From Agromyces aureus (lineage in GTDB: Bacteria; Actinomycetota; Actinomycetes; Actinomycetales; Microbacteriaceae), in NCBI RefSeq assembly GCF_001660485.1, contig NZ_CP013979.1:3100001-3164000 (forward strand): DNA of 64,000 nt, given 5' to 3'. The notes beneath the pieces are model-generated. The model searched no databases, was not told where the DNA came from, and was given only the letters and a program-made list of their open reading frames with translations. This document shows positions 1 through 64,000 of the stretch, one piece after another. The position numbers and the translations under genes are program-made. The stretch's first letter is position 1, and every line of letters starts with the position of its first letter.

Positions 1-234
1 ATGCTCGAGGTCGACGCGGCCACGATCACGGGGCTCATCCGGTCGGGCGAGCTGCCGGCCATCAGGGTCGGCGACGCCGGCCCGTGGCGCATCGAGCGCA
101 CCCAGCTCGAGTTCTGGATCGACTTCCGGCTCGAGCAGACCAGGCGCTCCGCGCTCTGGGAGCAGGGCGAGTTCGCCGACGTCACCGACTTCTCGAACGT
201 CACCGCGCTCGGGCCGCGCCGCCTCCACCCCTGA
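1..234 (+). CDS. Helix-turn-helix (excisionase-type) DNA-binding protein, 5' end cut by window
   Basis: The 77 visible residues resemble the second half of the small MerR/excisionase-like HTH proteins common in actinobacteria. The stretch from TITGLIRSGELPAIRVG (a recognition helix followed by a wing) to WRIERTQLEFWID is the family signature. Relatives usually carry about 15-20 residues before this point (a first helix and an AEVLNV-like segment). The ATG at base 1 is therefore probably an internal methionine and the true start lies left of the window. The target DNA is unknown. It is convergent with the next gene, with 36 bases between stop codons. Confidence 0.7.
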   Translation: MLEVDAATITGLIRSGELPAIRVGDAGPWRIERTQLEFWIDFRLEQTRRSALWEQGEFADVTDFSNVTALGPRRLHP

Positions 235-270
235 GGCGCGGCGCCCGGTGGGCGCGCGACGCGGCCTCGA

Positions 271-879
271 TCAGCTCGGTGCGCCGAATGAGACGAGCAT
301 CACCCGATCGAGCGGCACGATCCGGTATCCCTGCACCTCGCGCTCGCGGCGCGGCGTGCCGGCCGGGTGCAGCGCGAGATCGAGGTGGTCGCGGGCGACC
401 CGATCGATCGTGCCGTGCACGCGCCCGCTCTCGGTCAGCACGTGCACGGGTGCACGGCGCCGGCTGAGGTCCCTGAGCGGGAACGCGAGCCCCATTCGAT
501 CGGTCAGGCTCGACGACGCCTCCGGCATCGGCTCGAGGCTCCGCTCGAGCAGCGTCGGGCCGGCTAGCACGGCCGCGATCGCCTCGAACGGCACGATGCA
601 GTGCCGCCCGCTGCGGTCGCCGTCGAGCTGATCGGCGCTCATCCAGTCGCGACCGAACGCGGACGGGCGCACGGCGAGCGTCGCGCCGGTGCGGAGCTCG
701 ACGCGGATGAAGGCGGCGAGATCGTCGTGGATGGCTCGCGCCATGCCCGCGAACCGATCGCGGAGGCTCAGACGGCCGAGCCGCAGACGCTCCTCTTCGA
801 GCGCGAGGGCTCGCTCCTCGTCGCGCTGCTCCTGGTCGAGTCGCGCCTCCAGGTCGTCGAACAGGAGGTCCCACCGCAT
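271..879 (-). CDS. Conserved hypothetical protein (202 aa)
   Basis: A soluble protein without signal peptide or membrane segment. The N-terminal third (about residues 5-50) is a charged helix rich in Glu, Arg and Leu, including LEARLDQEQRDEERALALEEE, and probably forms a coiled coil. The rest alternates beta-like segments (VELRTGATLAVRPSAFG, VLTESGRVHGTIDRVARDHLDLAL, YRIVPLDRVMLVSF) resembling a small barrel repeated around residues 55-80 and 150-195. I recognise no named family. A TAACGT box lies six bases upstream of the ATG, so the mRNA may be leaderless. Confidence 0.7.
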   Translation of the reverse strand: MRWDLLFDDLEARLDQEQRDEERALALEEERLRLGRLSLRDRFAGMARAIHDDLAAFIRVELRTGATLAVRPSAFGRDWMSADQLDGDRSGRHCIVPFEAIAAVLAGPTLLERSLEPMPEASSSLTDRMGLAFPLRDLSRRRAPVHVLTESGRVHGTIDRVARDHLDLALHPAGTPRREREVQGYRIVPLDRVMLVSFGAPS

Positions 880-885
880 GCAGGC

Positions 886-891
886 ACGTTA
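886..891 (-). promoter_or_regulatory. Candidate leaderless -10 box for the 271-879 gene
   Basis: Read on the minus strand, TAACGT fits TANNNT and ends six bases before the ATG at 879. That places transcription start at or next to the start codon. No clear -35 was found. Confidence 0.35.
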
Positions 892-942
892 CCTGCCGTG
901 ACGTCGGTGAGCGCGCTGTTCTCCACAGGTTGAAACACCCTC

Positions 943-972
943 TTGACATGTATTCCGCCGCGCTCATACATT
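943..972 (+). promoter_or_regulatory. Strong sigma-70-like promoter with leader hairpin
   Basis: A perfect -35 TTGACA (943-948) and a TACATT -10 (967-972) are separated by 18 bases. Transcription should start near 979, giving a leader of about 75 bases before the ATG at 1053. The leader contains a hairpin with CCCGAAT (986-992) pairing ATTCGGG (1001-1007), followed by a C-rich run. This is the closest match to the housekeeping consensus that I found in the window. Confidence 0.62.
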
Positions 973-1052
973 CAACGCAGGGCCGCCCGAATTGTCCCCC
1001 ATTCGGGGGCCCGCCCCCCAGGCCCACGCCGTCCCCTCCCGATGGAGCACAG

Positions 1053-1490
1053 ATGCCCGCACGCCCCGCCCTGCGCCCCGACGCGCGCACCTCCGCTGCG
1101 TTCCTCGACGATGACGAGTTGTTCGGCCCGCAGGCGTCGAGACGCACTGAGCTGCCCGATCCCTCGGCCATGCTGCAGAGCCTCACGCACTGCGTCGTCG
1201 AGGTGATGGCCGGGGCTCGCGACCTCGAACAGCTCGCTCGCTGGGTCACCGACGACGTCTACCGCAGCCTCTCGATGCGCGTCGTCCTCGCCAATCGGTC
1301 CCGTCGGGTCAAGGGCGTCGCGCCGCAGCGTCCCGTGTTCCGCTTGGGGCGCGTCGTGACGAGCGAACCCGCCGACGGCGTGGTCGAAGCCGTCGTGCTC
1401 GTGCACCAGCCTCACCGGGTGCGCGCCGTCGCGATCCGCCTCGAGGGCCTCGATCAGCGGTGGCGGGCGAGCGCGATCACGGTCCTCTGA
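1053..1490 (+). CDS. Rv3235-family conserved protein
   Basis: A 145-residue protein resembling M. tuberculosis Rv3235-type proteins encoded beside secA1 in many actinobacteria. The N-terminal 40 residues are Pro/Arg/Asp-rich and probably disordered. The conserved core follows, with SLTHCVVEVMAGARDLEQLARWVTDDVYRSL and later motifs VFRLGRVVTSEPADGVVEAVVLV and RVRAVAIRLEG. The ATG at 1053 was chosen because upstream codons in the same frame overlap the -10 region and leader hairpin. The function of the family is not established. Confidence 0.75.
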   Translation: MPARPALRPDARTSAAFLDDDELFGPQASRRTELPDPSAMLQSLTHCVVEVMAGARDLEQLARWVTDDVYRSLSMRVVLANRSRRVKGVAPQRPVFRLGRVVTSEPADGVVEAVVLVHQPHRVRAVAIRLEGLDQRWRASAITVL

Positions 1491-1639
1491 CCGCGACCTG
1501 GGTCGGTCCGGCGCACCGGCGATCGACGACGGGCGATCCGGTCGGGCGAACACCCCGTGCCGACGTCCGCACACCCGCCCACGCCGTGACGCGCGCCGAC
1601 CACGGCCATCACCGGCTGATGCGACGATCACCCGACACC

Positions 1640-1681
1640 GACAACGACAACGACGACGACAACGACGACGACAACGACGAC
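1640..1681 (+). repeat. Tandem 12-bp repeat GACAACGACGAC
   Basis: Three perfect copies of GACAACGACGAC (1646-1657, 1658-1669, 1670-1681) follow a partial GACAAC unit at 1640. The array abuts the secA terminator. On the secA transcript it would read as GUC/GUU repeats directly 3' of the hairpin, the most U-containing stretch nearby, so it may help release the transcript. Confidence 0.85.
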
Positions 1682-1712
1682 GGGGCCGGCCATCCATCGG
1701 ATGACCGGCCCC
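1682..1712 (-). terminator. secA terminator hairpin
   Basis: The arms GGGGCCGG and CCGGCCCC extend to a 14-bp stem with a single C-A mismatch and a 3-base loop (ATC). It starts 12 bases past the secA stop codon. There is no T-run; the GACAAC repeat follows on the distal side. Confidence 0.65.
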
Positions 1713-1724
1713 GTCGCCTTTGGG

Positions 1725-4517
<2,793 letters not shown>

Positions 4518-4699
4518 GAATGATCTCCTGTCATTGCGGCGCGCCATGTTCTCGGAGGAACGTCCCTCGGGTGGAACGCCGAAGGCACGCCGGGTTGCGC
4601 CGTATCGACGGCAGCATAACCATGCTAGCGGGCAGCGGGCTGGGCGGTCTCGGTGAGGAGACCGTACGGGCACGATCGGACTTCGCCCGTCGCGAACGC

Positions 4700-4744
4700 G
4701 ACGACGCCACCGACTCGCGGGTTCGCGATCTCGGTGGCGTCGTC
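4700..4744 (-). terminator. hpf terminator hairpin
   Basis: A perfect 14-bp inverted repeat, GACGACGCCACCGA (4700-4713) with TCGGTGGCGTCGTC (4731-4744), has a 17-base loop. It lies 37 bases past the hpf stop and before secA, so secA is probably transcribed separately or by read-through. No T-run follows. Confidence 0.6.
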
Positions 4745-4780
4745 CGCCCTCAGCGGGGCGATGGCTGACGGATGCCGCGG

Positions 4781-5482
4781 CTAGGCGCTCGCGCGCTGCA
4801 GCGGGACCTCTTCGTCGTCGATGAACGCGTCGGCGTCCTCGTCGAGGCCGATGAGGCCGTAGTCCCAACCCTTGCGGCGATAGACGACGCTCGGACGACC
4901 GGTCTCGGAGTCGACGAAGAGATAGAAGTCGTGACCGACCAACTCCATGAACGACAGTGCATCGTCGACGGTCATGGGCGACTTGGCGAACACCTTCCGG
5001 CGGATGACGACCGGGCAGTACACGTCGTCGTCCTCGGGGACGGACGCGGCCTCGTCGATGACGGGGATGGATCCGGTGCGCACCTGCTCGAGGACCTCGG
5101 GTCGGGCGGCCTGCACGCCCACCTCTGCGAAGCCGAGGTCGGTCGCCTCTCGGATCGAGGTCGGCCGATGCTGGCCGCGATGGACCTTTCGGCGGTCTTT
5201 GGCCCGGCGGATGCGTTCGAGCAATCGGCCGAGCGCGACGTCGAACGCCGCGTACTTGTCGGAGCCGTCGGCCTCGGCCCGGACGACGGGCCCCTTGCCG
5301 ACGAGAGTGAGCTCGACGCGGTCGGGCCCGGTGTTGCCGTTCTTCTCGTGGTGACGCGAAAGCTTCACGTCGAGCTGAATGGCTCGGTCGGCGAGGTGGG
5401 AGATCTTCTCCGACTTCTCGGTCGCGTAGGTACGGAAGCGATCCGTGATCCCCAGGTTTCGTCCGACGATGTTCAGTTCCAT
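4781..5482 (-). CDS. hpf: Long-form ribosome hibernation promoting factor
   Basis: A 233-residue long HPF, which dimerises 70S ribosomes into inactive 100S particles in stationary phase. Residues 1 to about 105 are the RaiA/YfiA-like ribosome-binding domain, starting [20 protein letters not shown] and including [15 protein letters not shown] charged linker ([16 protein letters not shown]) leads to the C-terminal dimerisation domain (about 175-225), [21 protein letters not shown] through [15 protein letters not shown]. The ATG at 5482 is preceded by GGAGG at a normal distance. The frame is open upstream but without homology. It has its own promoter and terminator. Confidence 0.95.
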
Positions 5483-5546
5483 GACGACCTCCATCCACCG
5501 ACGTGTCACCCGGTTCTGAAGGGTGGTAGTCCACGCCTGTCCTGCC

Positions 5547-5575
5547 ACCGTAGTCTGCCCACCATCGGATGTCAC
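5547..5575 (-). promoter_or_regulatory. hpf promoter
   Basis: On the minus strand, GTGACA (5570-5575) is 17 bases from TACGGT (5547-5552). This is a 5/6 match to the -35 consensus with ideal spacing. Start of transcription is expected near 5540, giving a leader of about 58 bases. The promoter sits in the 100 bases between comF and hpf. Confidence 0.5.
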
Positions 5576-5582
5576 CATCTGT

Positions 5583-6329
5583 TCACCGAGAGGATCCTGA
5601 ACGTCGCCCGATGCGCAACGGCGTCTCGGCGAGCACGGCCACGGCCTCGACGGTCGCGCCGGCGGCCACCAGCGCACGGCGTGCCTCGAGGAGGGTCGAG
5701 CCGGTCGTCAGCACGTCGTCGACGAGCAGGAACCGGTGGCCGTCGAGGCGCTTGCGGGCCACGAGCCCGCCCGCGGCGTTGGCGGCTCGGGCGGCGGCGC
5801 CGAGTCCGGCCTGGTCGTCGCGCTCGCGCGCGAGCCGCAGCACCGGGGTCGACCGGATGCCGCATGCGGCGAGCAGCACAGGCACCGGCCGGTATCCGCG
5901 AGCGCGGAGCGCGGCCGGCGTCGACGGCACCGTCGCCACGAGCAGGCCGCCCCCGCTCGCGCCTCCGAGCGTCCGCGGCACGCCCACGAGGGCGGTGCCG
6001 ATCGACGCGGCGAGCGCCGGGGCGAGCACGCGCGCGACATCCGCTCGCCCTCCGTCTTTGAAGGCGCCGATGAGGGACGCCACGACGTCGCCGTATTCGA
6101 GCCCCGCATGAACCCTGAGTTCCGCCCGCGACACCTCGACAGGCCGTGCGGCCGCCGCGTCCCGGCACCCGGCGCAGACCGCGACGTCGGGCTGTCCGCA
6201 CCCGGCGCACGAGACCGGCATCACCGTCGCGAGGGCGGCAGCGAGGGCTGCCGCGAGCGCGGCGCCCACCGACCCGTCAGCAGGCGCGGCGCGCTCGAGG
6301 CGGGTCGAACGGGCGAGAGGGGACGACAT
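5583..6329 (-). CDS. comF: ComF-family phosphoribosyltransferase-like protein
   Basis: A 248-residue ComF/GntX-type protein. A cysteine cluster CAGCGQPDVAVCAGC (about residues 40-54) forms the usual N-terminal zinc-finger-like module. The C-terminal half has the type I phosphoribosyltransferase fold, with the PRPP-loop motif FLLVDDVLTTGSTLLEA near residue 200. The family is tied to DNA uptake in some bacteria, but its chemistry is unresolved and a competence role here is only a possibility. The ATG at 6329 is the first plausible start after the lpqB stop (97 bases upstream); a start nearer MPVSCAGC is also possible. Its place between lpqB and hpf is as in M. tuberculosis Rv3242c. Confidence 0.85.
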   Translation of the reverse strand: MSSPLARSTRLERAAPADGSVGAALAAALAAALATVMPVSCAGCGQPDVAVCAGCRDAAAARPVEVSRAELRVHAGLEYGDVVASLIGAFKDGGRADVARVLAPALAASIGTALVGVPRTLGGASGGGLLVATVPSTPAALRARGYRPVPVLLAACGIRSTPVLRLARERDDQAGLGAAARAANAAGGLVARKRLDGHRFLLVDDVLTTGSTLLEARRALVAAGATVEAVAVLAETPLRIGRRSGSSR

Positions 6330-6426
6330 GCACCGAGCGTGAGGGTCGCGCCGCGACATCCGCCCCCGAGAACTCGGCAGGCACGACGGATGCCGCGTGC
6401 GCATGCCCGGGGAGGAGCGGTGCCGG

Positions 6427-8115
6427 TCAGCCGGGGAGCTGCGACGCGACGAACCGGATGCCGTTCGCCCGCTCCTGCCAGCCGACGCCGCTCTGCACGA
6501 CGAGCGACCCGGCGTCGGTGAGCACGCGCACGTCGCGGATGCTGTTGCCGGCGTCGAGGAGGCGCCCGGCCGACGGGCCGTCGCGGGTCGACGCGAAGCC
6601 GCCGAGGTCCTGCGTGACGATGCGGGTGGCGTCGCCCGCGACGCGCGTGAGCGACACGACCGAGCGGCCGTCGACCCACGCGACGTCGAGCGGCAGACCG
6701 TCGACCTCGGCGAGCCGCAGCACGTCGGTGCCGAGCGCGGTGGGCAGGCCGTCGGCATCGCGGCTGATGGCCGCGACGAGGAAGTACGTTCGTGGGCCGT
6801 CGCCGAGGAGCGCGAGCAGGCGCGTGCCGTCGCGGGAGACCTCGATCGCGGCGATCGACGTGCCCGACCAGGGCACCGTGAGACGCCCGTTGCTCTGGCC
6901 GTCGGCCGAGAACCATGCGAGGTCGGCGGGCGCCCCGGCCGGCACCGACCAGACGATGCCGGCGCGGTCGAACGCCGGGGTGATCAGGCCCGCCCTCGGG
7001 TCGAGCGCCACCGGGTCGGCGTCGGCCGTGAGGACCGAAACGCCCGACGCGTCGAGGATCGCCGCGGATTCGGCATCCGGCCCGATCGCCGCGCCCGTCG
7101 CGCCGGACTGCGCGACCTGCTCCGAGATGCCCGGGATCGGCGTGATGCCGTCGCCCGAGGTCGAGAGGTAGCCGAGCGATTCGCCGTCGAACACGACCGG
7201 GCGAGGGTCGACGCGGGGGTCGCGCACCGCCGGATTCGCCGGGACGCCGGCCTCGGATTCGACGCCGTTGAGGATCAGGGCGACCTCGCCCACGTTGCGC
7301 ACACTGCCGACCAGGCTCTGGTTGAGCTGCAACTGCATGCGCTGGGCTGCGGCGGTGTCGTCGAACGCGGCTCCGGTGAGCGAGACCTCGGCGACGCGCC
7401 CCGACACCGGCACCGCGGCCGGCGAGAGCTCGGTGCCCTCGGGGAACGCCGAGGTCACGCCGGGGGCCAGCCACGCGGCGGGCCCGGCGAGCAGCGCCTG
7501 CACGACGCTCGTCTGCGCGGAGTCCCGGCCGGCGAACCATCGGGAGTCGGGCACCAGGAAGCGGTAGGCGGGATCGAAGAAGTACAGGGTGTACTCCCGG
7601 AACACCTGCGTGAAGTTCGCCTGGTCGATCACGATGCCCGCAGGCGCGCCCGCGATGCGCCACTGCCCGTCGATCTGCTCGAAGTCGTACTCGAGCGGGA
7701 GCGGCGCCGCAGAGGTGGCGACCTCGTACTGGCCGTTGTCGCGCAGCGACGCCGCCGGCGTCGCAGTGAGGCGGATCTGCGCGTCGGAGACCTCTTCGAA
7801 CTCGCGATCGGCGAGCACGTCGATCGTGGCGTTCTCGTCGGCCTGCCACTGCTCCTTGAACGCCGGCGTGAGGAACTCGTACGCCGCCTGGTAGTTGTTC
7901 CGCGGACTGAGCGCCGCCGTGAGGAAGCCGTCGAGGATCTGCTGCTGGGTGCCGTCGACGATCGGAGGATCGACCAGGATGTCGAGGTCGAGCGACGAGG
8001 CGTCGGACGGCGCCGGGTCGCCCTGCTGAACGTTGCCCGAGCTCGGGATGGACACGCACCCGCTCAGCAGGAGCGACAGCATGGCGACGGATGCCGCGAG
8101 CAGCCCCCTACGCAT
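6427..8115 (-). CDS. lpqB: Lipoprotein LpqB (MtrAB-associated)
   Basis: A 562-residue lipoprotein expected on the outer face of the membrane. The signal peptide is MRRGLLAASVAMLSLLLSGC, with the lipobox cysteine at residue 20. The first half includes a GerMN-type region (NFTQVFREYTLYFFDP to VPVSGRVAEVSLTGAAFDD). The second half is rich in short beta repeats with GVSVLTADADP- and DLAWFSADGQSNGRL-like motifs, suggesting a propeller. In mycobacteria LpqB binds the sensor domain of MtrB and modulates MtrA signalling (family knowledge). Its start overlaps the end of mtrB by 8 bases, indicating translational coupling. Confidence 0.95.
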   Translation of the reverse strand: MRRGLLAASVAMLSLLLSGCVSIPSSGNVQQGDPAPSDASSLDLDILVDPPIVDGTQQQILDGFLTAALSPRNNYQAAYEFLTPAFKEQWQADENATIDVLADREFEEVSDAQIRLTATPAASLRDNGQYEVATSAAPLPLEYDFEQIDGQWRIAGAPAGIVIDQANFTQVFREYTLYFFDPAYRFLVPDSRWFAGRDSAQTSVVQALLAGPAAWLAPGVTSAFPEGTELSPAAVPVSGRVAEVSLTGAAFDDTAAAQRMQLQLNQSLVGSVRNVGEVALILNGVESEAGVPANPAVRDPRVDPRPVVFDGESLGYLSTSGDGITPIPGISEQVAQSGATGAAIGPDAESAAILDASGVSVLTADADPVALDPRAGLITPAFDRAGIVWSVPAGAPADLAWFSADGQSNGRLTVPWSGTSIAAIEVSRDGTRLLALLGDGPRTYFLVAAISRDADGLPTALGTDVLRLAEVDGLPLDVAWVDGRSVVSLTRVAGDATRIVTQDLGGFASTRDGPSAGRLLDAGNSIRDVRVLTDAGSLVVQSGVGWQERANGIRFVASQLPG

Positions 8116-9802
8116 CGTGCACCTCGCGATCGTCGTCGGGGAGGATGGCCCCCACGGAGGCCGTCGGCGGCGGTCCGGCCGCCTCGGGGTCGCCCGGCTC
8201 GAGCGGCAGCGGGGAGACCGCGGCAGCGTTCGGATCGAGGCCGGCCCGCGCGGACCGCGGCAGCGTCAACCGGAAGACGCTCCCCTGGCCCGGGTGGGAC
8301 CACACGTCGAGGTGCCCGCCGTGCGCGACGGCGTCTTCGAGCGAGATCGCGAGACCGAGCCCGGTGCCGCCGATGGTGCGCACCCGGCTCGGGTCGGCCC
8401 GCCAGAACCGGTCGAACACGCGCTCGGCCGCCTCGGTGGTCATGCCGAGCCCGTAGTCGCGCACCGAGAGCGCGATCGCGCTCGCGTTGCTGTCGACCGC
8501 GACGACGATGGGGCGCCCCTCGCCGTGCTCGATCGCATTGCCGAGCAGGTTGGTGACGATCCGGCGCACCCGGCGCGGATCGACCTCGGCGTCGAGGTGG
8601 CCGCCGGGCGCCTCGAGCCGGAGCTCGGATCCGCGTTCGCGGGCGAGACCGTGCATCTCCTCGATGACGTCGCCGGCAAGGTGCACGAGGTTGGTCGGCT
8701 CGGTCGCGAGCGTCACCGATCCGGCGTCGTACCGGCTGATCTCGAGCAGGTCGCCGAGCAGGCGCTCGAACCGCTCGGTCTGGGTGTGCAGCAGTTCGAC
8801 GGTTCGGGCCGTGGGGCCCGCGAAGTCCTCGCGCTGGCCGTAGAGCACATCGCCGGCGAGCCGGATGGTCGTGAGCGGCGTACGGAGCTCGTGCGAGACA
8901 TCCGACACGAAGCGCTGCTGCATGACCGAGAGCTCGGCGAGCTCGCGAATGCGCGCCTGGAGGCTGTCGGCCATGCCGTTGAAGGATGCCGCGAGCGACG
9001 CCAGTTCGTCTTCGCCGCGCGCGGGGATACGCACGCCGAGATCGCCGGCGGCGAGGCGGCGGCTCGTGGACGCGGTCGTGCGGATCGGCTCGATCACGCC
9101 GCGCACGACGACGAGCGTGATGGCGCTGAGCAGGGCGATGAGCGCGATCGCGCCGACCGTGCCGGTCACCTGCATGAAGGCGAGGGTCTGCTGGGCCTCG
9201 GAGAGGTTGTAGCCGAGGTAGAGCTCGTACCGCCCTGCGCCGGCGGGCACCTGGAGGCCGCTGCCGACCACGATGCCGGGGTTGGTGCCGCCCGAGGAGT
9301 TCTCGAGTGCGACCGACTGCCAGTACTGGTTCTCGGGGTGCTCCTGCACCTGCGCGCGGAGCGCGGGCGAGATCACGCCCGCGAGGTCGGGGCTGAGCCG
9401 ATCGGGCGGGGCGTTGTTGCTCGTCGGCTGATCGGGGGCCCGGAAGATCGCGATGTCGTTGGTGCCGGCGATGCTCGTGACGGTGTCGATGGTCGCCTTC
9501 ATGAGCAGCTGCAGCGAGCCGCGGTCGGCCGCGTCGGAGGAGTCGAGGATCAGCTGCGCGGCGGTGGTGGCGTTGTTCGAGACCTCGAGCACGCGCGAAC
9601 GCTGGTCCTGGAACAGGTTCGACGCGACGCTGAACGAGATGTAGAGGCCGATGACGAGGATCGCGAGGGTCGACAGCCCGATCGTGATGAAGACCGTGCG
9701 CACCTGGAGCGAACGCCGCCACGTGGAGGCGATCGTCGTCCGCAGGCGCCGCGGAAGTCCGCGCCACGACGCCGTGGTGCGGACTTCCGCGGCGGCGGTC
9801 AT
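8108..9802 (-). CDS. mtrB: Sensor histidine kinase MtrB
   Basis: A membrane sensor kinase partnering MtrA, controlling cell-wall metabolism, division and osmotic response in actinobacteria. The 564-residue product has a first membrane helix (VFITIGLSTLAILVIGLYISF, about 40-60) and an extracytoplasmic domain of about 140 residues. A second helix (GTVGAIALIALLSAITLVVV) is followed by a HAMP domain, the HisKA motif FVSDVSHELRTPLTTIRLAGD and the ATPase domain (N box GNAIEHGEG, G boxes DYGLGM and GGTGLGLAI). The C-terminus is a Pro-rich tail. The ATG at 9802 lies 5 bases past the mtrA stop. The open frame extends upstream over mtrA without homology. Confidence 0.96.
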   Translation of the reverse strand: MTAAAEVRTTASWRGLPRRLRTTIASTWRRSLQVRTVFITIGLSTLAILVIGLYISFSVASNLFQDQRSRVLEVSNNATTAAQLILDSSDAADRGSLQLLMKATIDTVTSIAGTNDIAIFRAPDQPTSNNAPPDRLSPDLAGVISPALRAQVQEHPENQYWQSVALENSSGGTNPGIVVGSGLQVPAGAGRYELYLGYNLSEAQQTLAFMQVTGTVGAIALIALLSAITLVVVRGVIEPIRTTASTSRRLAAGDLGVRIPARGEDELASLAASFNGMADSLQARIRELAELSVMQQRFVSDVSHELRTPLTTIRLAGDVLYGQREDFAGPTARTVELLHTQTERFERLLGDLLEISRYDAGSVTLATEPTNLVHLAGDVIEEMHGLARERGSELRLEAPGGHLDAEVDPRRVRRIVTNLLGNAIEHGEGRPIVVAVDSNASAIALSVRDYGLGMTTEAAERVFDRFWRADPSRVRTIGGTGLGLAISLEDAVAHGGHLDVWSHPGQGSVFRLTLPRSARAGLDPNAAAVSPLPLEPGDPEAAGPPPTASVGAILPDDDREVHDA

Positions 9803-9807
9803 TCCCG

Positions 9808-10488
9808 TCAGGTGGTCGCGCCGGCGCGGTAGCCGACGCCGCGAACGGTCATCACGATGCGCGGGTTGTCGGGGTCGTGCTCGACCTTGGCGCGCAGGCG
9901 CTGCACGTGCACGTTCACGAGGCGCGTGTCGGCCTTGTAGTGGTAGCCCCACACCTGCTCGAGCAGCATCTCGCGCGTGAACACCTGCTGCGGCTTCGAC
10001 GCGAGCGTGAGGAGCAGGTCGAACTCGAGGGGCGTGAGCGAGATGCGCTCGTCGCCGCGGCGCACCTCGTGGCCGGCCGCGTCGATCGTGAGGTCGCCGA
10101 CCGCATACGTCTCGACGGCCGACTCGGGCGTCGGGCGGAGTCGGGTACGGATGCGCGCGACGAGCTCCTTCGGGTTGAAGGGCTTGACCATGTAGTCGTC
10201 GGCGCCCGACTCGAGGCCCTTCACGACGTCGGCGGTGTCGGTCTTGGCCGTCAGCATGATGATCGGCGTGCCGGACTCGGCCCGGATGCGCGCGCAGACC
10301 TCGATGCCGTCGAGGCCCGGCAGCATGAGGTCGAGCAGCACCAGATCGGGTCGGCTCTCGCGGAACGCCGCGAGCGCGCTCGAACCGTCGCCGCAGAAGA
10401 CGGGATCGAAGCCCTCGGTGCGCAGCACGATGCCGATCATCTCGGCGAGGGCCGTGTCGTCGTCGACGACGAGTACGCGTGAAGTCAT
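9808..10488 (-). CDS. mtrA: Response regulator MtrA
   Basis: An OmpR/PhoB-type transcription factor of 226 residues. The receiver domain occupies residues 4-120: acidic pocket VVDDD, phosphoacceptor Asp53 in VLLDLMLPG, conserved Thr in MLTAKT and Lys in VKPF. The winged-helix DNA-binding domain follows (ISLTPLEFDLLLTLASKP, TREMLLEQVWGY, VHVQRLRAKVE, RGVGYRAG). It is the first gene of the mtrA-mtrB-lpqB operon. The ATG at 10488 begins the MTSRVLVVDDD block and has AGGA upstream. Confidence 0.97.
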   Translation of the reverse strand: MTSRVLVVDDDTALAEMIGIVLRTEGFDPVFCGDGSSALAAFRESRPDLVLLDLMLPGLDGIEVCARIRAESGTPIIMLTAKTDTADVVKGLESGADDYMVKPFNPKELVARIRTRLRPTPESAVETYAVGDLTIDAAGHEVRRGDERISLTPLEFDLLLTLASKPQQVFTREMLLEQVWGYHYKADTRLVNVHVQRLRAKVEHDPDNPRIVMTVRGVGYRAGATT

Positions 10489-10670
10489 CGGTTCATTCCT
10501 GTTGCAGCGCCCGGGGCGGGGTTCTCGCGCCAGGCCGGATGGACGGTGTGACCAGCGTAGTCGTACGGCCCGACAAGGGGGGCGGATGCCGCGGGCGGGT
10601 GTGGAGCGTGCCGGTGGGCCGCTCCCCGATATGCGAGCATGGGAATCCGCAGCGGAAGGAGCACGACGAG

Positions 10671-11993
10671 GTGGCCGAACACGACTGGCGAGCGCCCGGA
10701 GCGCCCGAGCCGCAGCCCGACGCCTCCGCACCATCCGTGCCGAGCACTCCCGGCGCCTCCGACGCGCCAGCTGCGACCGCGCCCGCCGCCCCGGTGCCGC
10801 CGCTGCCGCCGCTGTACGGCGCGCCCGCTGCGCCTCCGGTGTACGGCGCGCCGCCCGCATACGGCGCTCCGACCGCACCGCCGCCATACGGCGCACCCCA
10901 GTACGGCGCGCCGCAGTACGGCGCCCCCGCCGGCAGTCAGGCCTGGACCGCCCCGCCGAAGCCGGGCCTCCTGCCGTTGCGCCCGTTGGGCTTCGGCACG
11001 CTGCTGTGGGCCCCGTTCCGCACGCTGCGCCGAAATCCGGCGGCGACCTTCGGAAGCGGTCTGCTCGTGCAGCTCGCCGCGGGCATCCTCGCGGCCGCCG
11101 TGGCGGTCCCCGTGTTCATCTGGTTCTTCGGTCGCCTCGACTCGGCCGGCCCGGCGGAGATCGACGAACTGCTGCCCGGTTCGATCGCGGCCCTGGTGCT
11201 CACCATGCTCTTCGCCGTGGGGGTCTCGGTCGTCGCCAGTGCGTTCCTGCAGGGCGTCATGATCGTCGAGGTCGCCTCGGGCACGCTCGGCGAGAAGCTC
11301 TCGCTCGGGGCGTTGTGGCGCCGCACGCTGCCGCGCATCGGTGCGCTCGTCGTCTGGACCCTGCTCGTCACCCTCGCACTGCTCGTCGTGCTCGCCGTGC
11401 TGGTGGGCATCATCGTGCTCGGCGCGGTGACCTCGCCGGTCGGCCTGGGCGTCAGCATCGCGGTCGTCGTGCTGCTCTCGCTCGGCCTCGTCGTGCTCGG
11501 CTGGTGGATCGGCGTGCGGCTCGCCCTCGTGCCGAGCATCATCGTGCTGGAGCACGCGGGCATCGCGACGGCGATGCGACGTTCGTGGCGGCTCACGATC
11601 GGCTACTTCTGGCGCACGCTCGGGGTGCTCCTGCTCGTGAGCGTCATCCTCAACGTCGCCTCGCAGGTCGTGGTGCAACCCGTCACGCTGCTCGGCGGGC
11701 TGCTCCCGGCGATCATCGACCCGACGAACACGGGCTCGGCGGTCACGATCGCGATCGTGCTCGGCGTCGTGTCCACGGTGCTCTCGATCATCATCACCGC
11801 GATCACGACCGTCGTGCAGGCTGCCCTGGTCGGCGTCGTCTACATCGACCTCCGCATGCGCACGGAGGGCCTCGACCTCGAGCTGGCACGGCACGTCGAG
11901 CTCCGCGACGCAGGGCAGCCCGTGTCGGACCCGTGGGTCGCACCCGATCAGGGCGCCCAGCATCCGGTGCCGTCGGGCGGCGCTCCCGCATGA
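10671..11993 (+). CDS. Multi-pass membrane protein with YGAP-repeat N-terminus
   Basis: A 440-residue protein. Residues 1-85 are Pro/Ala-rich and contain at least six YGAP units (PLYGAP, PVYGAP, AYGAP, PYGAP, QYGAP twice), a low-complexity tail probably cytoplasmic. From about residue 100 there are six or more hydrophobic segments (LLVQLAAGILAAAVAVPVFIW, ALVVWTLLVTLALLVVLAVLV, GVSIAVVVLLSLGLVVLGWW and others), with IIVLEHAGIATAMRRSWRLTIG, resembling the membrane domain of glycerophosphodiester phosphodiesterase-like proteins. The GTG at 10671 has GGAAGGAG upstream and begins the conserved product. It overlaps the next gene by ATGA and probably opens the DUF4129-DUF4350-moxR-DUF58 operon. Function unknown. 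Confidence 0.8.
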   Translation: MAEHDWRAPGAPEPQPDASAPSVPSTPGASDAPAATAPAAPVPPLPPLYGAPAAPPVYGAPPAYGAPTAPPPYGAPQYGAPQYGAPAGSQAWTAPPKPGLLPLRPLGFGTLLWAPFRTLRRNPAATFGSGLLVQLAAGILAAAVAVPVFIWFFGRLDSAGPAEIDELLPGSIAALVLTMLFAVGVSVVASAFLQGVMIVEVASGTLGEKLSLGALWRRTLPRIGALVVWTLLVTLALLVVLAVLVGIIVLGAVTSPVGLGVSIAVVVLLSLGLVVLGWWIGVRLALVPSIIVLEHAGIATAMRRSWRLTIGYFWRTLGVLLLVSVILNVASQVVVQPVTLLGGLLPAIIDPTNTGSAVTIAIVLGVVSTVLSIIITAITTVVQAALVGVVYIDLRMRTEGLDLELARHVELRDAGQPVSDPWVAPDQGAQHPVPSGGAPA

Positions 11994-12691
11994 TCGCAGC
12001 CGCGGCGGTCCGCGCGCTCGGCTTCGGCGCGGACCCGCTGGATCCCGACGCCGACGAGGCCCGCCGTTGGCTGCTCGACGAGCTGTCGAAGCCCAGGTAC
12101 CGTGCCGCCGAGCCCAACGCGCTCGACGTGTTCGCGCAGGCGGTGCGCGACTGGTTCACAGACCTGCTGAACGGGGCCGGCGCGGTGCCCGGTGAGGTCG
12201 TGGCGCTGCTCGTCGTGCTCCTCGTGATCGTGCTGGTCGTGGTCGGACTGCTCGTCTTCGGGGTGCCGCGCCTCCGCCGCCGTCGGGCGTCGAGTTCGGC
12301 AGCGGCCTTCGAGGGCGATCTGCGCGACGCGGGCACGATCCGCCGCGCCGCCGAGGCCGCGGCGCGCGACCGGGACTGGCCGCTCGCGATCGAGGAGCGC
12401 TTCCGCGCGATCGTGCGCGACCTCGTCGAACGCGAACTCGTGCAGGTGCATCCCGGCACGACCGCCAGAGGCGTCGCGGATGCCGCGGCTCGGCCGTTCC
12501 CCGACGCCCGGGCGCGCCTGGCGGATGCGGCCGACGCGTTCGACGACGTGCGCTACCTCGGCGCCGCGGGCGATGCGCCCACCTACGAGCGCCTGACGAC
12601 GCTGGATCGAGAGCTGCAGGCGATGCGTCCGGTTCGCGAGGGCGCGTCGACGACGGATGCCGCCGACGGCCGTTTCGAGGCCGTGCGATGA
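11990..12691 (+). CDS. DUF4129 membrane protein
   Basis: A 233-residue protein with one clear transmembrane helix (VVALLVVLLVIVLVVVGLLVFGV, about residues 72-94), flanked on the cytoplasmic side by Arg-rich sequence. The C-terminal DUF4129 domain (about 110-205) includes DWPLAIEERFRAIVRDLVERELV and the PGTTARGVADAAA motif. DUF4129 proteins accompany MoxR ATPases and DUF58 proteins across actinobacteria. It is coupled to both neighbours by ATGA overlaps. In codons 163-165 (GCG GAT GCC) it carries one copy of the CGGATGCC word. Confidence 0.85.
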   Translation: MIAAAAVRALGFGADPLDPDADEARRWLLDELSKPRYRAAEPNALDVFAQAVRDWFTDLLNGAGAVPGEVVALLVVLLVIVLVVVGLLVFGVPRLRRRRASSSAAAFEGDLRDAGTIRRAAEAAARDRDWPLAIEERFRAIVRDLVERELVQVHPGTTARGVADAAARPFPDARARLADAADAFDDVRYLGAAGDAPTYERLTTLDRELQAMRPVREGASTTDAADGRFEAVR

Positions 12692-14057
12692 CGCCCGGCG
12701 CACCGGCCGAGTTCGCCACGGCGCACGCCCCTGCCACGACGACGCCTGCGACCGCGCCCGGCGGAGATGCCCGACCCGCGACCGCGACCGCCGTGTCGCC
12801 GACGCTCGGGGCGCTGCTCCGCCGCGGACGGACGTGGCTCGTGCTCGCGGGCGTGCTCGTCGTCGGGGTGCTCGTGCTCTTCGCGATCCAGGGCGGCATC
12901 AGCACGCAGGCCGGACTGCTCGACCCCGAGAGCCCGGGCGCACGCGGCTCCGGCGCCCTCGTCGAGGTGCTGCGGGCGCACGACGTCGAGGTCGCGCCCG
13001 CGCGCTCGCTCGACGCGGCGCTCGACGCCGTCGCATCGGCGGACGGCGACGCGACGCTCCTGCTCTTCGACGAATTCGCCACCCTCGACGACGACGCGCT
13101 CGACGCACTCGCGGCGAGCGGGGCACGGCTCGTCGTCGTCGAGCCGGGATTCCGGGCGCTCGAGACGCTCGCGCCCGGCGTGCGCATGGCCGGCGCCGCC
13201 GACGGTGCGCTCGACGGCGCCGACTGCGACGTGCGGGCGGCCGTCCGGGCCGAGGGACTCTCCGAAGGACAGCGGCTCCTGACGATCGATGACGACGCGA
13301 AGGACGCCGGCTGGCAGGGGTGCTTCGGTCAGGACGGCGGATTCGCGGCGGCCGTCGGCCCGAACCCGAGCCCGAGCACCGGCGAGGACGACGCGACCGG
13401 CCCGCCTGCGGCATCCGGCCTCTCGCTGGTCGCCGCGACGACGGTCTTCGAGAACTCGCGCATCGACGAGGCCGGAAACGCGGCGTTCGCGATCGGACTG
13501 CTCGGGGCGACCCCCGACCTGGTCTGGTACCTGCCCGGACCCGCCGACGCCGAGTCGACCGCCGCGCCGACGCTCGGCGAGCTCACGCCCGGCTGGGTCA
13601 GCCCCGTGCTCGTGCTCGCGCTCGTCGTCACGGTCATCGCCGGGGTCTGGCGCGGACGACGCCTCGGCCCGCTCGTCGTCGAGCGGCTGCCCGTGACGGT
13701 GCCGGCCGGCGAGACGAGGCAGGGCCGAGCCCGGCTCTACGCGCGCTCGGCCCAGCGCACGCACGCGCTCGACCAGATGCGCGTGGCCACGATCAGGCGC
13801 CTCGCGGTGGCGCTGCGCCTGCCCGGCACGAGCCAGGTCGCGGTGATCGCGCAGGCGGCGGCGTCGGCGACCGGGCGCGACGCGACCTCCGTCATGCTGC
13901 TGCTCGTCGACGAGCTGCCCGAGAACGATGCGAGGTTCGTCGCCCTCGCAGCGGCCCTCGACGACCTCGAACGAGACGTCACCGCGGCGACCAGGCCCGC
14001 CACCACCTCCGCCCGCACGACCGAGACCACCCCAGACGACCCGCCAGGAAGGCAGCG

Positions 14058-14061
<4 letters not shown>
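12688..14061 (+). CDS. DUF4350 membrane protein
   Basis: A 457-residue protein. A first membrane helix (TWLVLAGVLVVGVLVLFAI, about residues 48-66) precedes an exported DUF4350 region with SPGARGSGALVEVLRAHDVEV and LLFDEFATLDDDALDAL, a flavodoxin/GATase-like fold. A second helix (WVSPVLVLALVVTVIAGVW, about 305-325) leads to a cytoplasmic tail with KLYAR-like RARLYARSAQRTHALDQMRVATIRRLA. It corresponds to M. tuberculosis Rv3691. Overlaps of 4 bases with both neighbours show one operon. Role in the MoxR system unknown. Confidence 0.85.
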
Positions 14062-15044
<983 letters not shown>

Positions 15045-15045
15045 G

Positions 15046-16383
15046 ATGGCGGTCACCGGTCGGTTCGTGCTGCTCGTCGCCCTCGGCGTCGTGCCCGTGG
15101 TCGTGCTCGGCTCCTCGGGAGCGGATGCCGCGTGGTTCGCGCTGCTCGGCTGGCTCGCCCTCGCGATCGGGCTGGGCGCGCTCGACCTCTCGCTCGCGGC
15201 CTCGCCACGACGGGTCTCGCTGATCCGCGACCTGCCCGCGAAGGTGCGTCTCGGCGAGCCCGTCGTCTCGAGCCTCACGGTCGTGAACACGGGCGAGCGG
15301 ATGCTGCGCGCCACCGTCCGCGACGCCTGGGAGCCGTCGGCCGGAGTCGCCGGTGCCAACCGCTCCCGGCTCGCCGTCGCGCCCGGCGAACGCCGGAGCG
15401 TGCGCCTGCAGCTGACGCCATGGCGGCGCGGCGACCGCCGCACCGAGCAGGTCACGATCCGCTCGGCGGGGCCGCTCGGCCTGTGGTGCCGGCAGGCGAC
15501 GCTCGCGTCCCTCGGGCGCCTGCGCGTGCTGCCGCCGTTCCACTCGCGCGTGCACCTGCCGTCGCGCCTGACGCGGCTGCGCGAGCTCGACGGCCGCACG
15601 CCCATGCTCGTTCGCGGGCAGGGCACCGAGTTCGACTCGATCCGCGAGTACGTGCGCGGCGACGACGTGCGCTCGATCGACTGGCGTGCGACGGCGCGCC
15701 ACCTCGACCCCGCCGCCCGGGGCGGCACGAAGCTCATGGTGCGCACGTGGCGCCCCGAACGCGACCGCCGCATCGTCATCGTCGCCGACACGTCGCGCAC
15801 GGCCGCCGCGCGCGTGGCGGACGAGCCGCGCCTCGACACCGCGTGGGAGTCGACCCTGCTGCTCTCGGCGCTCGCGACGCACGCGGGCGACCGCGTGGAC
15901 TTCTTCGCGTGGGATCGTCGGGCTCGGGCCAGGGTCACCGGGGTGACGGGGTCGCAACTGCTCGCGCGCCTCGTCGACGCGATGGCCGGCGTCGAGGCCG
16001 AGCTCATCGAGGCCGACTGGACGGGTCTGCCCGCGCAGATCCGCGCCGTCACGAGCCGTCGGGCGCTCGTCGTGCTGCTCACGGCCGCCGACTCCCCCGG
16101 CTCCGCGCGCGGCCTGCTCTCGGTGCTGCCGCAGCTCACGGCCCGGCACACCGTGCTGGTGGCCTCCGTGCAGGACCCCGAGGCGGATGCCGCGGCCGCG
16201 CGCCGCGACACCCTCGACGACGTCTACCTCGCCGCCGCGTCCGAACGTGCGCGCCTCGACGTCGATCGCGTCGCCGCGGCGATCCGGCAGTCGGGAGCGC
16301 ACCCGGTCTCGGCGGCGCCCCGCGACCTGCCGCCCGCACTCGCCGACCGATATCTCGAGCTCAAGGCGGCCGGCCTGCTCTGA
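15046..16383 (+). CDS. DUF58 (VWA-like) membrane protein
   Basis: A 445-residue partner of MoxR. Two N-terminal hydrophobic helices (FVLLVALGVVPVVVLG and AWFALLGWLALAIGLGALDL) anchor it. An immunoglobulin-like segment (about 70-150) precedes the DUF58 signature GTEFDSIREYVRGDDVRSIDWRATAR near residue 195. A von Willebrand A-like domain follows, with RRIVIVADTSRTAAA in place of a classical MIDAS DxSxS (here DTSRT). It closes the MoxR operon. The start codon lies two nucleotides from the moxR stop. Confidence 0.9.
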   Translation: MAVTGRFVLLVALGVVPVVVLGSSGADAAWFALLGWLALAIGLGALDLSLAASPRRVSLIRDLPAKVRLGEPVVSSLTVVNTGERMLRATVRDAWEPSAGVAGANRSRLAVAPGERRSVRLQLTPWRRGDRRTEQVTIRSAGPLGLWCRQATLASLGRLRVLPPFHSRVHLPSRLTRLRELDGRTPMLVRGQGTEFDSIREYVRGDDVRSIDWRATARHLDPAARGGTKLMVRTWRPERDRRIVIVADTSRTAAARVADEPRLDTAWESTLLLSALATHAGDRVDFFAWDRRARARVTGVTGSQLLARLVDAMAGVEAELIEADWTGLPAQIRAVTSRRALVVLLTAADSPGSARGLLSVLPQLTARHTVLVASVQDPEADAAAARRDTLDDVYLAAASERARLDVDRVAAAIRQSGAHPVSAAPRDLPPALADRYLELKAAGLL

Positions 16384-16413
16384 GCCCGCGACGACACCGG
16401 TCGCGACGCGCAT

Positions 16414-16437
16414 CCCGGCACGGGGGCGCCGGGCTTT
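16414..16437 (+). terminator. Possible weak terminator after the DUF58 gene
   Basis: CCCGGC (16414-16419) can pair with GCCGGG (16428-16433) across an 8-base loop, followed by CTTT. It lies 31 bases past the stop. The 6-bp stem makes this uncertain. Confidence 0.35.
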
Positions 16438-16623
16438 CGAATGCGTCGTCATGCGTCGGCGCGTGTCGTGCCGCGGTCCGTTCGGGTAACGATTCGGTCA
16501 TGCGCCGTGAATGTGCGGCGCCGCCGAGCGCCCGATCGCTATGTTCGCAACGAACGGCGGCGGGGGGTCGCCGTTCCGCTCGCTCATCCGCGCCTCCACA
16601 ACATCCCTACGAAAGGATCGGTC

Positions 16624-17382
16624 ATGTCCGATACCGCAGTCGCCGTCGATGCTCCGTCCACCGGCCAGAAACTCACCGCAGAGGTGCTCGGCACCTTCAT
16701 CCTCGTCTTCGGCGTCATCGGCACGGCGATCTTCGCTGCCGGATTCGCCGCGGGCGACGGCAACCTCAACGTCGGCTTCCTCGGGGTCGCGCTCGCGCTC
16801 GGCCTGAGCGTCGTGGTCGGCGCCTACGCCTTCGGCCCCGTCTCGGGCGGCCACTTCAACCCGGCCGTGACCCTCGGGCTCGCCGTCGCGGGTCGCTTCC
16901 CGTGGCGCGAGGTGATCGGGTACATCGCGGCCCAGCTCGTCGGCGGCATCCTCGCCTCGACGGCACTGCTCGGCATCCTCGCCACCGGCCCGCTGTTCGA
17001 CATCGCGGTCTTCCAGGGCGCGTCGACCGGCTACGGCGTGCTCTCCCCCGGCGGCTACGGGCTGGTCTCGGTGTTCCTCGTCGAGGTCATCGCGACGGCC
17101 GTGTTCCTGTTCGTGATCCTCGGCGTCACGAGCGCGGGCCGCGCGGCCTCGAACCTCGCGCCCCTCGCGATCGGCCTGACGCTCACCGTCGCCGCGCTCG
17201 TCGCGATCCCGGTCTCGAACGCCTCGTTCAACCCGGCCCGCTCGATCGCGACCGCGATCTACGGCGGCGCCGACGCGATCGGCCAGGTCTGGCTCTCGAT
17301 CGTCGCGCCCATCCTCGGCGCGATCATCGCCGGCCTCATCTACAAGCTGGTCTTCGACCGCGCTGCGAAGCTCTCGGCGTAG
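16624..17382 (+). CDS. Aquaporin (MIP family, AqpZ-like)
   Basis: A 252-residue six-helix water/small-solute channel. Both pore motifs are intact: GGHFNPAVT (about residues 78-86) and NASFNPARS (about 200-208). The aromatic/arginine filter is typical of AqpZ-like water channels (Arg after the second NPA). Hydrophobic helices are evenly spaced. AAAGGA precedes the ATG. It stands alone between the MoxR operon and the spoIIM-like gene, and is an insertion relative to the mycobacterial order. Confidence 0.92.
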   Translation: MSDTAVAVDAPSTGQKLTAEVLGTFILVFGVIGTAIFAAGFAAGDGNLNVGFLGVALALGLSVVVGAYAFGPVSGGHFNPAVTLGLAVAGRFPWREVIGYIAAQLVGGILASTALLGILATGPLFDIAVFQGASTGYGVLSPGGYGLVSVFLVEVIATAVFLFVILGVTSAGRAASNLAPLAIGLTLTVAALVAIPVSNASFNPARSIATAIYGGADAIGQVWLSIVAPILGAIIAGLIYKLVFDRAAKLSA

Positions 17383-17396
17383 TCCCTCGGCGGATT

Positions 17397-17434
17397 CGAA
17401 TGGCGGATGTCTCCCACGAGGCATCCGCCATTCG
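17397..17434. terminator. Bidirectional terminator between aquaporin and SpoIIM-like genes
   Basis: A perfect 13-bp stem, CGAATGGCGGATG (17397-17409) with CATCCGCCATTCG (17422-17434), encloses a 12-base loop. It lies 14 bases past the aquaporin stop between convergent genes. The right arm carries GGCATCCG. Confidence 0.62.
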
Positions 17435-17521
17435 CAGGTCCGTGCGGGTGGTCGGGCGACGCGACCGGGCAGCCCGAGCAGCACGGGGGCCTGCACGCCG
17501 CCGAGCGGGCCTCGGGGCCGA

Positions 17522-18517
17522 TCAGCCGGCGATGATGCGCGTGGCGCCGGCCTCGAAGGCGTCGAGGTCGCCCGTCGCGCCGGCCCGCGTCGCCCGACCG
17601 CCGAGCACGAGCATGTAGGCGAGGAACCCGCCGAACGCGAGCACCCCGATGCCGATCTTCACGGGCCACGGCCAGGGCGCCGGGGTCACGAAGCCCTCGA
17701 TGAGGCCCGAGACGAACAGGAAGAACACGAGCCCGATCGCCACCGTGAACAGTGCGCGGGCGTCTTGGGCGAGCGCCACGCCGCGCGGGCGAGCGCCAGG
17801 GGCGACCCAGGCCCAGAAGATCCGGAGGCCGGCGGCTGCGGCGACGAACACGCAGGTGAGTTCGAGCAGGCCGTGCGGAGTGATGTACAGGAAGAACGTG
17901 TCGGCCTCGTCGTAGGCGAACATGACGGCGGCCGTGATGCCGAGGTTCTGCGCGTTCTGCAGGATCACCGCGGGCACCCACAGACCGGTGATGCCGAACG
18001 CGACGCACTGCGCGGCGATCCAGGCGTTGTTGGTCCAGACCGACCCGGCGAACGAGGCCGCCGGGTTCTCGGAGTAGTACGAGACGAAGCCCTCGTCGGC
18101 GAGCTGCTGCATCTCGGCCTCGCTGCCGAGCGTCGCGAGCACCCGCGGATCCGCGGCGATCCACCACGCGTAGAGGGCCGCCACCACGACCGTGACGATC
18201 GCGACCGCGAGCGTCAGCCACCGCACCCGGTAGAGCGCCGCGGGCAGGTCGACCATCACGAACCGCGTGAACAGCTTCAGCGGGTTCTCGGGAGCGCCCG
18301 TGAACCGCAGGCGGGCCTTCGCGAGCCCGACCGACAGGCGATCGCCCAACGCCGTCGAGCCGACGGTGGTCTGCACGAGCGAGAGGTCGGAGGCCGCGCC
18401 CTGGTACCGCTCGATGAGTTCGTCGGCCTCGGGCCCCGACAGCCGGTTCTCGCGGCCGAGCGCGTCGAGCCGCTGCCATGCGTCATGGCGGGCGGTGGCG
18501 AGTGCGTCGAGGTCCAT
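17522..18517 (-). CDS. SpoIIM-like (stage II sporulation protein M family) membrane protein
   Basis: A 331-residue integral membrane protein of the DUF95/SpoIIM group, like M. tuberculosis Rv3694c. The N-terminal soluble part (WQRLDALGRENRLSGPEADELIERYQGAASDLS, about residues 15-47) is typical. Six or so membrane helices follow, with ITPHGLLELTCVFVAAAAGLRIF as the family landmark. Despite the name, no sporulation role is implied in this lineage. Its start codon is only 17 bases from that of the divergent RDD gene. Confidence 0.88.
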   Translation of the reverse strand: MDLDALATARHDAWQRLDALGRENRLSGPEADELIERYQGAASDLSLVQTTVGSTALGDRLSVGLAKARLRFTGAPENPLKLFTRFVMVDLPAALYRVRWLTLAVAIVTVVVAALYAWWIAADPRVLATLGSEAEMQQLADEGFVSYYSENPAASFAGSVWTNNAWIAAQCVAFGITGLWVPAVILQNAQNLGITAAVMFAYDEADTFFLYITPHGLLELTCVFVAAAAGLRIFWAWVAPGARPRGVALAQDARALFTVAIGLVFFLFVSGLIEGFVTPAPWPWPVKIGIGVLAFGGFLAYMLVLGGRATRAGATGDLDAFEAGATRIIAG

Positions 18518-18521
18518 CTGC

Positions 18522-18531
18522 TTGAATACTA
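18522..18531. promoter_or_regulatory. Overlapping divergent -10 boxes of the SpoIIM-like and RDD genes
   Basis: Only 17 bases separate the two start codons. On the minus strand TAGTAT (18526-18531) lies 8 bases from the SpoIIM-like ATG. On the plus strand TTGAAT (18522-18527) lies 7 bases from the RDD ATG. Both mRNAs would be leaderless or nearly so, and the two boxes share two bases. Confidence 0.45.
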
Positions 18532-18534
18532 GCC

Positions 18535-19383
18535 ATGGTCGACGTGCCCAACGCCCGCACCGCTGCCGCCCGACACGACGACGAGGGCGTGGTCATCGGC
18601 GAGGCCGTCGCGCTCGACCTGCGGCCGGCATCCGCCCTGATCCGCGGCGGCGGAACCATCATCGACGTGCTCGTCTCGATCGTGCTCCTCGTCGGCATGG
18701 CCCTCGTCGCGACCGGCGCGGGCCTCACGGTCGACGGGGCCGCGTTCCGCGCCATCGCGATCGGCGGGGTCGTGGTCGTCATCATCGTCGTGCCGACGGC
18801 CGTCGAGACCGCCTCGCACGGGCGCTCGCTCGGCAAGCTCGCGCTCGGCCTCCGCGTCGTGCGCGACGACGGCGGGGCGATCGGGTTCCGCCATGCGTTC
18901 ATCCGCGCCCTCACCGGGGTGCTCGAGATCTACCTCACGTTCGGCGGCCTCGCGGTGCTCATCGGCTTCCTGAACCCGTCGTCCAAGCGCCTCGGCGACC
19001 TGCTCGCCGGAACCCACGCCCAGGTCGAGCGCGTGCCCGCCGTGCGTTCGAACCCGTTCGGCGTGCCGCCCGAGCTCGTCGGGTGGGCCTCGATCGCCGA
19101 CGTCGCGCGCCTGCCCGACCCGCTCGCCCGCCGCGTCGCCTCGTACTTCGAGAACGTCGCCCAGCTCGCTCCGGCGAGCCGCACCCGCCTGGCCACCTCG
19201 CTCGCCGCCGAGGTCGCACCCTACGTCGCCCCGGTCCCGGATGCCGCACCCGAGCCGTTCCTCGCGGGCGTGGTCGCGCTCCGGCGCGCGCGCGACGCCC
19301 GCGCGCTCGAACTCGAGCAGGCTCGACTGCATGCGCTCGAACCCGTGCTCGCCGCGACGGCGACCGGCTTCCCGCGGCGCTGA
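18535..19383 (+). CDS. RDD-family membrane protein
   Basis: A 282-residue protein. The RDD domain covers about residues 20-165: GGTIIDVLVSIVLLVGMALVA, then VVVIIVVPTAVETASHGRSLGKLALGLRVV, and LNPSSKRLGDLLAGTHAQVE. The C-terminal 110 residues are soluble and helical (RVASYFENVAQLAPASRTRLATSLAAEV, RRARDARALELEQARLHALEP). The RDD/SpoIIM-like divergent pair next to MoxR genes is conserved in actinobacteria (Rv3694c-Rv3695). Substrate or partner unknown. Confidence 0.88.
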   Translation: MVDVPNARTAAARHDDEGVVIGEAVALDLRPASALIRGGGTIIDVLVSIVLLVGMALVATGAGLTVDGAAFRAIAIGGVVVVIIVVPTAVETASHGRSLGKLALGLRVVRDDGGAIGFRHAFIRALTGVLEIYLTFGGLAVLIGFLNPSSKRLGDLLAGTHAQVERVPAVRSNPFGVPPELVGWASIADVARLPDPLARRVASYFENVAQLAPASRTRLATSLAAEVAPYVAPVPDAAPEPFLAGVVALRRARDARALELEQARLHALEPVLAATATGFPRR

Positions 19384-19437
19384 GCGCGGCCCGCACGAAC
19401 GAGCGCGGCCTGCGGGAACGGGCGGCGCCTGAACGAA

Positions 19438-19487
19438 CGAGCGGGGCGGATGCCGCGAGCAGCCGCCCGCGGCATCCGCCCCGCTCG
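19438..19487. terminator. Bidirectional 20-bp-stem terminator built from the GGATGCCGC word
   Basis: A perfect 20-bp inverted repeat (arms 19438-19457 and 19468-19487, 10-base loop) lies between the convergent RDD and ahcY genes, 17 bases from the ahcY stop. Each arm contains GCGGATGCCGC or its complement. No T-run follows on either side. Confidence 0.75.
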
Positions 19488-19504
19488 AATCAGGACCCCG
19501 CCGA

Positions 19505-20983
<1,479 letters not shown>

Positions 20984-21050
20984 GCGTCCATTGTCGCAGG
21001 CTCGCGAGGTGTCGCCCGATCGGTTGCTCGCCGGCGCCCGCCCTCGTGCC

Positions 21051-22484
21051 TCAGGAGCGGATGAGCGCCAGCACCTCGTCGCGCACGGCGGCCATGGTCG
21101 CGGCATCCGCACCCTCGACGTTCAGGCGCAGCAGCGGCTCGGTGTTCGACGGCCGAACGCTGAACCACCAGAACGGCTCGTCTTCGGCGGTCGTGCCGAG
21201 AACCGTCAGCCCGTCGAGCTCGTCGAAGTCGGCACGCCCGGTGAACGCCTCGACCACGCGGGTGTACGCCGCAGGGACGTCGGCGACCGTCGAGTTGATC
21301 TCGCCCGAGAGCGCGTACGGCGTGAACCGGTCGGCCAGCTCGGAGAGGGTGCCCTGCTGCGCACCGAACTCGGCGAGCACGTGCATGGCCGCGAGCATGC
21401 CGTTGTCGGCGCCCCAGAAGTCGCGGAAGTAGTAGTGCGCCGAGTGCTCGCCGCCGAAGACCGCGCCGGTCTCCCTCATGCGGTCCTTGATGAGCGAGTG
21501 CCCGACACGGGTGCGCACGGGGATCGCACCGGCGGCCTCGATCGTCTCGGGCACGAAGCGCGAGGTGATGAGGTTGTGGATCACGTTGATGTCGGTCTCG
21601 CCGAGCGCTGCGACGCGGGCGATCTCGCGCACGGCGACGATGGCGGCGACGGCCGACGGGGTCACGGCGCCGCCGCGCTCGTCGACGACGAAGCAGCGGT
21701 CGGCGTCGCCGTCGAAGGCGAGGCCCAGGTCGGCGCCGTGCTCGACGACGGCCTTCTGGAGGTCGACGAGGTTGGCCGGCTCGAGCGGGTTCGCCTCGTG
21801 ATTCGGGAACGTGCCGTCGAGCTCGAAGTACAGCGGCACGATCTCGAGGGGGAGCTCGGCGAGCCCGGCCGCGGTGCCGAGCACCGCCGGAACCGTGAGC
21901 CCGCCCATGCCGTTGCCCGCGTCGACGACGATCTTCAGGGGCCGGATGCCGGTGAGGTCCACGAGCGAGCGCAGGTAGGCCGCGTAGTCGGCCAGCACGT
22001 CGAGGGGCTGCACCGAACCCGGCGCTTCGACGGGCGTGACACCCTGCTCGAGGTAGTCGCCCGCACGATCGCGGATCGCGGCGAGGCCCGTGTCGAGCGA
22101 GATGCCCTGGGCGCCGGCCCTCGAGAACTTGATGCCGTTGTACGCGGCGGGGTTGTGGCTGGCCGTGAACATGGCCGCCGGTGCGTTCAGGATGCCGGAG
22201 GCGTAGTAGCTCTCGTCGGTCGAGCACAGGCCGATGGCCACGACGTCGGCGCCGCGACTCGTCGCCCCGCGTGCGAAGGCCTCGGCGAACCCGGGTGAGG
22301 AATCGCGCATGTCGTGACCGACCACGACCTTGCCTCCGGCGGCGCCGACCTCGTCGACGAAGGCCGCGGCGAGGGCCTCGACGGACTGCTCGGTGAGGGC
22401 GTCGCCCACGATGCCACGGACGTCGTAGGCCTTCACGATCGCGCTGAGTCGCTCGCGGTCGACAGGATTCTCGGCGGAAGTCAT
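21051..22484 (-). CDS. manB: Phosphomannomutase/phosphoglucomutase
   Basis: Interconverts hexose 6- and 1-phosphates, feeding GDP-mannose and/or UDP-glucose synthesis. The 477-residue alpha-D-phosphohexomutase shows catalytic phosphoserine motif [14 protein letters not shown] (Ser about 103), metal loop [10 protein letters not shown], sugar-binding [10 protein letters not shown] and phosphate-binding [12 protein letters not shown]. The ATG at 22484 overlaps the DUF3499 stop (ATGA), matching the Rv3257c-Rv3258c order. Mannose versus glucose preference cannot be read from sequence alone. Confidence 0.93.
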
Positions 22485-22699
22485 GCCGTGGAATCTACCC
22501 GACCCGGCGAGGCATACCGAACGATCTGCCATCCCACGGGCGCCGAAGTGCGCTCGGCATGGGTCGCGCAGAGGTCGTAGCCGTGCGGTTCGGGGGCCAC
22601 CGACAGCGGGCCGAGCACGGCCATCGAGTCGGCGTAGTCGAAGGTCAGCGTCGCGACCGCCTCAGCGGGGCACGCGGTGCGCGAACAACGTCTCTTCAT
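22481..22699 (-). CDS. DUF3499 small cysteine protein
   Basis: A 72-residue protein starting MKRRCSRTACPAEAVATLTFDYADS. Two cysteines near the start (CSRTAC) and one later (YDLCATHAER), with a His three residues on, suggest a small metal-binding ribbon, which is inference. It is translationally coupled to the mutase gene. The divergent zincin-like gene starts 45 bases away. Homologous to Rv3258c; function unknown. Confidence 0.85.
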   Translation of the reverse strand: MKRRCSRTACPAEAVATLTFDYADSMAVLGPLSVAPEPHGYDLCATHAERTSAPVGWQIVRYASPGRVDSTA

Positions 22700-22731
22700 G
22701 GCGAGACCACTGTAGCGATGCGGCCGGACAT

Positions 22732-22737
22732 TACGAT
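22732..22737 (+). promoter_or_regulatory. Leaderless -10 box for the zincin-like gene
   Basis: TACGAT ends seven bases before the ATG at 22745, the spacing expected for a leaderless mRNA. It also argues for that ATG over the one at 22736, which overlaps the box. Confidence 0.4.
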
Positions 22738-22744
22738 GGAGCAC

Positions 22745-23185
22745 ATGCCCCGTTCCCGTCGTGTCGCCTCCCCGCGATCACCCAGGCGACTCGCTCGCGA
22801 CCGCCACGGTCGTGGCATGCGCTCGGCCGTCACCGGCCCCCACCTCGAACCGCTGTCGACGCGCCTCGAGGACTTCGACGCGACGGTCGCCGGCACCGCG
22901 TCGTACCTGCGCGGGCTCTGGCCCGAGCTCGAGGGCGTCGTGTTCGAGGTCGCGCAGGCACCCGCCGAGGCCATCCACGTCGATCACATCGACCGGTGGA
23001 AGGTCGCGCACGACGAACGCCGCATCACCTTCCATCGGCTGCCGATCGTACGGTTCCTGCGTCTGCAGGAGGGTGAAGAGCGCGACGAGAAGCTCCTCAT
23101 CGAGAGCTGCGTGTTCCGCGCCGTCGCCGAGTTCCTCGACAAGGACCCCTGGGAGCTCGCTCCCGGGCGCTACCGGCACCTCTGA
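22745..23185 (+). CDS. Zincin-like (metallopeptidase-family) protein without HExxH
   Basis: A 146-residue protein matching the actinobacterial proteins annotated as metallopeptidase family (compare Rv3259), encoded divergently from DUF3499. The core reads FDATVAGTASYLRGLWPELEGVVFEVAQAP, then WKVAHDERRITFHRLPIVRF. Where zincins carry HExxH, this protein has EKLLIESCVFRAVAEFLDKDP with no His. It therefore probably lacks peptidase activity and keeps only the fold. The first 25 residues are Arg-rich and may be disordered. Confidence 0.75.
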   Translation: MPRSRRVASPRSPRRLARDRHGRGMRSAVTGPHLEPLSTRLEDFDATVAGTASYLRGLWPELEGVVFEVAQAPAEAIHVDHIDRWKVAHDERRITFHRLPIVRFLRLQEGEERDEKLLIESCVFRAVAEFLDKDPWELAPGRYRHL

Positions 23186-23219
23186 GGTCGCGGGGTGGGT
23201 CGCGAGGCCGCGAGCCCGC

Positions 23220-24683
23220 TCAGCGCGGGTACACGCGGATCGGCGAGTCCAGTGGCCCCGGCGGGGCGACGACGAAGGCCGCGAGCGCGTCATCGCCGCG
23301 ATACGTCACCGACGCCGTCAGGCCCTCGACGCCCTGCAGCAGCACCGTCCCGCGCTCGAGCGGCACCGACACCGTGCCGAGCGGCGGCACCTCGATCTCC
23401 CGGATCGATCCCCCGATCGTGACGGATGCCTCGTCGGCGCCCTCGGCTCCCGCTGCGAGGTGCAGCGTCGGCGACGGCCCGGATGCGACGGCGATCACGG
23501 CGGAATCGAGCAGCGGCAGGGCTGCCGGGAACCAGGCCAGGTCGGCCGGAGCCGCAGCATCCGTCACCTCGCCCTCGGCGTCGTCGGCCGGTGCGGTGAC
23601 CGTCGATCGGGCCGCGGCCACGACTGGGCCGTCGGCGTCGATGCGCACCGTGTAGGTTCCGGCCGGGAGGTCGCCGAGGGGGATGTCGCTGACCTTGCCG
23701 GGCTGCAGGTCGACGTCGATGGCGTCTCCCGTGCCGCCGTCGACCGGCACGATGCCGATCGCGACCTCGACCGACTCGTCGCCGGGGCTGTAGAGGCGAA
23801 GTGCGGTGAAGGCGTCGCCGTCGGCGTGGTCCTCGTCGGCGTGCACGCCCTGCGCGCCGTCGACGACGAGGCCGGGGATGATCTGCGACTCGGCCGGCGG
23901 TGCGGTCGGCCCCGTGAGTTCGACGCCCGCGGGCGCCAACCCCTCGACCACGCTCTGCTCGAGCGAGGCGGCGATCGCTCCGCCCGTGCTCGTGACGTGC
24001 ACGACGGGCGAGGCCAGGTTCGGCGCGAGCCCGGCCAGGGAGAGCACACGCTGCGTGCCGGACGGCACGGTGATGCCGATGGCCGAGCGCGCCTCGACCG
24101 GGCCGGTCTCTCCGATGACGCGGACGTCGACGGTCGCCGCGACGGCGGTCGGGTTCGACAGCAGCACGAGGCTGCTGCGGCCGACGGTGGTCGCGCCGGC
24201 CACGAGCCACGACTCCTCGACGGCCTCGGTGCAGGATGCCGCGGCGAACCCGCCCAGCACGTCCGTGGCGACCGTCTGGGACTGGGCGCCCGCGAGCATG
24301 CCGGCCTCGACCGCGCCGGCGGCCGCGTCGATCACGAGCGGGCCGGCGTCCTCGGCGGCGTCGGGGTTCTCGGACTGCGCGAGCCAGGACAGGTCGAGAT
24401 CGACGTCCTCGGGATCGGTCGCCGTCACGACGGACGCCGTGCCGACCGACTCGATGCCGGTCGCCTCGGCCGCGTCGGCGCCGATCGCGAGGATCGGCCC
24501 CGGGCAGACTCGCTGCTGGCTGACCGCCGCGGGCTCGACGACGACCGACGGCGCCTCGGTGCGCGACGACGGCCACGAGCCGAGCGCTGCGGCACCCACC
24601 ACGCCGACTGCGACCGCGGCGGCGGCGAGTGCGGCGAGCGTCCGCGTGCCGGTGCGGAGGATCCTGCTGCGGTCAACGGGCAT
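23220..24683 (-). CDS. DUF5719 secreted/membrane-anchored protein
   Basis: A 487-residue protein with an N-terminal hydrophobic anchor (TLAALAAAAVAVGVVGAAALG, about residues 15-35). The remainder is extracellular, beta-rich and acidic, with repeated segments such as SSLVLLSNPTAVAATVDVRVIGETG, TALRLYSPGDESVEVAIGIV and GTYTVRIDADGPVVAAARS, suggesting tandem immunoglobulin-like domains. Its ATG overlaps the end of the upstream glycosyltransferase by 11 bases, a pairing widespread near whiB in actinobacteria. Function unknown; a role in envelope glycan display is inference. Confidence 0.8.
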   Translation of the reverse strand: MPVDRSRILRTGTRTLAALAAAAVAVGVVGAAALGSWPSSRTEAPSVVVEPAAVSQQRVCPGPILAIGADAAEATGIESVGTASVVTATDPEDVDLDLSWLAQSENPDAAEDAGPLVIDAAAGAVEAGMLAGAQSQTVATDVLGGFAAASCTEAVEESWLVAGATTVGRSSLVLLSNPTAVAATVDVRVIGETGPVEARSAIGITVPSGTQRVLSLAGLAPNLASPVVHVTSTGGAIAASLEQSVVEGLAPAGVELTGPTAPPAESQIIPGLVVDGAQGVHADEDHADGDAFTALRLYSPGDESVEVAIGIVPVDGGTGDAIDVDLQPGKVSDIPLGDLPAGTYTVRIDADGPVVAAARSTVTAPADDAEGEVTDAAAPADLAWFPAALPLLDSAVIAVASGPSPTLHLAAGAEGADEASVTIGGSIREIEVPPLGTVSVPLERGTVLLQGVEGLTASVTYRGDDALAAFVVAPPGPLDSPIRVYPR

Positions 24684-27600
24684 CGGGGGTCTCCCCTGCG
24701 TCGGGTCGGTCGGTGGTCGGCTCCGGCGCCGACTCAGGCTCCGTGGCCGGAGCCGAGGTCTTCCTGGCTCTCGGTGCGCGCTTGGGTTTCGGCTCAGGGT
24801 TCGATGCGGGCTCCGTCTGCCTCGCCGGCTCGACGTCGGGGACCGGCTCCGGCTCGGGTTCGGGTGCGGGGACCGGCGCCCCGGCAGCGGGTTCGTGCGC
24901 AGACGGCGACTCGGGCCCCCGCGGCTCCGCCTGGGCGGGCTCAGGTTCGGGCTGCGTGGCCGGCTCCGACGCTGAGGCGGATTCCGACGCCGCGTCGGGC
25001 TCCGGGCCGGACTCCGGCACCGTGGCGGACTCCGCCTCCGGCGTCGACTCGGACTCGGACTCGGACTCGGACTCATCAGCACGCGTCGGTTCGACCTCGA
25101 CGCCAGACGAATCCGGATCCGTCTGCCCGGCCGCGGCCGCGGCGCGCCTCGACGCACGCCCGCGCGGCTCGCGGGTCGTGCGTCGATCGACCTCGCGACC
25201 GGCCCCGGTCGGGATCGACAGCAGCAGGGTGAGCAGCAGCACGAGCACCTGCACGCCGGTGACGACACCGCCGACCCAGCCGGTGTCAGGGGGGATGCGG
25301 GTGGCCGCGGCATCCGGCTCGGCATCGACGAACCGCCACAGCGTACCGAAATCGGTCTCGCCGACCGGGGTGAGCGCCGCGTTGCCGTCGAGCGCCGTCC
25401 GAGCGCGTTCGGCGGTCGCGGCGCCTTCGGGTGCATCCGCCGTCGGCGCCGGCTCGAGGAGCACGAACGAGAGGCCGAACTCGCGCACCGCGGCATCCGC
25501 ATCGAAGCCGCTGCGACTCGCGAGGTTGCCGGCGATGTCGGCGATCCGGATCTCGTCCTCGGTCGGCTCGACCCGGGTCTGCGCGAGGGTCGACTGGTCG
25601 TCGAGCGTCTCGCCGAGCCCGTGCACGAGGGTCGCCCGCATGCCGCCGTCCTCGAGCGGCTGCATGCGCAGTGTCGCGACGCGCGGATCGGCGTCGGCCT
25701 CGGCCACGACGTACGCCGGCACCGTGCGCGCGGCCGCGGGACCGACGGTCGCGCTCCCGGTCGCGAGTGCACCCAGCGTGGGCATCACGGCGAGGACCGC
25801 GCACACGGTGAGCACCGCGACGATGACACCGCGCAGGCGGCGCAGGGCGTCGCCGCTCACGACGACGGCCACGATCGCGCCGAGCCAGGCCAGGCTGAGG
25901 CCGGCACCCGACCAGACGGCGATCGCCTCGTCGCCGGCGACGGCCACCGATACGAGCGTCGCGGCGAACGCGGTCGCGAAGCCGACCAGCACGGTCAGCA
26001 CGGCGAGCAGCACGATGCGGATGCCGCGGGCGAAGAACGCGCCGAGCGCCAGCAGCGCCATCGGCACGAGCAACCCCGAGAGCACGAGCATCGTCGTGAA
26101 CGCATCGAGGCCGGACAACGCGGGTATGGATGCGACGGCCTCCGGCCAACCGCCCCAGCCGGCCTCGGGAAGGCCGAGTGCGAGCTCCCAGGCGGACGGT
26201 GCCGCACTGCCGAAGGGCAGGCCGGGATCGGCGAGCAGTCCGAGCGCGTTGCCGCCGACGACCTGCTCGATCACGAGCGGCAGGGCGAGCGCGAGGGCCG
26301 GTACCGGCAACCAGGCGAACCTGACGGCCGCGCGTCCACTCGTTGCGAGCGCCACGATCCAGCCGAGCAGGAGTGCGGGCGCAAGGCTCGGCGCCGCGGC
26401 GATGACGGCGGCGAAGAGGAGCGACGCGGTCGCGGCCGACGACCACGAACGGGCCGCGCCGAGCATCGCGTACGCGAGCCAGCCGAGCAGCACGTGCGCG
26501 ATGACCGCACCGGGGCGCCCGTCGGCCAGCGCGATCAGAAACATGGGTGCGAGCGCCCAGAGCAGCGCCGCGAGCGCACGGATCGAGCCGCGCTCGGTGA
26601 GGCGGGAGGCCGCGAACCAGGCGCCGAGCGCTGCGGCGGGAAGCGCGAGCAGCCAGACCCCGACGATCGCGAGCGACGGCGCCCAGAACGGGATCGAGCC
26701 GAGCACGGCGAGCAGGCCCGCGAACGGGTCGGCCGCGCCGACGAACCCGGCGCCGACGTCGCGCCAGCCGTAAGCCGCATTGCGCCAGAGTTCAGCGAGC
26801 CCGTTCGAGAGCGGCAGCAGTCCCCCGCCGGCGATGCCCCTCGCCCCGAGCAACCATGAGAAGAGGACGACGGATGCCACGGCGGAGACGAGCAGCACCC
26901 AGCCGCCGCCCGTGCCGATGAACTGCACGTCGTCGGTGCGGCCCCTGGCGCGGATGCGCCGGGCCTCGGACGCCGCTTCGCGTCGTCGGCGCACTTCGTC
27001 GGGCTGGAGTCGGAGCGGGGCGACGGCCGACCACTTGGTCGTGCGGGCGGCCGCGAGCACCCTGCGCGACCGCGCGACCTTCACGCCTCCGAACATCGCG
27101 GCGAGGGCGGCGGCGAACTCGCCGAGGATCGCTCCGGGGCGCTTGCCGAGCAGGTCGACGATCGACCGCAGGAGTGCGAGCGGGAGCAGGCTCAGCCAGT
27201 GCAGGGGCACGGCCACGGCCGGCGCGTACGCCAGTCGTCGGTGCAGGGCCGCGGTCCTCGCGAGGCGGTCGGTTCGGCGTCGGGCGGATCCGCGGTCGCC
27301 GGCGCGGGGGCCGGCGATGCCGTCGCGCCCGAATCGCAGTCGCGCGGCCGGCACGACGACGACGCGGTGCCCGGCGAGTCGCGCTCGGACGCCGAGGTCG
27401 AGGCCGTCGTCGACGACCGGCAGCGCCGGGTCGAAGCCGTCGAGCGACTGCCACACGTGGTGCCGCACCAGGATGCCGGCGGGCTCGGCGCCGAGCACGT
27501 CGCTGCGGTCGTCGTGCTGCCCCTGGTCGAGCTCTTCCGGCACGACGGGAACCGAGCGACCGAAGCGCGTCATGGTGCGCCCGAGGCTCACGAGCTGGTC

Positions 27601-27984
27601 GGGCTCGTCCCACTGCACGAGCTTGGGTGCCGCGACGGCGACCGTTCGGCCGTTGACGAGCGTCGCGAGCAGCGCTTCGAGCGCGTCGGGTTCCGGCGAC
27701 GAGTCCTCGGTCAGCAGCCAGAGCGCCTCGGCGTCGGAGGTCGGCACCTCGAGCACCCGTTCGCCGATGCGCACGGCCTCGCCGAACGAGAGCGGCTCGT
27801 TGGATTCGACGAGGTGCGTCGCACCCGCCGACACGGCGATCTCGCGGGCGTCCCCCTCTGGTCGGGCGAGCACGATGACGAGCGCGTCAGGCTCGCGGCT
27901 CTGCGCACGGACGGCGTCCAACGTGTGCCGAAGACGGTCGCCGCCGTGGCGAGCGACGAGGACGGCGGTGACTCTGGGGAACAT
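24673..27984 (-). CDS. Giant GT2-family glycosyltransferase/membrane protein with acidic tail
   Basis: A 1103-residue protein. Residues 1 to about 235 form a GT-A fold related to GT2 enzymes (FPRVTAVLVARHGGDRLRHTLDAV, ALWLLTEDSSPEPDALEAL, GFDPALPVVDDGLDLGVRARLAG). About residues 270-930 carry a dozen or more membrane helices and an exported loop (PAYVVAEADADPRVATLRMQPLEDGG and following). The last 160 residues form a low-complexity tail of Glu, Ser, Pro and Ala. The start at 27984 omits 13 non-homologous residues. It is coupled to DUF5719 and follows whiB. Acceptor and donor sugars unknown. Confidence 0.82.
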   Translation of the reverse strand: MFPRVTAVLVARHGGDRLRHTLDAVRAQSREPDALVIVLARPEGDAREIAVSAGATHLVESNEPLSFGEAVRIGERVLEVPTSDAEALWLLTEDSSPEPDALEALLATLVNGRTVAVAAPKLVQWDEPDQLVSLGRTMTRFGRSVPVVPEELDQGQHDDRSDVLGAEPAGILVRHHVWQSLDGFDPALPVVDDGLDLGVRARLAGHRVVVVPAARLRFGRDGIAGPRAGDRGSARRRTDRLARTAALHRRLAYAPAVAVPLHWLSLLPLALLRSIVDLLGKRPGAILGEFAAALAAMFGGVKVARSRRVLAAARTTKWSAVAPLRLQPDEVRRRREAASEARRIRARGRTDDVQFIGTGGGWVLLVSAVASVVLFSWLLGARGIAGGGLLPLSNGLAELWRNAAYGWRDVGAGFVGAADPFAGLLAVLGSIPFWAPSLAIVGVWLLALPAAALGAWFAASRLTERGSIRALAALLWALAPMFLIALADGRPGAVIAHVLLGWLAYAMLGAARSWSSAATASLLFAAVIAAAPSLAPALLLGWIVALATSGRAAVRFAWLPVPALALALPLVIEQVVGGNALGLLADPGLPFGSAAPSAWELALGLPEAGWGGWPEAVASIPALSGLDAFTTMLVLSGLLVPMALLALGAFFARGIRIVLLAVLTVLVGFATAFAATLVSVAVAGDEAIAVWSGAGLSLAWLGAIVAVVVSGDALRRLRGVIVAVLTVCAVLAVMPTLGALATGSATVGPAAARTVPAYVVAEADADPRVATLRMQPLEDGGMRATLVHGLGETLDDQSTLAQTRVEPTEDEIRIADIAGNLASRSGFDADAAVREFGLSFVLLEPAPTADAPEGAATAERARTALDGNAALTPVGETDFGTLWRFVDAEPDAAATRIPPDTGWVGGVVTGVQVLVLLLTLLLSIPTGAGREVDRRTTREPRGRASRRAAAAAGQTDPDSSGVEVEPTRADESESESESESTPEAESATVPESGPEPDAASESASASEPATQPEPEPAQAEPRGPESPSAHEPAAGAPVPAPEPEPEPVPDVEPARQTEPASNPEPKPKRAPRARKTSAPATEPESAPEPTTDRPDAGETPDAR
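25046..25075 (+). repeat. GACTCG hexamer tandem repeat within a gene
   Basis: Four perfect GACTCG units and a fifth with one change encode the Glu-Ser run in the acidic tail of the GT2 protein on the minus strand. Gain or loss of a unit changes length by two residues without shifting frame. Confidence 0.85.
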
Positions 27985-28091
27985 CGGGGCCAGCCTAAGC
28001 GGCGCTCGGCGAGGCATCCGCAACTCCCCGGGCGCGCCTCGAATCCGATGGGTCGATCGTGCGGGACGTCGCGCATGCCCCGGAATGCACG

Positions 28092-28127
28092 GTGCGCGCC
28101 GTCACCTCGAACGGTGACGGCGCGCAC
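28092..28127 (-). terminator. whiB terminator
   Basis: A perfect 15-bp stem, GTGCGCGCCGTCACC (28092-28106) with GGTGACGGCGCGCAC (28113-28127), has a 6-base loop. It lies 55 bases past the whiB stop, before the GT2 gene. Confidence 0.68.
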
Positions 28128-28181
28128 AGGTGCCGTTCGCGCGTCTGCGCGGACGCGATCCGAATCGGACCGCGATGCCGC

Positions 28182-28502
28182 TCAGACCGCGCGCTTGCGG
28201 AGCTTGCGACGCTCGCGTTCGGAAAGTCCTCCCCAGATTCCGAAGCGCTCGTCGTTGCCCAGTGCGTACTCGAGGCATTGCGCGCGGACTTCGCAGCCCG
28301 TGCAGATCTTCTTCGCGTCTCGAGTCGAGCCGCCCTTCTCAGGGAAGAACGCCTCCGGATCGGTCTGCGCGCACAGTGCGTCGCTCTGCCATGCCAACGG
28401 ATTCTCGTCGCCGGCTCCCGGACGAACCCCAGGAACGCCGAGCCGAACCGGATCGATGAACCAATCGTCAGGTACTCCAGAACGATATTCAGGATTGCTC
28501 AT
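28182..28502 (-). CDS. whiB: WhiB-family iron-sulfur transcription factor (WhiB2/WhmD-like)
   Basis: A 106-residue Wbl protein. The four [4Fe-4S]-ligating cysteines are in ALCAQTD and KICTGCEVRAQC (C-x(n)-C-x2-C-x5-C). The turn GIWGGLSERER and basic C-terminus RRKLRKRAV complete the family plan. Synteny with DUF3499, manB and the zincin-like gene points to the WhiB2/WhmD subgroup, linked to septation in mycobacteria and streptomycetes. The ATG at 28502 has GGGAG upstream and lies about 43 bases inside the predicted transcript. An upstream in-frame TTG at 28553 overlaps the -10 box and is excluded. Confidence 0.93.
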   Translation of the reverse strand: MSNPEYRSGVPDDWFIDPVRLGVPGVRPGAGDENPLAWQSDALCAQTDPEAFFPEKGGSTRDAKKICTGCEVRAQCLEYALGNDERFGIWGGLSERERRKLRKRAV

Positions 28503-28552
28503 ATCGTCTCCCACCCAGTTGTACCGACCACCCAGAGGGTGTGTCTGGAACA

Positions 28553-28581
28553 ATTACACCGGTGTAGTTCGTGAGAGTCAA
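28553..28581 (-). promoter_or_regulatory. whiB promoter with embedded 12-bp palindrome
   Basis: On the minus strand TTGACT (28576-28581) is exactly 17 bases from TGTAAT (28553-28558). The perfect palindrome TACACCGGTGTA (28555-28566) covers most of the -10 and part of the spacer, so a dimeric factor bound there would block or reshape polymerase binding. Confidence 0.6.
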
Positions 28582-28695
28582 GTCGCGGATCGTAAACCCT
28601 CGACCGCGCATCGAGGCTTCGACACGCGATCGACACGCCGAGGACGTCACGAGTTGTGATCTGACCCGGGTCGGGCGGATGCCGCGCCGAGCCGT

Positions 28696-29664
28696 TCAGC
28701 CGACGGTCGCCGTGCGGCGGGCCTCCCAGGCGCTCGTGACCATCTCGGGCAGCGTGTGCCGCATGCGCCAGTCGAGGTCGCGCGCGGCGAGCTCTCCGGA
28801 GGCGACGATGCGGGCGGGGTCTCCCGTGCGCCGGGGGCCGATCTCGGGCACGAAGTCGATGCCCGTGGCGGCCGCGACGGCGGTCATGATCTCGCCGACG
28901 GAGACGCCGTCGCCTGACCCGAGGTTGTAGACGGGTTCGACGGGCTCGCCGGCGTCGAGGCGCTTCGCGGCCACGACATGCGCCTCGGCGAGGTCGGCCA
29001 CATGGATGTAGTCGCGCACGCAGGTGCCGTCGGGCGTCGCGTAGTCGGTGCCGTTGATGCGGGGTGTGCGGCCGTCGAGCAGCGCATCGAAGATCAGCGG
29101 GAACAGGTTGTGCGGGCTCGCGTCGTAGACCTCGGGCGTGCCGGAGCCGACGACGTTGAAGTAGCGGAGGCTCGTGTTGCGGAGCCCTGCGGCCTTGGCC
29201 TGGTCGGCGATGAGCCACTCGCCGATGAGCTTGGACTCGCCGTAGGGCGACTCCGGGCGCTTCGGGGTGGACTCCGTCACGAGGTCGACGTCGGGCGTGC
29301 CGTACACGGCGGCGCTGGACGAGAACACGATGCGGTCCACGCCCGCGCGCTCCATGGCGCCGAGGAGGGTCGCGGTCGCGGTCACGTTCTGCTCGTAGGT
29401 GTGCAGCGGCCGGGTGACCGAGACGCCCGCGTACTTGAAGCCGGCGAGGTGCACGACCCCCTGCACGGCGTACTTCGCCATGGTCGCCTCGAGCAGTTCG
29501 CCGTCGAGGATCGAACCGCGCACGAATGGAACCCCCGCGGGCACGAACACCTCCTTGCCGGAGGAGAGGTCGTCGATCACGACCGCGTCGATGCCCTGCG
29601 CCTGGAATGCACGCACGACGTGCGATCCGATGTATCCGGCGCCTCCGGTGACGAGCCAGCTCAT
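28696..29664 (-). CDS. galE: UDP-glucose 4-epimerase
   Basis: Interconverts UDP-glucose and UDP-galactose. The 322-residue extended SDR shows the NAD site GGAGYIGSHVV (residues 7-17), the catalytic Ser region VFSSSAAVYG, YxxxK as YGESK, and GSGTPEVYD/NLGSGDGVSVGEI typical of GalE. Its UDP-Gal would supply the Glf/GlfT2-like pathway near 53 kb. The Shine-Dalgarno sequence is inside a predicted hairpin. A 46-residue membrane protein gene lies 36 bases upstream on the same strand. Confidence 0.93.
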   Translation of the reverse strand: MSWLVTGGAGYIGSHVVRAFQAQGIDAVVIDDLSSGKEVFVPAGVPFVRGSILDGELLEATMAKYAVQGVVHLAGFKYAGVSVTRPLHTYEQNVTATATLLGAMERAGVDRIVFSSSAAVYGTPDVDLVTESTPKRPESPYGESKLIGEWLIADQAKAAGLRNTSLRYFNVVGSGTPEVYDASPHNLFPLIFDALLDGRTPRINGTDYATPDGTCVRDYIHVADLAEAHVVAAKRLDAGEPVEPVYNLGSGDGVSVGEIMTAVAAATGIDFVPEIGPRRTGDPARIVASGELAARDLDWRMRHTLPEMVTSAWEARRTATVG

Positions 29665-29666
29665 GT

Positions 29667-29698
29667 CCTGCCTTTCCGGGCCGCGCCCGGTCGGCAGG
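29667..29698 (-). promoter_or_regulatory. Hairpin enclosing the galE ribosome binding site
   Basis: On the galE mRNA, outer arms CCUGCC and GGCAGG and inner arms CCGGGC and GCCCGG (3-base loop) form a two-tier hairpin. The 3' outer arm is the galE Shine-Dalgarno region, AAAGGCAGG, two bases from the AUG. Confidence 0.45.
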
Positions 29699-29700
29699 CC

Positions 29701-29841
29701 TCAGTCGATGCTAACCGGGGTTCGGCGGGCCGACTCGCGTGCGTCGAGGCGGTGATAGCCGTCGCGGGCGGCCGAGATGGCGGCTCCGGCGATCGCCCAG
29801 ACGGCCAGGGCGGCGATGATGAGGATCAGGAGAATGGTCAT
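29701..29841 (-). CDS. Small single-span membrane protein (46 aa)
   Basis: A short open frame read directly from the sequence. It begins MTILLILIIAALAVWAIAGA, one hydrophobic helix at residues 2-24, followed by a charged tail SAARDGYHRLDARESARRT. Codons keep a strong third-position G/C preference. No strong Shine-Dalgarno is visible. It sits between galE and the divergent GlxA-type regulator, whose operator-like palindromes reach its start codon. Such small proteins are often missed; the function is unknown. Confidence 0.55.
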   Translation of the reverse strand: MTILLILIIAALAVWAIAGAAISAARDGYHRLDARESARRTPVSID

Positions 29842-29913
29842 GGCAGAAAGTCTCGCTCTTGTCATATCCTGCCGACAGTGGCAGGGTTGACAACGACCGA
29901 TTACTTTCTGCCA
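29841..29913. promoter_or_regulatory. Nested inverted repeats in the divergent control region of the GlxA-type regulator
   Basis: Three concentric inverted repeats share nearly one centre. They are TGGCAGAAAG (29841-29850) with CTTTCTGCCA (29904-29913), TTGTCA (29859-29864) with TGACAA (29888-29893), and CCTGCC (29868-29873) with GGCAGG (29880-29885). This is a likely operator, plausibly bound by the adjacent regulator itself. Confidence 0.55.
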
Positions 29914-29924
29914 AGGGATGTCCC

Positions 29925-30911
29925 ATGCTCCAGTCCGTCGCCTGCATCGCCCTCGACCAGATGGCGCCCTTCGAGTTCGGCGTCGTCTGCGAGGTGTTCG
30001 GCATCGATCGCTCCGCGCAGGGCGGGCCGACGTTCGACTTCCACGTCGTCGCCGCGGACCCCGGCCCCATCTCCACCAAGCTCGGCTTCGACGTCGTGGT
30101 GCACGAGAACCTCGACTTCGCCTACCGGGCCGACCTCGTGGCGGTGCCGGCCTCGCTCATCGGCAGCGAACCCGACGAGCGCGTGCTCGACGTCATCCGC
30201 AAGGCCGTCGAACGCGGCGCCTGGGTGCTCTCGGTCTGCTCCGGCGCGTTCACCCTGGGCCACGCCGGCGTGCTCGCCGGTCGTCGGGCGACCACGCACT
30301 GGATGTACACCGACCTCATGGCCGAGACCTTCCCCGACACGATCGTCGACCCCGACGTGCTCTTCGTCCAGGACGAGAAGGTCGTGACCGGCGCGGGCAC
30401 CGCCGCAGGCATCGACGCCGCACTGCACATCGTGCGCACCGAGCTCGGCGCCGCCGCCGCGAACATCGTCGCGCGACGCATGGTCGTGCCGCCGCAGCGC
30501 GACGGCGGCCAGTCGCAGTTCATCCAGACCCCCGTGCCCGAGTGCCGCACCGACTCGTTCGCCACGGTCACCGCCTGGATGCTCGAGCACCTCGATGAGG
30601 ACCTCACGGTCGATCTGCTCGCCCGCAAGGCGCTGATGTCGCCGCGGACGTTCGCACGCCGCTTCCGCGCCGAGACGGGCACGACCCCGAACGCGTGGCT
30701 CAACCGCCAGCGCCTGCTGCGGGCGCAGCAGCTCCTCGAGGAGACCTCGCTGACCCTCGAGGAGGTCGCCCGCGAGACCGGGTTCGGCGCGGCCGCCGTG
30801 ATGCGCCACCACTTCGTCAAGGTGCTGCAGACCACCCCGACCGCCTACCGACGCCTGTTCGGCACGCGCGCCGAGTCGACCGACGACGTGCTCGTCGCGC
30901 GCACGGCCTGA
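29925..30911 (+). CDS. GlxA-type transcriptional regulator (DJ-1/PfpI + AraC HTH)
   Basis: A 328-residue regulator. Residues 1 to about 190 form a class I glutamine-amidotransferase-like/DJ-1 domain with nucleophile-elbow motif WVLSVCSGAFTLGHAG. The C-terminal 110 residues are a two-HTH AraC/XylS domain (LTVDLLARKALMSPRTFARRFRAETGTTPNAWL and LTLEEVARETGFGAAAVMRHHF). The ATG at 29925 has AAGGGA at normal spacing; earlier in-frame codons fall in the palindromes. Ligand unknown. It is divergent from the small membrane protein. Confidence 0.88.
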   Translation: MLQSVACIALDQMAPFEFGVVCEVFGIDRSAQGGPTFDFHVVAADPGPISTKLGFDVVVHENLDFAYRADLVAVPASLIGSEPDERVLDVIRKAVERGAWVLSVCSGAFTLGHAGVLAGRRATTHWMYTDLMAETFPDTIVDPDVLFVQDEKVVTGAGTAAGIDAALHIVRTELGAAAANIVARRMVVPPQRDGGQSQFIQTPVPECRTDSFATVTAWMLEHLDEDLTVDLLARKALMSPRTFARRFRAETGTTPNAWLNRQRLLRAQQLLEETSLTLEEVARETGFGAAAVMRHHFVKVLQTTPTAYRRLFGTRAESTDDVLVARTA

Positions 30912-30972
30912 TCGGCACGAGCTGCGCCCCGCCGATCGCGCCGTCGAGCAGCTCGGCCCGGCCCAGCCCGCC

Positions 30973-32232
30973 TCAGCGCCCGGTCGTCGCGATCCAGGCG
31001 ATGCCGTCGCCCGTCACCGTGAGGTGCCGTTCGTCGGGGGTCGCGTAGAGCGAGCCGCCACGGGCGACGGATGCCGCGCCCGAGGCGCCCGCGACCACGA
31101 CATCGCCGCCCTCGGCGACCACGATCGCCGGGCCGTCGAGCGGAATCCGTGCCGTCGCGGCATCCGCCCCCCCGACCGCTGCGCCATCGACCCGGTAGAG
31201 CACGAAGTCGGGCACGTCGGGCCGGAACACCTCGACGCCGACGCCGAGCCGCTCGGGAGCGAGCAGCGGCGGCGCGATGGGCGTGAAGTCGAGCACGTCG
31301 AGTAGCTCGTCGACGTCGATGTGCTTGGGCGTGAGCCCGCCGCGCAGCACGTTGTCGCTCGCGGCCATGAGCTCGATGCCGAGCCCCTCGAGGTAGGCGT
31401 GGATGTTGCCGGCCGCGAGGTACAGCGACTCGCCCCGCACGAGGCGCACGCGGTTCAGCAGCAGCGAGATGACGATGCCGGGGTCTCCCGGGTAGGCCTC
31501 GGCGAGCGCGCCGACCGTCTCGAACGAGAGCGCGTAGGCGGATTCGAGGGCGATGGCGGATGCCGCGAGGGCCGTCACGCGTTCGACCACCCATGCGGCC
31601 TCGCCGGTGTCGCCGCCGCGCCCGTCGCGGAGCAGCCACTCGACGGTGTCGCGGAGCGGCTGCGCCGACTCGAGACGCTCGGCGAGCAGGTCGAGCGCAC
31701 CGGGCTGCGACTCACCGGCGGAGCCGGCGGCATCCGCTTCGCGAAGCACCCGCAGCACACCGGCCACCTCGTCGAGCGGGCGGAAGCCCGAGAGCGCGTC
31801 GAAGGTGTCGCTCACGGCCACGATGAGCTCCGGCTTGTGGAACTCGTCCTTGTAGTTGCGGTCGTAGGCCGTGAGCTCGACGCCCTCGGCCTCCTCGCGC
31901 GCGAAGCCCGCACGCGCCTGCTCGGGCGTCGGGTGGGCTTGCAGCGACAACGGCTCGGCGGCGGCGAGCACCTTCAGCAGGAACGGCAGCCGTGCGCCGC
32001 GCGCCGCGAGGTCGGGTCCGAGGGCGGTCTCGGGGTCGGCCGCGATCCACTCGGCGAGGTCGCCGTACCCGAGTTCCCCTGGATCGGTGACGCGTGCGGG
32101 CGATCCGGCGTGGGCGCCCAGCCAGAGCTCGGCCTCCGGCGCACCCGACGCCGGGACTCCGCGGAATCCGGCGATCGCCGTCGTCGAGCCCCACGCGTAG
32201 TCGCGCGGGGTATTGCCGATCGCCACAAACAT
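30973..32232 (-). CDS. manA: Mannose-6-phosphate isomerase, class I
   Basis: Interconverts fructose 6-phosphate and mannose 6-phosphate, the entry to GDP-mannose. The 419-residue type I enzyme has YAWGSTTAIAGF at the N-terminus, metal-binding LSLQAHPTPEQA and DEFHKPELIVA, the active-site segment GNIHAYLEGLGIELMAASDNVLRGGLTPKHID, and a C-terminal cupin-like domain. With the manB-type mutase it supplies the substrate for the two Gmd homologues if a GDP-mannose pyrophosphorylase is encoded elsewhere. Confidence 0.94.
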   Translation of the reverse strand: MFVAIGNTPRDYAWGSTTAIAGFRGVPASGAPEAELWLGAHAGSPARVTDPGELGYGDLAEWIAADPETALGPDLAARGARLPFLLKVLAAAEPLSLQAHPTPEQARAGFAREEAEGVELTAYDRNYKDEFHKPELIVAVSDTFDALSGFRPLDEVAGVLRVLREADAAGSAGESQPGALDLLAERLESAQPLRDTVEWLLRDGRGGDTGEAAWVVERVTALAASAIALESAYALSFETVGALAEAYPGDPGIVISLLLNRVRLVRGESLYLAAGNIHAYLEGLGIELMAASDNVLRGGLTPKHIDVDELLDVLDFTPIAPPLLAPERLGVGVEVFRPDVPDFVLYRVDGAAVGGADAATARIPLDGPAIVVAEGGDVVVAGASGAASVARGGSLYATPDERHLTVTGDGIAWIATTGR

Positions 32233-32263
32233 CCCGGAGTGCCCCTTCGTCGGATTTGGTTCC

Positions 32264-32307
32264 AAACTACCAACGGCCGTGGTGGCATCCGATCGCGGAC
32301 GTAGGCT
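32264..32307. promoter_or_regulatory. Divergent -10 candidates for manA and the acyl-CoA dehydrogenase
   Basis: TAGTTT on the minus strand (32264-32269) faces manA. TAGGCT on the plus strand (32302-32307) faces the dehydrogenase, whose ATG also has GGAG five bases upstream. No good -35 is visible for either. Confidence 0.3.
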
Positions 32308-32337
32308 CGGGGCATCCGACGATGCATTGGAGCAGTC

Positions 32338-33516
32338 ATGACCTTCGAGCCGCTCGCGAGCGACTTCTACGCGTACGAATCCCTCCTCACCGAGCGCGAG
32401 CAGCAGGCGATCGCCGAACTGCGCGCGTGGCTCGAGGCCGAGGTCAAGCCCATCGTCGGCGACTACTGGGAGCGCGCCGAGTTCCCCATGCAGATCGTGA
32501 AGCCGCTCGCCGAGCACGGCGTGCTCTCGTTCGGCTGGGACGAGACGAAGCCGTTCGAGAACTCGGCCGTCTTCCGCGGATTCGTGGCCATGGAGCTCGC
32601 CCGCGTCGACGCCTCCGTCGCGACCTTCGTCGGGGTGCAGAACGGCCTCGCCACCGGAAGCATCAGCGTGTGCGGCTCGAAGGAGCAGCGCGACGAGTGG
32701 ATCCCGAAGCTCGCGAGCGGCGAGGTGCTCGGCGCCTTCGGACTGACCGAGCCGCTCTCGGGCTCCGACTCGGCGCAGGGCCTGCGCACCACTGCGAAGC
32801 GCGACGGCGACACCTGGGTGCTGAACGGCGCGAAGCGGTGGATCGGCAACGCGACGTTCAGCGACATCACGATCATCTGGGCCAAGGACGTCGACGACAA
32901 CCAGGTCAAGGGCTTCATCGTGCCGACCTCGACGCCCGGCTACACGGCCACGAAGATCGAGGGCAAGATCAGCCTCCGTGCCGTGCAGAACGCCGACATC
33001 ACGCTCGAGGACGTGGTCGTGCCCGAGTCGAACCGGCTCCAGAACGCGAACTCGTTCCGCGACACCGCTCAGGTGCTGCGGCTCACCCGCGCCGAGGTCG
33101 CCTGGGCCGCCGTCGGCACGGCGATGGGCGCCTACGAGGCCGCCGTGAAGTACGCCGGCGAGCGCGTGCAGTTCGGCAAGACCATCGGCTCGCACCAGCT
33201 CATCCAGGACCTCCTCGTGAAGTGCCTCGGCAACATCACCGCGTCGCTCGGCATGGTCGTGCGCGTCTCCGAGATGCTCGACCGCGGCGAGCAGCGCGAC
33301 GAGCACTCCGCCCTCGCCAAGGCGTACACGACCTCCCGCATGCGCGAGACCGTCGCCTGGGCGCGCGAGGCCTGCGGCGGCAACGGCATCACGCTCGAGT
33401 ACGACGTGGCCCGCTTCTTCGCCGACGCCGAGGCGCTGTACTCCTACGAGGGCACGCGCGAGATGAACACCCTCATCGTGGGCCGCAAGATCACGGGCAG
33501 CGCCGCGTTCGTGTGA
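32338..33516 (+). CDS. Acyl-CoA dehydrogenase (glutaryl-CoA dehydrogenase-like)
   Basis: A 392-residue FAD enzyme that oxidises acyl-CoA thioesters. Family landmarks are FGLTEPLSGSDSAQGLRTTA (flavin/substrate loop), WVLNGAKRWIGNA, RVQFGKTIGSHQLIQDLL and AREACGGNGI. YSYEGTREMNTLIVGRKITG carries the catalytic Glu in the position used by glutaryl- and short-chain enzymes. The overall pattern is closest to GcdH-like proteins, but decarboxylating activity cannot be assigned. It is single, with a strong terminator behind it. Confidence 0.88.
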   Translation: MTFEPLASDFYAYESLLTEREQQAIAELRAWLEAEVKPIVGDYWERAEFPMQIVKPLAEHGVLSFGWDETKPFENSAVFRGFVAMELARVDASVATFVGVQNGLATGSISVCGSKEQRDEWIPKLASGEVLGAFGLTEPLSGSDSAQGLRTTAKRDGDTWVLNGAKRWIGNATFSDITIIWAKDVDDNQVKGFIVPTSTPGYTATKIEGKISLRAVQNADITLEDVVVPESNRLQNANSFRDTAQVLRLTRAEVAWAAVGTAMGAYEAAVKYAGERVQFGKTIGSHQLIQDLLVKCLGNITASLGMVVRVSEMLDRGEQRDEHSALAKAYTTSRMRETVAWAREACGGNGITLEYDVARFFADAEALYSYEGTREMNTLIVGRKITGSAAFV

Positions 33517-33535
33517 CCTTCACCACGACGGCGAG

Positions 33536-33571
33536 CGGATGCCGCGGGCGAGCGTTCGCCCGCGGCATCCG
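33536..33571 (+). terminator. Acyl-CoA dehydrogenase terminator with GGATGCCGC arms
   Basis: A perfect 16-bp stem, CGGATGCCGCGGGCGA (33536-33551) with TCGCCCGCGGCATCCG (33556-33571), is closed by a 4-base loop 19 bases after the stop. Both arms contain the over-represented word. Confidence 0.75.
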
Positions 33572-33658
33572 TCGTCTGCGGCCGCGCCACCTGCCGCGGG
33601 TCGGTCCGAGCGCGTCGGCGACGGTGCCGGCGACCTTCCGCGCGATAGCCTTGACCCC

Positions 33659-35104
33659 ATGAATCCCGCACGCCGCCCAGCCCTCGCGGGCGCGTACGCG
33701 ACGTTCGTGCTGTTCACGGCGTTCGCCGGGCAGTTCTGGCGAAACCTCCTCGGCTGGTGGGGGTTCGGCGCGGCCGTCGCGATCGTCGTGGTCGGCGGCA
33801 TCCTGCTCATCGCGCACGTGCGACCGCGGTGGAAGTGGCGCCGCACGCCGAAGTCGACCCTCGCGTTCCTGCTGCTCGCCGTGCTCTCGCTGGCGTGGTC
33901 GTTCTACCCGGGGGCGACGGCGCTCGGACTCGCGATCCTGTTCGTGACGACGTTCGCCGCCGTGACGCTCGTGCTCTGCCTGCCGTGGTCGCGCGTCGTG
34001 GCGTCGCTCGCGTCGGCGATCAAGTGGATCCTGGCGCTCTCGATCGCGTTCGAACTGTGGGTCGCGGTGTTCGTGCGCGAACCCCTGCTGCCGAACTTCC
34101 CCGACTTCGAGGTCACGGGCGAGAAACTGCCCCTGGCGTTCTACTGGTCGCGCGGCCTGCTGCTGCACGGCGGACCCATCGAGGGCATCGTCGCGAGCCG
34201 CAACCTGCTCGGCATGATCGCGCTGCTCGGACTCATCGTGTTCGGCTGCCTGCTCGCGGCCGGCAGCATGCGACGGGCGCCCGGCATCTCGTGGCTCGTC
34301 GTCGCGGGCCTCGTGTTCGCGCTCACGCGGTCGTCGACGATGATCCTCGTCGCCGCGCTCGTGGCGGTCGTGCTCGTGTTCGCGCTCTGGACGCGCCGGG
34401 TCGGACCCCGCCACCGACGAAAGGTCTACTGGGCCGCAGCCGGCGTGGTCGCGGCATCCGTGACCCTGCTGCTCGTCTCGTGGAACCTGCTGCTGCAGCT
34501 CTTCGGCAAGGGCGAAGACCTCACGGGCCGCACCGACATCTGGGCGAGCGTGATCGACCTCGCACAGCAGCGACCGGTTGCGGGTTGGGGGTACGTCGGG
34601 TACTGGGTGCCGTGGGTCGAGCCCTTCAAAGACCTCGCGGTGCGCAAGGGCGTGACCTACCTGCAGGCGCACAACGCCTGGCTCGACGTGTGGATGCAGC
34701 TCGGCGTGCTCGGGCTCATCGCATTCGTCGCCATCGTCATCGGCGCCCTCTGGCGCTCCTGGTTCCTCGCGGTCGATCAGCCCAAGGATGCCGCGGGCCG
34801 CCCGCTCCCCTACTCCGCGGCCTCGCTGCTGCCGCTGCTCGTGCTCTTCGCGCTGCTCGGACAGAGCCTCGCCGAGAGCCGCCTGCTCATCGAGATCGGC
34901 TGGCTCCTGCTCATCGCGATCGCGTGGGCCACGAAACGCCGGCAGTGGACGAACGACCCGCTGCCCGCCGAACCCCGACCGGCGCGCTCGCACGCCGTGG
35001 CGCTGCCCGAGCCGCCGGCATCGCGCGGCGCCCCGGCGGCGCAGGGACCGCCCGACGCCCCGGCGCCGCCCGCACCGCCCAGCGCCTCGGCGCCGCCGGC
35101 ATGA
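33659..35104 (+). CDS. O-antigen ligase/polymerase-like membrane protein 1
   Basis: A 481-residue protein with about ten or more membrane helices. The Wzy_C-like region includes GPIEGIVASRNLLGMIALLGLIVFG, GEDLTGRTDIWASVIDLAQQRPVAGWGYVGYW and AHNAWLDVWMQLGVLG, with the conserved Arg and His of WaaL/Wzy proteins (SRN, GRTDIW, AHN). The last 50 residues are a Pro/Ala-rich tail. Ligation of finished glycan or polymerisation is likely; which one is unclear. It overlaps the next, paralogous gene by ATGA. Confidence 0.85.
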   Translation: MNPARRPALAGAYATFVLFTAFAGQFWRNLLGWWGFGAAVAIVVVGGILLIAHVRPRWKWRRTPKSTLAFLLLAVLSLAWSFYPGATALGLAILFVTTFAAVTLVLCLPWSRVVASLASAIKWILALSIAFELWVAVFVREPLLPNFPDFEVTGEKLPLAFYWSRGLLLHGGPIEGIVASRNLLGMIALLGLIVFGCLLAAGSMRRAPGISWLVVAGLVFALTRSSTMILVAALVAVVLVFALWTRRVGPRHRRKVYWAAAGVVAASVTLLLVSWNLLLQLFGKGEDLTGRTDIWASVIDLAQQRPVAGWGYVGYWVPWVEPFKDLAVRKGVTYLQAHNAWLDVWMQLGVLGLIAFVAIVIGALWRSWFLAVDQPKDAAGRPLPYSAASLLPLLVLFALLGQSLAESRLLIEIGWLLLIAIAWATKRRQWTNDPLPAEPRPARSHAVALPEPPASRGAPAAQGPPDAPAPPAPPSASAPPA

Positions 35105-36399
35105 CCGCGACGCCCTCGGTCATGAAGGCGCTGCGCGAGTTCGCCGGGTCGGCCCGCTTCGCCCAGGCGCTCTCGCTCACCGCGATCGGCGTCGGACTCG
35201 CGACGCACCTCATCCGCAGCCTCATCGGGTGGCCCGGCCTGCTCGCCATGATCGCTGGCCTCCTGGTGCTGTGCGGCGTCTCGCTCGTCGCGAGGTGGCG
35301 CGCGGTCGAGTGGTACGGCATCCTGCCCCTGACGATCCTCGTGTTCGTCGGCTGGTGCGCGGCATCCGTGCTCTGGAGCACGACCCCCGCCACGAGCGCG
35401 CTGCGGGTGACCTACCTCGTCGGATTCGCCTTCATCGGCGTCTACGTGGCGCTCATGCGCGACACCATCCAGATCGTCCGCGCGTTCGGCGAGGTCACGA
35501 GGGCGCTGCTCGGCGTCTCGCTGGCGCTCGAGGTGTTCTCCGGCATCCTCCTCGACCTGCCGATCTCGTTCCTCGGCATCAACGGCGACATCACGAACCT
35601 CGGACCCATCCAGGGCATCTTCGGTTCGAGGAACCTGCTCGGCTTCATCGCCGTCGTGGCGCTGCTGACCTTCATTGTCGAGTGGCGCACCCACCTCGTC
35701 ACGCGGACCGTGGCGATCGCGTCGCTCACGCTCGCCTCGGTGTGCGTCGTGTTCTCGGGGTCCCCGACCGCGTGGATCGCCCTCGCCGTCGCCCTCGTCG
35801 CCCTCGCCGCGATCTACGGCCTCCGGCGCGCCGCGCCCGCCACGAGGTGGCGCTGGCAGATCGCGTTGCTCGTGGCCGCGATCGCCGTACTCATCACGGC
35901 GTGGCTCGTTCGCATCCGGATCATCGAGCTGCTCGACGCGCGCGCGGAGTTCGACGTGCGGCTGGACCTCTGGCGCGAGGCGTCCCGATACCTGGCCCTG
36001 AACCCCCTGCAGGGCTGGGGATGGGTCGGCGCCTGGCCCGACTCGTCGCCCTACCTCTGGATCGAGGCGGCGACCGGGCGCCAGCACAGCTCGGCCCTCA
36101 GCGCCTACGTCGACGTCTACTTCCAGGTGGGCGTCATCGGGGTGCTGTTGTTCGCCGCCCTCATCGGCGTCGCACTCGTGCGCGCCTGGCTGCTCGCCAC
36201 GGGCCGCCGCAGCGTCGTCTACCTGTGGCCCGCGCTCATGCTCGTGACGATCGCCGTGACCTCGTTCGCCGAGAGCTTCGCGATCACCGAGGGCGGCTGG
36301 ATGCTGCTCGTCGTCTGCGCCGTCAAGGCGGCGCGCGACATGAGCTGGCGCGACGCGCTGGCGGCGAACCGGCCCACAGCACTCGGGCCGGGGGGCTGA
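35101..36399 (+). CDS. O-antigen ligase/polymerase-like membrane protein 2
   Basis: A 432-residue paralogue of the preceding protein. It keeps GPIQGIFGSRNLLGFIAVVALLTF, FDVRLDLWREASRYLALNPLQGWGWVGAW and SALSAYVDVYFQVGVIG, but where protein 1 has AHNAW this one has SSALSAY, so the loop histidine is replaced. Around ten membrane helices are visible. The pair may divide polymerase and ligase roles, or act together; this is inference. It still carries the GGCATCCG word (near 35362), so composition places it with the core side of the boundary. Confidence 0.85.
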   Translation: MTATPSVMKALREFAGSARFAQALSLTAIGVGLATHLIRSLIGWPGLLAMIAGLLVLCGVSLVARWRAVEWYGILPLTILVFVGWCAASVLWSTTPATSALRVTYLVGFAFIGVYVALMRDTIQIVRAFGEVTRALLGVSLALEVFSGILLDLPISFLGINGDITNLGPIQGIFGSRNLLGFIAVVALLTFIVEWRTHLVTRTVAIASLTLASVCVVFSGSPTAWIALAVALVALAAIYGLRRAAPATRWRWQIALLVAAIAVLITAWLVRIRIIELLDARAEFDVRLDLWREASRYLALNPLQGWGWVGAWPDSSPYLWIEAATGRQHSSALSAYVDVYFQVGVIGVLLFAALIGVALVRAWLLATGRRSVVYLWPALMLVTIAVTSFAESFAITEGGWMLLVVCAVKAARDMSWRDALAANRPTALGPGG

Positions 36400-36457
36400 G
36401 CCCTCGCCCGACCGGCTGAACCGCGCGGAACCGATCAGCGAAGGCGCCGCCGGCAGG

Positions 36458-36463
36458 TAAACT
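36458..36463 (+). promoter_or_regulatory. Candidate -10 for the acyltransferase gene
   Basis: TAAACT lies 40 bases before the acyltransferase ATG in the 104-base gap after the ligase pair. No -35 and no Shine-Dalgarno were recognised. Confidence 0.3.
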
Positions 36464-36503
36464 ACGTCAGGCCCACCCTCCCCAGCGCAACGATTGCACG
36501 AGC

Positions 36504-37757
36504 ATGACGACCACTCAGAACAGCACTCCCGCGACGTCGGGCCAGCCGGCCCGTGAAGCGCTCGAGTCGACGAGCGGTCGGCCCGATCCGATCCCCGCCC
36601 TCACCGGGCTGCGCATCGTCGGAGCCGCGTGGGTCGTCCTGTTCCACTTCCAGCCGATCCTCTACGAGGCGTGGCCGAGCGCGCGGATCCTCGAACCGGT
36701 TCTCGGAGTCGGCTCCTACGGCGTACCCCTCTTCTTCATCTTGTCGGGCTACATCATCTGGCACAACTACGGTTCGCCGCGATTGTTGGCCGGCCCGCGA
36801 CCGTCGATCAGGTTCCTCTGGCGGCGTTACGCCCGCCTCTGGCCTGTCAACGTGCTGAGCCTGATTCTGGTCTCACCAGCGATCTGGTGGGGCGTGACGG
36901 TCAACGGCAACTGGGGCGCTCCCGTGCCCGACTGGTACTCGATCGGCGGATGGCTCAAGAGCGCCTTCATGGTCTCCGGACTCGACGGCGCACATGTGAC
37001 CTACGGCTGGAACAATCCCGCGTGGTCGCTAACCGCCGAGATGGCGGCGTACGTCGCCTTTCCACTGCTCTTAGCGATCCTGCTCGCCGCGCGCATTCCC
37101 CAGTCTTCGTTGCGTGCGCTGTGCCTGGTCCCGGCGATCGCCCTCGCGGTCTTCATCGACGTCTCGGTGATTGAGTTCCCGTATCGCTGGCTGGTCGACC
37201 TGCTTCTCACCTTCACTGCGGGCGTACTGCTCCGCATCGCCGGACGCCCGCACCGGCTCATCCCGCTCGCCAACATCGTGCAGGTTCTCGCCCCGGTTCT
37301 CGTCGTCGTCGCCTGCTACACGGGCTACATCGACTACATCACCGTCCTTCTGCTCATCTGGGTCTGGGCGCTCGCCGCACCTCGCGGCCCGGTGGTCCGG
37401 TTGTTCACCACCCGGGCGTTCCAGGTGGCCGGCTATTCGTCCTACTCGCTGTACATGCTCCACTTCCCCCTCTTCGCATACGGGTTCATGCTCCTCTACT
37501 TCTACCCGTCCGTTCGCAGCGACTGGCTCCCGGCGTACGTGGTCGCGGCGCTGACGGGCGTTTACGTCGCCTCCTGGGTCACGTGGAAGTGGTTTGAGAC
37601 ACCGGCTCGAGAAGCTATGAACCGCCTCTTCGAGCGCTGCTGGCCGAAGATGAGATCCGGTCAGAGCGACCTGGTCCGGACCTCGCCGACGACTGCCGAG
37701 CCGACTGACTCATCTCGACCTGCTGCCGCTTCGAAGCCCGGCGAATCCACGCTCTGA
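36504..37757 (+). CDS. Acyltransferase 3 family (OafA/YrhL-type) membrane protein
   Basis: A 417-residue protein expected to O-acylate a surface sugar. The family start IPALTGLRIVGAAWVVLFHF (His near residue 51) and FILSGYIIWHNY are present, followed by roughly ten membrane helices. The lipid-side motif SYSLYMLHFPLFAYG is near the C-terminus. A Ser/Pro-rich tail of about 45 residues follows, without the SGNH domain of larger relatives. It marks the left end of the polysaccharide locus by composition. Confidence 0.88.
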   Translation: MTTTQNSTPATSGQPAREALESTSGRPDPIPALTGLRIVGAAWVVLFHFQPILYEAWPSARILEPVLGVGSYGVPLFFILSGYIIWHNYGSPRLLAGPRPSIRFLWRRYARLWPVNVLSLILVSPAIWWGVTVNGNWGAPVPDWYSIGGWLKSAFMVSGLDGAHVTYGWNNPAWSLTAEMAAYVAFPLLLAILLAARIPQSSLRALCLVPAIALAVFIDVSVIEFPYRWLVDLLLTFTAGVLLRIAGRPHRLIPLANIVQVLAPVLVVVACYTGYIDYITVLLLIWVWALAAPRGPVVRLFTTRAFQVAGYSSYSLYMLHFPLFAYGFMLLYFYPSVRSDWLPAYVVAALTGVYVASWVTWKWFETPAREAMNRLFERCWPKMRSGQSDLVRTSPTTAEPTDSSRPAAASKPGESTL

Positions 37758-37785
37758 CCCGAACTCCCGCGTTCCGCCGCATTGA

Positions 37786-37791
37786 TAGAGT
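37786..37791 (+). promoter_or_regulatory. Candidate -10 for the gmd pair
   Basis: TAGAGT precedes the first gmd-like gene by about 90 bases. No -35 is clear. The gene itself has AAGGAG upstream of its ATG. Confidence 0.3.
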
Positions 37792-37880
37792 GACGGACGG
37801 GTTTGCGGCAGTCCGCCCCGTGTTCGGCGGTCTGACGCACTGAAGACCAACCATCCCACTCGAGAACAGAAGGAGCGAGA

Positions 37881-38861
37881 ATGCCCCGCGCACTCGTCAC
37901 AGGAATCACCGGCCAGGACGGCTTGTACTTGGCCGAACTCCTCCTCGCCAAGGGGTACGAGGTCTTCGGACTCATCCGCGGGCAGAACAACCCGAAGCTG
38001 GACCTCGTTCGCTCGACCGTTCCCGAGGTGAAGCTGCTGACCGGCGACCTGACCGACGTGTCGAGCCTCGTGCGCGTGCTCTCGATCGCCCAGCCTGACG
38101 AGGTCTACAACCTTGGCGCGATCTCGTTCGTCGCGTACTCCTGGGAGAATGCGGCGCTGACCACCGATGTGACCGGCAAGGGCGTTCTGAACATCCTCGA
38201 GGCCACGCGACTGTACGCCGGCGACGACATCGAGCGCGTCCGTTTCTACCAGGCGTCCTCCTCCGAAATGTTCGGCAAGGTCCAGCATGTGCCCCAGAGC
38301 GAGTCCACGCTGCTCTGGCCGCGTTCTCCCTACGGCGTTGCGAAGACCTACGGCCACTACATGACGATCAACTACCGCGAGTCGTACGGCATGCACGCCT
38401 CGAGCGGCGTGCTGTTCAACCACGAATCGCCCCGCCGCGGACCCGAGTTCGTCACCCGCAAGGTCTCGCAAGCGGTCGCTCGCATCAAGCTCGGGCTCCA
38501 GGACGAGCTCGTGATGGGCAACCTCGACGCCAAGCGGGACTGGGGGTTCGCAGGAGACTACGTCGAGGCGATGTGGCTCATGCTCCAGCAGCCGGTCGGC
38601 GATGACTTCGTCATCTCGACCGGGGAGACCCACTCGATCGGCGAGCTGCTGGATGTCGCCTTCGCGGCCGGTGGCATCGACGACTGGGCCCCGTACGTGC
38701 GACAGGACCCTCAGTTCATGCGGCCCGCCGAGGTCGACCTGCTGATCGGAGACTCCACCAAGGCCCGCGAGACGCTCGGCTGGAAGCCGACCGTCACGTT
38801 CGAGCAGCTCGTCACGATGATGGTCGAGTCCGATCTGGCCGAACAGTCCCGAACCCGCTGA
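37881..38861 (+). CDS. gmd: GDP-mannose 4,6-dehydratase
   Basis: Converts GDP-D-mannose to GDP-4-keto-6-deoxy-D-mannose, precursor of rhamnose, fucose or talose forms. The 326-residue extended SDR has NAD(P) site [12 protein letters not shown] (GxxGQDGxYL is diagnostic), [16 protein letters not shown], catalytic QASSSEMFG and [10 protein letters not shown] (YxxxK), and [15 protein letters not shown], the GDP-mannose-binding signature. The ATG at 37881 has AAGGAG upstream. It is followed five bases later by a paralogue. Confidence 0.93.
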
Positions 38862-38865
38862 CGAC

Positions 38866-39840
38866 ATGACGCGGGTATTCATCACCGGAGCCACCGGACA
38901 GGACGGCAGCTATCTCGTCGAGCGCCTCGTCGCCGAGGGCGCGGAGGTGCATGCGCTGGTCCGTCGCCGATTCGAACCCGGGGCGAACGCACTCCCCAGC
39001 GAGGTCGTCGAGCACGTCGCAGATCTCGCGACGCCCGCGGCGCTGCGTGACGCGATCAACGCGGCCGAACCGGATGTCATCTACAACCTCGGCGGCATTA
39101 GTTCGGTCGCAGCGTCGTGGGCCGACCCGCTCGCGACGTCAGCCGTGACCGGCACGGCCGTCGGCGTCATCCTCGAGACTGCATGGCAGCTTCGTACGCG
39201 CCACGATCGAGACGTCCGGGTCATCCAGGCGTCGAGTGCGGAGATCTTCGCAGGCACGTCGATCGTCCCTCAGAACGAGTCGACGCCCGTCTCTCCGATC
39301 AACCCGTACGGTGCAGCGAAGTCGTATGCCGCCCACCTCGTCGACGTCTACCGCCGTCGAGGGCTTCACGCCAGCTCGGCGATCCTCTACAACCACGAGT
39401 CGCCGCGTAGACCGATCGCATTCGTGACCCGCAAGATCACGAACGGGGCCGCCGCGATCGCAGCCGGGACCCAGGACCAGCTCACGCTCGGCGACCTGAC
39501 GGTCCGACGCGACTGGGGTTGGGCGCCCGACTTCGTCGATGCGCTCGTCCGCATCGCCTCAGCCGACCGGCCGTCCGACTACGTCGTGGCGACCGGAGTC
39601 TCGCATACGATCGAGGACTTCCTGACCGCGGCCTTCGACGAGGCCGGGATCGGCGACTGGCGGCCGTACGTGCAGACGGATCCCCGATTCATCCGACCGA
39701 CCGACGCAGCAGATCTCCGAGGGGATGCGTCGAAGATCGCCGAAGAACTCGGATGGACTCCATCGGTCGGGTTCGAGGATCTCGTGCGGCGGATGGTTCG
39801 GCACGACGTCGGCCGTGCCGACACCTCGGTGACGGGTTAG
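38866..39840 (+). CDS. Second Gmd-like GDP-sugar dehydratase/reductase
   Basis: A 324-residue paralogue of the preceding gene. It retains GATGQDGSYLVE, YNLGGISSVAASWADP, QASSAEIFAG, YGAAKSYAAH and NHESPRRPIAFVTRK. Substitutions relative to a typical dehydratase include SAE for (S/T)SE at the catalytic loop and loss of the Gly after SPRR. It may be a second dehydratase, an inactive partner subunit, or a reductase acting on the 4-keto product. Sequence alone does not separate these. It ends seven bases from a convergent glycosyltransferase. Confidence 0.82.
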   Translation: MTRVFITGATGQDGSYLVERLVAEGAEVHALVRRRFEPGANALPSEVVEHVADLATPAALRDAINAAEPDVIYNLGGISSVAASWADPLATSAVTGTAVGVILETAWQLRTRHDRDVRVIQASSAEIFAGTSIVPQNESTPVSPINPYGAAKSYAAHLVDVYRRRGLHASSAILYNHESPRRPIAFVTRKITNGAAAIAAGTQDQLTLGDLTVRRDWGWAPDFVDALVRIASADRPSDYVVATGVSHTIEDFLTAAFDEAGIGDWRPYVQTDPRFIRPTDAADLRGDASKIAEELGWTPSVGFEDLVRRMVRHDVGRADTSVTG

Positions 39841-39847
39841 GCACCGC

Positions 39848-40981
39848 CTACCGAGCCGGCGTGGTCGCTCGAGATGTTGCGTCCAGCCGCAGGTAGAGCT
39901 CCCGGTGCACGTCGTTGCAATGCTCCCACGTGAAGGCCGCCGCTCGCCCGACCCCGCGCGCCGAGAGCTCGCCACCGCGAAGCAGGGCTTCCTCGATGCC
40001 CTTCGCGATGGATCGCGGGTCCTCGGGATCGAAGTACACAGCGGCGTCCGCGCAGATCTCCGGAATCGAGCCCGACACCGACGCAGCCACCGGGCACCCG
40101 GCTGCCATCGCCTCGAGCGGAGGCAGCCCGAAGCCCTCGTACAGGCTCGGGAACACGAGGGCCGCAGCCGTGCGGTAGAGCTCGCCGAGCTCTTCCCGGG
40201 AGACGTGGCCTGCCCATTCGACCCCGTCCGGCAAGTCGCCGAGCTTGTCGAGATCGCCGCCGCTCAGCACCAGGCGAAGCCCTGGGCGCTGTTCCCGCAC
40301 GATCTTCAACGCCTCGAACAGACGCGCGTGGTTCTTGTGTCTCCACGCGCGAGCCGGGTAGAAGAGGAAGTCCTCCCTGGCTCCGAGGTTCGGGGCGAAG
40401 TCAACCGGGTCGTACCCGAGGTGGGCGACCGTGATCCGGTCCGGCTCGATTCCGAGATGATGAACGAGCCGCTGCTTCGTGAACTCGCTGATGGTCACGA
40501 CCGCATCCGCCCGTTTCGCGGCCCGATCGTACGCGAAGGAACGGAACAGTCGCTCGAGCGGATGGAAGAGCTCGGGCAGATCGAGGTGCTGGGTATCGGC
40601 GATCGAGACGATGGTGGTCTGCGACCGGAGCGATGCCGGTATCGGCACCGTCAGCGGGAAGTGCACGATCCTCGACGCGCGCATCGAACGTCGCAACGAC
40701 CGCGAACGGATCACCACACGTGCCATGCCGAGCAGCCGCTGCAGGCCGGACGCCCCAGATGCCGTCGAGGCGATTTCCTCGGCCACTCCTCCGTTCCACC
40801 CAGCGGCGTTGCGAGGAAGGTGCACGTGGACATCGAGCGCCGGGTCGCGCGAAAGGCGCGCGACCGTCTCCTTGGCGTACACCTCGCCGCCCCCGTGCCC
40901 GCCGGGGTACAGGGTCAGAAGGGAGATGGACACGCGAGGCCGAGGCGATGCGCTGGTCGATTCTGGAGTCACGTCACCCAT
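39848..40981 (-). CDS. GT4-family glycosyltransferase
   Basis: A 377-residue GT-B enzyme. The N-terminal domain has the Gly-rich loop LYPGGHGGGEVYAKETV. The C-terminal donor domain has FLFYPARAWRHKNHARLFEAL, GGDLDKLGDLPDGVEWAGHV and the EX7E-type motif SLYEGFGLPPLEAMAAGCPV. Relatives include mannosyl-, rhamnosyl- and fucosyltransferases. Proximity to the gmd pair makes a GDP-6-deoxyhexose or GDP-mannose donor plausible. Confidence 0.88.
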   Translation of the reverse strand: MGDVTPESTSASPRPRVSISLLTLYPGGHGGGEVYAKETVARLSRDPALDVHVHLPRNAAGWNGGVAEEIASTASGASGLQRLLGMARVVIRSRSLRRSMRASRIVHFPLTVPIPASLRSQTTIVSIADTQHLDLPELFHPLERLFRSFAYDRAAKRADAVVTISEFTKQRLVHHLGIEPDRITVAHLGYDPVDFAPNLGAREDFLFYPARAWRHKNHARLFEALKIVREQRPGLRLVLSGGDLDKLGDLPDGVEWAGHVSREELGELYRTAAALVFPSLYEGFGLPPLEAMAAGCPVAASVSGSIPEICADAAVYFDPEDPRSIAKGIEEALLRGGELSARGVGRAAAFTWEHCNDVHRELYLRLDATSRATTPAR

Positions 40982-41046
40982 TGTCTCAACTCGCGTCAGA
41001 TCCCAGGTGCACGCACGCCACGTGCCGATCGCTCCGATCGAACGCC

Positions 41047-41052
41047 TAGACT
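41047..41052 (+). promoter_or_regulatory. -10 box ahead of the flippase and its upstream mini-ORF
   Basis: TAGACT ends six bases before a GTG codon at 41059, the spacing of a leaderless start. The flippase ATG is 62 bases downstream. Confidence 0.4.
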
Positions 41053-41058
41053 CGGTCG

Positions 41059-41118
41059 GTGATCATCTCGCCCGCGCCCCTCGACGAAGCCGTTACCGGT
41101 TCGGACCGAACCCGATGA
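41059..41118 (+). CDS. Possible leaderless mini-ORF coupled to the flippase (19 aa)
   Basis: GTG at 41059 opens a 19-codon frame, VIISPAPLDEAVTGSDRTR. Its TGA overlaps the flippase ATG (ATGA at 41115-41118). If transcription starts at the GTG as the -10 spacing suggests, ribosomes loading there would reach the flippase start by coupling. The peptide itself resembles nothing known to me. Confidence 0.25.
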   Translation: MIISPAPLDEAVTGSDRTR

Positions 41119-42371
41119 CGAGCGTCGAGGAGTTCACGGCTCCCCCCACGGACCACGGGGCCGGATTCACACGGGTGCTCGTGGCGACCGTCGTCATCGG
41201 CATCGCCGGATACGCAATCACCTGGCTCGTCCCGCGCGTCGTGGGCGTCGGCGAATACACGACCTTCGCCCTGTTCTGGTCGTTCGCGTTCCTCGTCGTG
41301 GCGGGCCTCTCCGGCGTTCAACAGGAGATCACGCGGGCCACACGGCTCGCCGGTGCTCCGCGCATCGATCGCGCTGCGCACGCCGGACGGTTCGCGCTCA
41401 TCGCCGCCTCCCTCGTCGGCGCACTCGTCATCGGATCGGCGTTCCTGTGGGCCGAGAACCTCTTCCCGGGCCTCGGATGGGCGATGGTCCCCCCGTTGAC
41501 CGTCGCGGCCGCGTCGTACACCCTGGTCGCGGTGCTGTCCGGCACCCTGTACGGCGTCGCGGCATGGACCGCCGTCGCATGGTGCATCGCACTCGACGGC
41601 ACGATCCGACTCGTCCTGATCGCGACCACGCTGCTCTTCACACACGATCCGGTCGTGCTCGCGTGGGCGATCTCGCTGCCGTTCCTGATCACCTTCGTCG
41701 TCATCTGGCTCTCGATCCGTAAGTCGCTCGCAGGGCGGACGCACCTCGATGTCACGTATCGCGAGCTCACCTGGAACTCCGCGAGAACGATCATCGCGTC
41801 GATCTCGATGGGAGCGCTCGTCAGCGGTTTTCCGGTGCTCCTGGGCCTGACCTCCCCGAACGCGCCGGAGGTGGAGCTGGGCGTGCTGATCCTCCTCTCC
41901 ACGCTCGTCCGGGCCCCGCTCATCGTGGTCGGCATGGCGCTGCAGAGCTTCCTGGTCGTGCTCTTCAAGGAACGCACCGACCGCCGACGACTCCTGCTCG
42001 CGATCGAAGCGGTGGTGGCCGGCGCAGGACTGGTGATCGCCGGTCTGGGATGGTGGCTCGGCCCCGCCGTGTTCGAGTTCCTCTTCCCCGGCGAACCCGT
42101 TCCATCCGGCGCCCTCATCGCCGTGCTCGCCCTCTCGTCCGCCTTGGTCGGCGCGCTCTGCGTTACGGCGCCCGCCGCACTCGCGCTCTCGATGCACGGG
42201 CTTTACACGGCGGGGTGGGTGGTCGCCGCACTCACGACGCTCGCGTGCCTGCTCGCACCGCTTCCGCTGGAAGCCCGAACGATCGTCGCACTCCTGGTGG
42301 GTCCGGCCTGCGGTCTCGCCGTCCACATCATCGGACTCTCGCTCGGCACGCGACGGCAGCGCACGAAGTAG
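41115..42371 (+). CDS. Wzx-like polysaccharide flippase
   Basis: A 418-residue protein with about 12 membrane helices, of the MOP/polysaccharide exporter type. Segments such as VLVATVVIGIAGYAITWLVP, FALIAASLVGALVIGSAFLW and LLAIEAVVAGAGLVIAGLGWWL are typical, and the conserved central loop TWNSARTIIASISMGALVSGFPVLLGL is present. It would move lipid-linked repeat units across the membrane. The ATG at 41115 begins the conserved part. It is the only flippase seen in the locus. Confidence 0.83.
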   Translation: MTSVEEFTAPPTDHGAGFTRVLVATVVIGIAGYAITWLVPRVVGVGEYTTFALFWSFAFLVVAGLSGVQQEITRATRLAGAPRIDRAAHAGRFALIAASLVGALVIGSAFLWAENLFPGLGWAMVPPLTVAAASYTLVAVLSGTLYGVAAWTAVAWCIALDGTIRLVLIATTLLFTHDPVVLAWAISLPFLITFVVIWLSIRKSLAGRTHLDVTYRELTWNSARTIIASISMGALVSGFPVLLGLTSPNAPEVELGVLILLSTLVRAPLIVVGMALQSFLVVLFKERTDRRRLLLAIEAVVAGAGLVIAGLGWWLGPAVFEFLFPGEPVPSGALIAVLALSSALVGALCVTAPAALALSMHGLYTAGWVVAALTTLACLLAPLPLEARTIVALLVGPACGLAVHIIGLSLGTRRQRTK

Positions 42372-42416
42372 GCTCGACCCGTCTCGAGACTCGAGCCGTC
42401 TGACGAACGGAGAACG

Positions 42417-43172
42417 ATGGCACCGGATGACCCAGCGGAGGGCTACTCGGATTGGAAGGGCTGGACCGCCGACACCTTCGGACACCTCAGTCGCGGTGAC
42501 GACGACTATTACGCTCGTGAGGTGCGCGATGCCACACGGCGGACGTCGATCGGCACGGTTCTCGAGATCGGATTCGGAAACGGTGCGTTCCTCGCATTCT
42601 GTCGGAGCCGTGGGTGGGACGTCACGGGTGTCGAACTGCTTCCCGAGTTGGTCGAGGCCGCGAAGGCGGCGGGATTCGCCGCGTACCCGAGCGATCGACT
42701 CGACGAGGTTCCGGACGCGAGTTTCGATGCGGTCTTCGCCTTCGATGTCTTCGAGCACATCCCGCCCGAGGCCAGCGTCGAGTTCCTTCGCACGCTCAAG
42801 GCGAAGCTCCGTCCCGGCGGGGTGCTCGTGCTCCGCTATCCGAACGTCGACACGTGGATCGGAAATCCGTTCCAGTTCGGCGACGTCACCCACGTGAACG
42901 CGATCGGCGCGCTCAAGATGGGCTATTACGCCGATACCGTCGGCTTCGACCTCGTCATCCTGCGGGCCACGAAACGTCGCGGTTTCGCGGTCTCACCCAT
43001 CCACGGCGTGCACGCGCTCACCGCTGGGGTCCTCGCGAAGATCGTCGCCGGTGTGGCGAAGGCCGTCTACTTCCCGGATATCCGCGTCGTGCTCTCGTCG
43101 TCCTCGGTGATCTCGATCCTGACGCCGCGAGAAGAGCGCGACGGCCCGCTCGACGGTTCCTCGTCACGATGA
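42417..43172 (+). CDS. Class I SAM-dependent methyltransferase
   Basis: A 251-residue Rossmann methyltransferase. SAM-binding motif I is VLEIGFGNGAFLAFC (about residues 43-57), motif II is WDVTGVELLPELVEAA, and FAFDVFEHIPPEASVEFL and LRPGGVLVLRYPNVDTW follow. The second half resembles enzymes that methylate sugars or lipid-linked intermediates. A polysaccharide methylation role is inferred from context. GGAG lies five bases before the ATG. It ends with a 9-base convergent overlap with the DUF2304 gene. Confidence 0.85.
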   Translation: MAPDDPAEGYSDWKGWTADTFGHLSRGDDDYYAREVRDATRRTSIGTVLEIGFGNGAFLAFCRSRGWDVTGVELLPELVEAAKAAGFAAYPSDRLDEVPDASFDAVFAFDVFEHIPPEASVEFLRTLKAKLRPGGVLVLRYPNVDTWIGNPFQFGDVTHVNAIGALKMGYYADTVGFDLVILRATKRRGFAVSPIHGVHALTAGVLAKIVAGVAKAVYFPDIRVVLSSSSVISILTPREERDGPLDGSSSR

Positions 43173-43535
43173 TCCGGGGCCCGGGCGCTCGTCTTCGAGC
43201 GCGCGGATCCGGAGATCCTGGAGGGCGGACTGCTCCGCGAGCACCCGGGTCTTGCTCTCGAGCACCGTCAGTTCAGCGCTGGTCTGGATGCAGACGAGGA
43301 ACAGGATGGCGATGCTCACGAAGAACACGAGGTTCACCGGGACGGCGATGCCGATCGCCTGAGCCGCCCAGTCGAGCGTGACCGGGAATACGCCCACGAC
43401 AAGTGCGAGCACGCCGGCGAGCAGCCACCAGAAGGCATGCCGCTCACGCAGGCGTCGCCGCCGGAGCATCTCGACGACGACGACAAGAGTGCCCAGTGCC
43501 GCGAGGATTCCGAAGATGTAGCTGGTGACACTCAC
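43164..43535 (-). CDS. DUF2304 small membrane protein
   Basis: A 123-residue protein with three hydrophobic helices (SYIFGILAALGTLVVVVEML, FWWLLAGVLALVVGVFPVTLDW, VNLVFFVSIAILFLVCI) and a C-terminal coiled region (LESKTRVLAEQSALQDLRIRALE). DUF2304 proteins commonly follow DPM-like GT2 genes. Here the GTG start overlaps the GT2 stop (GTGA). It probably anchors or assists the GT2 enzyme in polyprenyl-phosphate-sugar synthesis. Confidence 0.82.
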   Translation of the reverse strand: MSVTSYIFGILAALGTLVVVVEMLRRRRLRERHAFWWLLAGVLALVVGVFPVTLDWAAQAIGIAVPVNLVFFVSIAILFLVCIQTSAELTVLESKTRVLAEQSALQDLRIRALEDERPGPGSS

Positions 43536-44269
43536 AGTTCGGAGACTCCGGTTCTGAACGTCGATGCGGGGCGCACGAGGGCGAAGACCATCGCGAGCAT
43601 CGCACGCCCGAGGTAGACGGCCGATTTGAACGGATTGTGCGACGGAACGCCCGCAGCGCGCTCGCGCATCGCCGTGGGCACCTGTCGCACGACGCAGCCC
43701 GCGCGAAGGGCGATCACGAGGGCCTCGATCGTGTCGCCCAAGTACTCGGCCGGATAGTGCTCCGCGAAGAGTCGCAACGCCTTCGGCCCGGAAGCGCGGA
43801 AGCCCGAAGTCGTGTCCGTCAGTCTCGTTCCGGCGAGCTTGCTCAGCGATGACGCCAGCAGCTTCATCGCCCACCAGCGAGGCCCGGTCGAGTGGTAGTC
43901 GCCCTCGCCGGCGAAGCGTGCACCGAGCACGATGTCGGCCTCGGAGAGCTTCTCGAGGAGTTTCGGCACGCCAGCCGGATCATGCTGCCCATCGGCGTCG
44001 ATCTGCACGGCGACCGAGTATCCGTTCGCGACGGCGTAACGGAAACCGGCGCGCATCGCTCCCCCGACGCCGAGATTGAAGGGCAGCCTCAGCACGCGCG
44101 CGCCCGCCGCCGCGGCCACCGCCGCAGTCGCGTCGGACGACCCGTCATCCACGACGAGAACGTGAGCCCCGGGCAGCACGCTGAGAACCTCGGTCACGGT
44201 GCGCCCCACCGATGCCTCTTCGTTATAGGCGGGCATCACGATGAGCGGTCGGTCGGGGGCGTCTGGCAC
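43532..44269 (-). CDS. GT2 polyprenyl-phosphate glycosyltransferase (DPM1-like)
   Basis: A 245-residue GT-A enzyme. Motifs are PLIVMPAYNEEASVGRTV, VLVVDDGSSDATA, SVAVQIDADGQHDP (metal-binding DAD) and LTDTTSGFRASG. It lacks its own membrane helices, consistent with the coupled DUF2304 partner. Likely product is a polyprenyl-phosphate sugar used by GT-C enzymes outside the membrane, possibly the large membrane proteins at 49-56 kb (inference). The GTG start lies six bases from a TAGGAT box. Confidence 0.87.
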   Translation of the reverse strand: MPDAPDRPLIVMPAYNEEASVGRTVTEVLSVLPGAHVLVVDDGSSDATAAVAAAAGARVLRLPFNLGVGGAMRAGFRYAVANGYSVAVQIDADGQHDPAGVPKLLEKLSEADIVLGARFAGEGDYHSTGPRWWAMKLLASSLSKLAGTRLTDTTSGFRASGPKALRLFAEHYPAEYLGDTIEALVIALRAGCVVRQVPTAMRERAAGVPSHNPFKSAVYLGRAMLAMVFALVRPASTFRTGVSEL

Positions 44270-44275
44270 GAACCG

Positions 44276-44302
44276 ATCCTACCAAGCACGCTGGGATAGG
44301 AT
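44276..44302. promoter_or_regulatory. Divergent -10 boxes for the GT2/DUF2304 and FucNAc operons
   Basis: TAGGAT on the minus strand (44276-44281) lies six bases from the GT2 GTG, implying a leaderless mRNA. TAGGAT on the plus strand (44297-44302) lies 67 bases from the capF-like ATG. The two identical hexamers are 15 bases apart. Confidence 0.42.
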
Positions 44303-44369
44303 CTCGGAGGGCGAACAGCCCCTCACCACGCGCAGACGCGCCCACCGATTCACAGCAGAGAGCGAGTCC

Positions 44370-45461
44370 ATGTCACGTATCGCGGTGTCTGGCGCCAACG
44401 GGTTCTTGGGCTGGCACACACGGTGCGCGATCGAGGGCCTTGGGCACTCGTCTGCTGCATTCCGCGTGGGCGACGGGTTCTCGCCGACTGCGGCGGCATC
44501 CGCCATTGACGGCGCGAGCCGCCTCGTGCATCTCGCCGGCGTCAATCGCGGAAGCGATGCCGAGGTGCACGACGAGAACGAACGGTTCGCCCGTCAGGTC
44601 GCAGAAGCCCTTCGGCTCGCCGAAGAACCACCACCGGTCGTGGTCTTCGCGAACTCGATCCAGGCCGAGTTGGGGAACGTCTACGGCGAAGCGAAACGAC
44701 GCTCGGCCGGCATCATCGCCGCCGCCTGCGAAGCGGTCGGAGTCGAGTTCGTCGACGTCCGACTGCCGAATCTCTTCGGAGAGCACGGTCGTCCGTTCTA
44801 CAACTCCTTCGTCGCGACGTTCAGTGACCTGCTCGCGCGAGGCGGGACGCCGGTCGTCGAAGGGGATCGAGAGGTTCCGCTCCTCCACGCCCAGGCCGCG
44901 GCGGCCGCACTTCTCGGCACAGGCAGCATCGACGATCACCTGGTGCCGATGCGCGTCTCCTCCGTCCTGGCGGACCTGTCTCGATTCGCACGGGACTATG
45001 CGCACGGCACGATCCCAGCTCTCGAGTCCTCGTTCCAACGCGATCTGTTCAACACGTATCGGTCATTCGACTTCGGCATCCGACAGATGATCCCGCTCAC
45101 GAGGCACGCGGATGCCCGCGGCTCGTTCTTCGAGATCACGAGATCGGTCGGCGGTGCCGGGCAGTCCTCGTTCTCGACGACACGTCCGGGCGTGACCCGC
45201 GGCGATCACTACCACGCACGGAAGATCGAGCGCTTCACGGTCGTGCGCGGAACGGCGGTCATCCGGCTCCAACGACTGTTCAGCGATGACATCGTTCAGC
45301 TCCACGTGAGCGGCGACGAGCCGGTCGCCGTCGACATGCCGACCTTCTGGTCCCACAACATCACCAACACCGGCGCCGACGACCTCTACACGAACTTCTG
45401 GATCAACGAGATCTACGTGCCCGAAGACCCCGACACCTACCCGAAAGCTATTCCCGTATGA
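44370..45461 (+). CDS. capF: CapF-like bifunctional reductase/cupin for UDP-L-FucNAc synthesis
   Basis: Second step of UDP-N-acetyl-L-fucosamine formation: reduces the 4-keto intermediate from CapE. The 363-residue protein has an SDR domain (ISGANGFLGW-like SGANGFLGWHTRCAIEG, LVHLAGVNRG, YGEAKR as YxxxK; about residues 1-240). It is followed by a cupin (about 255-363: GVTRGDHYHARKIERFTVVRGTAVIRLQ with metal-ligand His, and FWSHNITNTGADDL). This SDR-cupin fusion is characteristic of CapF/WbjC/FnlB. It overlaps capG by ATGA. Confidence 0.9.
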   Translation: MSRIAVSGANGFLGWHTRCAIEGLGHSSAAFRVGDGFSPTAAASAIDGASRLVHLAGVNRGSDAEVHDENERFARQVAEALRLAEEPPPVVVFANSIQAELGNVYGEAKRRSAGIIAAACEAVGVEFVDVRLPNLFGEHGRPFYNSFVATFSDLLARGGTPVVEGDREVPLLHAQAAAAALLGTGSIDDHLVPMRVSSVLADLSRFARDYAHGTIPALESSFQRDLFNTYRSFDFGIRQMIPLTRHADARGSFFEITRSVGGAGQSSFSTTRPGVTRGDHYHARKIERFTVVRGTAVIRLQRLFSDDIVQLHVSGDEPVAVDMPTFWSHNITNTGADDLYTNFWINEIYVPEDPDTYPKAIPV

Positions 45462-46609
45462 GCAGCCGCCTGAAAGTTCTGACCGTCGTCGGTACGCGCC
45501 CCGAGATCATCCGGTTGGCCGCGACGATCAAACGCCTCGACGACACCACCGAGCACGTCCTCGTCCACACCGGTCAGAACTACGACTACGAGCTGAACGA
45601 GGTCTTCTTCGAGGACCTCGGCCTCCGGCGACCCGACCACTTCCTCGGCGCAGATGTCTCCTCGCTCGGCGCCGTCCTCGGATCGATCCTCGCGTCCGTC
45701 GAGCGTGTCCTGATCGCCGAAAGACCCGACGCAGTCGTCGTGCTCGGCGACACCAACAGCTGCATTTCCGCCCTCATGGCACGCCGGCTGAAGATCCCGG
45801 TGTACCACCTCGAGGCCGGCAACCGGTGCTTCGATGAGAACGTGCCCGAGGAGGTCAACCGCAAACTCGTCGATCACGTTTCCGATTACAACCTCGTCTA
45901 CACGGAGCACGCCCGGCGGAATCTCCTCGCCGAGGGGATCCACCCTTCGCGCATCCTGCTGACGGGTTCGCCGATGCGCGAGGTACTCGATGCGAACCGA
46001 GCCTCGATCGAGGCGAGCACGGTGCTCGAACGCGAGGGCCTCACGTCAGACGGCTACTTCCTGGTGAGCCTTCACCGTGAAGAGAACGTCGACAATCCGG
46101 AGCGTCTCGCTTCGCTACTCTCGGCGCTCAATGAGCTCTCGGCGCAGTACGCACTGCCGGTCCTCGTCTCCACGCACCCCAGAACCCGGAATCGGCTCGA
46201 ATCGCAGGATCCAGCACTCACGGCCTCGCTCGTCTTCCACGCGCCGTTCGGCTTCCACGACTACGTGCACCTGCAGCAGCATGCACGACTCGTGCTCTCC
46301 GACAGCGGCACCATCAGCGAGGAATCCGCCATCCTGAAGTTCCCGGCCGTCTCGCTCCGTGATGCGATCGAACGCCCCGAGGCGATCGACACCGGCGTGA
46401 CGATCACGACCGGGGTCGGGGCAGAGAGCATCCTCGACGCCGTGGCTGTGACGATCAGCCAGTGTGCTGCCGAAGGTGTGGGCGCGGCTCCGTGGGAGTA
46501 CGAGATCGCCGATGCGTCGCGCCGCGCCGCGAACTTCATCCTCTCGACGGCCCCGACGCACCATCAGCGCGCAGGCATCCGCATCGCGACTCCGGTCGAA
46601 CGAGGTTGA
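45458..46609 (+). CDS. capG: CapG-like UDP-N-acetyl sugar 2-epimerase
   Basis: Third step of UDP-L-FucNAc synthesis: C2 epimerisation of the CapF product. The 383-residue non-hydrolysing 2-epimerase has VVGTRPEIIRLAATIKRLD, HTGQNYDYELNEVFFEDL, LGDTNSCISALMARRLKIPVYHLEAGNRCFD, EVNRKLVDHVSDYN, SLHREENVD and LSDSGTISEESAIL. GNRCFDENVPEEVNR differs from the GLRTGD of true UDP-GlcNAc epimerases and fits the CapG/FnlC subgroup. It is coupled to capF. Confidence 0.9.
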   Translation: MSSRLKVLTVVGTRPEIIRLAATIKRLDDTTEHVLVHTGQNYDYELNEVFFEDLGLRRPDHFLGADVSSLGAVLGSILASVERVLIAERPDAVVVLGDTNSCISALMARRLKIPVYHLEAGNRCFDENVPEEVNRKLVDHVSDYNLVYTEHARRNLLAEGIHPSRILLTGSPMREVLDANRASIEASTVLEREGLTSDGYFLVSLHREENVDNPERLASLLSALNELSAQYALPVLVSTHPRTRNRLESQDPALTASLVFHAPFGFHDYVHLQQHARLVLSDSGTISEESAILKFPAVSLRDAIERPEAIDTGVTITTGVGAESILDAVAVTISQCAAEGVGAAPWEYEIADASRRAANFILSTAPTHHQRAGIRIATPVERG

Positions 46610-46643
46610 GCGACCGGCCAGCCGATGACATCGGGCTGAGACG

Positions 46644-47828
46644 ATGAAAATCCTCTTCGTGCACGAGGTGAACTACACCGAGAAGGTCATCTTCGAGATG
46701 CATGAGTTCCCCGAACTCCTCGCGCTCCGCGGGCATGACGTGTCGTTCTTCCATTTCCCCGAGCGTCCCGCGGTCGTCCGGCGTTCGCTTCGCACCTCGG
46801 TCGTCGAGATCCCCGGACGAGTGCACCCCGGCGCACGCATCCGTCTCATCACTCCGCCGACCCTCGGGGGCGGAACGCTCGATCGATACCTGGCTCCGAT
46901 CCTCGGCCTCCCGGCGCTCAGACGAGAGATCGTCCACGGCGGGTACGACCTGATCGTCCTCTACGCTGTGCCCACCACTGGTTGGCAGACGGTATCGATC
47001 GCTCGCCGACACGGCGTCCCGGTCGTCTTCCGCGCGTTGGATGTCTCGCACGGCATTCGCGATACACCGGTGTCCGCGCTGATCAAGCTCGCCGAGCGCC
47101 ATGTCTACCGTGGGGCGGACGCGTTGTCGGCGAACAACCCCGCCATGGCCAGATACTGCATCGAGGCGTCGGGTCGCACGGGTCCCACCCGGGTCGACCT
47201 CGCCCCGGTGGATCTCAGCCACTTCGAACGCGAGGTCCAGGCCGACATCCGACCACGGCTTGGCTTGAGTGCGGGTGATCGCGTGCTGCTCTACATGGGC
47301 ACGTTCTTCCCCTTCTCCGGACTCGACATCGTCGTACGCGGCCTGCCGGCGCTCATCGCCCGCGATCCCTCCATTCGACTGGTTCTCGTCGGCGGCGGCG
47401 AGCTCGAGAGCACCCTTCGTGCCACCGTCGAAGAGCTCGGCCTTGAACGGCACGTGCTCTTTACCGGAATCGTGCCGTACGCCGAACTTCCGGAGTACCT
47501 CGCGGCGGCGGATGTCGGTCTGAACCCGTTCGAGCCTGGGCTCGTCACCGACATCGCGATCCCTCACAAGGTTCTGCAGTACATGGCGTCAGGTCTCCCG
47601 GTGGTCTCGACGGATCTCGAGGGTCTTCACGGCGTGCTCGGCGACGAATCCGGGGTCACCTTCGTCGCGGGCCCCGCCGACGTCGCCGACGCAGCGTACG
47701 GACTTGCGACGATCGACCGGGCGATGCTGGCGAGCATCGCCGATCGCCAGCGTCGATTCGCACACTCGACCTTCTCGGAGGAATCGGCGGTCAGCGCCTT
47801 CGAAGAGCACCTCCGCACGGTGGGATAG
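46644..47828 (+). CDS. GT4 glycosyltransferase, probable L-FucNAc transferase
   Basis: A 394-residue GT-B enzyme: N-terminal acceptor domain (ILFVHEVNYTEKVIFEMHEFPELL), then donor domain with VLLYMGTFFPFSGLDIVVRGL, LVLVGGGELESTLRATVEELG and ECLNPFEP-type NPFEPGLVTDIAIPHKVLQYMASGLPVVSTDLEG. Lying between capG and capE strongly suggests it uses UDP-L-FucNAc, as WbuB-like enzymes do in comparable loci. The specificity is inferred from position. Confidence 0.85.
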   Translation: MKILFVHEVNYTEKVIFEMHEFPELLALRGHDVSFFHFPERPAVVRRSLRTSVVEIPGRVHPGARIRLITPPTLGGGTLDRYLAPILGLPALRREIVHGGYDLIVLYAVPTTGWQTVSIARRHGVPVVFRALDVSHGIRDTPVSALIKLAERHVYRGADALSANNPAMARYCIEASGRTGPTRVDLAPVDLSHFEREVQADIRPRLGLSAGDRVLLYMGTFFPFSGLDIVVRGLPALIARDPSIRLVLVGGGELESTLRATVEELGLERHVLFTGIVPYAELPEYLAAADVGLNPFEPGLVTDIAIPHKVLQYMASGLPVVSTDLEGLHGVLGDESGVTFVAGPADVADAAYGLATIDRAMLASIADRQRRFAHSTFSEESAVSAFEEHLRTVG

Positions 47829-47879
47829 CATGTCAAAGGCCGAACCGGCCCGTCACCACCTCGAGCAGAATTGCAGAGC

Positions 47880-48908
47880 ATGAGCAGTCAGATCACGGAT
47901 GCCGTCGTCACCATCACGGGAGGAACCGGATCGTTCGGCTCGACGATGGCGAAATCGCTGCTTGCCGAAGGCGCAGCGGAAGTCCGGATCTTCAGTCGTG
48001 ACGAAGCCAAGCAGGACGCCATGCGGCACGCCATCGGAGACCCGAGGCTTCGGTTCTACATCGGCGATGTCCGCAATGAGAAGAGCGTCCAGCAGGTGAT
48101 CCGCGGGACCGATCTGGTCTTCCACGCGGCCGCACTCAAGCAGGTCCCGTCGTGCGAGTTCTTCCCGCTCGAAGCCGTGGCAACGAACATCCAGGGCAGC
48201 GCGAACGTTCTCCACGCATCGATCGATGCCGGTGTGAGATCCGTCGTCTGCCTGAGCACTGACAAGGCCGTCTACCCGATCAATGCGATGGGAATGTCGA
48301 AGGCGCTCATGGAGAAGACGGCGATGTCCATCGCGCGAGCAAACCAGGATTCCGACACTACGATCTCCGTGACGCGCTACGGAAACGTCATGCACTCGCG
48401 GGGCTCCGTGATTCCCCTGTTCCTCGAGCAGCTTCGGTCCGGCCGTCCGCTGACGGTCACCGACCCCAACATGACCCGATTCCTGATGTCGCTCGCGGAG
48501 TCCGTCGACCTCGTCAAGTACGCCTTCAGCGAAGCCACCACCGGTGACCTGTTCGTCAGAAAGGCACCGGCTTCGACGGTCGGGGCGCTCCTCTCGGGGG
48601 TCGCCCGGGTCGCGGGAGTCTCGGATCACGAGGTCAACGTGATCGGCGTGCGACACGGTGAGAAGCTGTACGAATCGCTCCTCAGCTCTGAAGAGCGTGC
48701 GAATGCCGAGGACCGCGGCGGATACTTCCGGGTGCCGCTCGATACGCGCTCACTTGACTACACACCGTACTTCGAGGCGGGCGAGGGCGAGAACGCCCCC
48801 GATGAGGCGTATACCTCGCACAACACCGAACGACTCGACGTCGACGGCGTCGTGGCGCTGCTCGAAACGCTTCCCGAGATCCAGGCGCTCCAGGCCGGCC
48901 GTTCCTGA
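47880..48908 (+). CDS. capE: CapE-like UDP-GlcNAc 4,6-dehydratase/5-epimerase
   Basis: First step of UDP-L-FucNAc synthesis from UDP-GlcNAc. The 342-residue polysaccharide-biosynthesis SDR has ITGGTGSFGSTMAKSLL, FSRDEAKQDAMRH, FHAAALKQVPSCEFFPLEAV, CLSTDKAVYPINAMGMSKALMEK (Met in place of the SDR Tyr, as in CapE/FlaA1-type enzymes) and TRYGNVMHSRGSVIPLFLEQL. The ATG at 47880 is the first ATG in frame. It ends the plus-strand FucNAc operon. Confidence 0.92.
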   Translation: MSSQITDAVVTITGGTGSFGSTMAKSLLAEGAAEVRIFSRDEAKQDAMRHAIGDPRLRFYIGDVRNEKSVQQVIRGTDLVFHAAALKQVPSCEFFPLEAVATNIQGSANVLHASIDAGVRSVVCLSTDKAVYPINAMGMSKALMEKTAMSIARANQDSDTTISVTRYGNVMHSRGSVIPLFLEQLRSGRPLTVTDPNMTRFLMSLAESVDLVKYAFSEATTGDLFVRKAPASTVGALLSGVARVAGVSDHEVNVIGVRHGEKLYESLLSSEERANAEDRGGYFRVPLDTRSLDYTPYFEAGEGENAPDEAYTSHNTERLDVDGVVALLETLPEIQALQAGRS

Positions 48909-49017
48909 TATCCGGAGCTCCCGTATGTCGCCTCGGCAGGTGCGAGCCGACACGACGCTCCGACCGCTCGCCCTTCGCGGTCGAGCACGGTGGTGCCCGG
49001 TGCGTCGCTCCCGCCCT

Positions 49018-49046
49018 GCTGACGTCGGCCGCTGATCGACGTCAGC
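49018..49046. terminator. Terminator between convergent capE and membrane-protein genes
   Basis: GCTGACGTC (49018-49026) pairs perfectly with GACGTCAGC (49038-49046) across an 11-base loop, 14 bases past the minus-strand gene's stop. No T-run. Confidence 0.45.
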
Positions 49047-49059
49047 CGCCGGAATGCGG

Positions 49060-51036
49060 TCAGTCGCGCGCCACCTCATAGAGGTGCATCTCGACGCCGG
49101 ACCACTGCGCCGTGCCGGCTTCGACCAGGCACGCCCCGTCGAGTTCCGTCGTCGAGGCGATGTGACCGAGCTCCGCGAAGCGCTCGGCCAGGTCGCACGG
49201 GTCGACTGACACGTAGGTCACGTCGAAGCCGTTCGTCTCGATCTTGATTTCCTCACCCGGGGTGAAGATGAAGGGAACGTAGCCTCCGGCCCGATTCCAC
49301 GCATCTTCGAACTCGTGATCGGGGTCGAGTCGTTCCCACTCTTCGACATCAGGACCCGTGCGCTGGAAACCGGAGAGCGATGGCACGCCGTTCGCCAAGG
49401 CGACGGAGTCGAACGCCGTCGAATCGGATGCCCAGAGCGTTCCATCGGCCCGTGCCGTGGCCCCGTATTCCTGGAGCAGACGAGCGGTGTCGGACTCGGT
49501 GAGGTCGGCGAGTCCGAAGAGCACGGGTTGAGAGCGCACGACCGTCGCCAGCGCCAGGACCGCGACGACCACAATCGGCCAGACCTTGCGTGGATATGCG
49601 GACACGACGTACACGCCGGCCGCGACTCCGCAGCCGGACAGCAGCACGTTCAGCGTCGGCATCGACGGAATCACGTTCGTCTGCAGCAGGGACACCGCGA
49701 ACAGGGTGATCGCTCCGCTGAGAAGCGCAGCGAGCAGGGCGACCCATTTGTCTCCACGGGCCGGCCCCCGCGCAAGCACGATCGACACCACGATCGCCCC
49801 GAGAATGCCGACCACCTGACCCGTTCGATACGGCGGGACCAGATTGAGCAGGGGGATCATCTCGCCGACCGCGCCGAGGTTCACGGTCGACCAGAACAGC
49901 CACAGCGCCAACGCCGCAGACAGGATGAGCAGAGGGATGTTCGAACGCCAGCTGCCGAACCGTCGGTAGCCGATGACGAGGAGGAACGCCCACACCGCGG
50001 TGATCGTGAATGCGGTCGACACTTCGCTCGCATTCGAGACGATCGTCGACGACGAGTCCATCGTGCCCAGCCCGGGAGCTCCGAAGAGGATCTCGAAGGG
50101 TTGCGCAGTGGCTCCGGACCGACGCTGCCCCGGATAGACGGTGCCCAACAGTGCCTGGGCGCTCGCGGAGTTCTCCATGAACGTTCCCACGACGAATATC
50201 AGCGCGACGGTTCCCGAGATCACCACCGGGATGATCCGCGAACGCCACGTCGCATCAGCGATGACGATCGCCGCGAGCGTCGCGAGGAGCATCGGCACGC
50301 CGATGACGATCGACCACGGCGCGTAGACCGTCGGAATCGCCGTCAGGAGCAACCCCGAGAGCACGGCCAGGAGTACGCCGGTCACCGTTCTGCCTGAGAC
50401 GAATCTCGTGAAGGCGGCGCTCAATGCGGCGCATCCGGCGACGGTGTACCCAACCGTGTTCAGCGGGCCGAGCGACCACCATGCCACAGCGGGCGACAAT
50501 GCGATGAGCAGCGCGGCGAGCCAGCCCATCCGGCGGCTCCCGCCGACGCGCTCGATGAAGATCGGCATCCCGATGAACAGCAGGATCATGGGAAGCCACC
50601 AGTAGAGCGAAAACACCATCTGGTGCGGGAGGAACCCCGCGACTGCGAGGAGCGTGCCCGGATAGAACACCACGGTCTCGAAGAAGCCGCCCGAGGAGAA
50701 TCGGTGCGCCAGATCGGCGGGAGTCGACAACGGAGTCAGTGTCGGCGTGCCGCCCGTCTCCATGATGGAGAGCGCGATCGGGGTACCGACGTTGTACTCA
50801 TCCGAACGGATCCATTGCGGGCTGCCCAACTGGACGGCGAGCGGAGCGGACGGATCCTGCGCGAGATGGGCGATGCCAATCGACGAGGTTGTCATGCCGC
50901 TCAAGATGAATACGGCGAACACCGCGAGCATCAGCACCGTCGCCCAGCGATCGTTCACGATCATCCAGGTCGACACGCGGCGACCCGCGGTCTGCCCGCG
51001 CGCGATGAATCCTGTGCTGGTCACTGTCGGCACCAT
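49060..51036 (-). CDS. Large polytopic membrane protein, possible GT-C glycosyltransferase (1)
   Basis: A 658-residue protein with about 12-13 membrane helices and an exported C-terminal domain of about 130 residues (ARLLQEYGATARADGTLWASDSTAF onward). After the first helix comes an exported loop with SPQWIRSDEYNVGTPIALSIMETGG, containing the acidic pair SDEY that could act as the loop-1 catalytic acids of GT-C enzymes. No named family was recognised with certainty. It lies upstream-adjacent to GlfT2-like and Glf genes on the same strand only in reverse order, with a gap of 75 bases, and may be the last gene of that operon. Confidence 0.75.
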   Translation of the reverse strand: MVPTVTSTGFIARGQTAGRRVSTWMIVNDRWATVLMLAVFAVFILSGMTTSSIGIAHLAQDPSAPLAVQLGSPQWIRSDEYNVGTPIALSIMETGGTPTLTPLSTPADLAHRFSSGGFFETVVFYPGTLLAVAGFLPHQMVFSLYWWLPMILLFIGMPIFIERVGGSRRMGWLAALLIALSPAVAWWSLGPLNTVGYTVAGCAALSAAFTRFVSGRTVTGVLLAVLSGLLLTAIPTVYAPWSIVIGVPMLLATLAAIVIADATWRSRIIPVVISGTVALIFVVGTFMENSASAQALLGTVYPGQRRSGATAQPFEILFGAPGLGTMDSSSTIVSNASEVSTAFTITAVWAFLLVIGYRRFGSWRSNIPLLILSAALALWLFWSTVNLGAVGEMIPLLNLVPPYRTGQVVGILGAIVVSIVLARGPARGDKWVALLAALLSGAITLFAVSLLQTNVIPSMPTLNVLLSGCGVAAGVYVVSAYPRKVWPIVVVAVLALATVVRSQPVLFGLADLTESDTARLLQEYGATARADGTLWASDSTAFDSVALANGVPSLSGFQRTGPDVEEWERLDPDHEFEDAWNRAGGYVPFIFTPGEEIKIETNGFDVTYVSVDPCDLAERFAELGHIASTTELDGACLVEAGTAQWSGVEMHLYEVARD

Positions 51037-51111
51037 TCCTCTTGGTCGTCGACGAGCCGATGCTTCAGCGACATCCGATCATTCTTCCGCCGATCATGCC
51101 CGGCAGTCTGG

Positions 51112-54266
<3,155 letters not shown>

Positions 54267-54326
54267 CTACTCCATTTCCAGGCAGCTCACATCGAATCGT
54301 CGAACCTGAGCAGCCGAAGATCGATT

Positions 54327-56567
54327 CTAGCTTGCCGAAGGGGAGCTCGTTGTCTGCTGATCCGCCCGCTCGGAGACCGTTCGAAGCTCGGATCGCCAGG
54401 TGCTCCAGCGCCCTCGACCGCGGATTCGCCTGACGACGACCCATCCGCCGAGAACGAGGAGGATCGCGATCCCGGCGATAAGCTGCATCATCCAACCCGG
54501 GCTCCAGTAGGAGATGACGACCGTTCGCCCCTCGGCCGAGGAATCGAGACCGACGTCGAGGAGGAGGCCTCCCGTCGGGCCGTCGTCGATCACCGTTCCA
54601 CCATCTGCCGTGTACCCGGGCCACGGAAGTCGCGACAGTGCAACGGTGCCGCCGCCGTCAGGCACGGCGTCCACTCGCAACGTGACTCCCATGGCATCTT
54701 CCGCGAGCACCGTGACCTCGGTCCCGTCCGAAGTCCAGGCCACGCCGCCGGCGCCTGAGATCGGCACGTCGCGCACGATCGTGCGCGTCAACGCGGTGTC
54801 CTCGGTGACGTGCCAGCCGTCCGGCACGTTCGACCACGAGGCCTCCGGGATGGTCGACTTGATCGACTGCACCGTGCTGACACCGAACAGGTCGACGAAC
54901 GGGCGCCCGGTCTCGGGTTCGATCTCGAACACGCGATCGTAGGCCTCGGCGCAGGTCCCGCCGTTGTAGAGCATGCAGACGCGCGCCTGGTACGGCGGGT
55001 AGTACACGGCCGAGTACGCGTTCTGAACCGAAGCGTGGTTGAGATAGAACATGTTGCCGGTCAGCGTCTCGGACCAGTACTCGGGTCGGTCCAATCCGTC
55101 ATCCACCGCGCCCAAGACGAGGACGTCGCCCTGCGCGGACGAGAACTGCTCGTGGTATGCCGCGATCTCGGCGGGATTGCCGTAGTCCCTGAGCGGCGAA
55201 GTGGGAGCCACGATGTGCTGCGGAACGAGCATGACGAGTCCGATTCCGATCACGATCACGGCTCCGAGTGCGGGACGCGGACCCGCAGCCGCCGCGTTTC
55301 GGCCCCTGACGAGACGGACACCTCCGCAGGTCCAATACACGGCGAAGATTCCGATCAACGCGATCACCGAAACCAGCACCAGCCACTTCCAATGGTCTGG
55401 AGAGGTGGTGAAGGCGAAGTAGACCGAACCGACCCAGACGGCGACGGCGACGCCCAGCCGACCCCGCGAGAGCGGCTTGCGCGCGGCCAGCGTCAACCCG
55501 ACACCGACCACGACCAGCGCCGTCACGGTGACATACGGCATCAGCCGAACCGGGAAGCGCAGCGGCCCGAAGTCACTCGGCAGGAGCACAAGTACCAGCG
55601 CGACGCCGAGCACGAGCAGGAGGCTCAGCCGCTGCCGGAGCAGGCCGACCAATCGACGCCATTCGAGGAAGGCGAGGACCGGGAGGAACCAGGCGATGTA
55701 CAGCAGCGGCGCGTTCGGGAAGTTCGTGCCGAAGAAGCCCATCTGCGGACCACCGACCGGCACAGCGGATGCCGCCAGACCGCTGAGGTTGACCGTCAGG
55801 AGCCCGGTGTTCGCCACGCCGATCGACCGACCGGTGTTCGGCGCGATGAGCAGACTGGGCAGGTGGACGATGACCGCGAACGAGCCGGCAACGACTGCGG
55901 CGAGGAGCGAGCGGACGATCTCCGGACGATTGCGCCTCGCGAGGGACTCGATGATGGTGGCGACGATCGCCGCGGCGAGCATCAGTGTGGCGTGGACGTA
56001 TCCGACGCCGATCAAGCTGATGCAGGCGGCTGCGGCGAGCAGCGGGGAGCGCGCCTCGAACACCGAGCGACGAACGAGCGCCCAGGAGAGCGCCCACAGC
56101 GACCACGCCATGAACCCGTTCGCCCAGGAAGCCGCGTCGATGTACAGGGTGAAGCCGCTCAGGGAGGCCCCGACACCGATCGCCGCCGCCCAGGCGGGGC
56201 TCGCTCCGAACGTGCGTGCCAGCAGCCATACTCCGAACGCCGCGATCCCGAAGAAGCACAGCTTCACGATCGTGATGTACACGACCGCATCGGTCGCCGC
56301 GTGCATGGCGAGACCGATCAGCCAGAGCATCGGGCTGAAGACGCCCCAAGCTCCCTCGGCGAGGTAGTGCCCGGACTGCCACACGGTCGGGTTGATGATC
56401 GACCAGTCGCCCGCGAGGACGCGATTGCCGATCTCCCACCACTGCCCGAGCGCACCAGACTGCGTATCGTCGACGAAGTAGAACTCCGAGTTGAACATGA
56501 TCGGTACCGAAGCACCGAGCATCGCTATGACGACGGTGGCGACCGCCCAGTACACCCTGCTGCGCAT
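54327..56567 (-). CDS. Large polytopic membrane protein, YfhO/GT-C-like (2)
   Basis: A 746-residue protein with about 11-13 membrane helices, a long exported C-terminal region (about 480-690) and a final helix (MMQLIAGIAILLVLGGWVVV). The first exported loop has FYFVDDTQSGALGQWWEIGNRVLAG, whose DD pair resembles the catalytic acids of GT-C enzymes, followed by WQSGHYLAEGAWGVFSPM as in YfhO-type proteins. It may add a sugar from a polyprenyl carrier to the galactofuranan or to teichoic-acid-like chains (inference). The ATG at 56567 lies six bases from a GATAAT box. It is first in the run leading to glf and the GlfT2-like gene. Confidence 0.78.
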   Translation of the reverse strand: MRSRVYWAVATVVIAMLGASVPIMFNSEFYFVDDTQSGALGQWWEIGNRVLAGDWSIINPTVWQSGHYLAEGAWGVFSPMLWLIGLAMHAATDAVVYITIVKLCFFGIAAFGVWLLARTFGASPAWAAAIGVGASLSGFTLYIDAASWANGFMAWSLWALSWALVRRSVFEARSPLLAAAACISLIGVGYVHATLMLAAAIVATIIESLARRNRPEIVRSLLAAVVAGSFAVIVHLPSLLIAPNTGRSIGVANTGLLTVNLSGLAASAVPVGGPQMGFFGTNFPNAPLLYIAWFLPVLAFLEWRRLVGLLRQRLSLLLVLGVALVLVLLPSDFGPLRFPVRLMPYVTVTALVVVGVGLTLAARKPLSRGRLGVAVAVWVGSVYFAFTTSPDHWKWLVLVSVIALIGIFAVYWTCGGVRLVRGRNAAAAGPRPALGAVIVIGIGLVMLVPQHIVAPTSPLRDYGNPAEIAAYHEQFSSAQGDVLVLGAVDDGLDRPEYWSETLTGNMFYLNHASVQNAYSAVYYPPYQARVCMLYNGGTCAEAYDRVFEIEPETGRPFVDLFGVSTVQSIKSTIPEASWSNVPDGWHVTEDTALTRTIVRDVPISGAGGVAWTSDGTEVTVLAEDAMGVTLRVDAVPDGGGTVALSRLPWPGYTADGGTVIDDGPTGGLLLDVGLDSSAEGRTVVISYWSPGWMMQLIAGIAILLVLGGWVVVRRIRGRGRWSTWRSELRTVSERADQQTTSSPSAS

Positions 56568-56573
56568 TCGAGA

Positions 56574-56579
56574 ATTATC
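56574..56579 (-). promoter_or_regulatory. Leaderless -10 box for the YfhO/GT-C-like gene
   Basis: GATAAT on the minus strand matches TATAAT in five of six positions and ends six bases before the ATG at 56567. A GTG at 56585 lies upstream of the box and is unlikely to be translated. Confidence 0.45.
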
Positions 56580-56643
56580 CCCCACGCAGCCATGGCCTCG
56601 ATGCCGGGCTCATGCTCAGCCGACGATACGGAACAATGGGAGC

Positions 56644-57507
56644 ATGCCCCCTCTGGTCTCGATCGTCGTTCCGGCGTACAACAATGCCGACTACCTCGCC
56701 GAAACACTCGATTCCGTCTTCGCGCAGACGTATCGGTCGCTCGAGGTGATCGTCGCCGATCACTCGTCGACCGACCAGACCTGGCAGGTGATGGAACGAT
56801 ATGCCGACGATCCCCGCGTGACGTTGCTCCGCACCGAGGCAGGCGGCGGCGCCCTGAGGAACTGGAACCGGGTGAGCCTCGCCGCAACCGGGACGTATCT
56901 GAAACTCGTCTGCGGTGACGACCTCATCGCGCCCGAGTCGGTCGAGCGGCAGGTCGACGCCCTCGAGTCCCATCCCGGAGCGGTCCTCGCGGCCTCGACT
57001 CGCGACCTCATCGATGCGTCCGGCCGCCGCTTCGTTCGGGGCCGTGGTCTCGCCGGGCTCCGCGGACGCGTGGGCGGCGCCGAGGCCATCCGCCGTTCCG
57101 TCCGTCGTGGCACGAACATCTTCGGAGAGCCCGGATGCGTCCTGATGCGACGCGAGACACTGGAACGGGTTGGCTGGTGGGATTCCAGATTCCCCTATCT
57201 CATCGATCAGGCGACCTACTCGAGGGTGCTCCTCGACGGCGATTTCGTCGCCGTGGACGCGTCGCTGGCGGCATTCCGGGTGTCATCCAGCCAATGGAGT
57301 GTCCGCCTGGTCCGGGAACAAGCCCAGCAGACGATCGACTACAACGCGTGGTTGGCCGACGAGCACTCCGACGTGATCAGCCGCAACGACCAGCGTATTG
57401 GCGACGTGCGGGCGCGGATGATGGCGCGAACCCGCCAACTCGCGTACGCGTATCTCGGACGACGGATGTCCAACCCGTCCGCGGACGCCCGGGCGGACGC
57501 GTCATGA
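56644..57507 (+). CDS. GT2-family glycosyltransferase
   Basis: A 287-residue GT-A enzyme. The N-terminal motif is PLVSIVVPAYNNADYLAETLDSVFAQTYRSLEVIVADHSSTDQT, the metal-binding motif is YLKLVCGDDLIAPES, and GCVLMRRETLERVGWWDSRFPYLIDQATYSRVLL covers the acceptor/catalytic region. No membrane helix. It overlaps the next gene by ATGA, forming a three-gene operon with a GtrB-like enzyme and an SDR. Confidence 0.88.
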   Translation: MPPLVSIVVPAYNNADYLAETLDSVFAQTYRSLEVIVADHSSTDQTWQVMERYADDPRVTLLRTEAGGGALRNWNRVSLAATGTYLKLVCGDDLIAPESVERQVDALESHPGAVLAASTRDLIDASGRRFVRGRGLAGLRGRVGGAEAIRRSVRRGTNIFGEPGCVLMRRETLERVGWWDSRFPYLIDQATYSRVLLDGDFVAVDASLAAFRVSSSQWSVRLVREQAQQTIDYNAWLADEHSDVISRNDQRIGDVRARMMARTRQLAYAYLGRRMSNPSADARADAS

Positions 57508-58580
57508 CCGAAGCACAGCACTCCGACCGCGTTATGGTAGATTCCCGTTCCGTGAGCCCCGATTCAGGCGTGTCCTCTCTTGAAGTGCACACGATCTCAG
57601 TCGTGATCCCCGTGTATCAGGGCGAGCGAACCCTCACCGCGCTGCTCGCCGAGATCGTCCCGCTGACCACGCAACATCTCACGGCCGACGGCTATCCCTT
57701 CGTCGTGAGCGAGGTGCTCCTCGTCAACGACAACGGTCCTGATGCCTCGGACCAGGTCATCCGTCGCCTCGAGTCGGAGTACTCGAACGTCAGGGGCGTG
57801 TGGCTGAGCCGGAACTTCGGGCAACACGCCGCGACGCTCGCTGGGATGGCGTCCGCCGGTTCGGACTGGATCGTCACGCTCGACGAGGACGGCCAGCATG
57901 ATCCGTCGGACATCAGCGGACTCCTCGACACCGCGATGCGGGAGCGCGCCGCCGTCGTCTATGCGAAGCCGACCAACAGCGCACCGCACGGAGCGCTCAG
58001 GAACAACGCGTCCCGACTCGCGAAGCGGACCCTCGAACGACTCACCGGCACCGTGGGCGCGACCGACTACCAGAGCTTCCGGCTCGTCCTAGGCAACGTC
58101 GGGCGCAGTGTTGCGGCGTTCGCCGGCTCGGGCGTCTACCTGGATGTCGCGCTGGGATGGGTCGCCGGCCGTGTCGTGACCTCGCCGGTGCTCTTGCGTG
58201 ACGAAGGCGATCGACGGTCCGGGTACTCCGGGCGGAGGCTGTTCGCCCATTTCGCTCGGATGGTGCTCACCAGCGGCACGCGCGGGCTCCGCGCGGTCGG
58301 TCTGCTCGGCATCATCGTGGCGCTCCTCGGTGTGGTGTTCGCGATCGTCGTCCTGATCCAGCGGCTCGTCGGCGACATCGCGATCGAGGGGTGGGCGTCG
58401 ACCGTGATCCTCATCCTCCTGAGTTCGGGTGCGATTCTCTTCTCCCTCGGGGTCGTTGCCGAGTACATCGGCGTCAGCGTCAACATGGCCATGGGACGTC
58501 CGTCGTACCTGATCTTGAGCGATCCCGCTGACGGCCCCCTCGGTCGCGCACCGTACCGGGCGCCGTCCGACGCCCCATGA
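57504..58580 (+). CDS. GtrB-like polyprenyl-phosphate glycosyltransferase
   Basis: A 358-residue enzyme. The GT2 domain has SVVIPVYQGERTLTALLAEIV, VLLVNDNGPDASDQVIRRL, WLSRNFGQHAATLAGMASA and WIVTLDEDGQHDPSDISGLL. Two C-terminal membrane helices (GLLGIIVALLGVVFAIVVLIQ and ASTVILILLSSGAILFSLGVVAEYIG) are the GtrB/ArnC hallmark. It would make a polyprenyl-phosphate sugar for transfer outside the cell. Coupled by ATGA on both sides. Confidence 0.88.
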   Translation: MTEAQHSDRVMVDSRSVSPDSGVSSLEVHTISVVIPVYQGERTLTALLAEIVPLTTQHLTADGYPFVVSEVLLVNDNGPDASDQVIRRLESEYSNVRGVWLSRNFGQHAATLAGMASAGSDWIVTLDEDGQHDPSDISGLLDTAMRERAAVVYAKPTNSAPHGALRNNASRLAKRTLERLTGTVGATDYQSFRLVLGNVGRSVAAFAGSGVYLDVALGWVAGRVVTSPVLLRDEGDRRSGYSGRRLFAHFARMVLTSGTRGLRAVGLLGIIVALLGVVFAIVVLIQRLVGDIAIEGWASTVILILLSSGAILFSLGVVAEYIGVSVNMAMGRPSYLILSDPADGPLGRAPYRAPSDAP

Positions 58581-59545
58581 CCGCGGTCTGGGTGATCGGT
58601 GCGGGCGGACTCCTCGGCCGCGCGGTCGTGAACGCCGCCGAACGACGTCCGGATGTGCGACGCGTCCCGATCGCCTCGCTCCCCTGGCAGGAATCGAGCG
58701 CGTTCGACGATGCTGCCCGGCTCGGCGTTCGACGGCTCGTCGACGAACGTGGCGCCGACGAGCAGTGGGCGATCCTCTGGGTCGCCGGCGCAGCGGTCAC
58801 CTCGACGCCGCAATGCGAGCTCGATCGCGAACTCGATCAGTTCGGGCGATTCCTCGAGATCGTCGAGCAGGAATCGGACGATGCATCCGATGGGGCCGTG
58901 TTCTATGCTTCCTCGGCCGGCGGGATCTACTCGGGTTCGAGCCAGCCGCCATTCGATGAGTCCAGTCCGGTGGCCCCGATCTCGCCCTACGGACGCTTCA
59001 AACTCGAGGCGGAACGCGCACTCGCCGCGTTCACCGCGCGCAGTGGAGTCCGATCGGTGGCCGGACGCATCGCGAATCTGTACGGGCCAGGCCAGAGTCT
59101 CGAGAAGATGCAGGGACTCATCTCCCACCTGGCGCGCGCACAGGTCTCCCCCGCGGTCGTGTCGATCTACGTGTCGCTCGACACGATGCGCGACTACCTG
59201 TTCGTCACGGATGGCGCCGAGATGGTGCTCGACGTCGTCGCGCGTTCGTTCGAGGAGCCTGCGTCGTTCACGATCAAGAACCTCGCATCCGGACGATCCG
59301 TAACGATCGCCGAGCTGATCGGCCAGCTCCGCGTCATCCTCAAGCGCCCACCGACAGTGCTGCTCGGCACCTCCGCGGCCGCGGCGCTGCAGGCGCACGA
59401 CCTCAGGATCCGTTCGACCGTCTGGTCCGACCTCGACGCACGCGACCTCACGCCGCTCATCGTCGGTATGCGTGCGACGCTCGACGACGTGATGCGGAGC
59501 GTGCAGGCGAGCAATCAGCGGTCCGCGAGCAACCGCATCAGGTAG
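58577..59545 (+). CDS. NAD-dependent epimerase/dehydratase (sugar-nucleotide SDR)
   Basis: A 322-residue extended SDR. NAD(P) site [19 protein letters not shown], catalytic [27 protein letters not shown] (YxxxK) and [43 protein letters not shown]. It is coupled to the GtrB-like gene and so probably makes that enzyme's nucleotide-sugar donor; the substrate is unknown. Its 3' end overlaps the convergent rmlA gene by 31 bases. Confidence 0.83.
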
Positions 59546-60381
59546 TCGCCGTATCCGCTCTTCACCAGCGGCTGGGCAATGCTGGCGAGCTGGTCGTCGT
59601 CGATCCACCCGGCTCGCCAGGCGATCTCTTCGATGCAGCCGATCTTGAACCCTTGCCGTTCCTCGATCACCCTGACGTAGTCGCTAGCCTGCATCATCGA
59701 CTCGAACGTGCCGGTGTCGAGCCATGCCGTGCCGCGATCGAGCACTTGCACGCTCAGTCTGCCCTCGGCGAGATATCGCGCATTGACCGTCGAGATCTCC
59801 AGCTCGCCACGCGCACTCGGCTCGATCGACTTCGCGATTGCCACGACGTCATTGTCGTAGAAGTAGAGCCCGGGGACGGCATAGTTGCTCTTCGGACGTT
59901 CGGGCTTCTCTTCGATCGAGAGCACCGTTCCATCGCCGTCGAACTCGACGACGCCGTAGGCCTCCGGGCTGGCCACGTGGTATGCGAAGATCCGCGCACC
60001 GGTGATCTCGGCGTTTGAGCGAAGCGAACGACCGAGCCCTGCGCCATGGAAGATGTTGTCTCCCAGGACGAGCGCGACGGATTCGTCGCCGATGAAGTCC
60101 TCGCCGATGACGAACGCCTGGGCGAGCCCGTCGGGCGACGGCTGCACCGCGTACTCCAGCCGAATTCCGAGGTGGCTCCCATCGCCGAACAACGCCCGGA
60201 ATCGGTCCTCGTACTCAGGGGTGGTGATGATCAGGATGTCGCGAGTTCCGGCCATCATGAGCGTCGACAAGGGGTAGTAGATCATCGGCTTATCGAAGAT
60301 CGGCATCAACTGCTTCGAGATGCCCTTCGTGATCGGCCAGAGGCGGGTTCCGGAGCCTCCTGCGAGAATGATGCCCTTCAT
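59515..60381 (-). CDS. rmlA: Glucose-1-phosphate thymidylyltransferase
   Basis: First step of dTDP-L-rhamnose synthesis: dTTP plus glucose 1-phosphate to dTDP-glucose. The 288-residue product has [77 protein letters not shown] and [21 protein letters not shown], all typical of RmlA. Tyr of the usual GTRLYP is Trp here. The ATG overlaps the rmlC stop. Confidence 0.96.
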
Positions 60382-60995
60382 CGGCCGTCCTGCCGTTCCG
60401 TGGCTCGCGACGCATCATCATCGGTACCGACCCAGGTCGGGAGGATCCCGGTCCGAATCGCCTCTGCCAGGCTCGGCGCCTCTTCGTCCTTCGGCGACAG
60501 CGAGATCTCGTCGAGGTCGATCGGGAGTTCGAGACCGATCTCGGGGTCCAGCGCGTTCACGCCGTGCTCCCGGTCGGGGCGATAGACGTCGGACACCAGA
60601 TACGTCACGACGGTGTCGTCGGCGAGCGAGAGGAAGGCGTGCCCGAGCCCTTCACTGAGATAGACGGCACGACGGTCCACGTCGTCGAGGAGTACGGAGT
60701 CCCATTGGCCGAACGTCGGAGAGCCGACCCGGAGATCGACGACGTAATCGATCACGGCGCCGCGCACGGCGGTGACGTACTTCGCCTGACCCGGTGGCAC
60801 ATCGGCGAAATGGATGCCGCGGAGCACACCCCGCTTCGACACCGAGAGGTTCGCCTGCCGGAGATCGAGCGCTGTGCCGACGGCCTGCTCGAGCACGTCG
60901 AAGCGGTACCACTCTGCGAACAGACCGCGATCATCACCGAACTGCGTCGGGGTGATTTCGAAACTCCCGGACACGCCGAGCTCACGGATCTTCAC
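60378..60995 (-). CDS. rmlC: dTDP-4-dehydrorhamnose 3,5-epimerase
   Basis: Third step of dTDP-L-rhamnose synthesis. The cupin has [40 protein letters not shown] (catalytic His in RGIHF), [26 protein letters not shown] (catalytic Tyr region) and [13 protein letters not shown] [15 protein letters not shown] place the start at GTG 60995 (205 residues, MKIRELGV after initiation). The usual RmlC start is MKIREL, and the ATG three codons earlier (61004) overlaps a TAGGAT -10 box lying seven bases from the GTG. It is coupled to rmlA. Confidence 0.93.
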
Positions 60996-61002
60996 GCCCG
61001 CC

Positions 61003-62921
<1,919 letters not shown>

Positions 62922-62965
62922 GGGAGTTTCGCCGCATCCGCACGGGCTCGGTCTCCCGGCTGAAC

Positions 62966-64000
62966 TCAGCCCGGCGCCGTCGCCGTCGGGTCTCGTACCT
63001 CGCGATCAGGTCCCGTCGAACGGTCGGTGTTCCGCAACCCTCGCGCGATCGTCTGCAGCCGGCGATACGCGACCACGATGACACTCATCACGAGCACCAC
63101 GTAGAGCAGGTTGACCAGCCAGAGCGCAAGGCCCTGCCAATACTGCGAGACGAAGTCGTCGATTCCGGTCAGGCGGTACGAATTCGCAACAAGTCCATGA
63201 AGCCCGAAGATCATGAGGCTGTTCTGCCCGAGGAATCGCAGGATGACGCTCGACTTCAGGTCGATGGCGAGCCGTTGGTAGATCAGCACGCTCGCGATCG
63301 CGGACGGATAGAACCACAATGTTCCGATCGCGGCGATGTTGCCCGGATGCACCATGGTGACCCAGAGGCTGAACACGCCGATTGCCGCGACGGCCCACAG
63401 CCGCAACGTCGCCTTGTCGAACCAATTGCTCCAGATGTGGCCGGCTCCCATCATGAACAATGCCACCGGGAGTACATTGATCGCCAACGGCGGACGACCC
63501 GACAAAAGGTCTTGCACGGGCAGCGCGGACAGCCCGACTGCGACGAGCACGATGCAGTACGCGATCCGGCTCCGGATGAGCTGGATGAAGTAGAAGACCA
63601 CGTTGGCGATGAAGAAGATGGGCAGGAACCACAATGCGAAATTGAAGGTCGGAACCGAGTTCAGCCATTCGCTCGAGAAGAGCAGCGCCTTCATCGTGTC
63701 GGTGCCGTCGAACGGGATCACGTACTCGCCGGCGACGTACCGAAGGAAGACGTGGCCGTACAGGATCGAGATGACGAAGAAGACGACATACGGAATGTAG
63801 ATGTGCCGGAACTTCTTGAGCAGGAACGGGATAAAGCGCCCCTGCCGTCCGCGCTTCCACAAGTACCCGGATACGAAGAAGAACAGCGCGACGTTGAACG
63901 TGTAGAGGTAGGACGGGAACGCGGCCCCGATCGGTCCTGGATCGATGTGACCGGCGATGATGATGACGATGCCGATGCCCTTGAGCACATCGATGCTTCG
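62966..64000 (-). CDS. Acyltransferase 3 family membrane protein, 5' end cut by window
   Basis: The open frame runs to the right edge, reading RSIDVLKGIGIVIIIAGHID at its start, so the true start lies beyond base 64000. The first visible 20 residues contain the family motif (D..KG..I..V..GH with the catalytic His). About ten membrane helices follow. The second acyltransferase of the locus, it probably O-acylates a polymer sugar. GC content here is low (about 52% in the line at 63601), well below the core genes, suggesting recent acquisition. Confidence 0.85.
   Translation of the reverse strand, partial: RSIDVLKGIGIVIIIAGHIDPGPIGAAFPSYLYTFNVALFFFVSGYLWKRGRQGRFIPFLLKKFRHIYIPYVVFFVISILYGHVFLRYVAGEYVIPFDGTDTMKALLFSSEWLNSVPTFNFALWFLPIFFIANVVFYFIQLIRSRIAYCIVLVAVGLSALPVQDLLSGRPPLAINVLPVALFMMGAGHIWSNWFDKATLRLWAVAAIGVFSLWVTMVHPGNIAAIGTLWFYPSAIASVLIYQRLAIDLKSSVILRFLGQNSLMIFGLHGLVANSYRLTGIDDFVSQYWQGLALWLVNLLYVVLVMSVIVVAYRRLQTIARGLRNTDRSTGPDREVRDPTATAPG

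Follow-up and report, generated by a model that had tools for sequence, protein, structure and literature searches.

The window analysed here, a 64-kb stretch of the Agromyces aureus chromosome, carries a short DNA word, CGGATGCC, which recurs on both strands of its first part and is scarce in the remainder. The features are the following.

4769..35368 (21 on +, 17 on -), zone with 38 copies of CGGATGCC/GGCATCCG, from the start of the first copy to the end of the last; 1.04 copies per kb over 1-36400
12477..12484 (+), copy inside the gene called at 11990-12691 (+), where it reads GCG GAT GCC (Ala-Asp-Ala)
14744..14751 (-), copy inside the gene called at 14058-15044 (+), where it reads GCG GCA TCC (Ala-Ala-Ser)
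19447..19478 (both strands), inverted pair between convergent genes according to the gene calls (19447-19454 on +, 19471-19478 on -)
32284..32318 (-), two same-strand copies, intergenic according to the gene calls (32284-32291 and 32311-32318)
33536..33571 (both strands), inverted pair forming a long GC-rich hairpin (33536-33543 on +, 33564-33571 on -), 19 bp past a gene ending at 33516
36401..64000 (no strand), low-GC region (0.65) poor in the word, with 7 copies in 27.6 kb and 2 of CGGATGCCGC

Both strands of the window together have 45 matches to CGGATGCC, compared with 6.55 +/- 2.49 after dinucleotide shuffling, and none of 100 shuffles of the window reached 45. The 21 forward and 17 reverse copies computed for positions 1-36400 agree exactly with the hand count in the original prediction, and seven of the ten positions quoted there are exact; the remaining three, given as 6388, 8089 and 16186, lie at 6387, 8088 and 16184. 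The chance expectation of about 3 quoted for the first 36.4 kb is slightly low, because Markov models of order 1, 2 and 3 give 3.7, 4.2 and 5.3, respectively. For positions 36401-64000, the order-2 expectation is 3.3. The rest of the chromosome is also enriched, both in evenly spaced samples and in the count for the whole genome (4.37 Mb), where CGGATGCC occurs 4101 times and the reversed word 225 times. All 60 genomes of the genus that were searched, including this one, are enriched as well. The predicted over-representation is confirmed as genuine, and it far exceeds the window in extent.

The shape of the word was examined in a 400-kb sample of the genome. On the 3' side of CGGATGCC, the following three positions are G, C and G with frequencies of 0.76, 0.79 and 0.73 (382 fully flanked copies), and it is on this side that the true extension lies, not as originally given. 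A G on the 5' side is unspecific (ACGGATGCCGC 71 copies, GCGGATGCCGC 83), and the seventh base tolerates T, with 50 copies of CGGATGTCGC against 5.2 expected. The consensus in this genome is approximately RCGGATG(C/t)CGCGG, and the constant core across the different spellings is (C)GGATG. The word itself is non-palindromic; an 18-bp palindrome arises only from overlapping inverted pairs, of which there are 16 in 864 kb.

Genes called in an 864-kb sample of the genome were used for a codon-shuffle null and a tally of reading frames; the shuffle left out 6 of the 736 genes, whose GC profile was odd. This codon-aware background fails to predict the count, and neither of the two refuting outcomes named in the original prediction (a count explained by such a model, or no enrichment in the rest of the chromosome) occurred. 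The sampled genes contain the word 601 times, against 120 +/- 8 after shuffling, and the 12-mer form 147 times against 9.2. Coding copies are read in several frames on both strands, dominated by the Asp-Ala, Ala-Ser and Gly-Ile frames. The commonest is GCG GAT GCC (221 of 607 coding copies), followed by GCG GCA TCC (212 of 607), which uses a rare alanine codon (GCA, 6.4% of Ala codons); the readings originally proposed near 12476 and 14744 hold in the gene calls. The word is also conserved, being intact in three relatives at 46 of 65, 39 of 52 and 29 of 54 sites, where a codon-matched model predicts 23.3, 14.9 and 13.9, respectively, an excess of about 2 to 2.6 times. The shuffle, the conservation and the use of several frames on both strands support selection, or biased conversion, acting on the DNA word and not on protein; selection of this kind was already suggested in the original prediction. 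The prominence of three dipeptide frames could instead suggest that the excess is an artefact, produced by a bias in codons or dipeptides or by the mutational context. This explanation is extremely improbable, given the fivefold smaller number obtained by shuffling codons, the use of the word to spell 219 of 931 [STPA]-Asp-Ala tripeptides (30 expected) and 210 of 1046 Ala-Ser contexts (about 6 expected), and a density that is higher in intergenic DNA (1.96 per kb) than in coding DNA (0.79 per kb).

Inverted pairs are a second characteristic of the word in this genome. The pair at 19447..19478 begins 63 bp past a gene whose end is at 19383; on its other side, the gene 19505-20983 (-) is 26 bp away. 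In the genome sequence examined, close +/- pairs (40 bp or less) number 42, against about 7 expected for that orientation. Within 70 bp, there are 57 such pairs in 864 kb, of which 38 are intergenic, and their frequency per 100 gaps is 14.1 between convergent, 6.7 between co-directional and 2.7 between divergent genes. Where close pairs follow a stop codon, the median distance is 19 bp. The intergenic position of most pairs, mostly just past stops, is what would be expected if the word were a piece of transcription terminators or another RNA-level signal. However, 607 of the 802 copies in the 864 kb lie within called genes, on both gene strands (256 sense, 351 antisense), and only the 57 pairs mentioned occur among the 802 copies, so that this role is highly unlikely.

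A short, abundant word conserved throughout a genus could also be a Chi-type recombination hotspot, one of the roles originally listed, or a polar chromosome-processing signal (KOPS/FRS). Taking dnaA, the first gene of the contig, as reference, 429 of the 802 sampled copies are oriented one way relative to the replichore (p = 0.052), near even on both replichores. The strand polarity of such signals is therefore absent from the Agromyces word, and a polar signal was rejected on this count. A density of about 1 per kb, a length of 10-12 bp and +/- pairs are likewise unlike Chi or KOPS. Beyond the likeness of being a short abundant oligomer, the Chi-like role does not fit, and we consider this class of explanation very unlikely.

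Across the Microbacteriaceae the word is patchy, and in the rest of the order it is near baseline (167 genomes from 19 families). In several genera of the Microbacteriaceae, the same core is followed by an alternative spelling, CGGATGCG, and one species has CGGATGAC, counted against a reversed-word control that is a weak baseline for these dialects. Within the order, the word with its dialects is thus a trait of this one family. Compared with the 57 hairpin pairs (70 bp or less) in 864 kb of this genome, samples of other genomes have few: one in 94 kb (G087), four in 160 kb (G004), one in 20 kb (G085), and none in G006 (94 kb), G164 (34 kb) and G116 (20 kb); this counts against a role in DNA uptake. 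The word is also rare in recently acquired DNA, as seen in one polysaccharide region and in five phages of other Microbacterium hosts. The phages have 23 copies in 166 kb, near the chance level of about 19. The region is the word-poor part of the window, where polysaccharide-type genes are present among the ten proteins examined; its GC and gene content suggest that it was acquired recently.

The main rival to an uptake role is that an intracellular DNA-binding or modification system makes and keeps the word, which would then have no part in uptake; an example would be a methylase that targets the GGATG core and is coupled to biased repair. We regard this as possible, but unlikely. The constant core contains GGATG, the recognition site of FokI-type systems, and restriction of GGATG might cause the depletion of CGGATG in G110 (2 against 12 expected in 35 kb) and its low count in G154 (3 against 6.8 expected in 20 kb). 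However, AGGATG (7 against 6.5 expected) and TGGATG (5 against 6.1) are not depleted in G110. A precedent is HIP1 (GCGATCGC) of cyanobacteria, which is described as occurring at very high frequency, although some genomes almost lack it and certain of those carry alternate words instead, and which has been linked to methylases (PMC4390886); the Agromyces word resembles it in its extreme over-representation, near absence in some genomes and alternate words. In contrast, HIP1 is palindromic and tied to orphan methylases, whereas the Agromyces word is asymmetric and tracks neither the D12 methylase (PF02086), found in 8 of 34 genomes and in none of G000, G004, G030 and G043, nor Vsr (PF03852), found in 10 of the 34, including G004 and G043 and excluding G000 and G030. 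Both proteins were rejected as makers of the word. Moreover, a modification site alone leaves the +/- hairpins behind stop codons unexplained.

Regarding the competence machinery, comEA-comEC is present in the genome, in favour of an uptake role. ComEC was identified in 156 of 159 genomes of the family, with and without the word; in a set of 80 genomes, ComEC and T2SS-type ATPases were found in all 80 regardless of the word. A PilB-type ATPase (E below 1e-130) occurs in this genome, but three genomes rich in the word (G030, G116 and G164) lack it. Because ComEC and the T2SS-type ATPases are present with or without the word and the PilB-type ATPase is absent from these three genomes, no competence gene among those examined (ComEC, T2SS-type ATPases and PilB-type ATPase) was found to track the word, which counts against an uptake role. 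The presence of ComEC as determinant and the pilus as general reader of the word were accordingly rejected.

As a side observation, the ComEC match is truncated in 6 of the 156 genomes, lacking the start and beginning at model positions 15-30. The three Agromyces with a split comEC rank 1, 2 and 25 of 58 in word density (lowest in two of the three), and both affected g15 genomes, of six, are the lowest. A stratified permutation that omitted G010 and G020, two fragmented Agromyces genomes lacking a ComEC match, gave p = 0.004 for the association with low density, a post hoc value, the pattern having been seen in three genomes first; the three genomes noticed afterwards have ranks of 25 of 58, 2 of 6 and 2 of 3. 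The split in G154 and G264 may be one common event. We treat the association as a lead only.

Among the roles originally listed, an uptake sequence fits best, and the word probably serves natural transformation as a self-recognition sequence of the uptake type. In such a mechanism, a putative DNA-binding protein of the competence machinery would prefer word-bearing DNA, so that conspecific fragments carrying the word would be taken up and recombined more frequently; the word would therefore accumulate and persist across the core genome, both in coding frames that tolerate it and in hairpins behind genes. DNA that has not passed through the uptake filter, such as phages and recent islands, would lack it, and drift of the putative receptor's preference between lineages would give the dialects CGGATGCC, CGGATGCG and CGGATGAC. 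Action at uptake and the existence of a receptor are both inferred. To our knowledge, it would be the first uptake sequence outside the Neisseriaceae and Pasteurellaceae, and the first in a single-membrane bacterium. Among the literature matches listed, no paper shows transformation in Microbacteriaceae, which counts against this reading, and none describes the word; of the papers containing its letters, the matches listed were 20 of 520 and 30 of 436, so that a mention could be missed.

Uptake sequences are described for the Neisseriaceae and Pasteurellaceae (PMC3630211, PMC13020248). Taken together, the traits found here match those of such sequences, dialects included. The DUS of Neisseriaceae are reported to be over-represented and highly conserved, to be lacking in genes of recent acquisition, to form inverted pairs and to have dialects (PMC2397512, PMC3630211). 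The Agromyces word is alike in being a short conserved word with thousands of copies per genome, located in the core genome and lacking in newly acquired genes, paired in inverted orientation at gene ends, and divided into family-limited dialects with a common short core (PMC3630211, PMC2397512). It differs in belonging to the Actinomycetota, with a single membrane, in its core (CGGATG, and CTG/GCCGTCTGAA in DUS), in the few hairpin pairs sampled in the dialect genomes, and in that DUS have a ComP-type receptor, whereas receptor and uptake are putative here. The USS of Pasteurellaceae has a density of about 1 per kb, as does the Agromyces word, and is flanked by AT tracts; the Agromyces word has instead a GC-rich 3' arm, and differs from USS (AAGTGCGGT) in sequence and taxon. 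In a further likeness to the Agromyces word, USS is repeated genome-wide and occurs in terminators (PMC13020248).

For the family as a whole, it is slightly more likely than not that the Microbacteriaceae (Agromyces, Microbacterium, Leifsonia, Cryobacterium and others) have a dialect-bearing word for self-specific natural transformation, with a putative receptor; a type IVa pilus driven by PilB could not fill this role in every one of them. If true, this would be a third and independent case of an uptake word, in the Actinomycetota, implying that DNA self-recognition evolved repeatedly, and DNA exchange among these bacteria could be predicted from their dialects. The family would also offer a new setting for the search for receptors and for tests of drive versus selection in the spread of a word. 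If the word acts intracellularly instead, it would be a second puzzle of the HIP1 class, with a clear evolutionary record. Under either reading, donor DNA supplied with the word may make laboratory Agromyces or Microbacterium easier to transform.

The word CGGATGCC occurs 45 times on the two strands of the window, against 6.55 ± 2.49 in dinucleotide shuffles of the whole window. The hand count of the original prediction, 21 plus-strand and 17 minus-strand copies in positions 1-36400 (38 in total), was reproduced by our search. Positions 36401-64000 (27.6 kb) hold 7 copies and only 2 of CGGATGCCGC; the GC content there is lower, at 0.65, and eight of the ten proteins scanned match Pfam, including sugar epimerases/dehydratases, glycosyltransferases and an acyltransferase. 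The complete Agromyces aureus genome (one contig of 4,373,124 bases, with the window at 3100001-3164000) contains 4101 copies, or 0.94 per kb, versus 225 of the reversed word, its letters read backwards, which served as baseline. Among 8-mers counted at least 10 times in an even 400 kb sample of this genome, CGGATGCC has the top order-3 z-score, and the 12-mer CGGATGCCGCGG was observed 105 times versus 1.0 expected. A weaker over-represented word, CGGACTCG/CGAGTCCG, was also found (103 versus 27 expected in the sampled stretches L001-L020).

Coding constraints were evaluated in 864 kb sampled from the genome, with 802 copies of the word. Codon shuffling within the 730 called genes predicts 120 ± 8 copies of CGGATGCC and 601 are seen, while the reversed word fits the prediction (33 versus 30.5). 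For CGGACTCG/CGAGTCCG the same test gave 222 observed versus 122, far below the excess of the main word. The spelling xCG GAT GCC is used in 219 of 931 [STPA]-Asp-Ala tripeptides (30 expected), and GCA TCC in 210 of 1046 Ala-Ser contexts (approximately 6 expected, one factor of this expectation being set by hand). Intergenic DNA has 1.96 copies per kb and intragenic DNA 0.79. Three relatives with an aligned identity of 87-90% retain the word intact at 46/65, 39/52 and 29/54 aligned sites, versus 23.3, 14.9 and 13.9 expected, respectively, under a codon-class model whose calibration used other 8-mers; the count was restricted to alignment pieces of at least 200 bases, covering 55-77 kb of 124 kb.

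Regarding arrangement, copies are nearly strand-even, with 429 of the 802 in one orientation relative to the replichore (p = 0.052; the first gene of the contig is dnaA), and intragenic copies comprise 256 sense and 351 antisense. There is a short-range excess of neighbouring copies in plus/minus order: 42 such pairs lie within 40 bp, versus about 7 expected. Within 70 bp there are 57 pairs, 38 of them wholly intergenic; they are most frequent in convergent regions (14 in 99), less frequent in co-directional (18 in 268) and rare in divergent ones (3 in 113). The median distance past the stop codon is 19 bp (32 measured). Examples from the window are:

19447-19478, plus/minus pair of the word
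33536-33571, plus/minus pair of the word

The post-gene hairpins have GC-rich stems, and inspection by eye of those from the genome samples and the window revealed no clear T tract; a terminator finder relying on such a tract would probably overlook them. TerminatorNet searched k-mers within the terminators of its genomes, and the accessible portion of that paper names Neisseriaceae and Pasteurellaceae as having uptake words (PMC13020248).

All 60 genomes searched in the genus, A. aureus included, are enriched in the word, its excess over the reversed word ranging from 6.3- to 25-fold. Within the Microbacteriaceae (299 genomes, 85 genera) its occurrence is patchy, and in 167 genomes from 19 other families of the same order, to which counts were confined, the ratio never exceeded about 3.9. 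With one genome scanned per species, the 22-base hairpin GACGGATGCCGCGGCATCCGTC matched at least 115 stretches. The 80 matches listed are labelled Agromyces, Marisediminicola and Compostimonas, Microbacteriaceae by taxonomy look-up, Microbacterium, Cryobacterium, Salinibacterium, Leifsonia and Mycetocola, which we take to belong to the same family, and one "Planococcus". This last record (Planococcus sp. APC 4015, JASDDH010000002.1) has 70% GC, carries six word copies over 8 kb and matches an Agromyces bracchium locus once, along 211 bases; it is probably a mislabelled member of the Microbacteriaceae. When 40 of the 80 listed loci were compared with A. aureus stretches by BLAST, Agromyces ramosus matched best (82.6% over 4.7 kb), followed by A. 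subbeticus (83.2% over 2.0 kb) and Microbacterium sp. Leaf288 (77.3% over 1.6 kb).

CGGATGCG is abundant in some genomes where CGGATGCC is scarce: 2706 CGGATGCG versus 493 CGGATGCC in genome G131, 2602 versus 795 in G085, 2360 versus 881 in G087, 2214 versus 639 in G108 and 1643 versus 491 in G132. A. aureus has the opposite balance, with 771 versus 4101. A third spelling, CGGATGAC, which shares the core CGGATG with the other two, occurs 1348 times in the Agromyces genome G006, which also has 1195 CGGATGCC; the remaining 59 genomes of the genus have 183-547 copies of CGGATGAC. When 8-mers were counted de novo in roughly 94 kb each of G087 and G006, CGGATGCG ranked top in G087, and GGATGACG and CGGATGAC did so in G006. 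Using thresholds of our own choice, 68 family genomes and two outgroups were sorted into 22 with the CGGATGCC dialect, 10 with the CGGATGCG dialect, 19 mixed, 9 weak (a class that means little, because the reversed word is a weak baseline) and 10 at baseline, including both outgroups; G006 falls in the CGGATGCC class because CGGATGAC was left out of the sorting.

Five Microbacterium phages, represented by one complete genome and four segments of 30 kb (166 kb in all), hold 23 copies versus about 19 expected. The core CGGATG is depleted, not enriched, in genome G110 (2 versus 12 expected in 35 kb; stretches L042 and L150), where AGGATG and TGGATG escape depletion, and its congener G179 has 44 CGGATGCC versus 114 reversed words. 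The core is also low in G154 (3 versus 6.8; L047) and G094 (6 versus 11.6; L045), 20 kb each. In the word-rich genus g85, the species G221 has lost the word (313 copies versus 2309-3329 in the five other genomes counted) and nevertheless retains a full-length ComEC domain match.

In A. aureus, comEA (SLBB and HHH domains) adjoins comEC. ComEC was detected in 156 of the 159 distinct family genomes; the assemblies of the other three are highly fragmented or incomplete. Its presence therefore fails to account for which genomes have the word. T2SS-type ATPases are present in all 80 genomes surveyed, among which some word-rich ones lack the PilB type.

In six of the 156 genomes (G006, G154, G180, G016, G264 and G008) the ComEC match lacks its start, and the remaining 3' part starts no further than about 25 residues from a common point. 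Both parts, 16-39 kb apart, were found in G006, G154 and G180; in G008 comEA is located 10 kb upstream of the 3' part, and for G264 and G016 the stretches retrieved did not contain the other part. The locus of G006 is:

G006 contig C1:521482-540423, split comEC locus (stretches L271 and L147)

A large serine recombinase (Pfam) adjoins the 3' part in G006 and G016, and similar recombinases, judged by eye only, lie beside it in G154 and G180; a phage portal protein in G006 matched below its cut-off. In Listeria, prophages integrate in comK, and the split comEC resembles this insertion. It looks as though comEC is a recurrent integration site in Microbacteriaceae, with G016, G264 and G008 only probable cases. 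Four of the six genomes are poor in the word and G008 is not, the association test being post hoc.

The available parts of two papers on DUS (PMC2397512, PMC3630211) report words that are highly conserved, biased towards the core genome and absent from genes acquired recently, with inverted pairs where genes end and dialects that share a core, and the combined traits of CGGATGCC are those described there. A HIP1-like word, with an intracellular role, is in our view an unlikely explanation. We lean towards reading CGGATGCC as an uptake word. According to the portion available of a study of the actinobacterium Micrococcus luteus, transformation requires Flp/tad pili (PMC6370729), which makes Tad pili a possible carrier of the putative word receptor.
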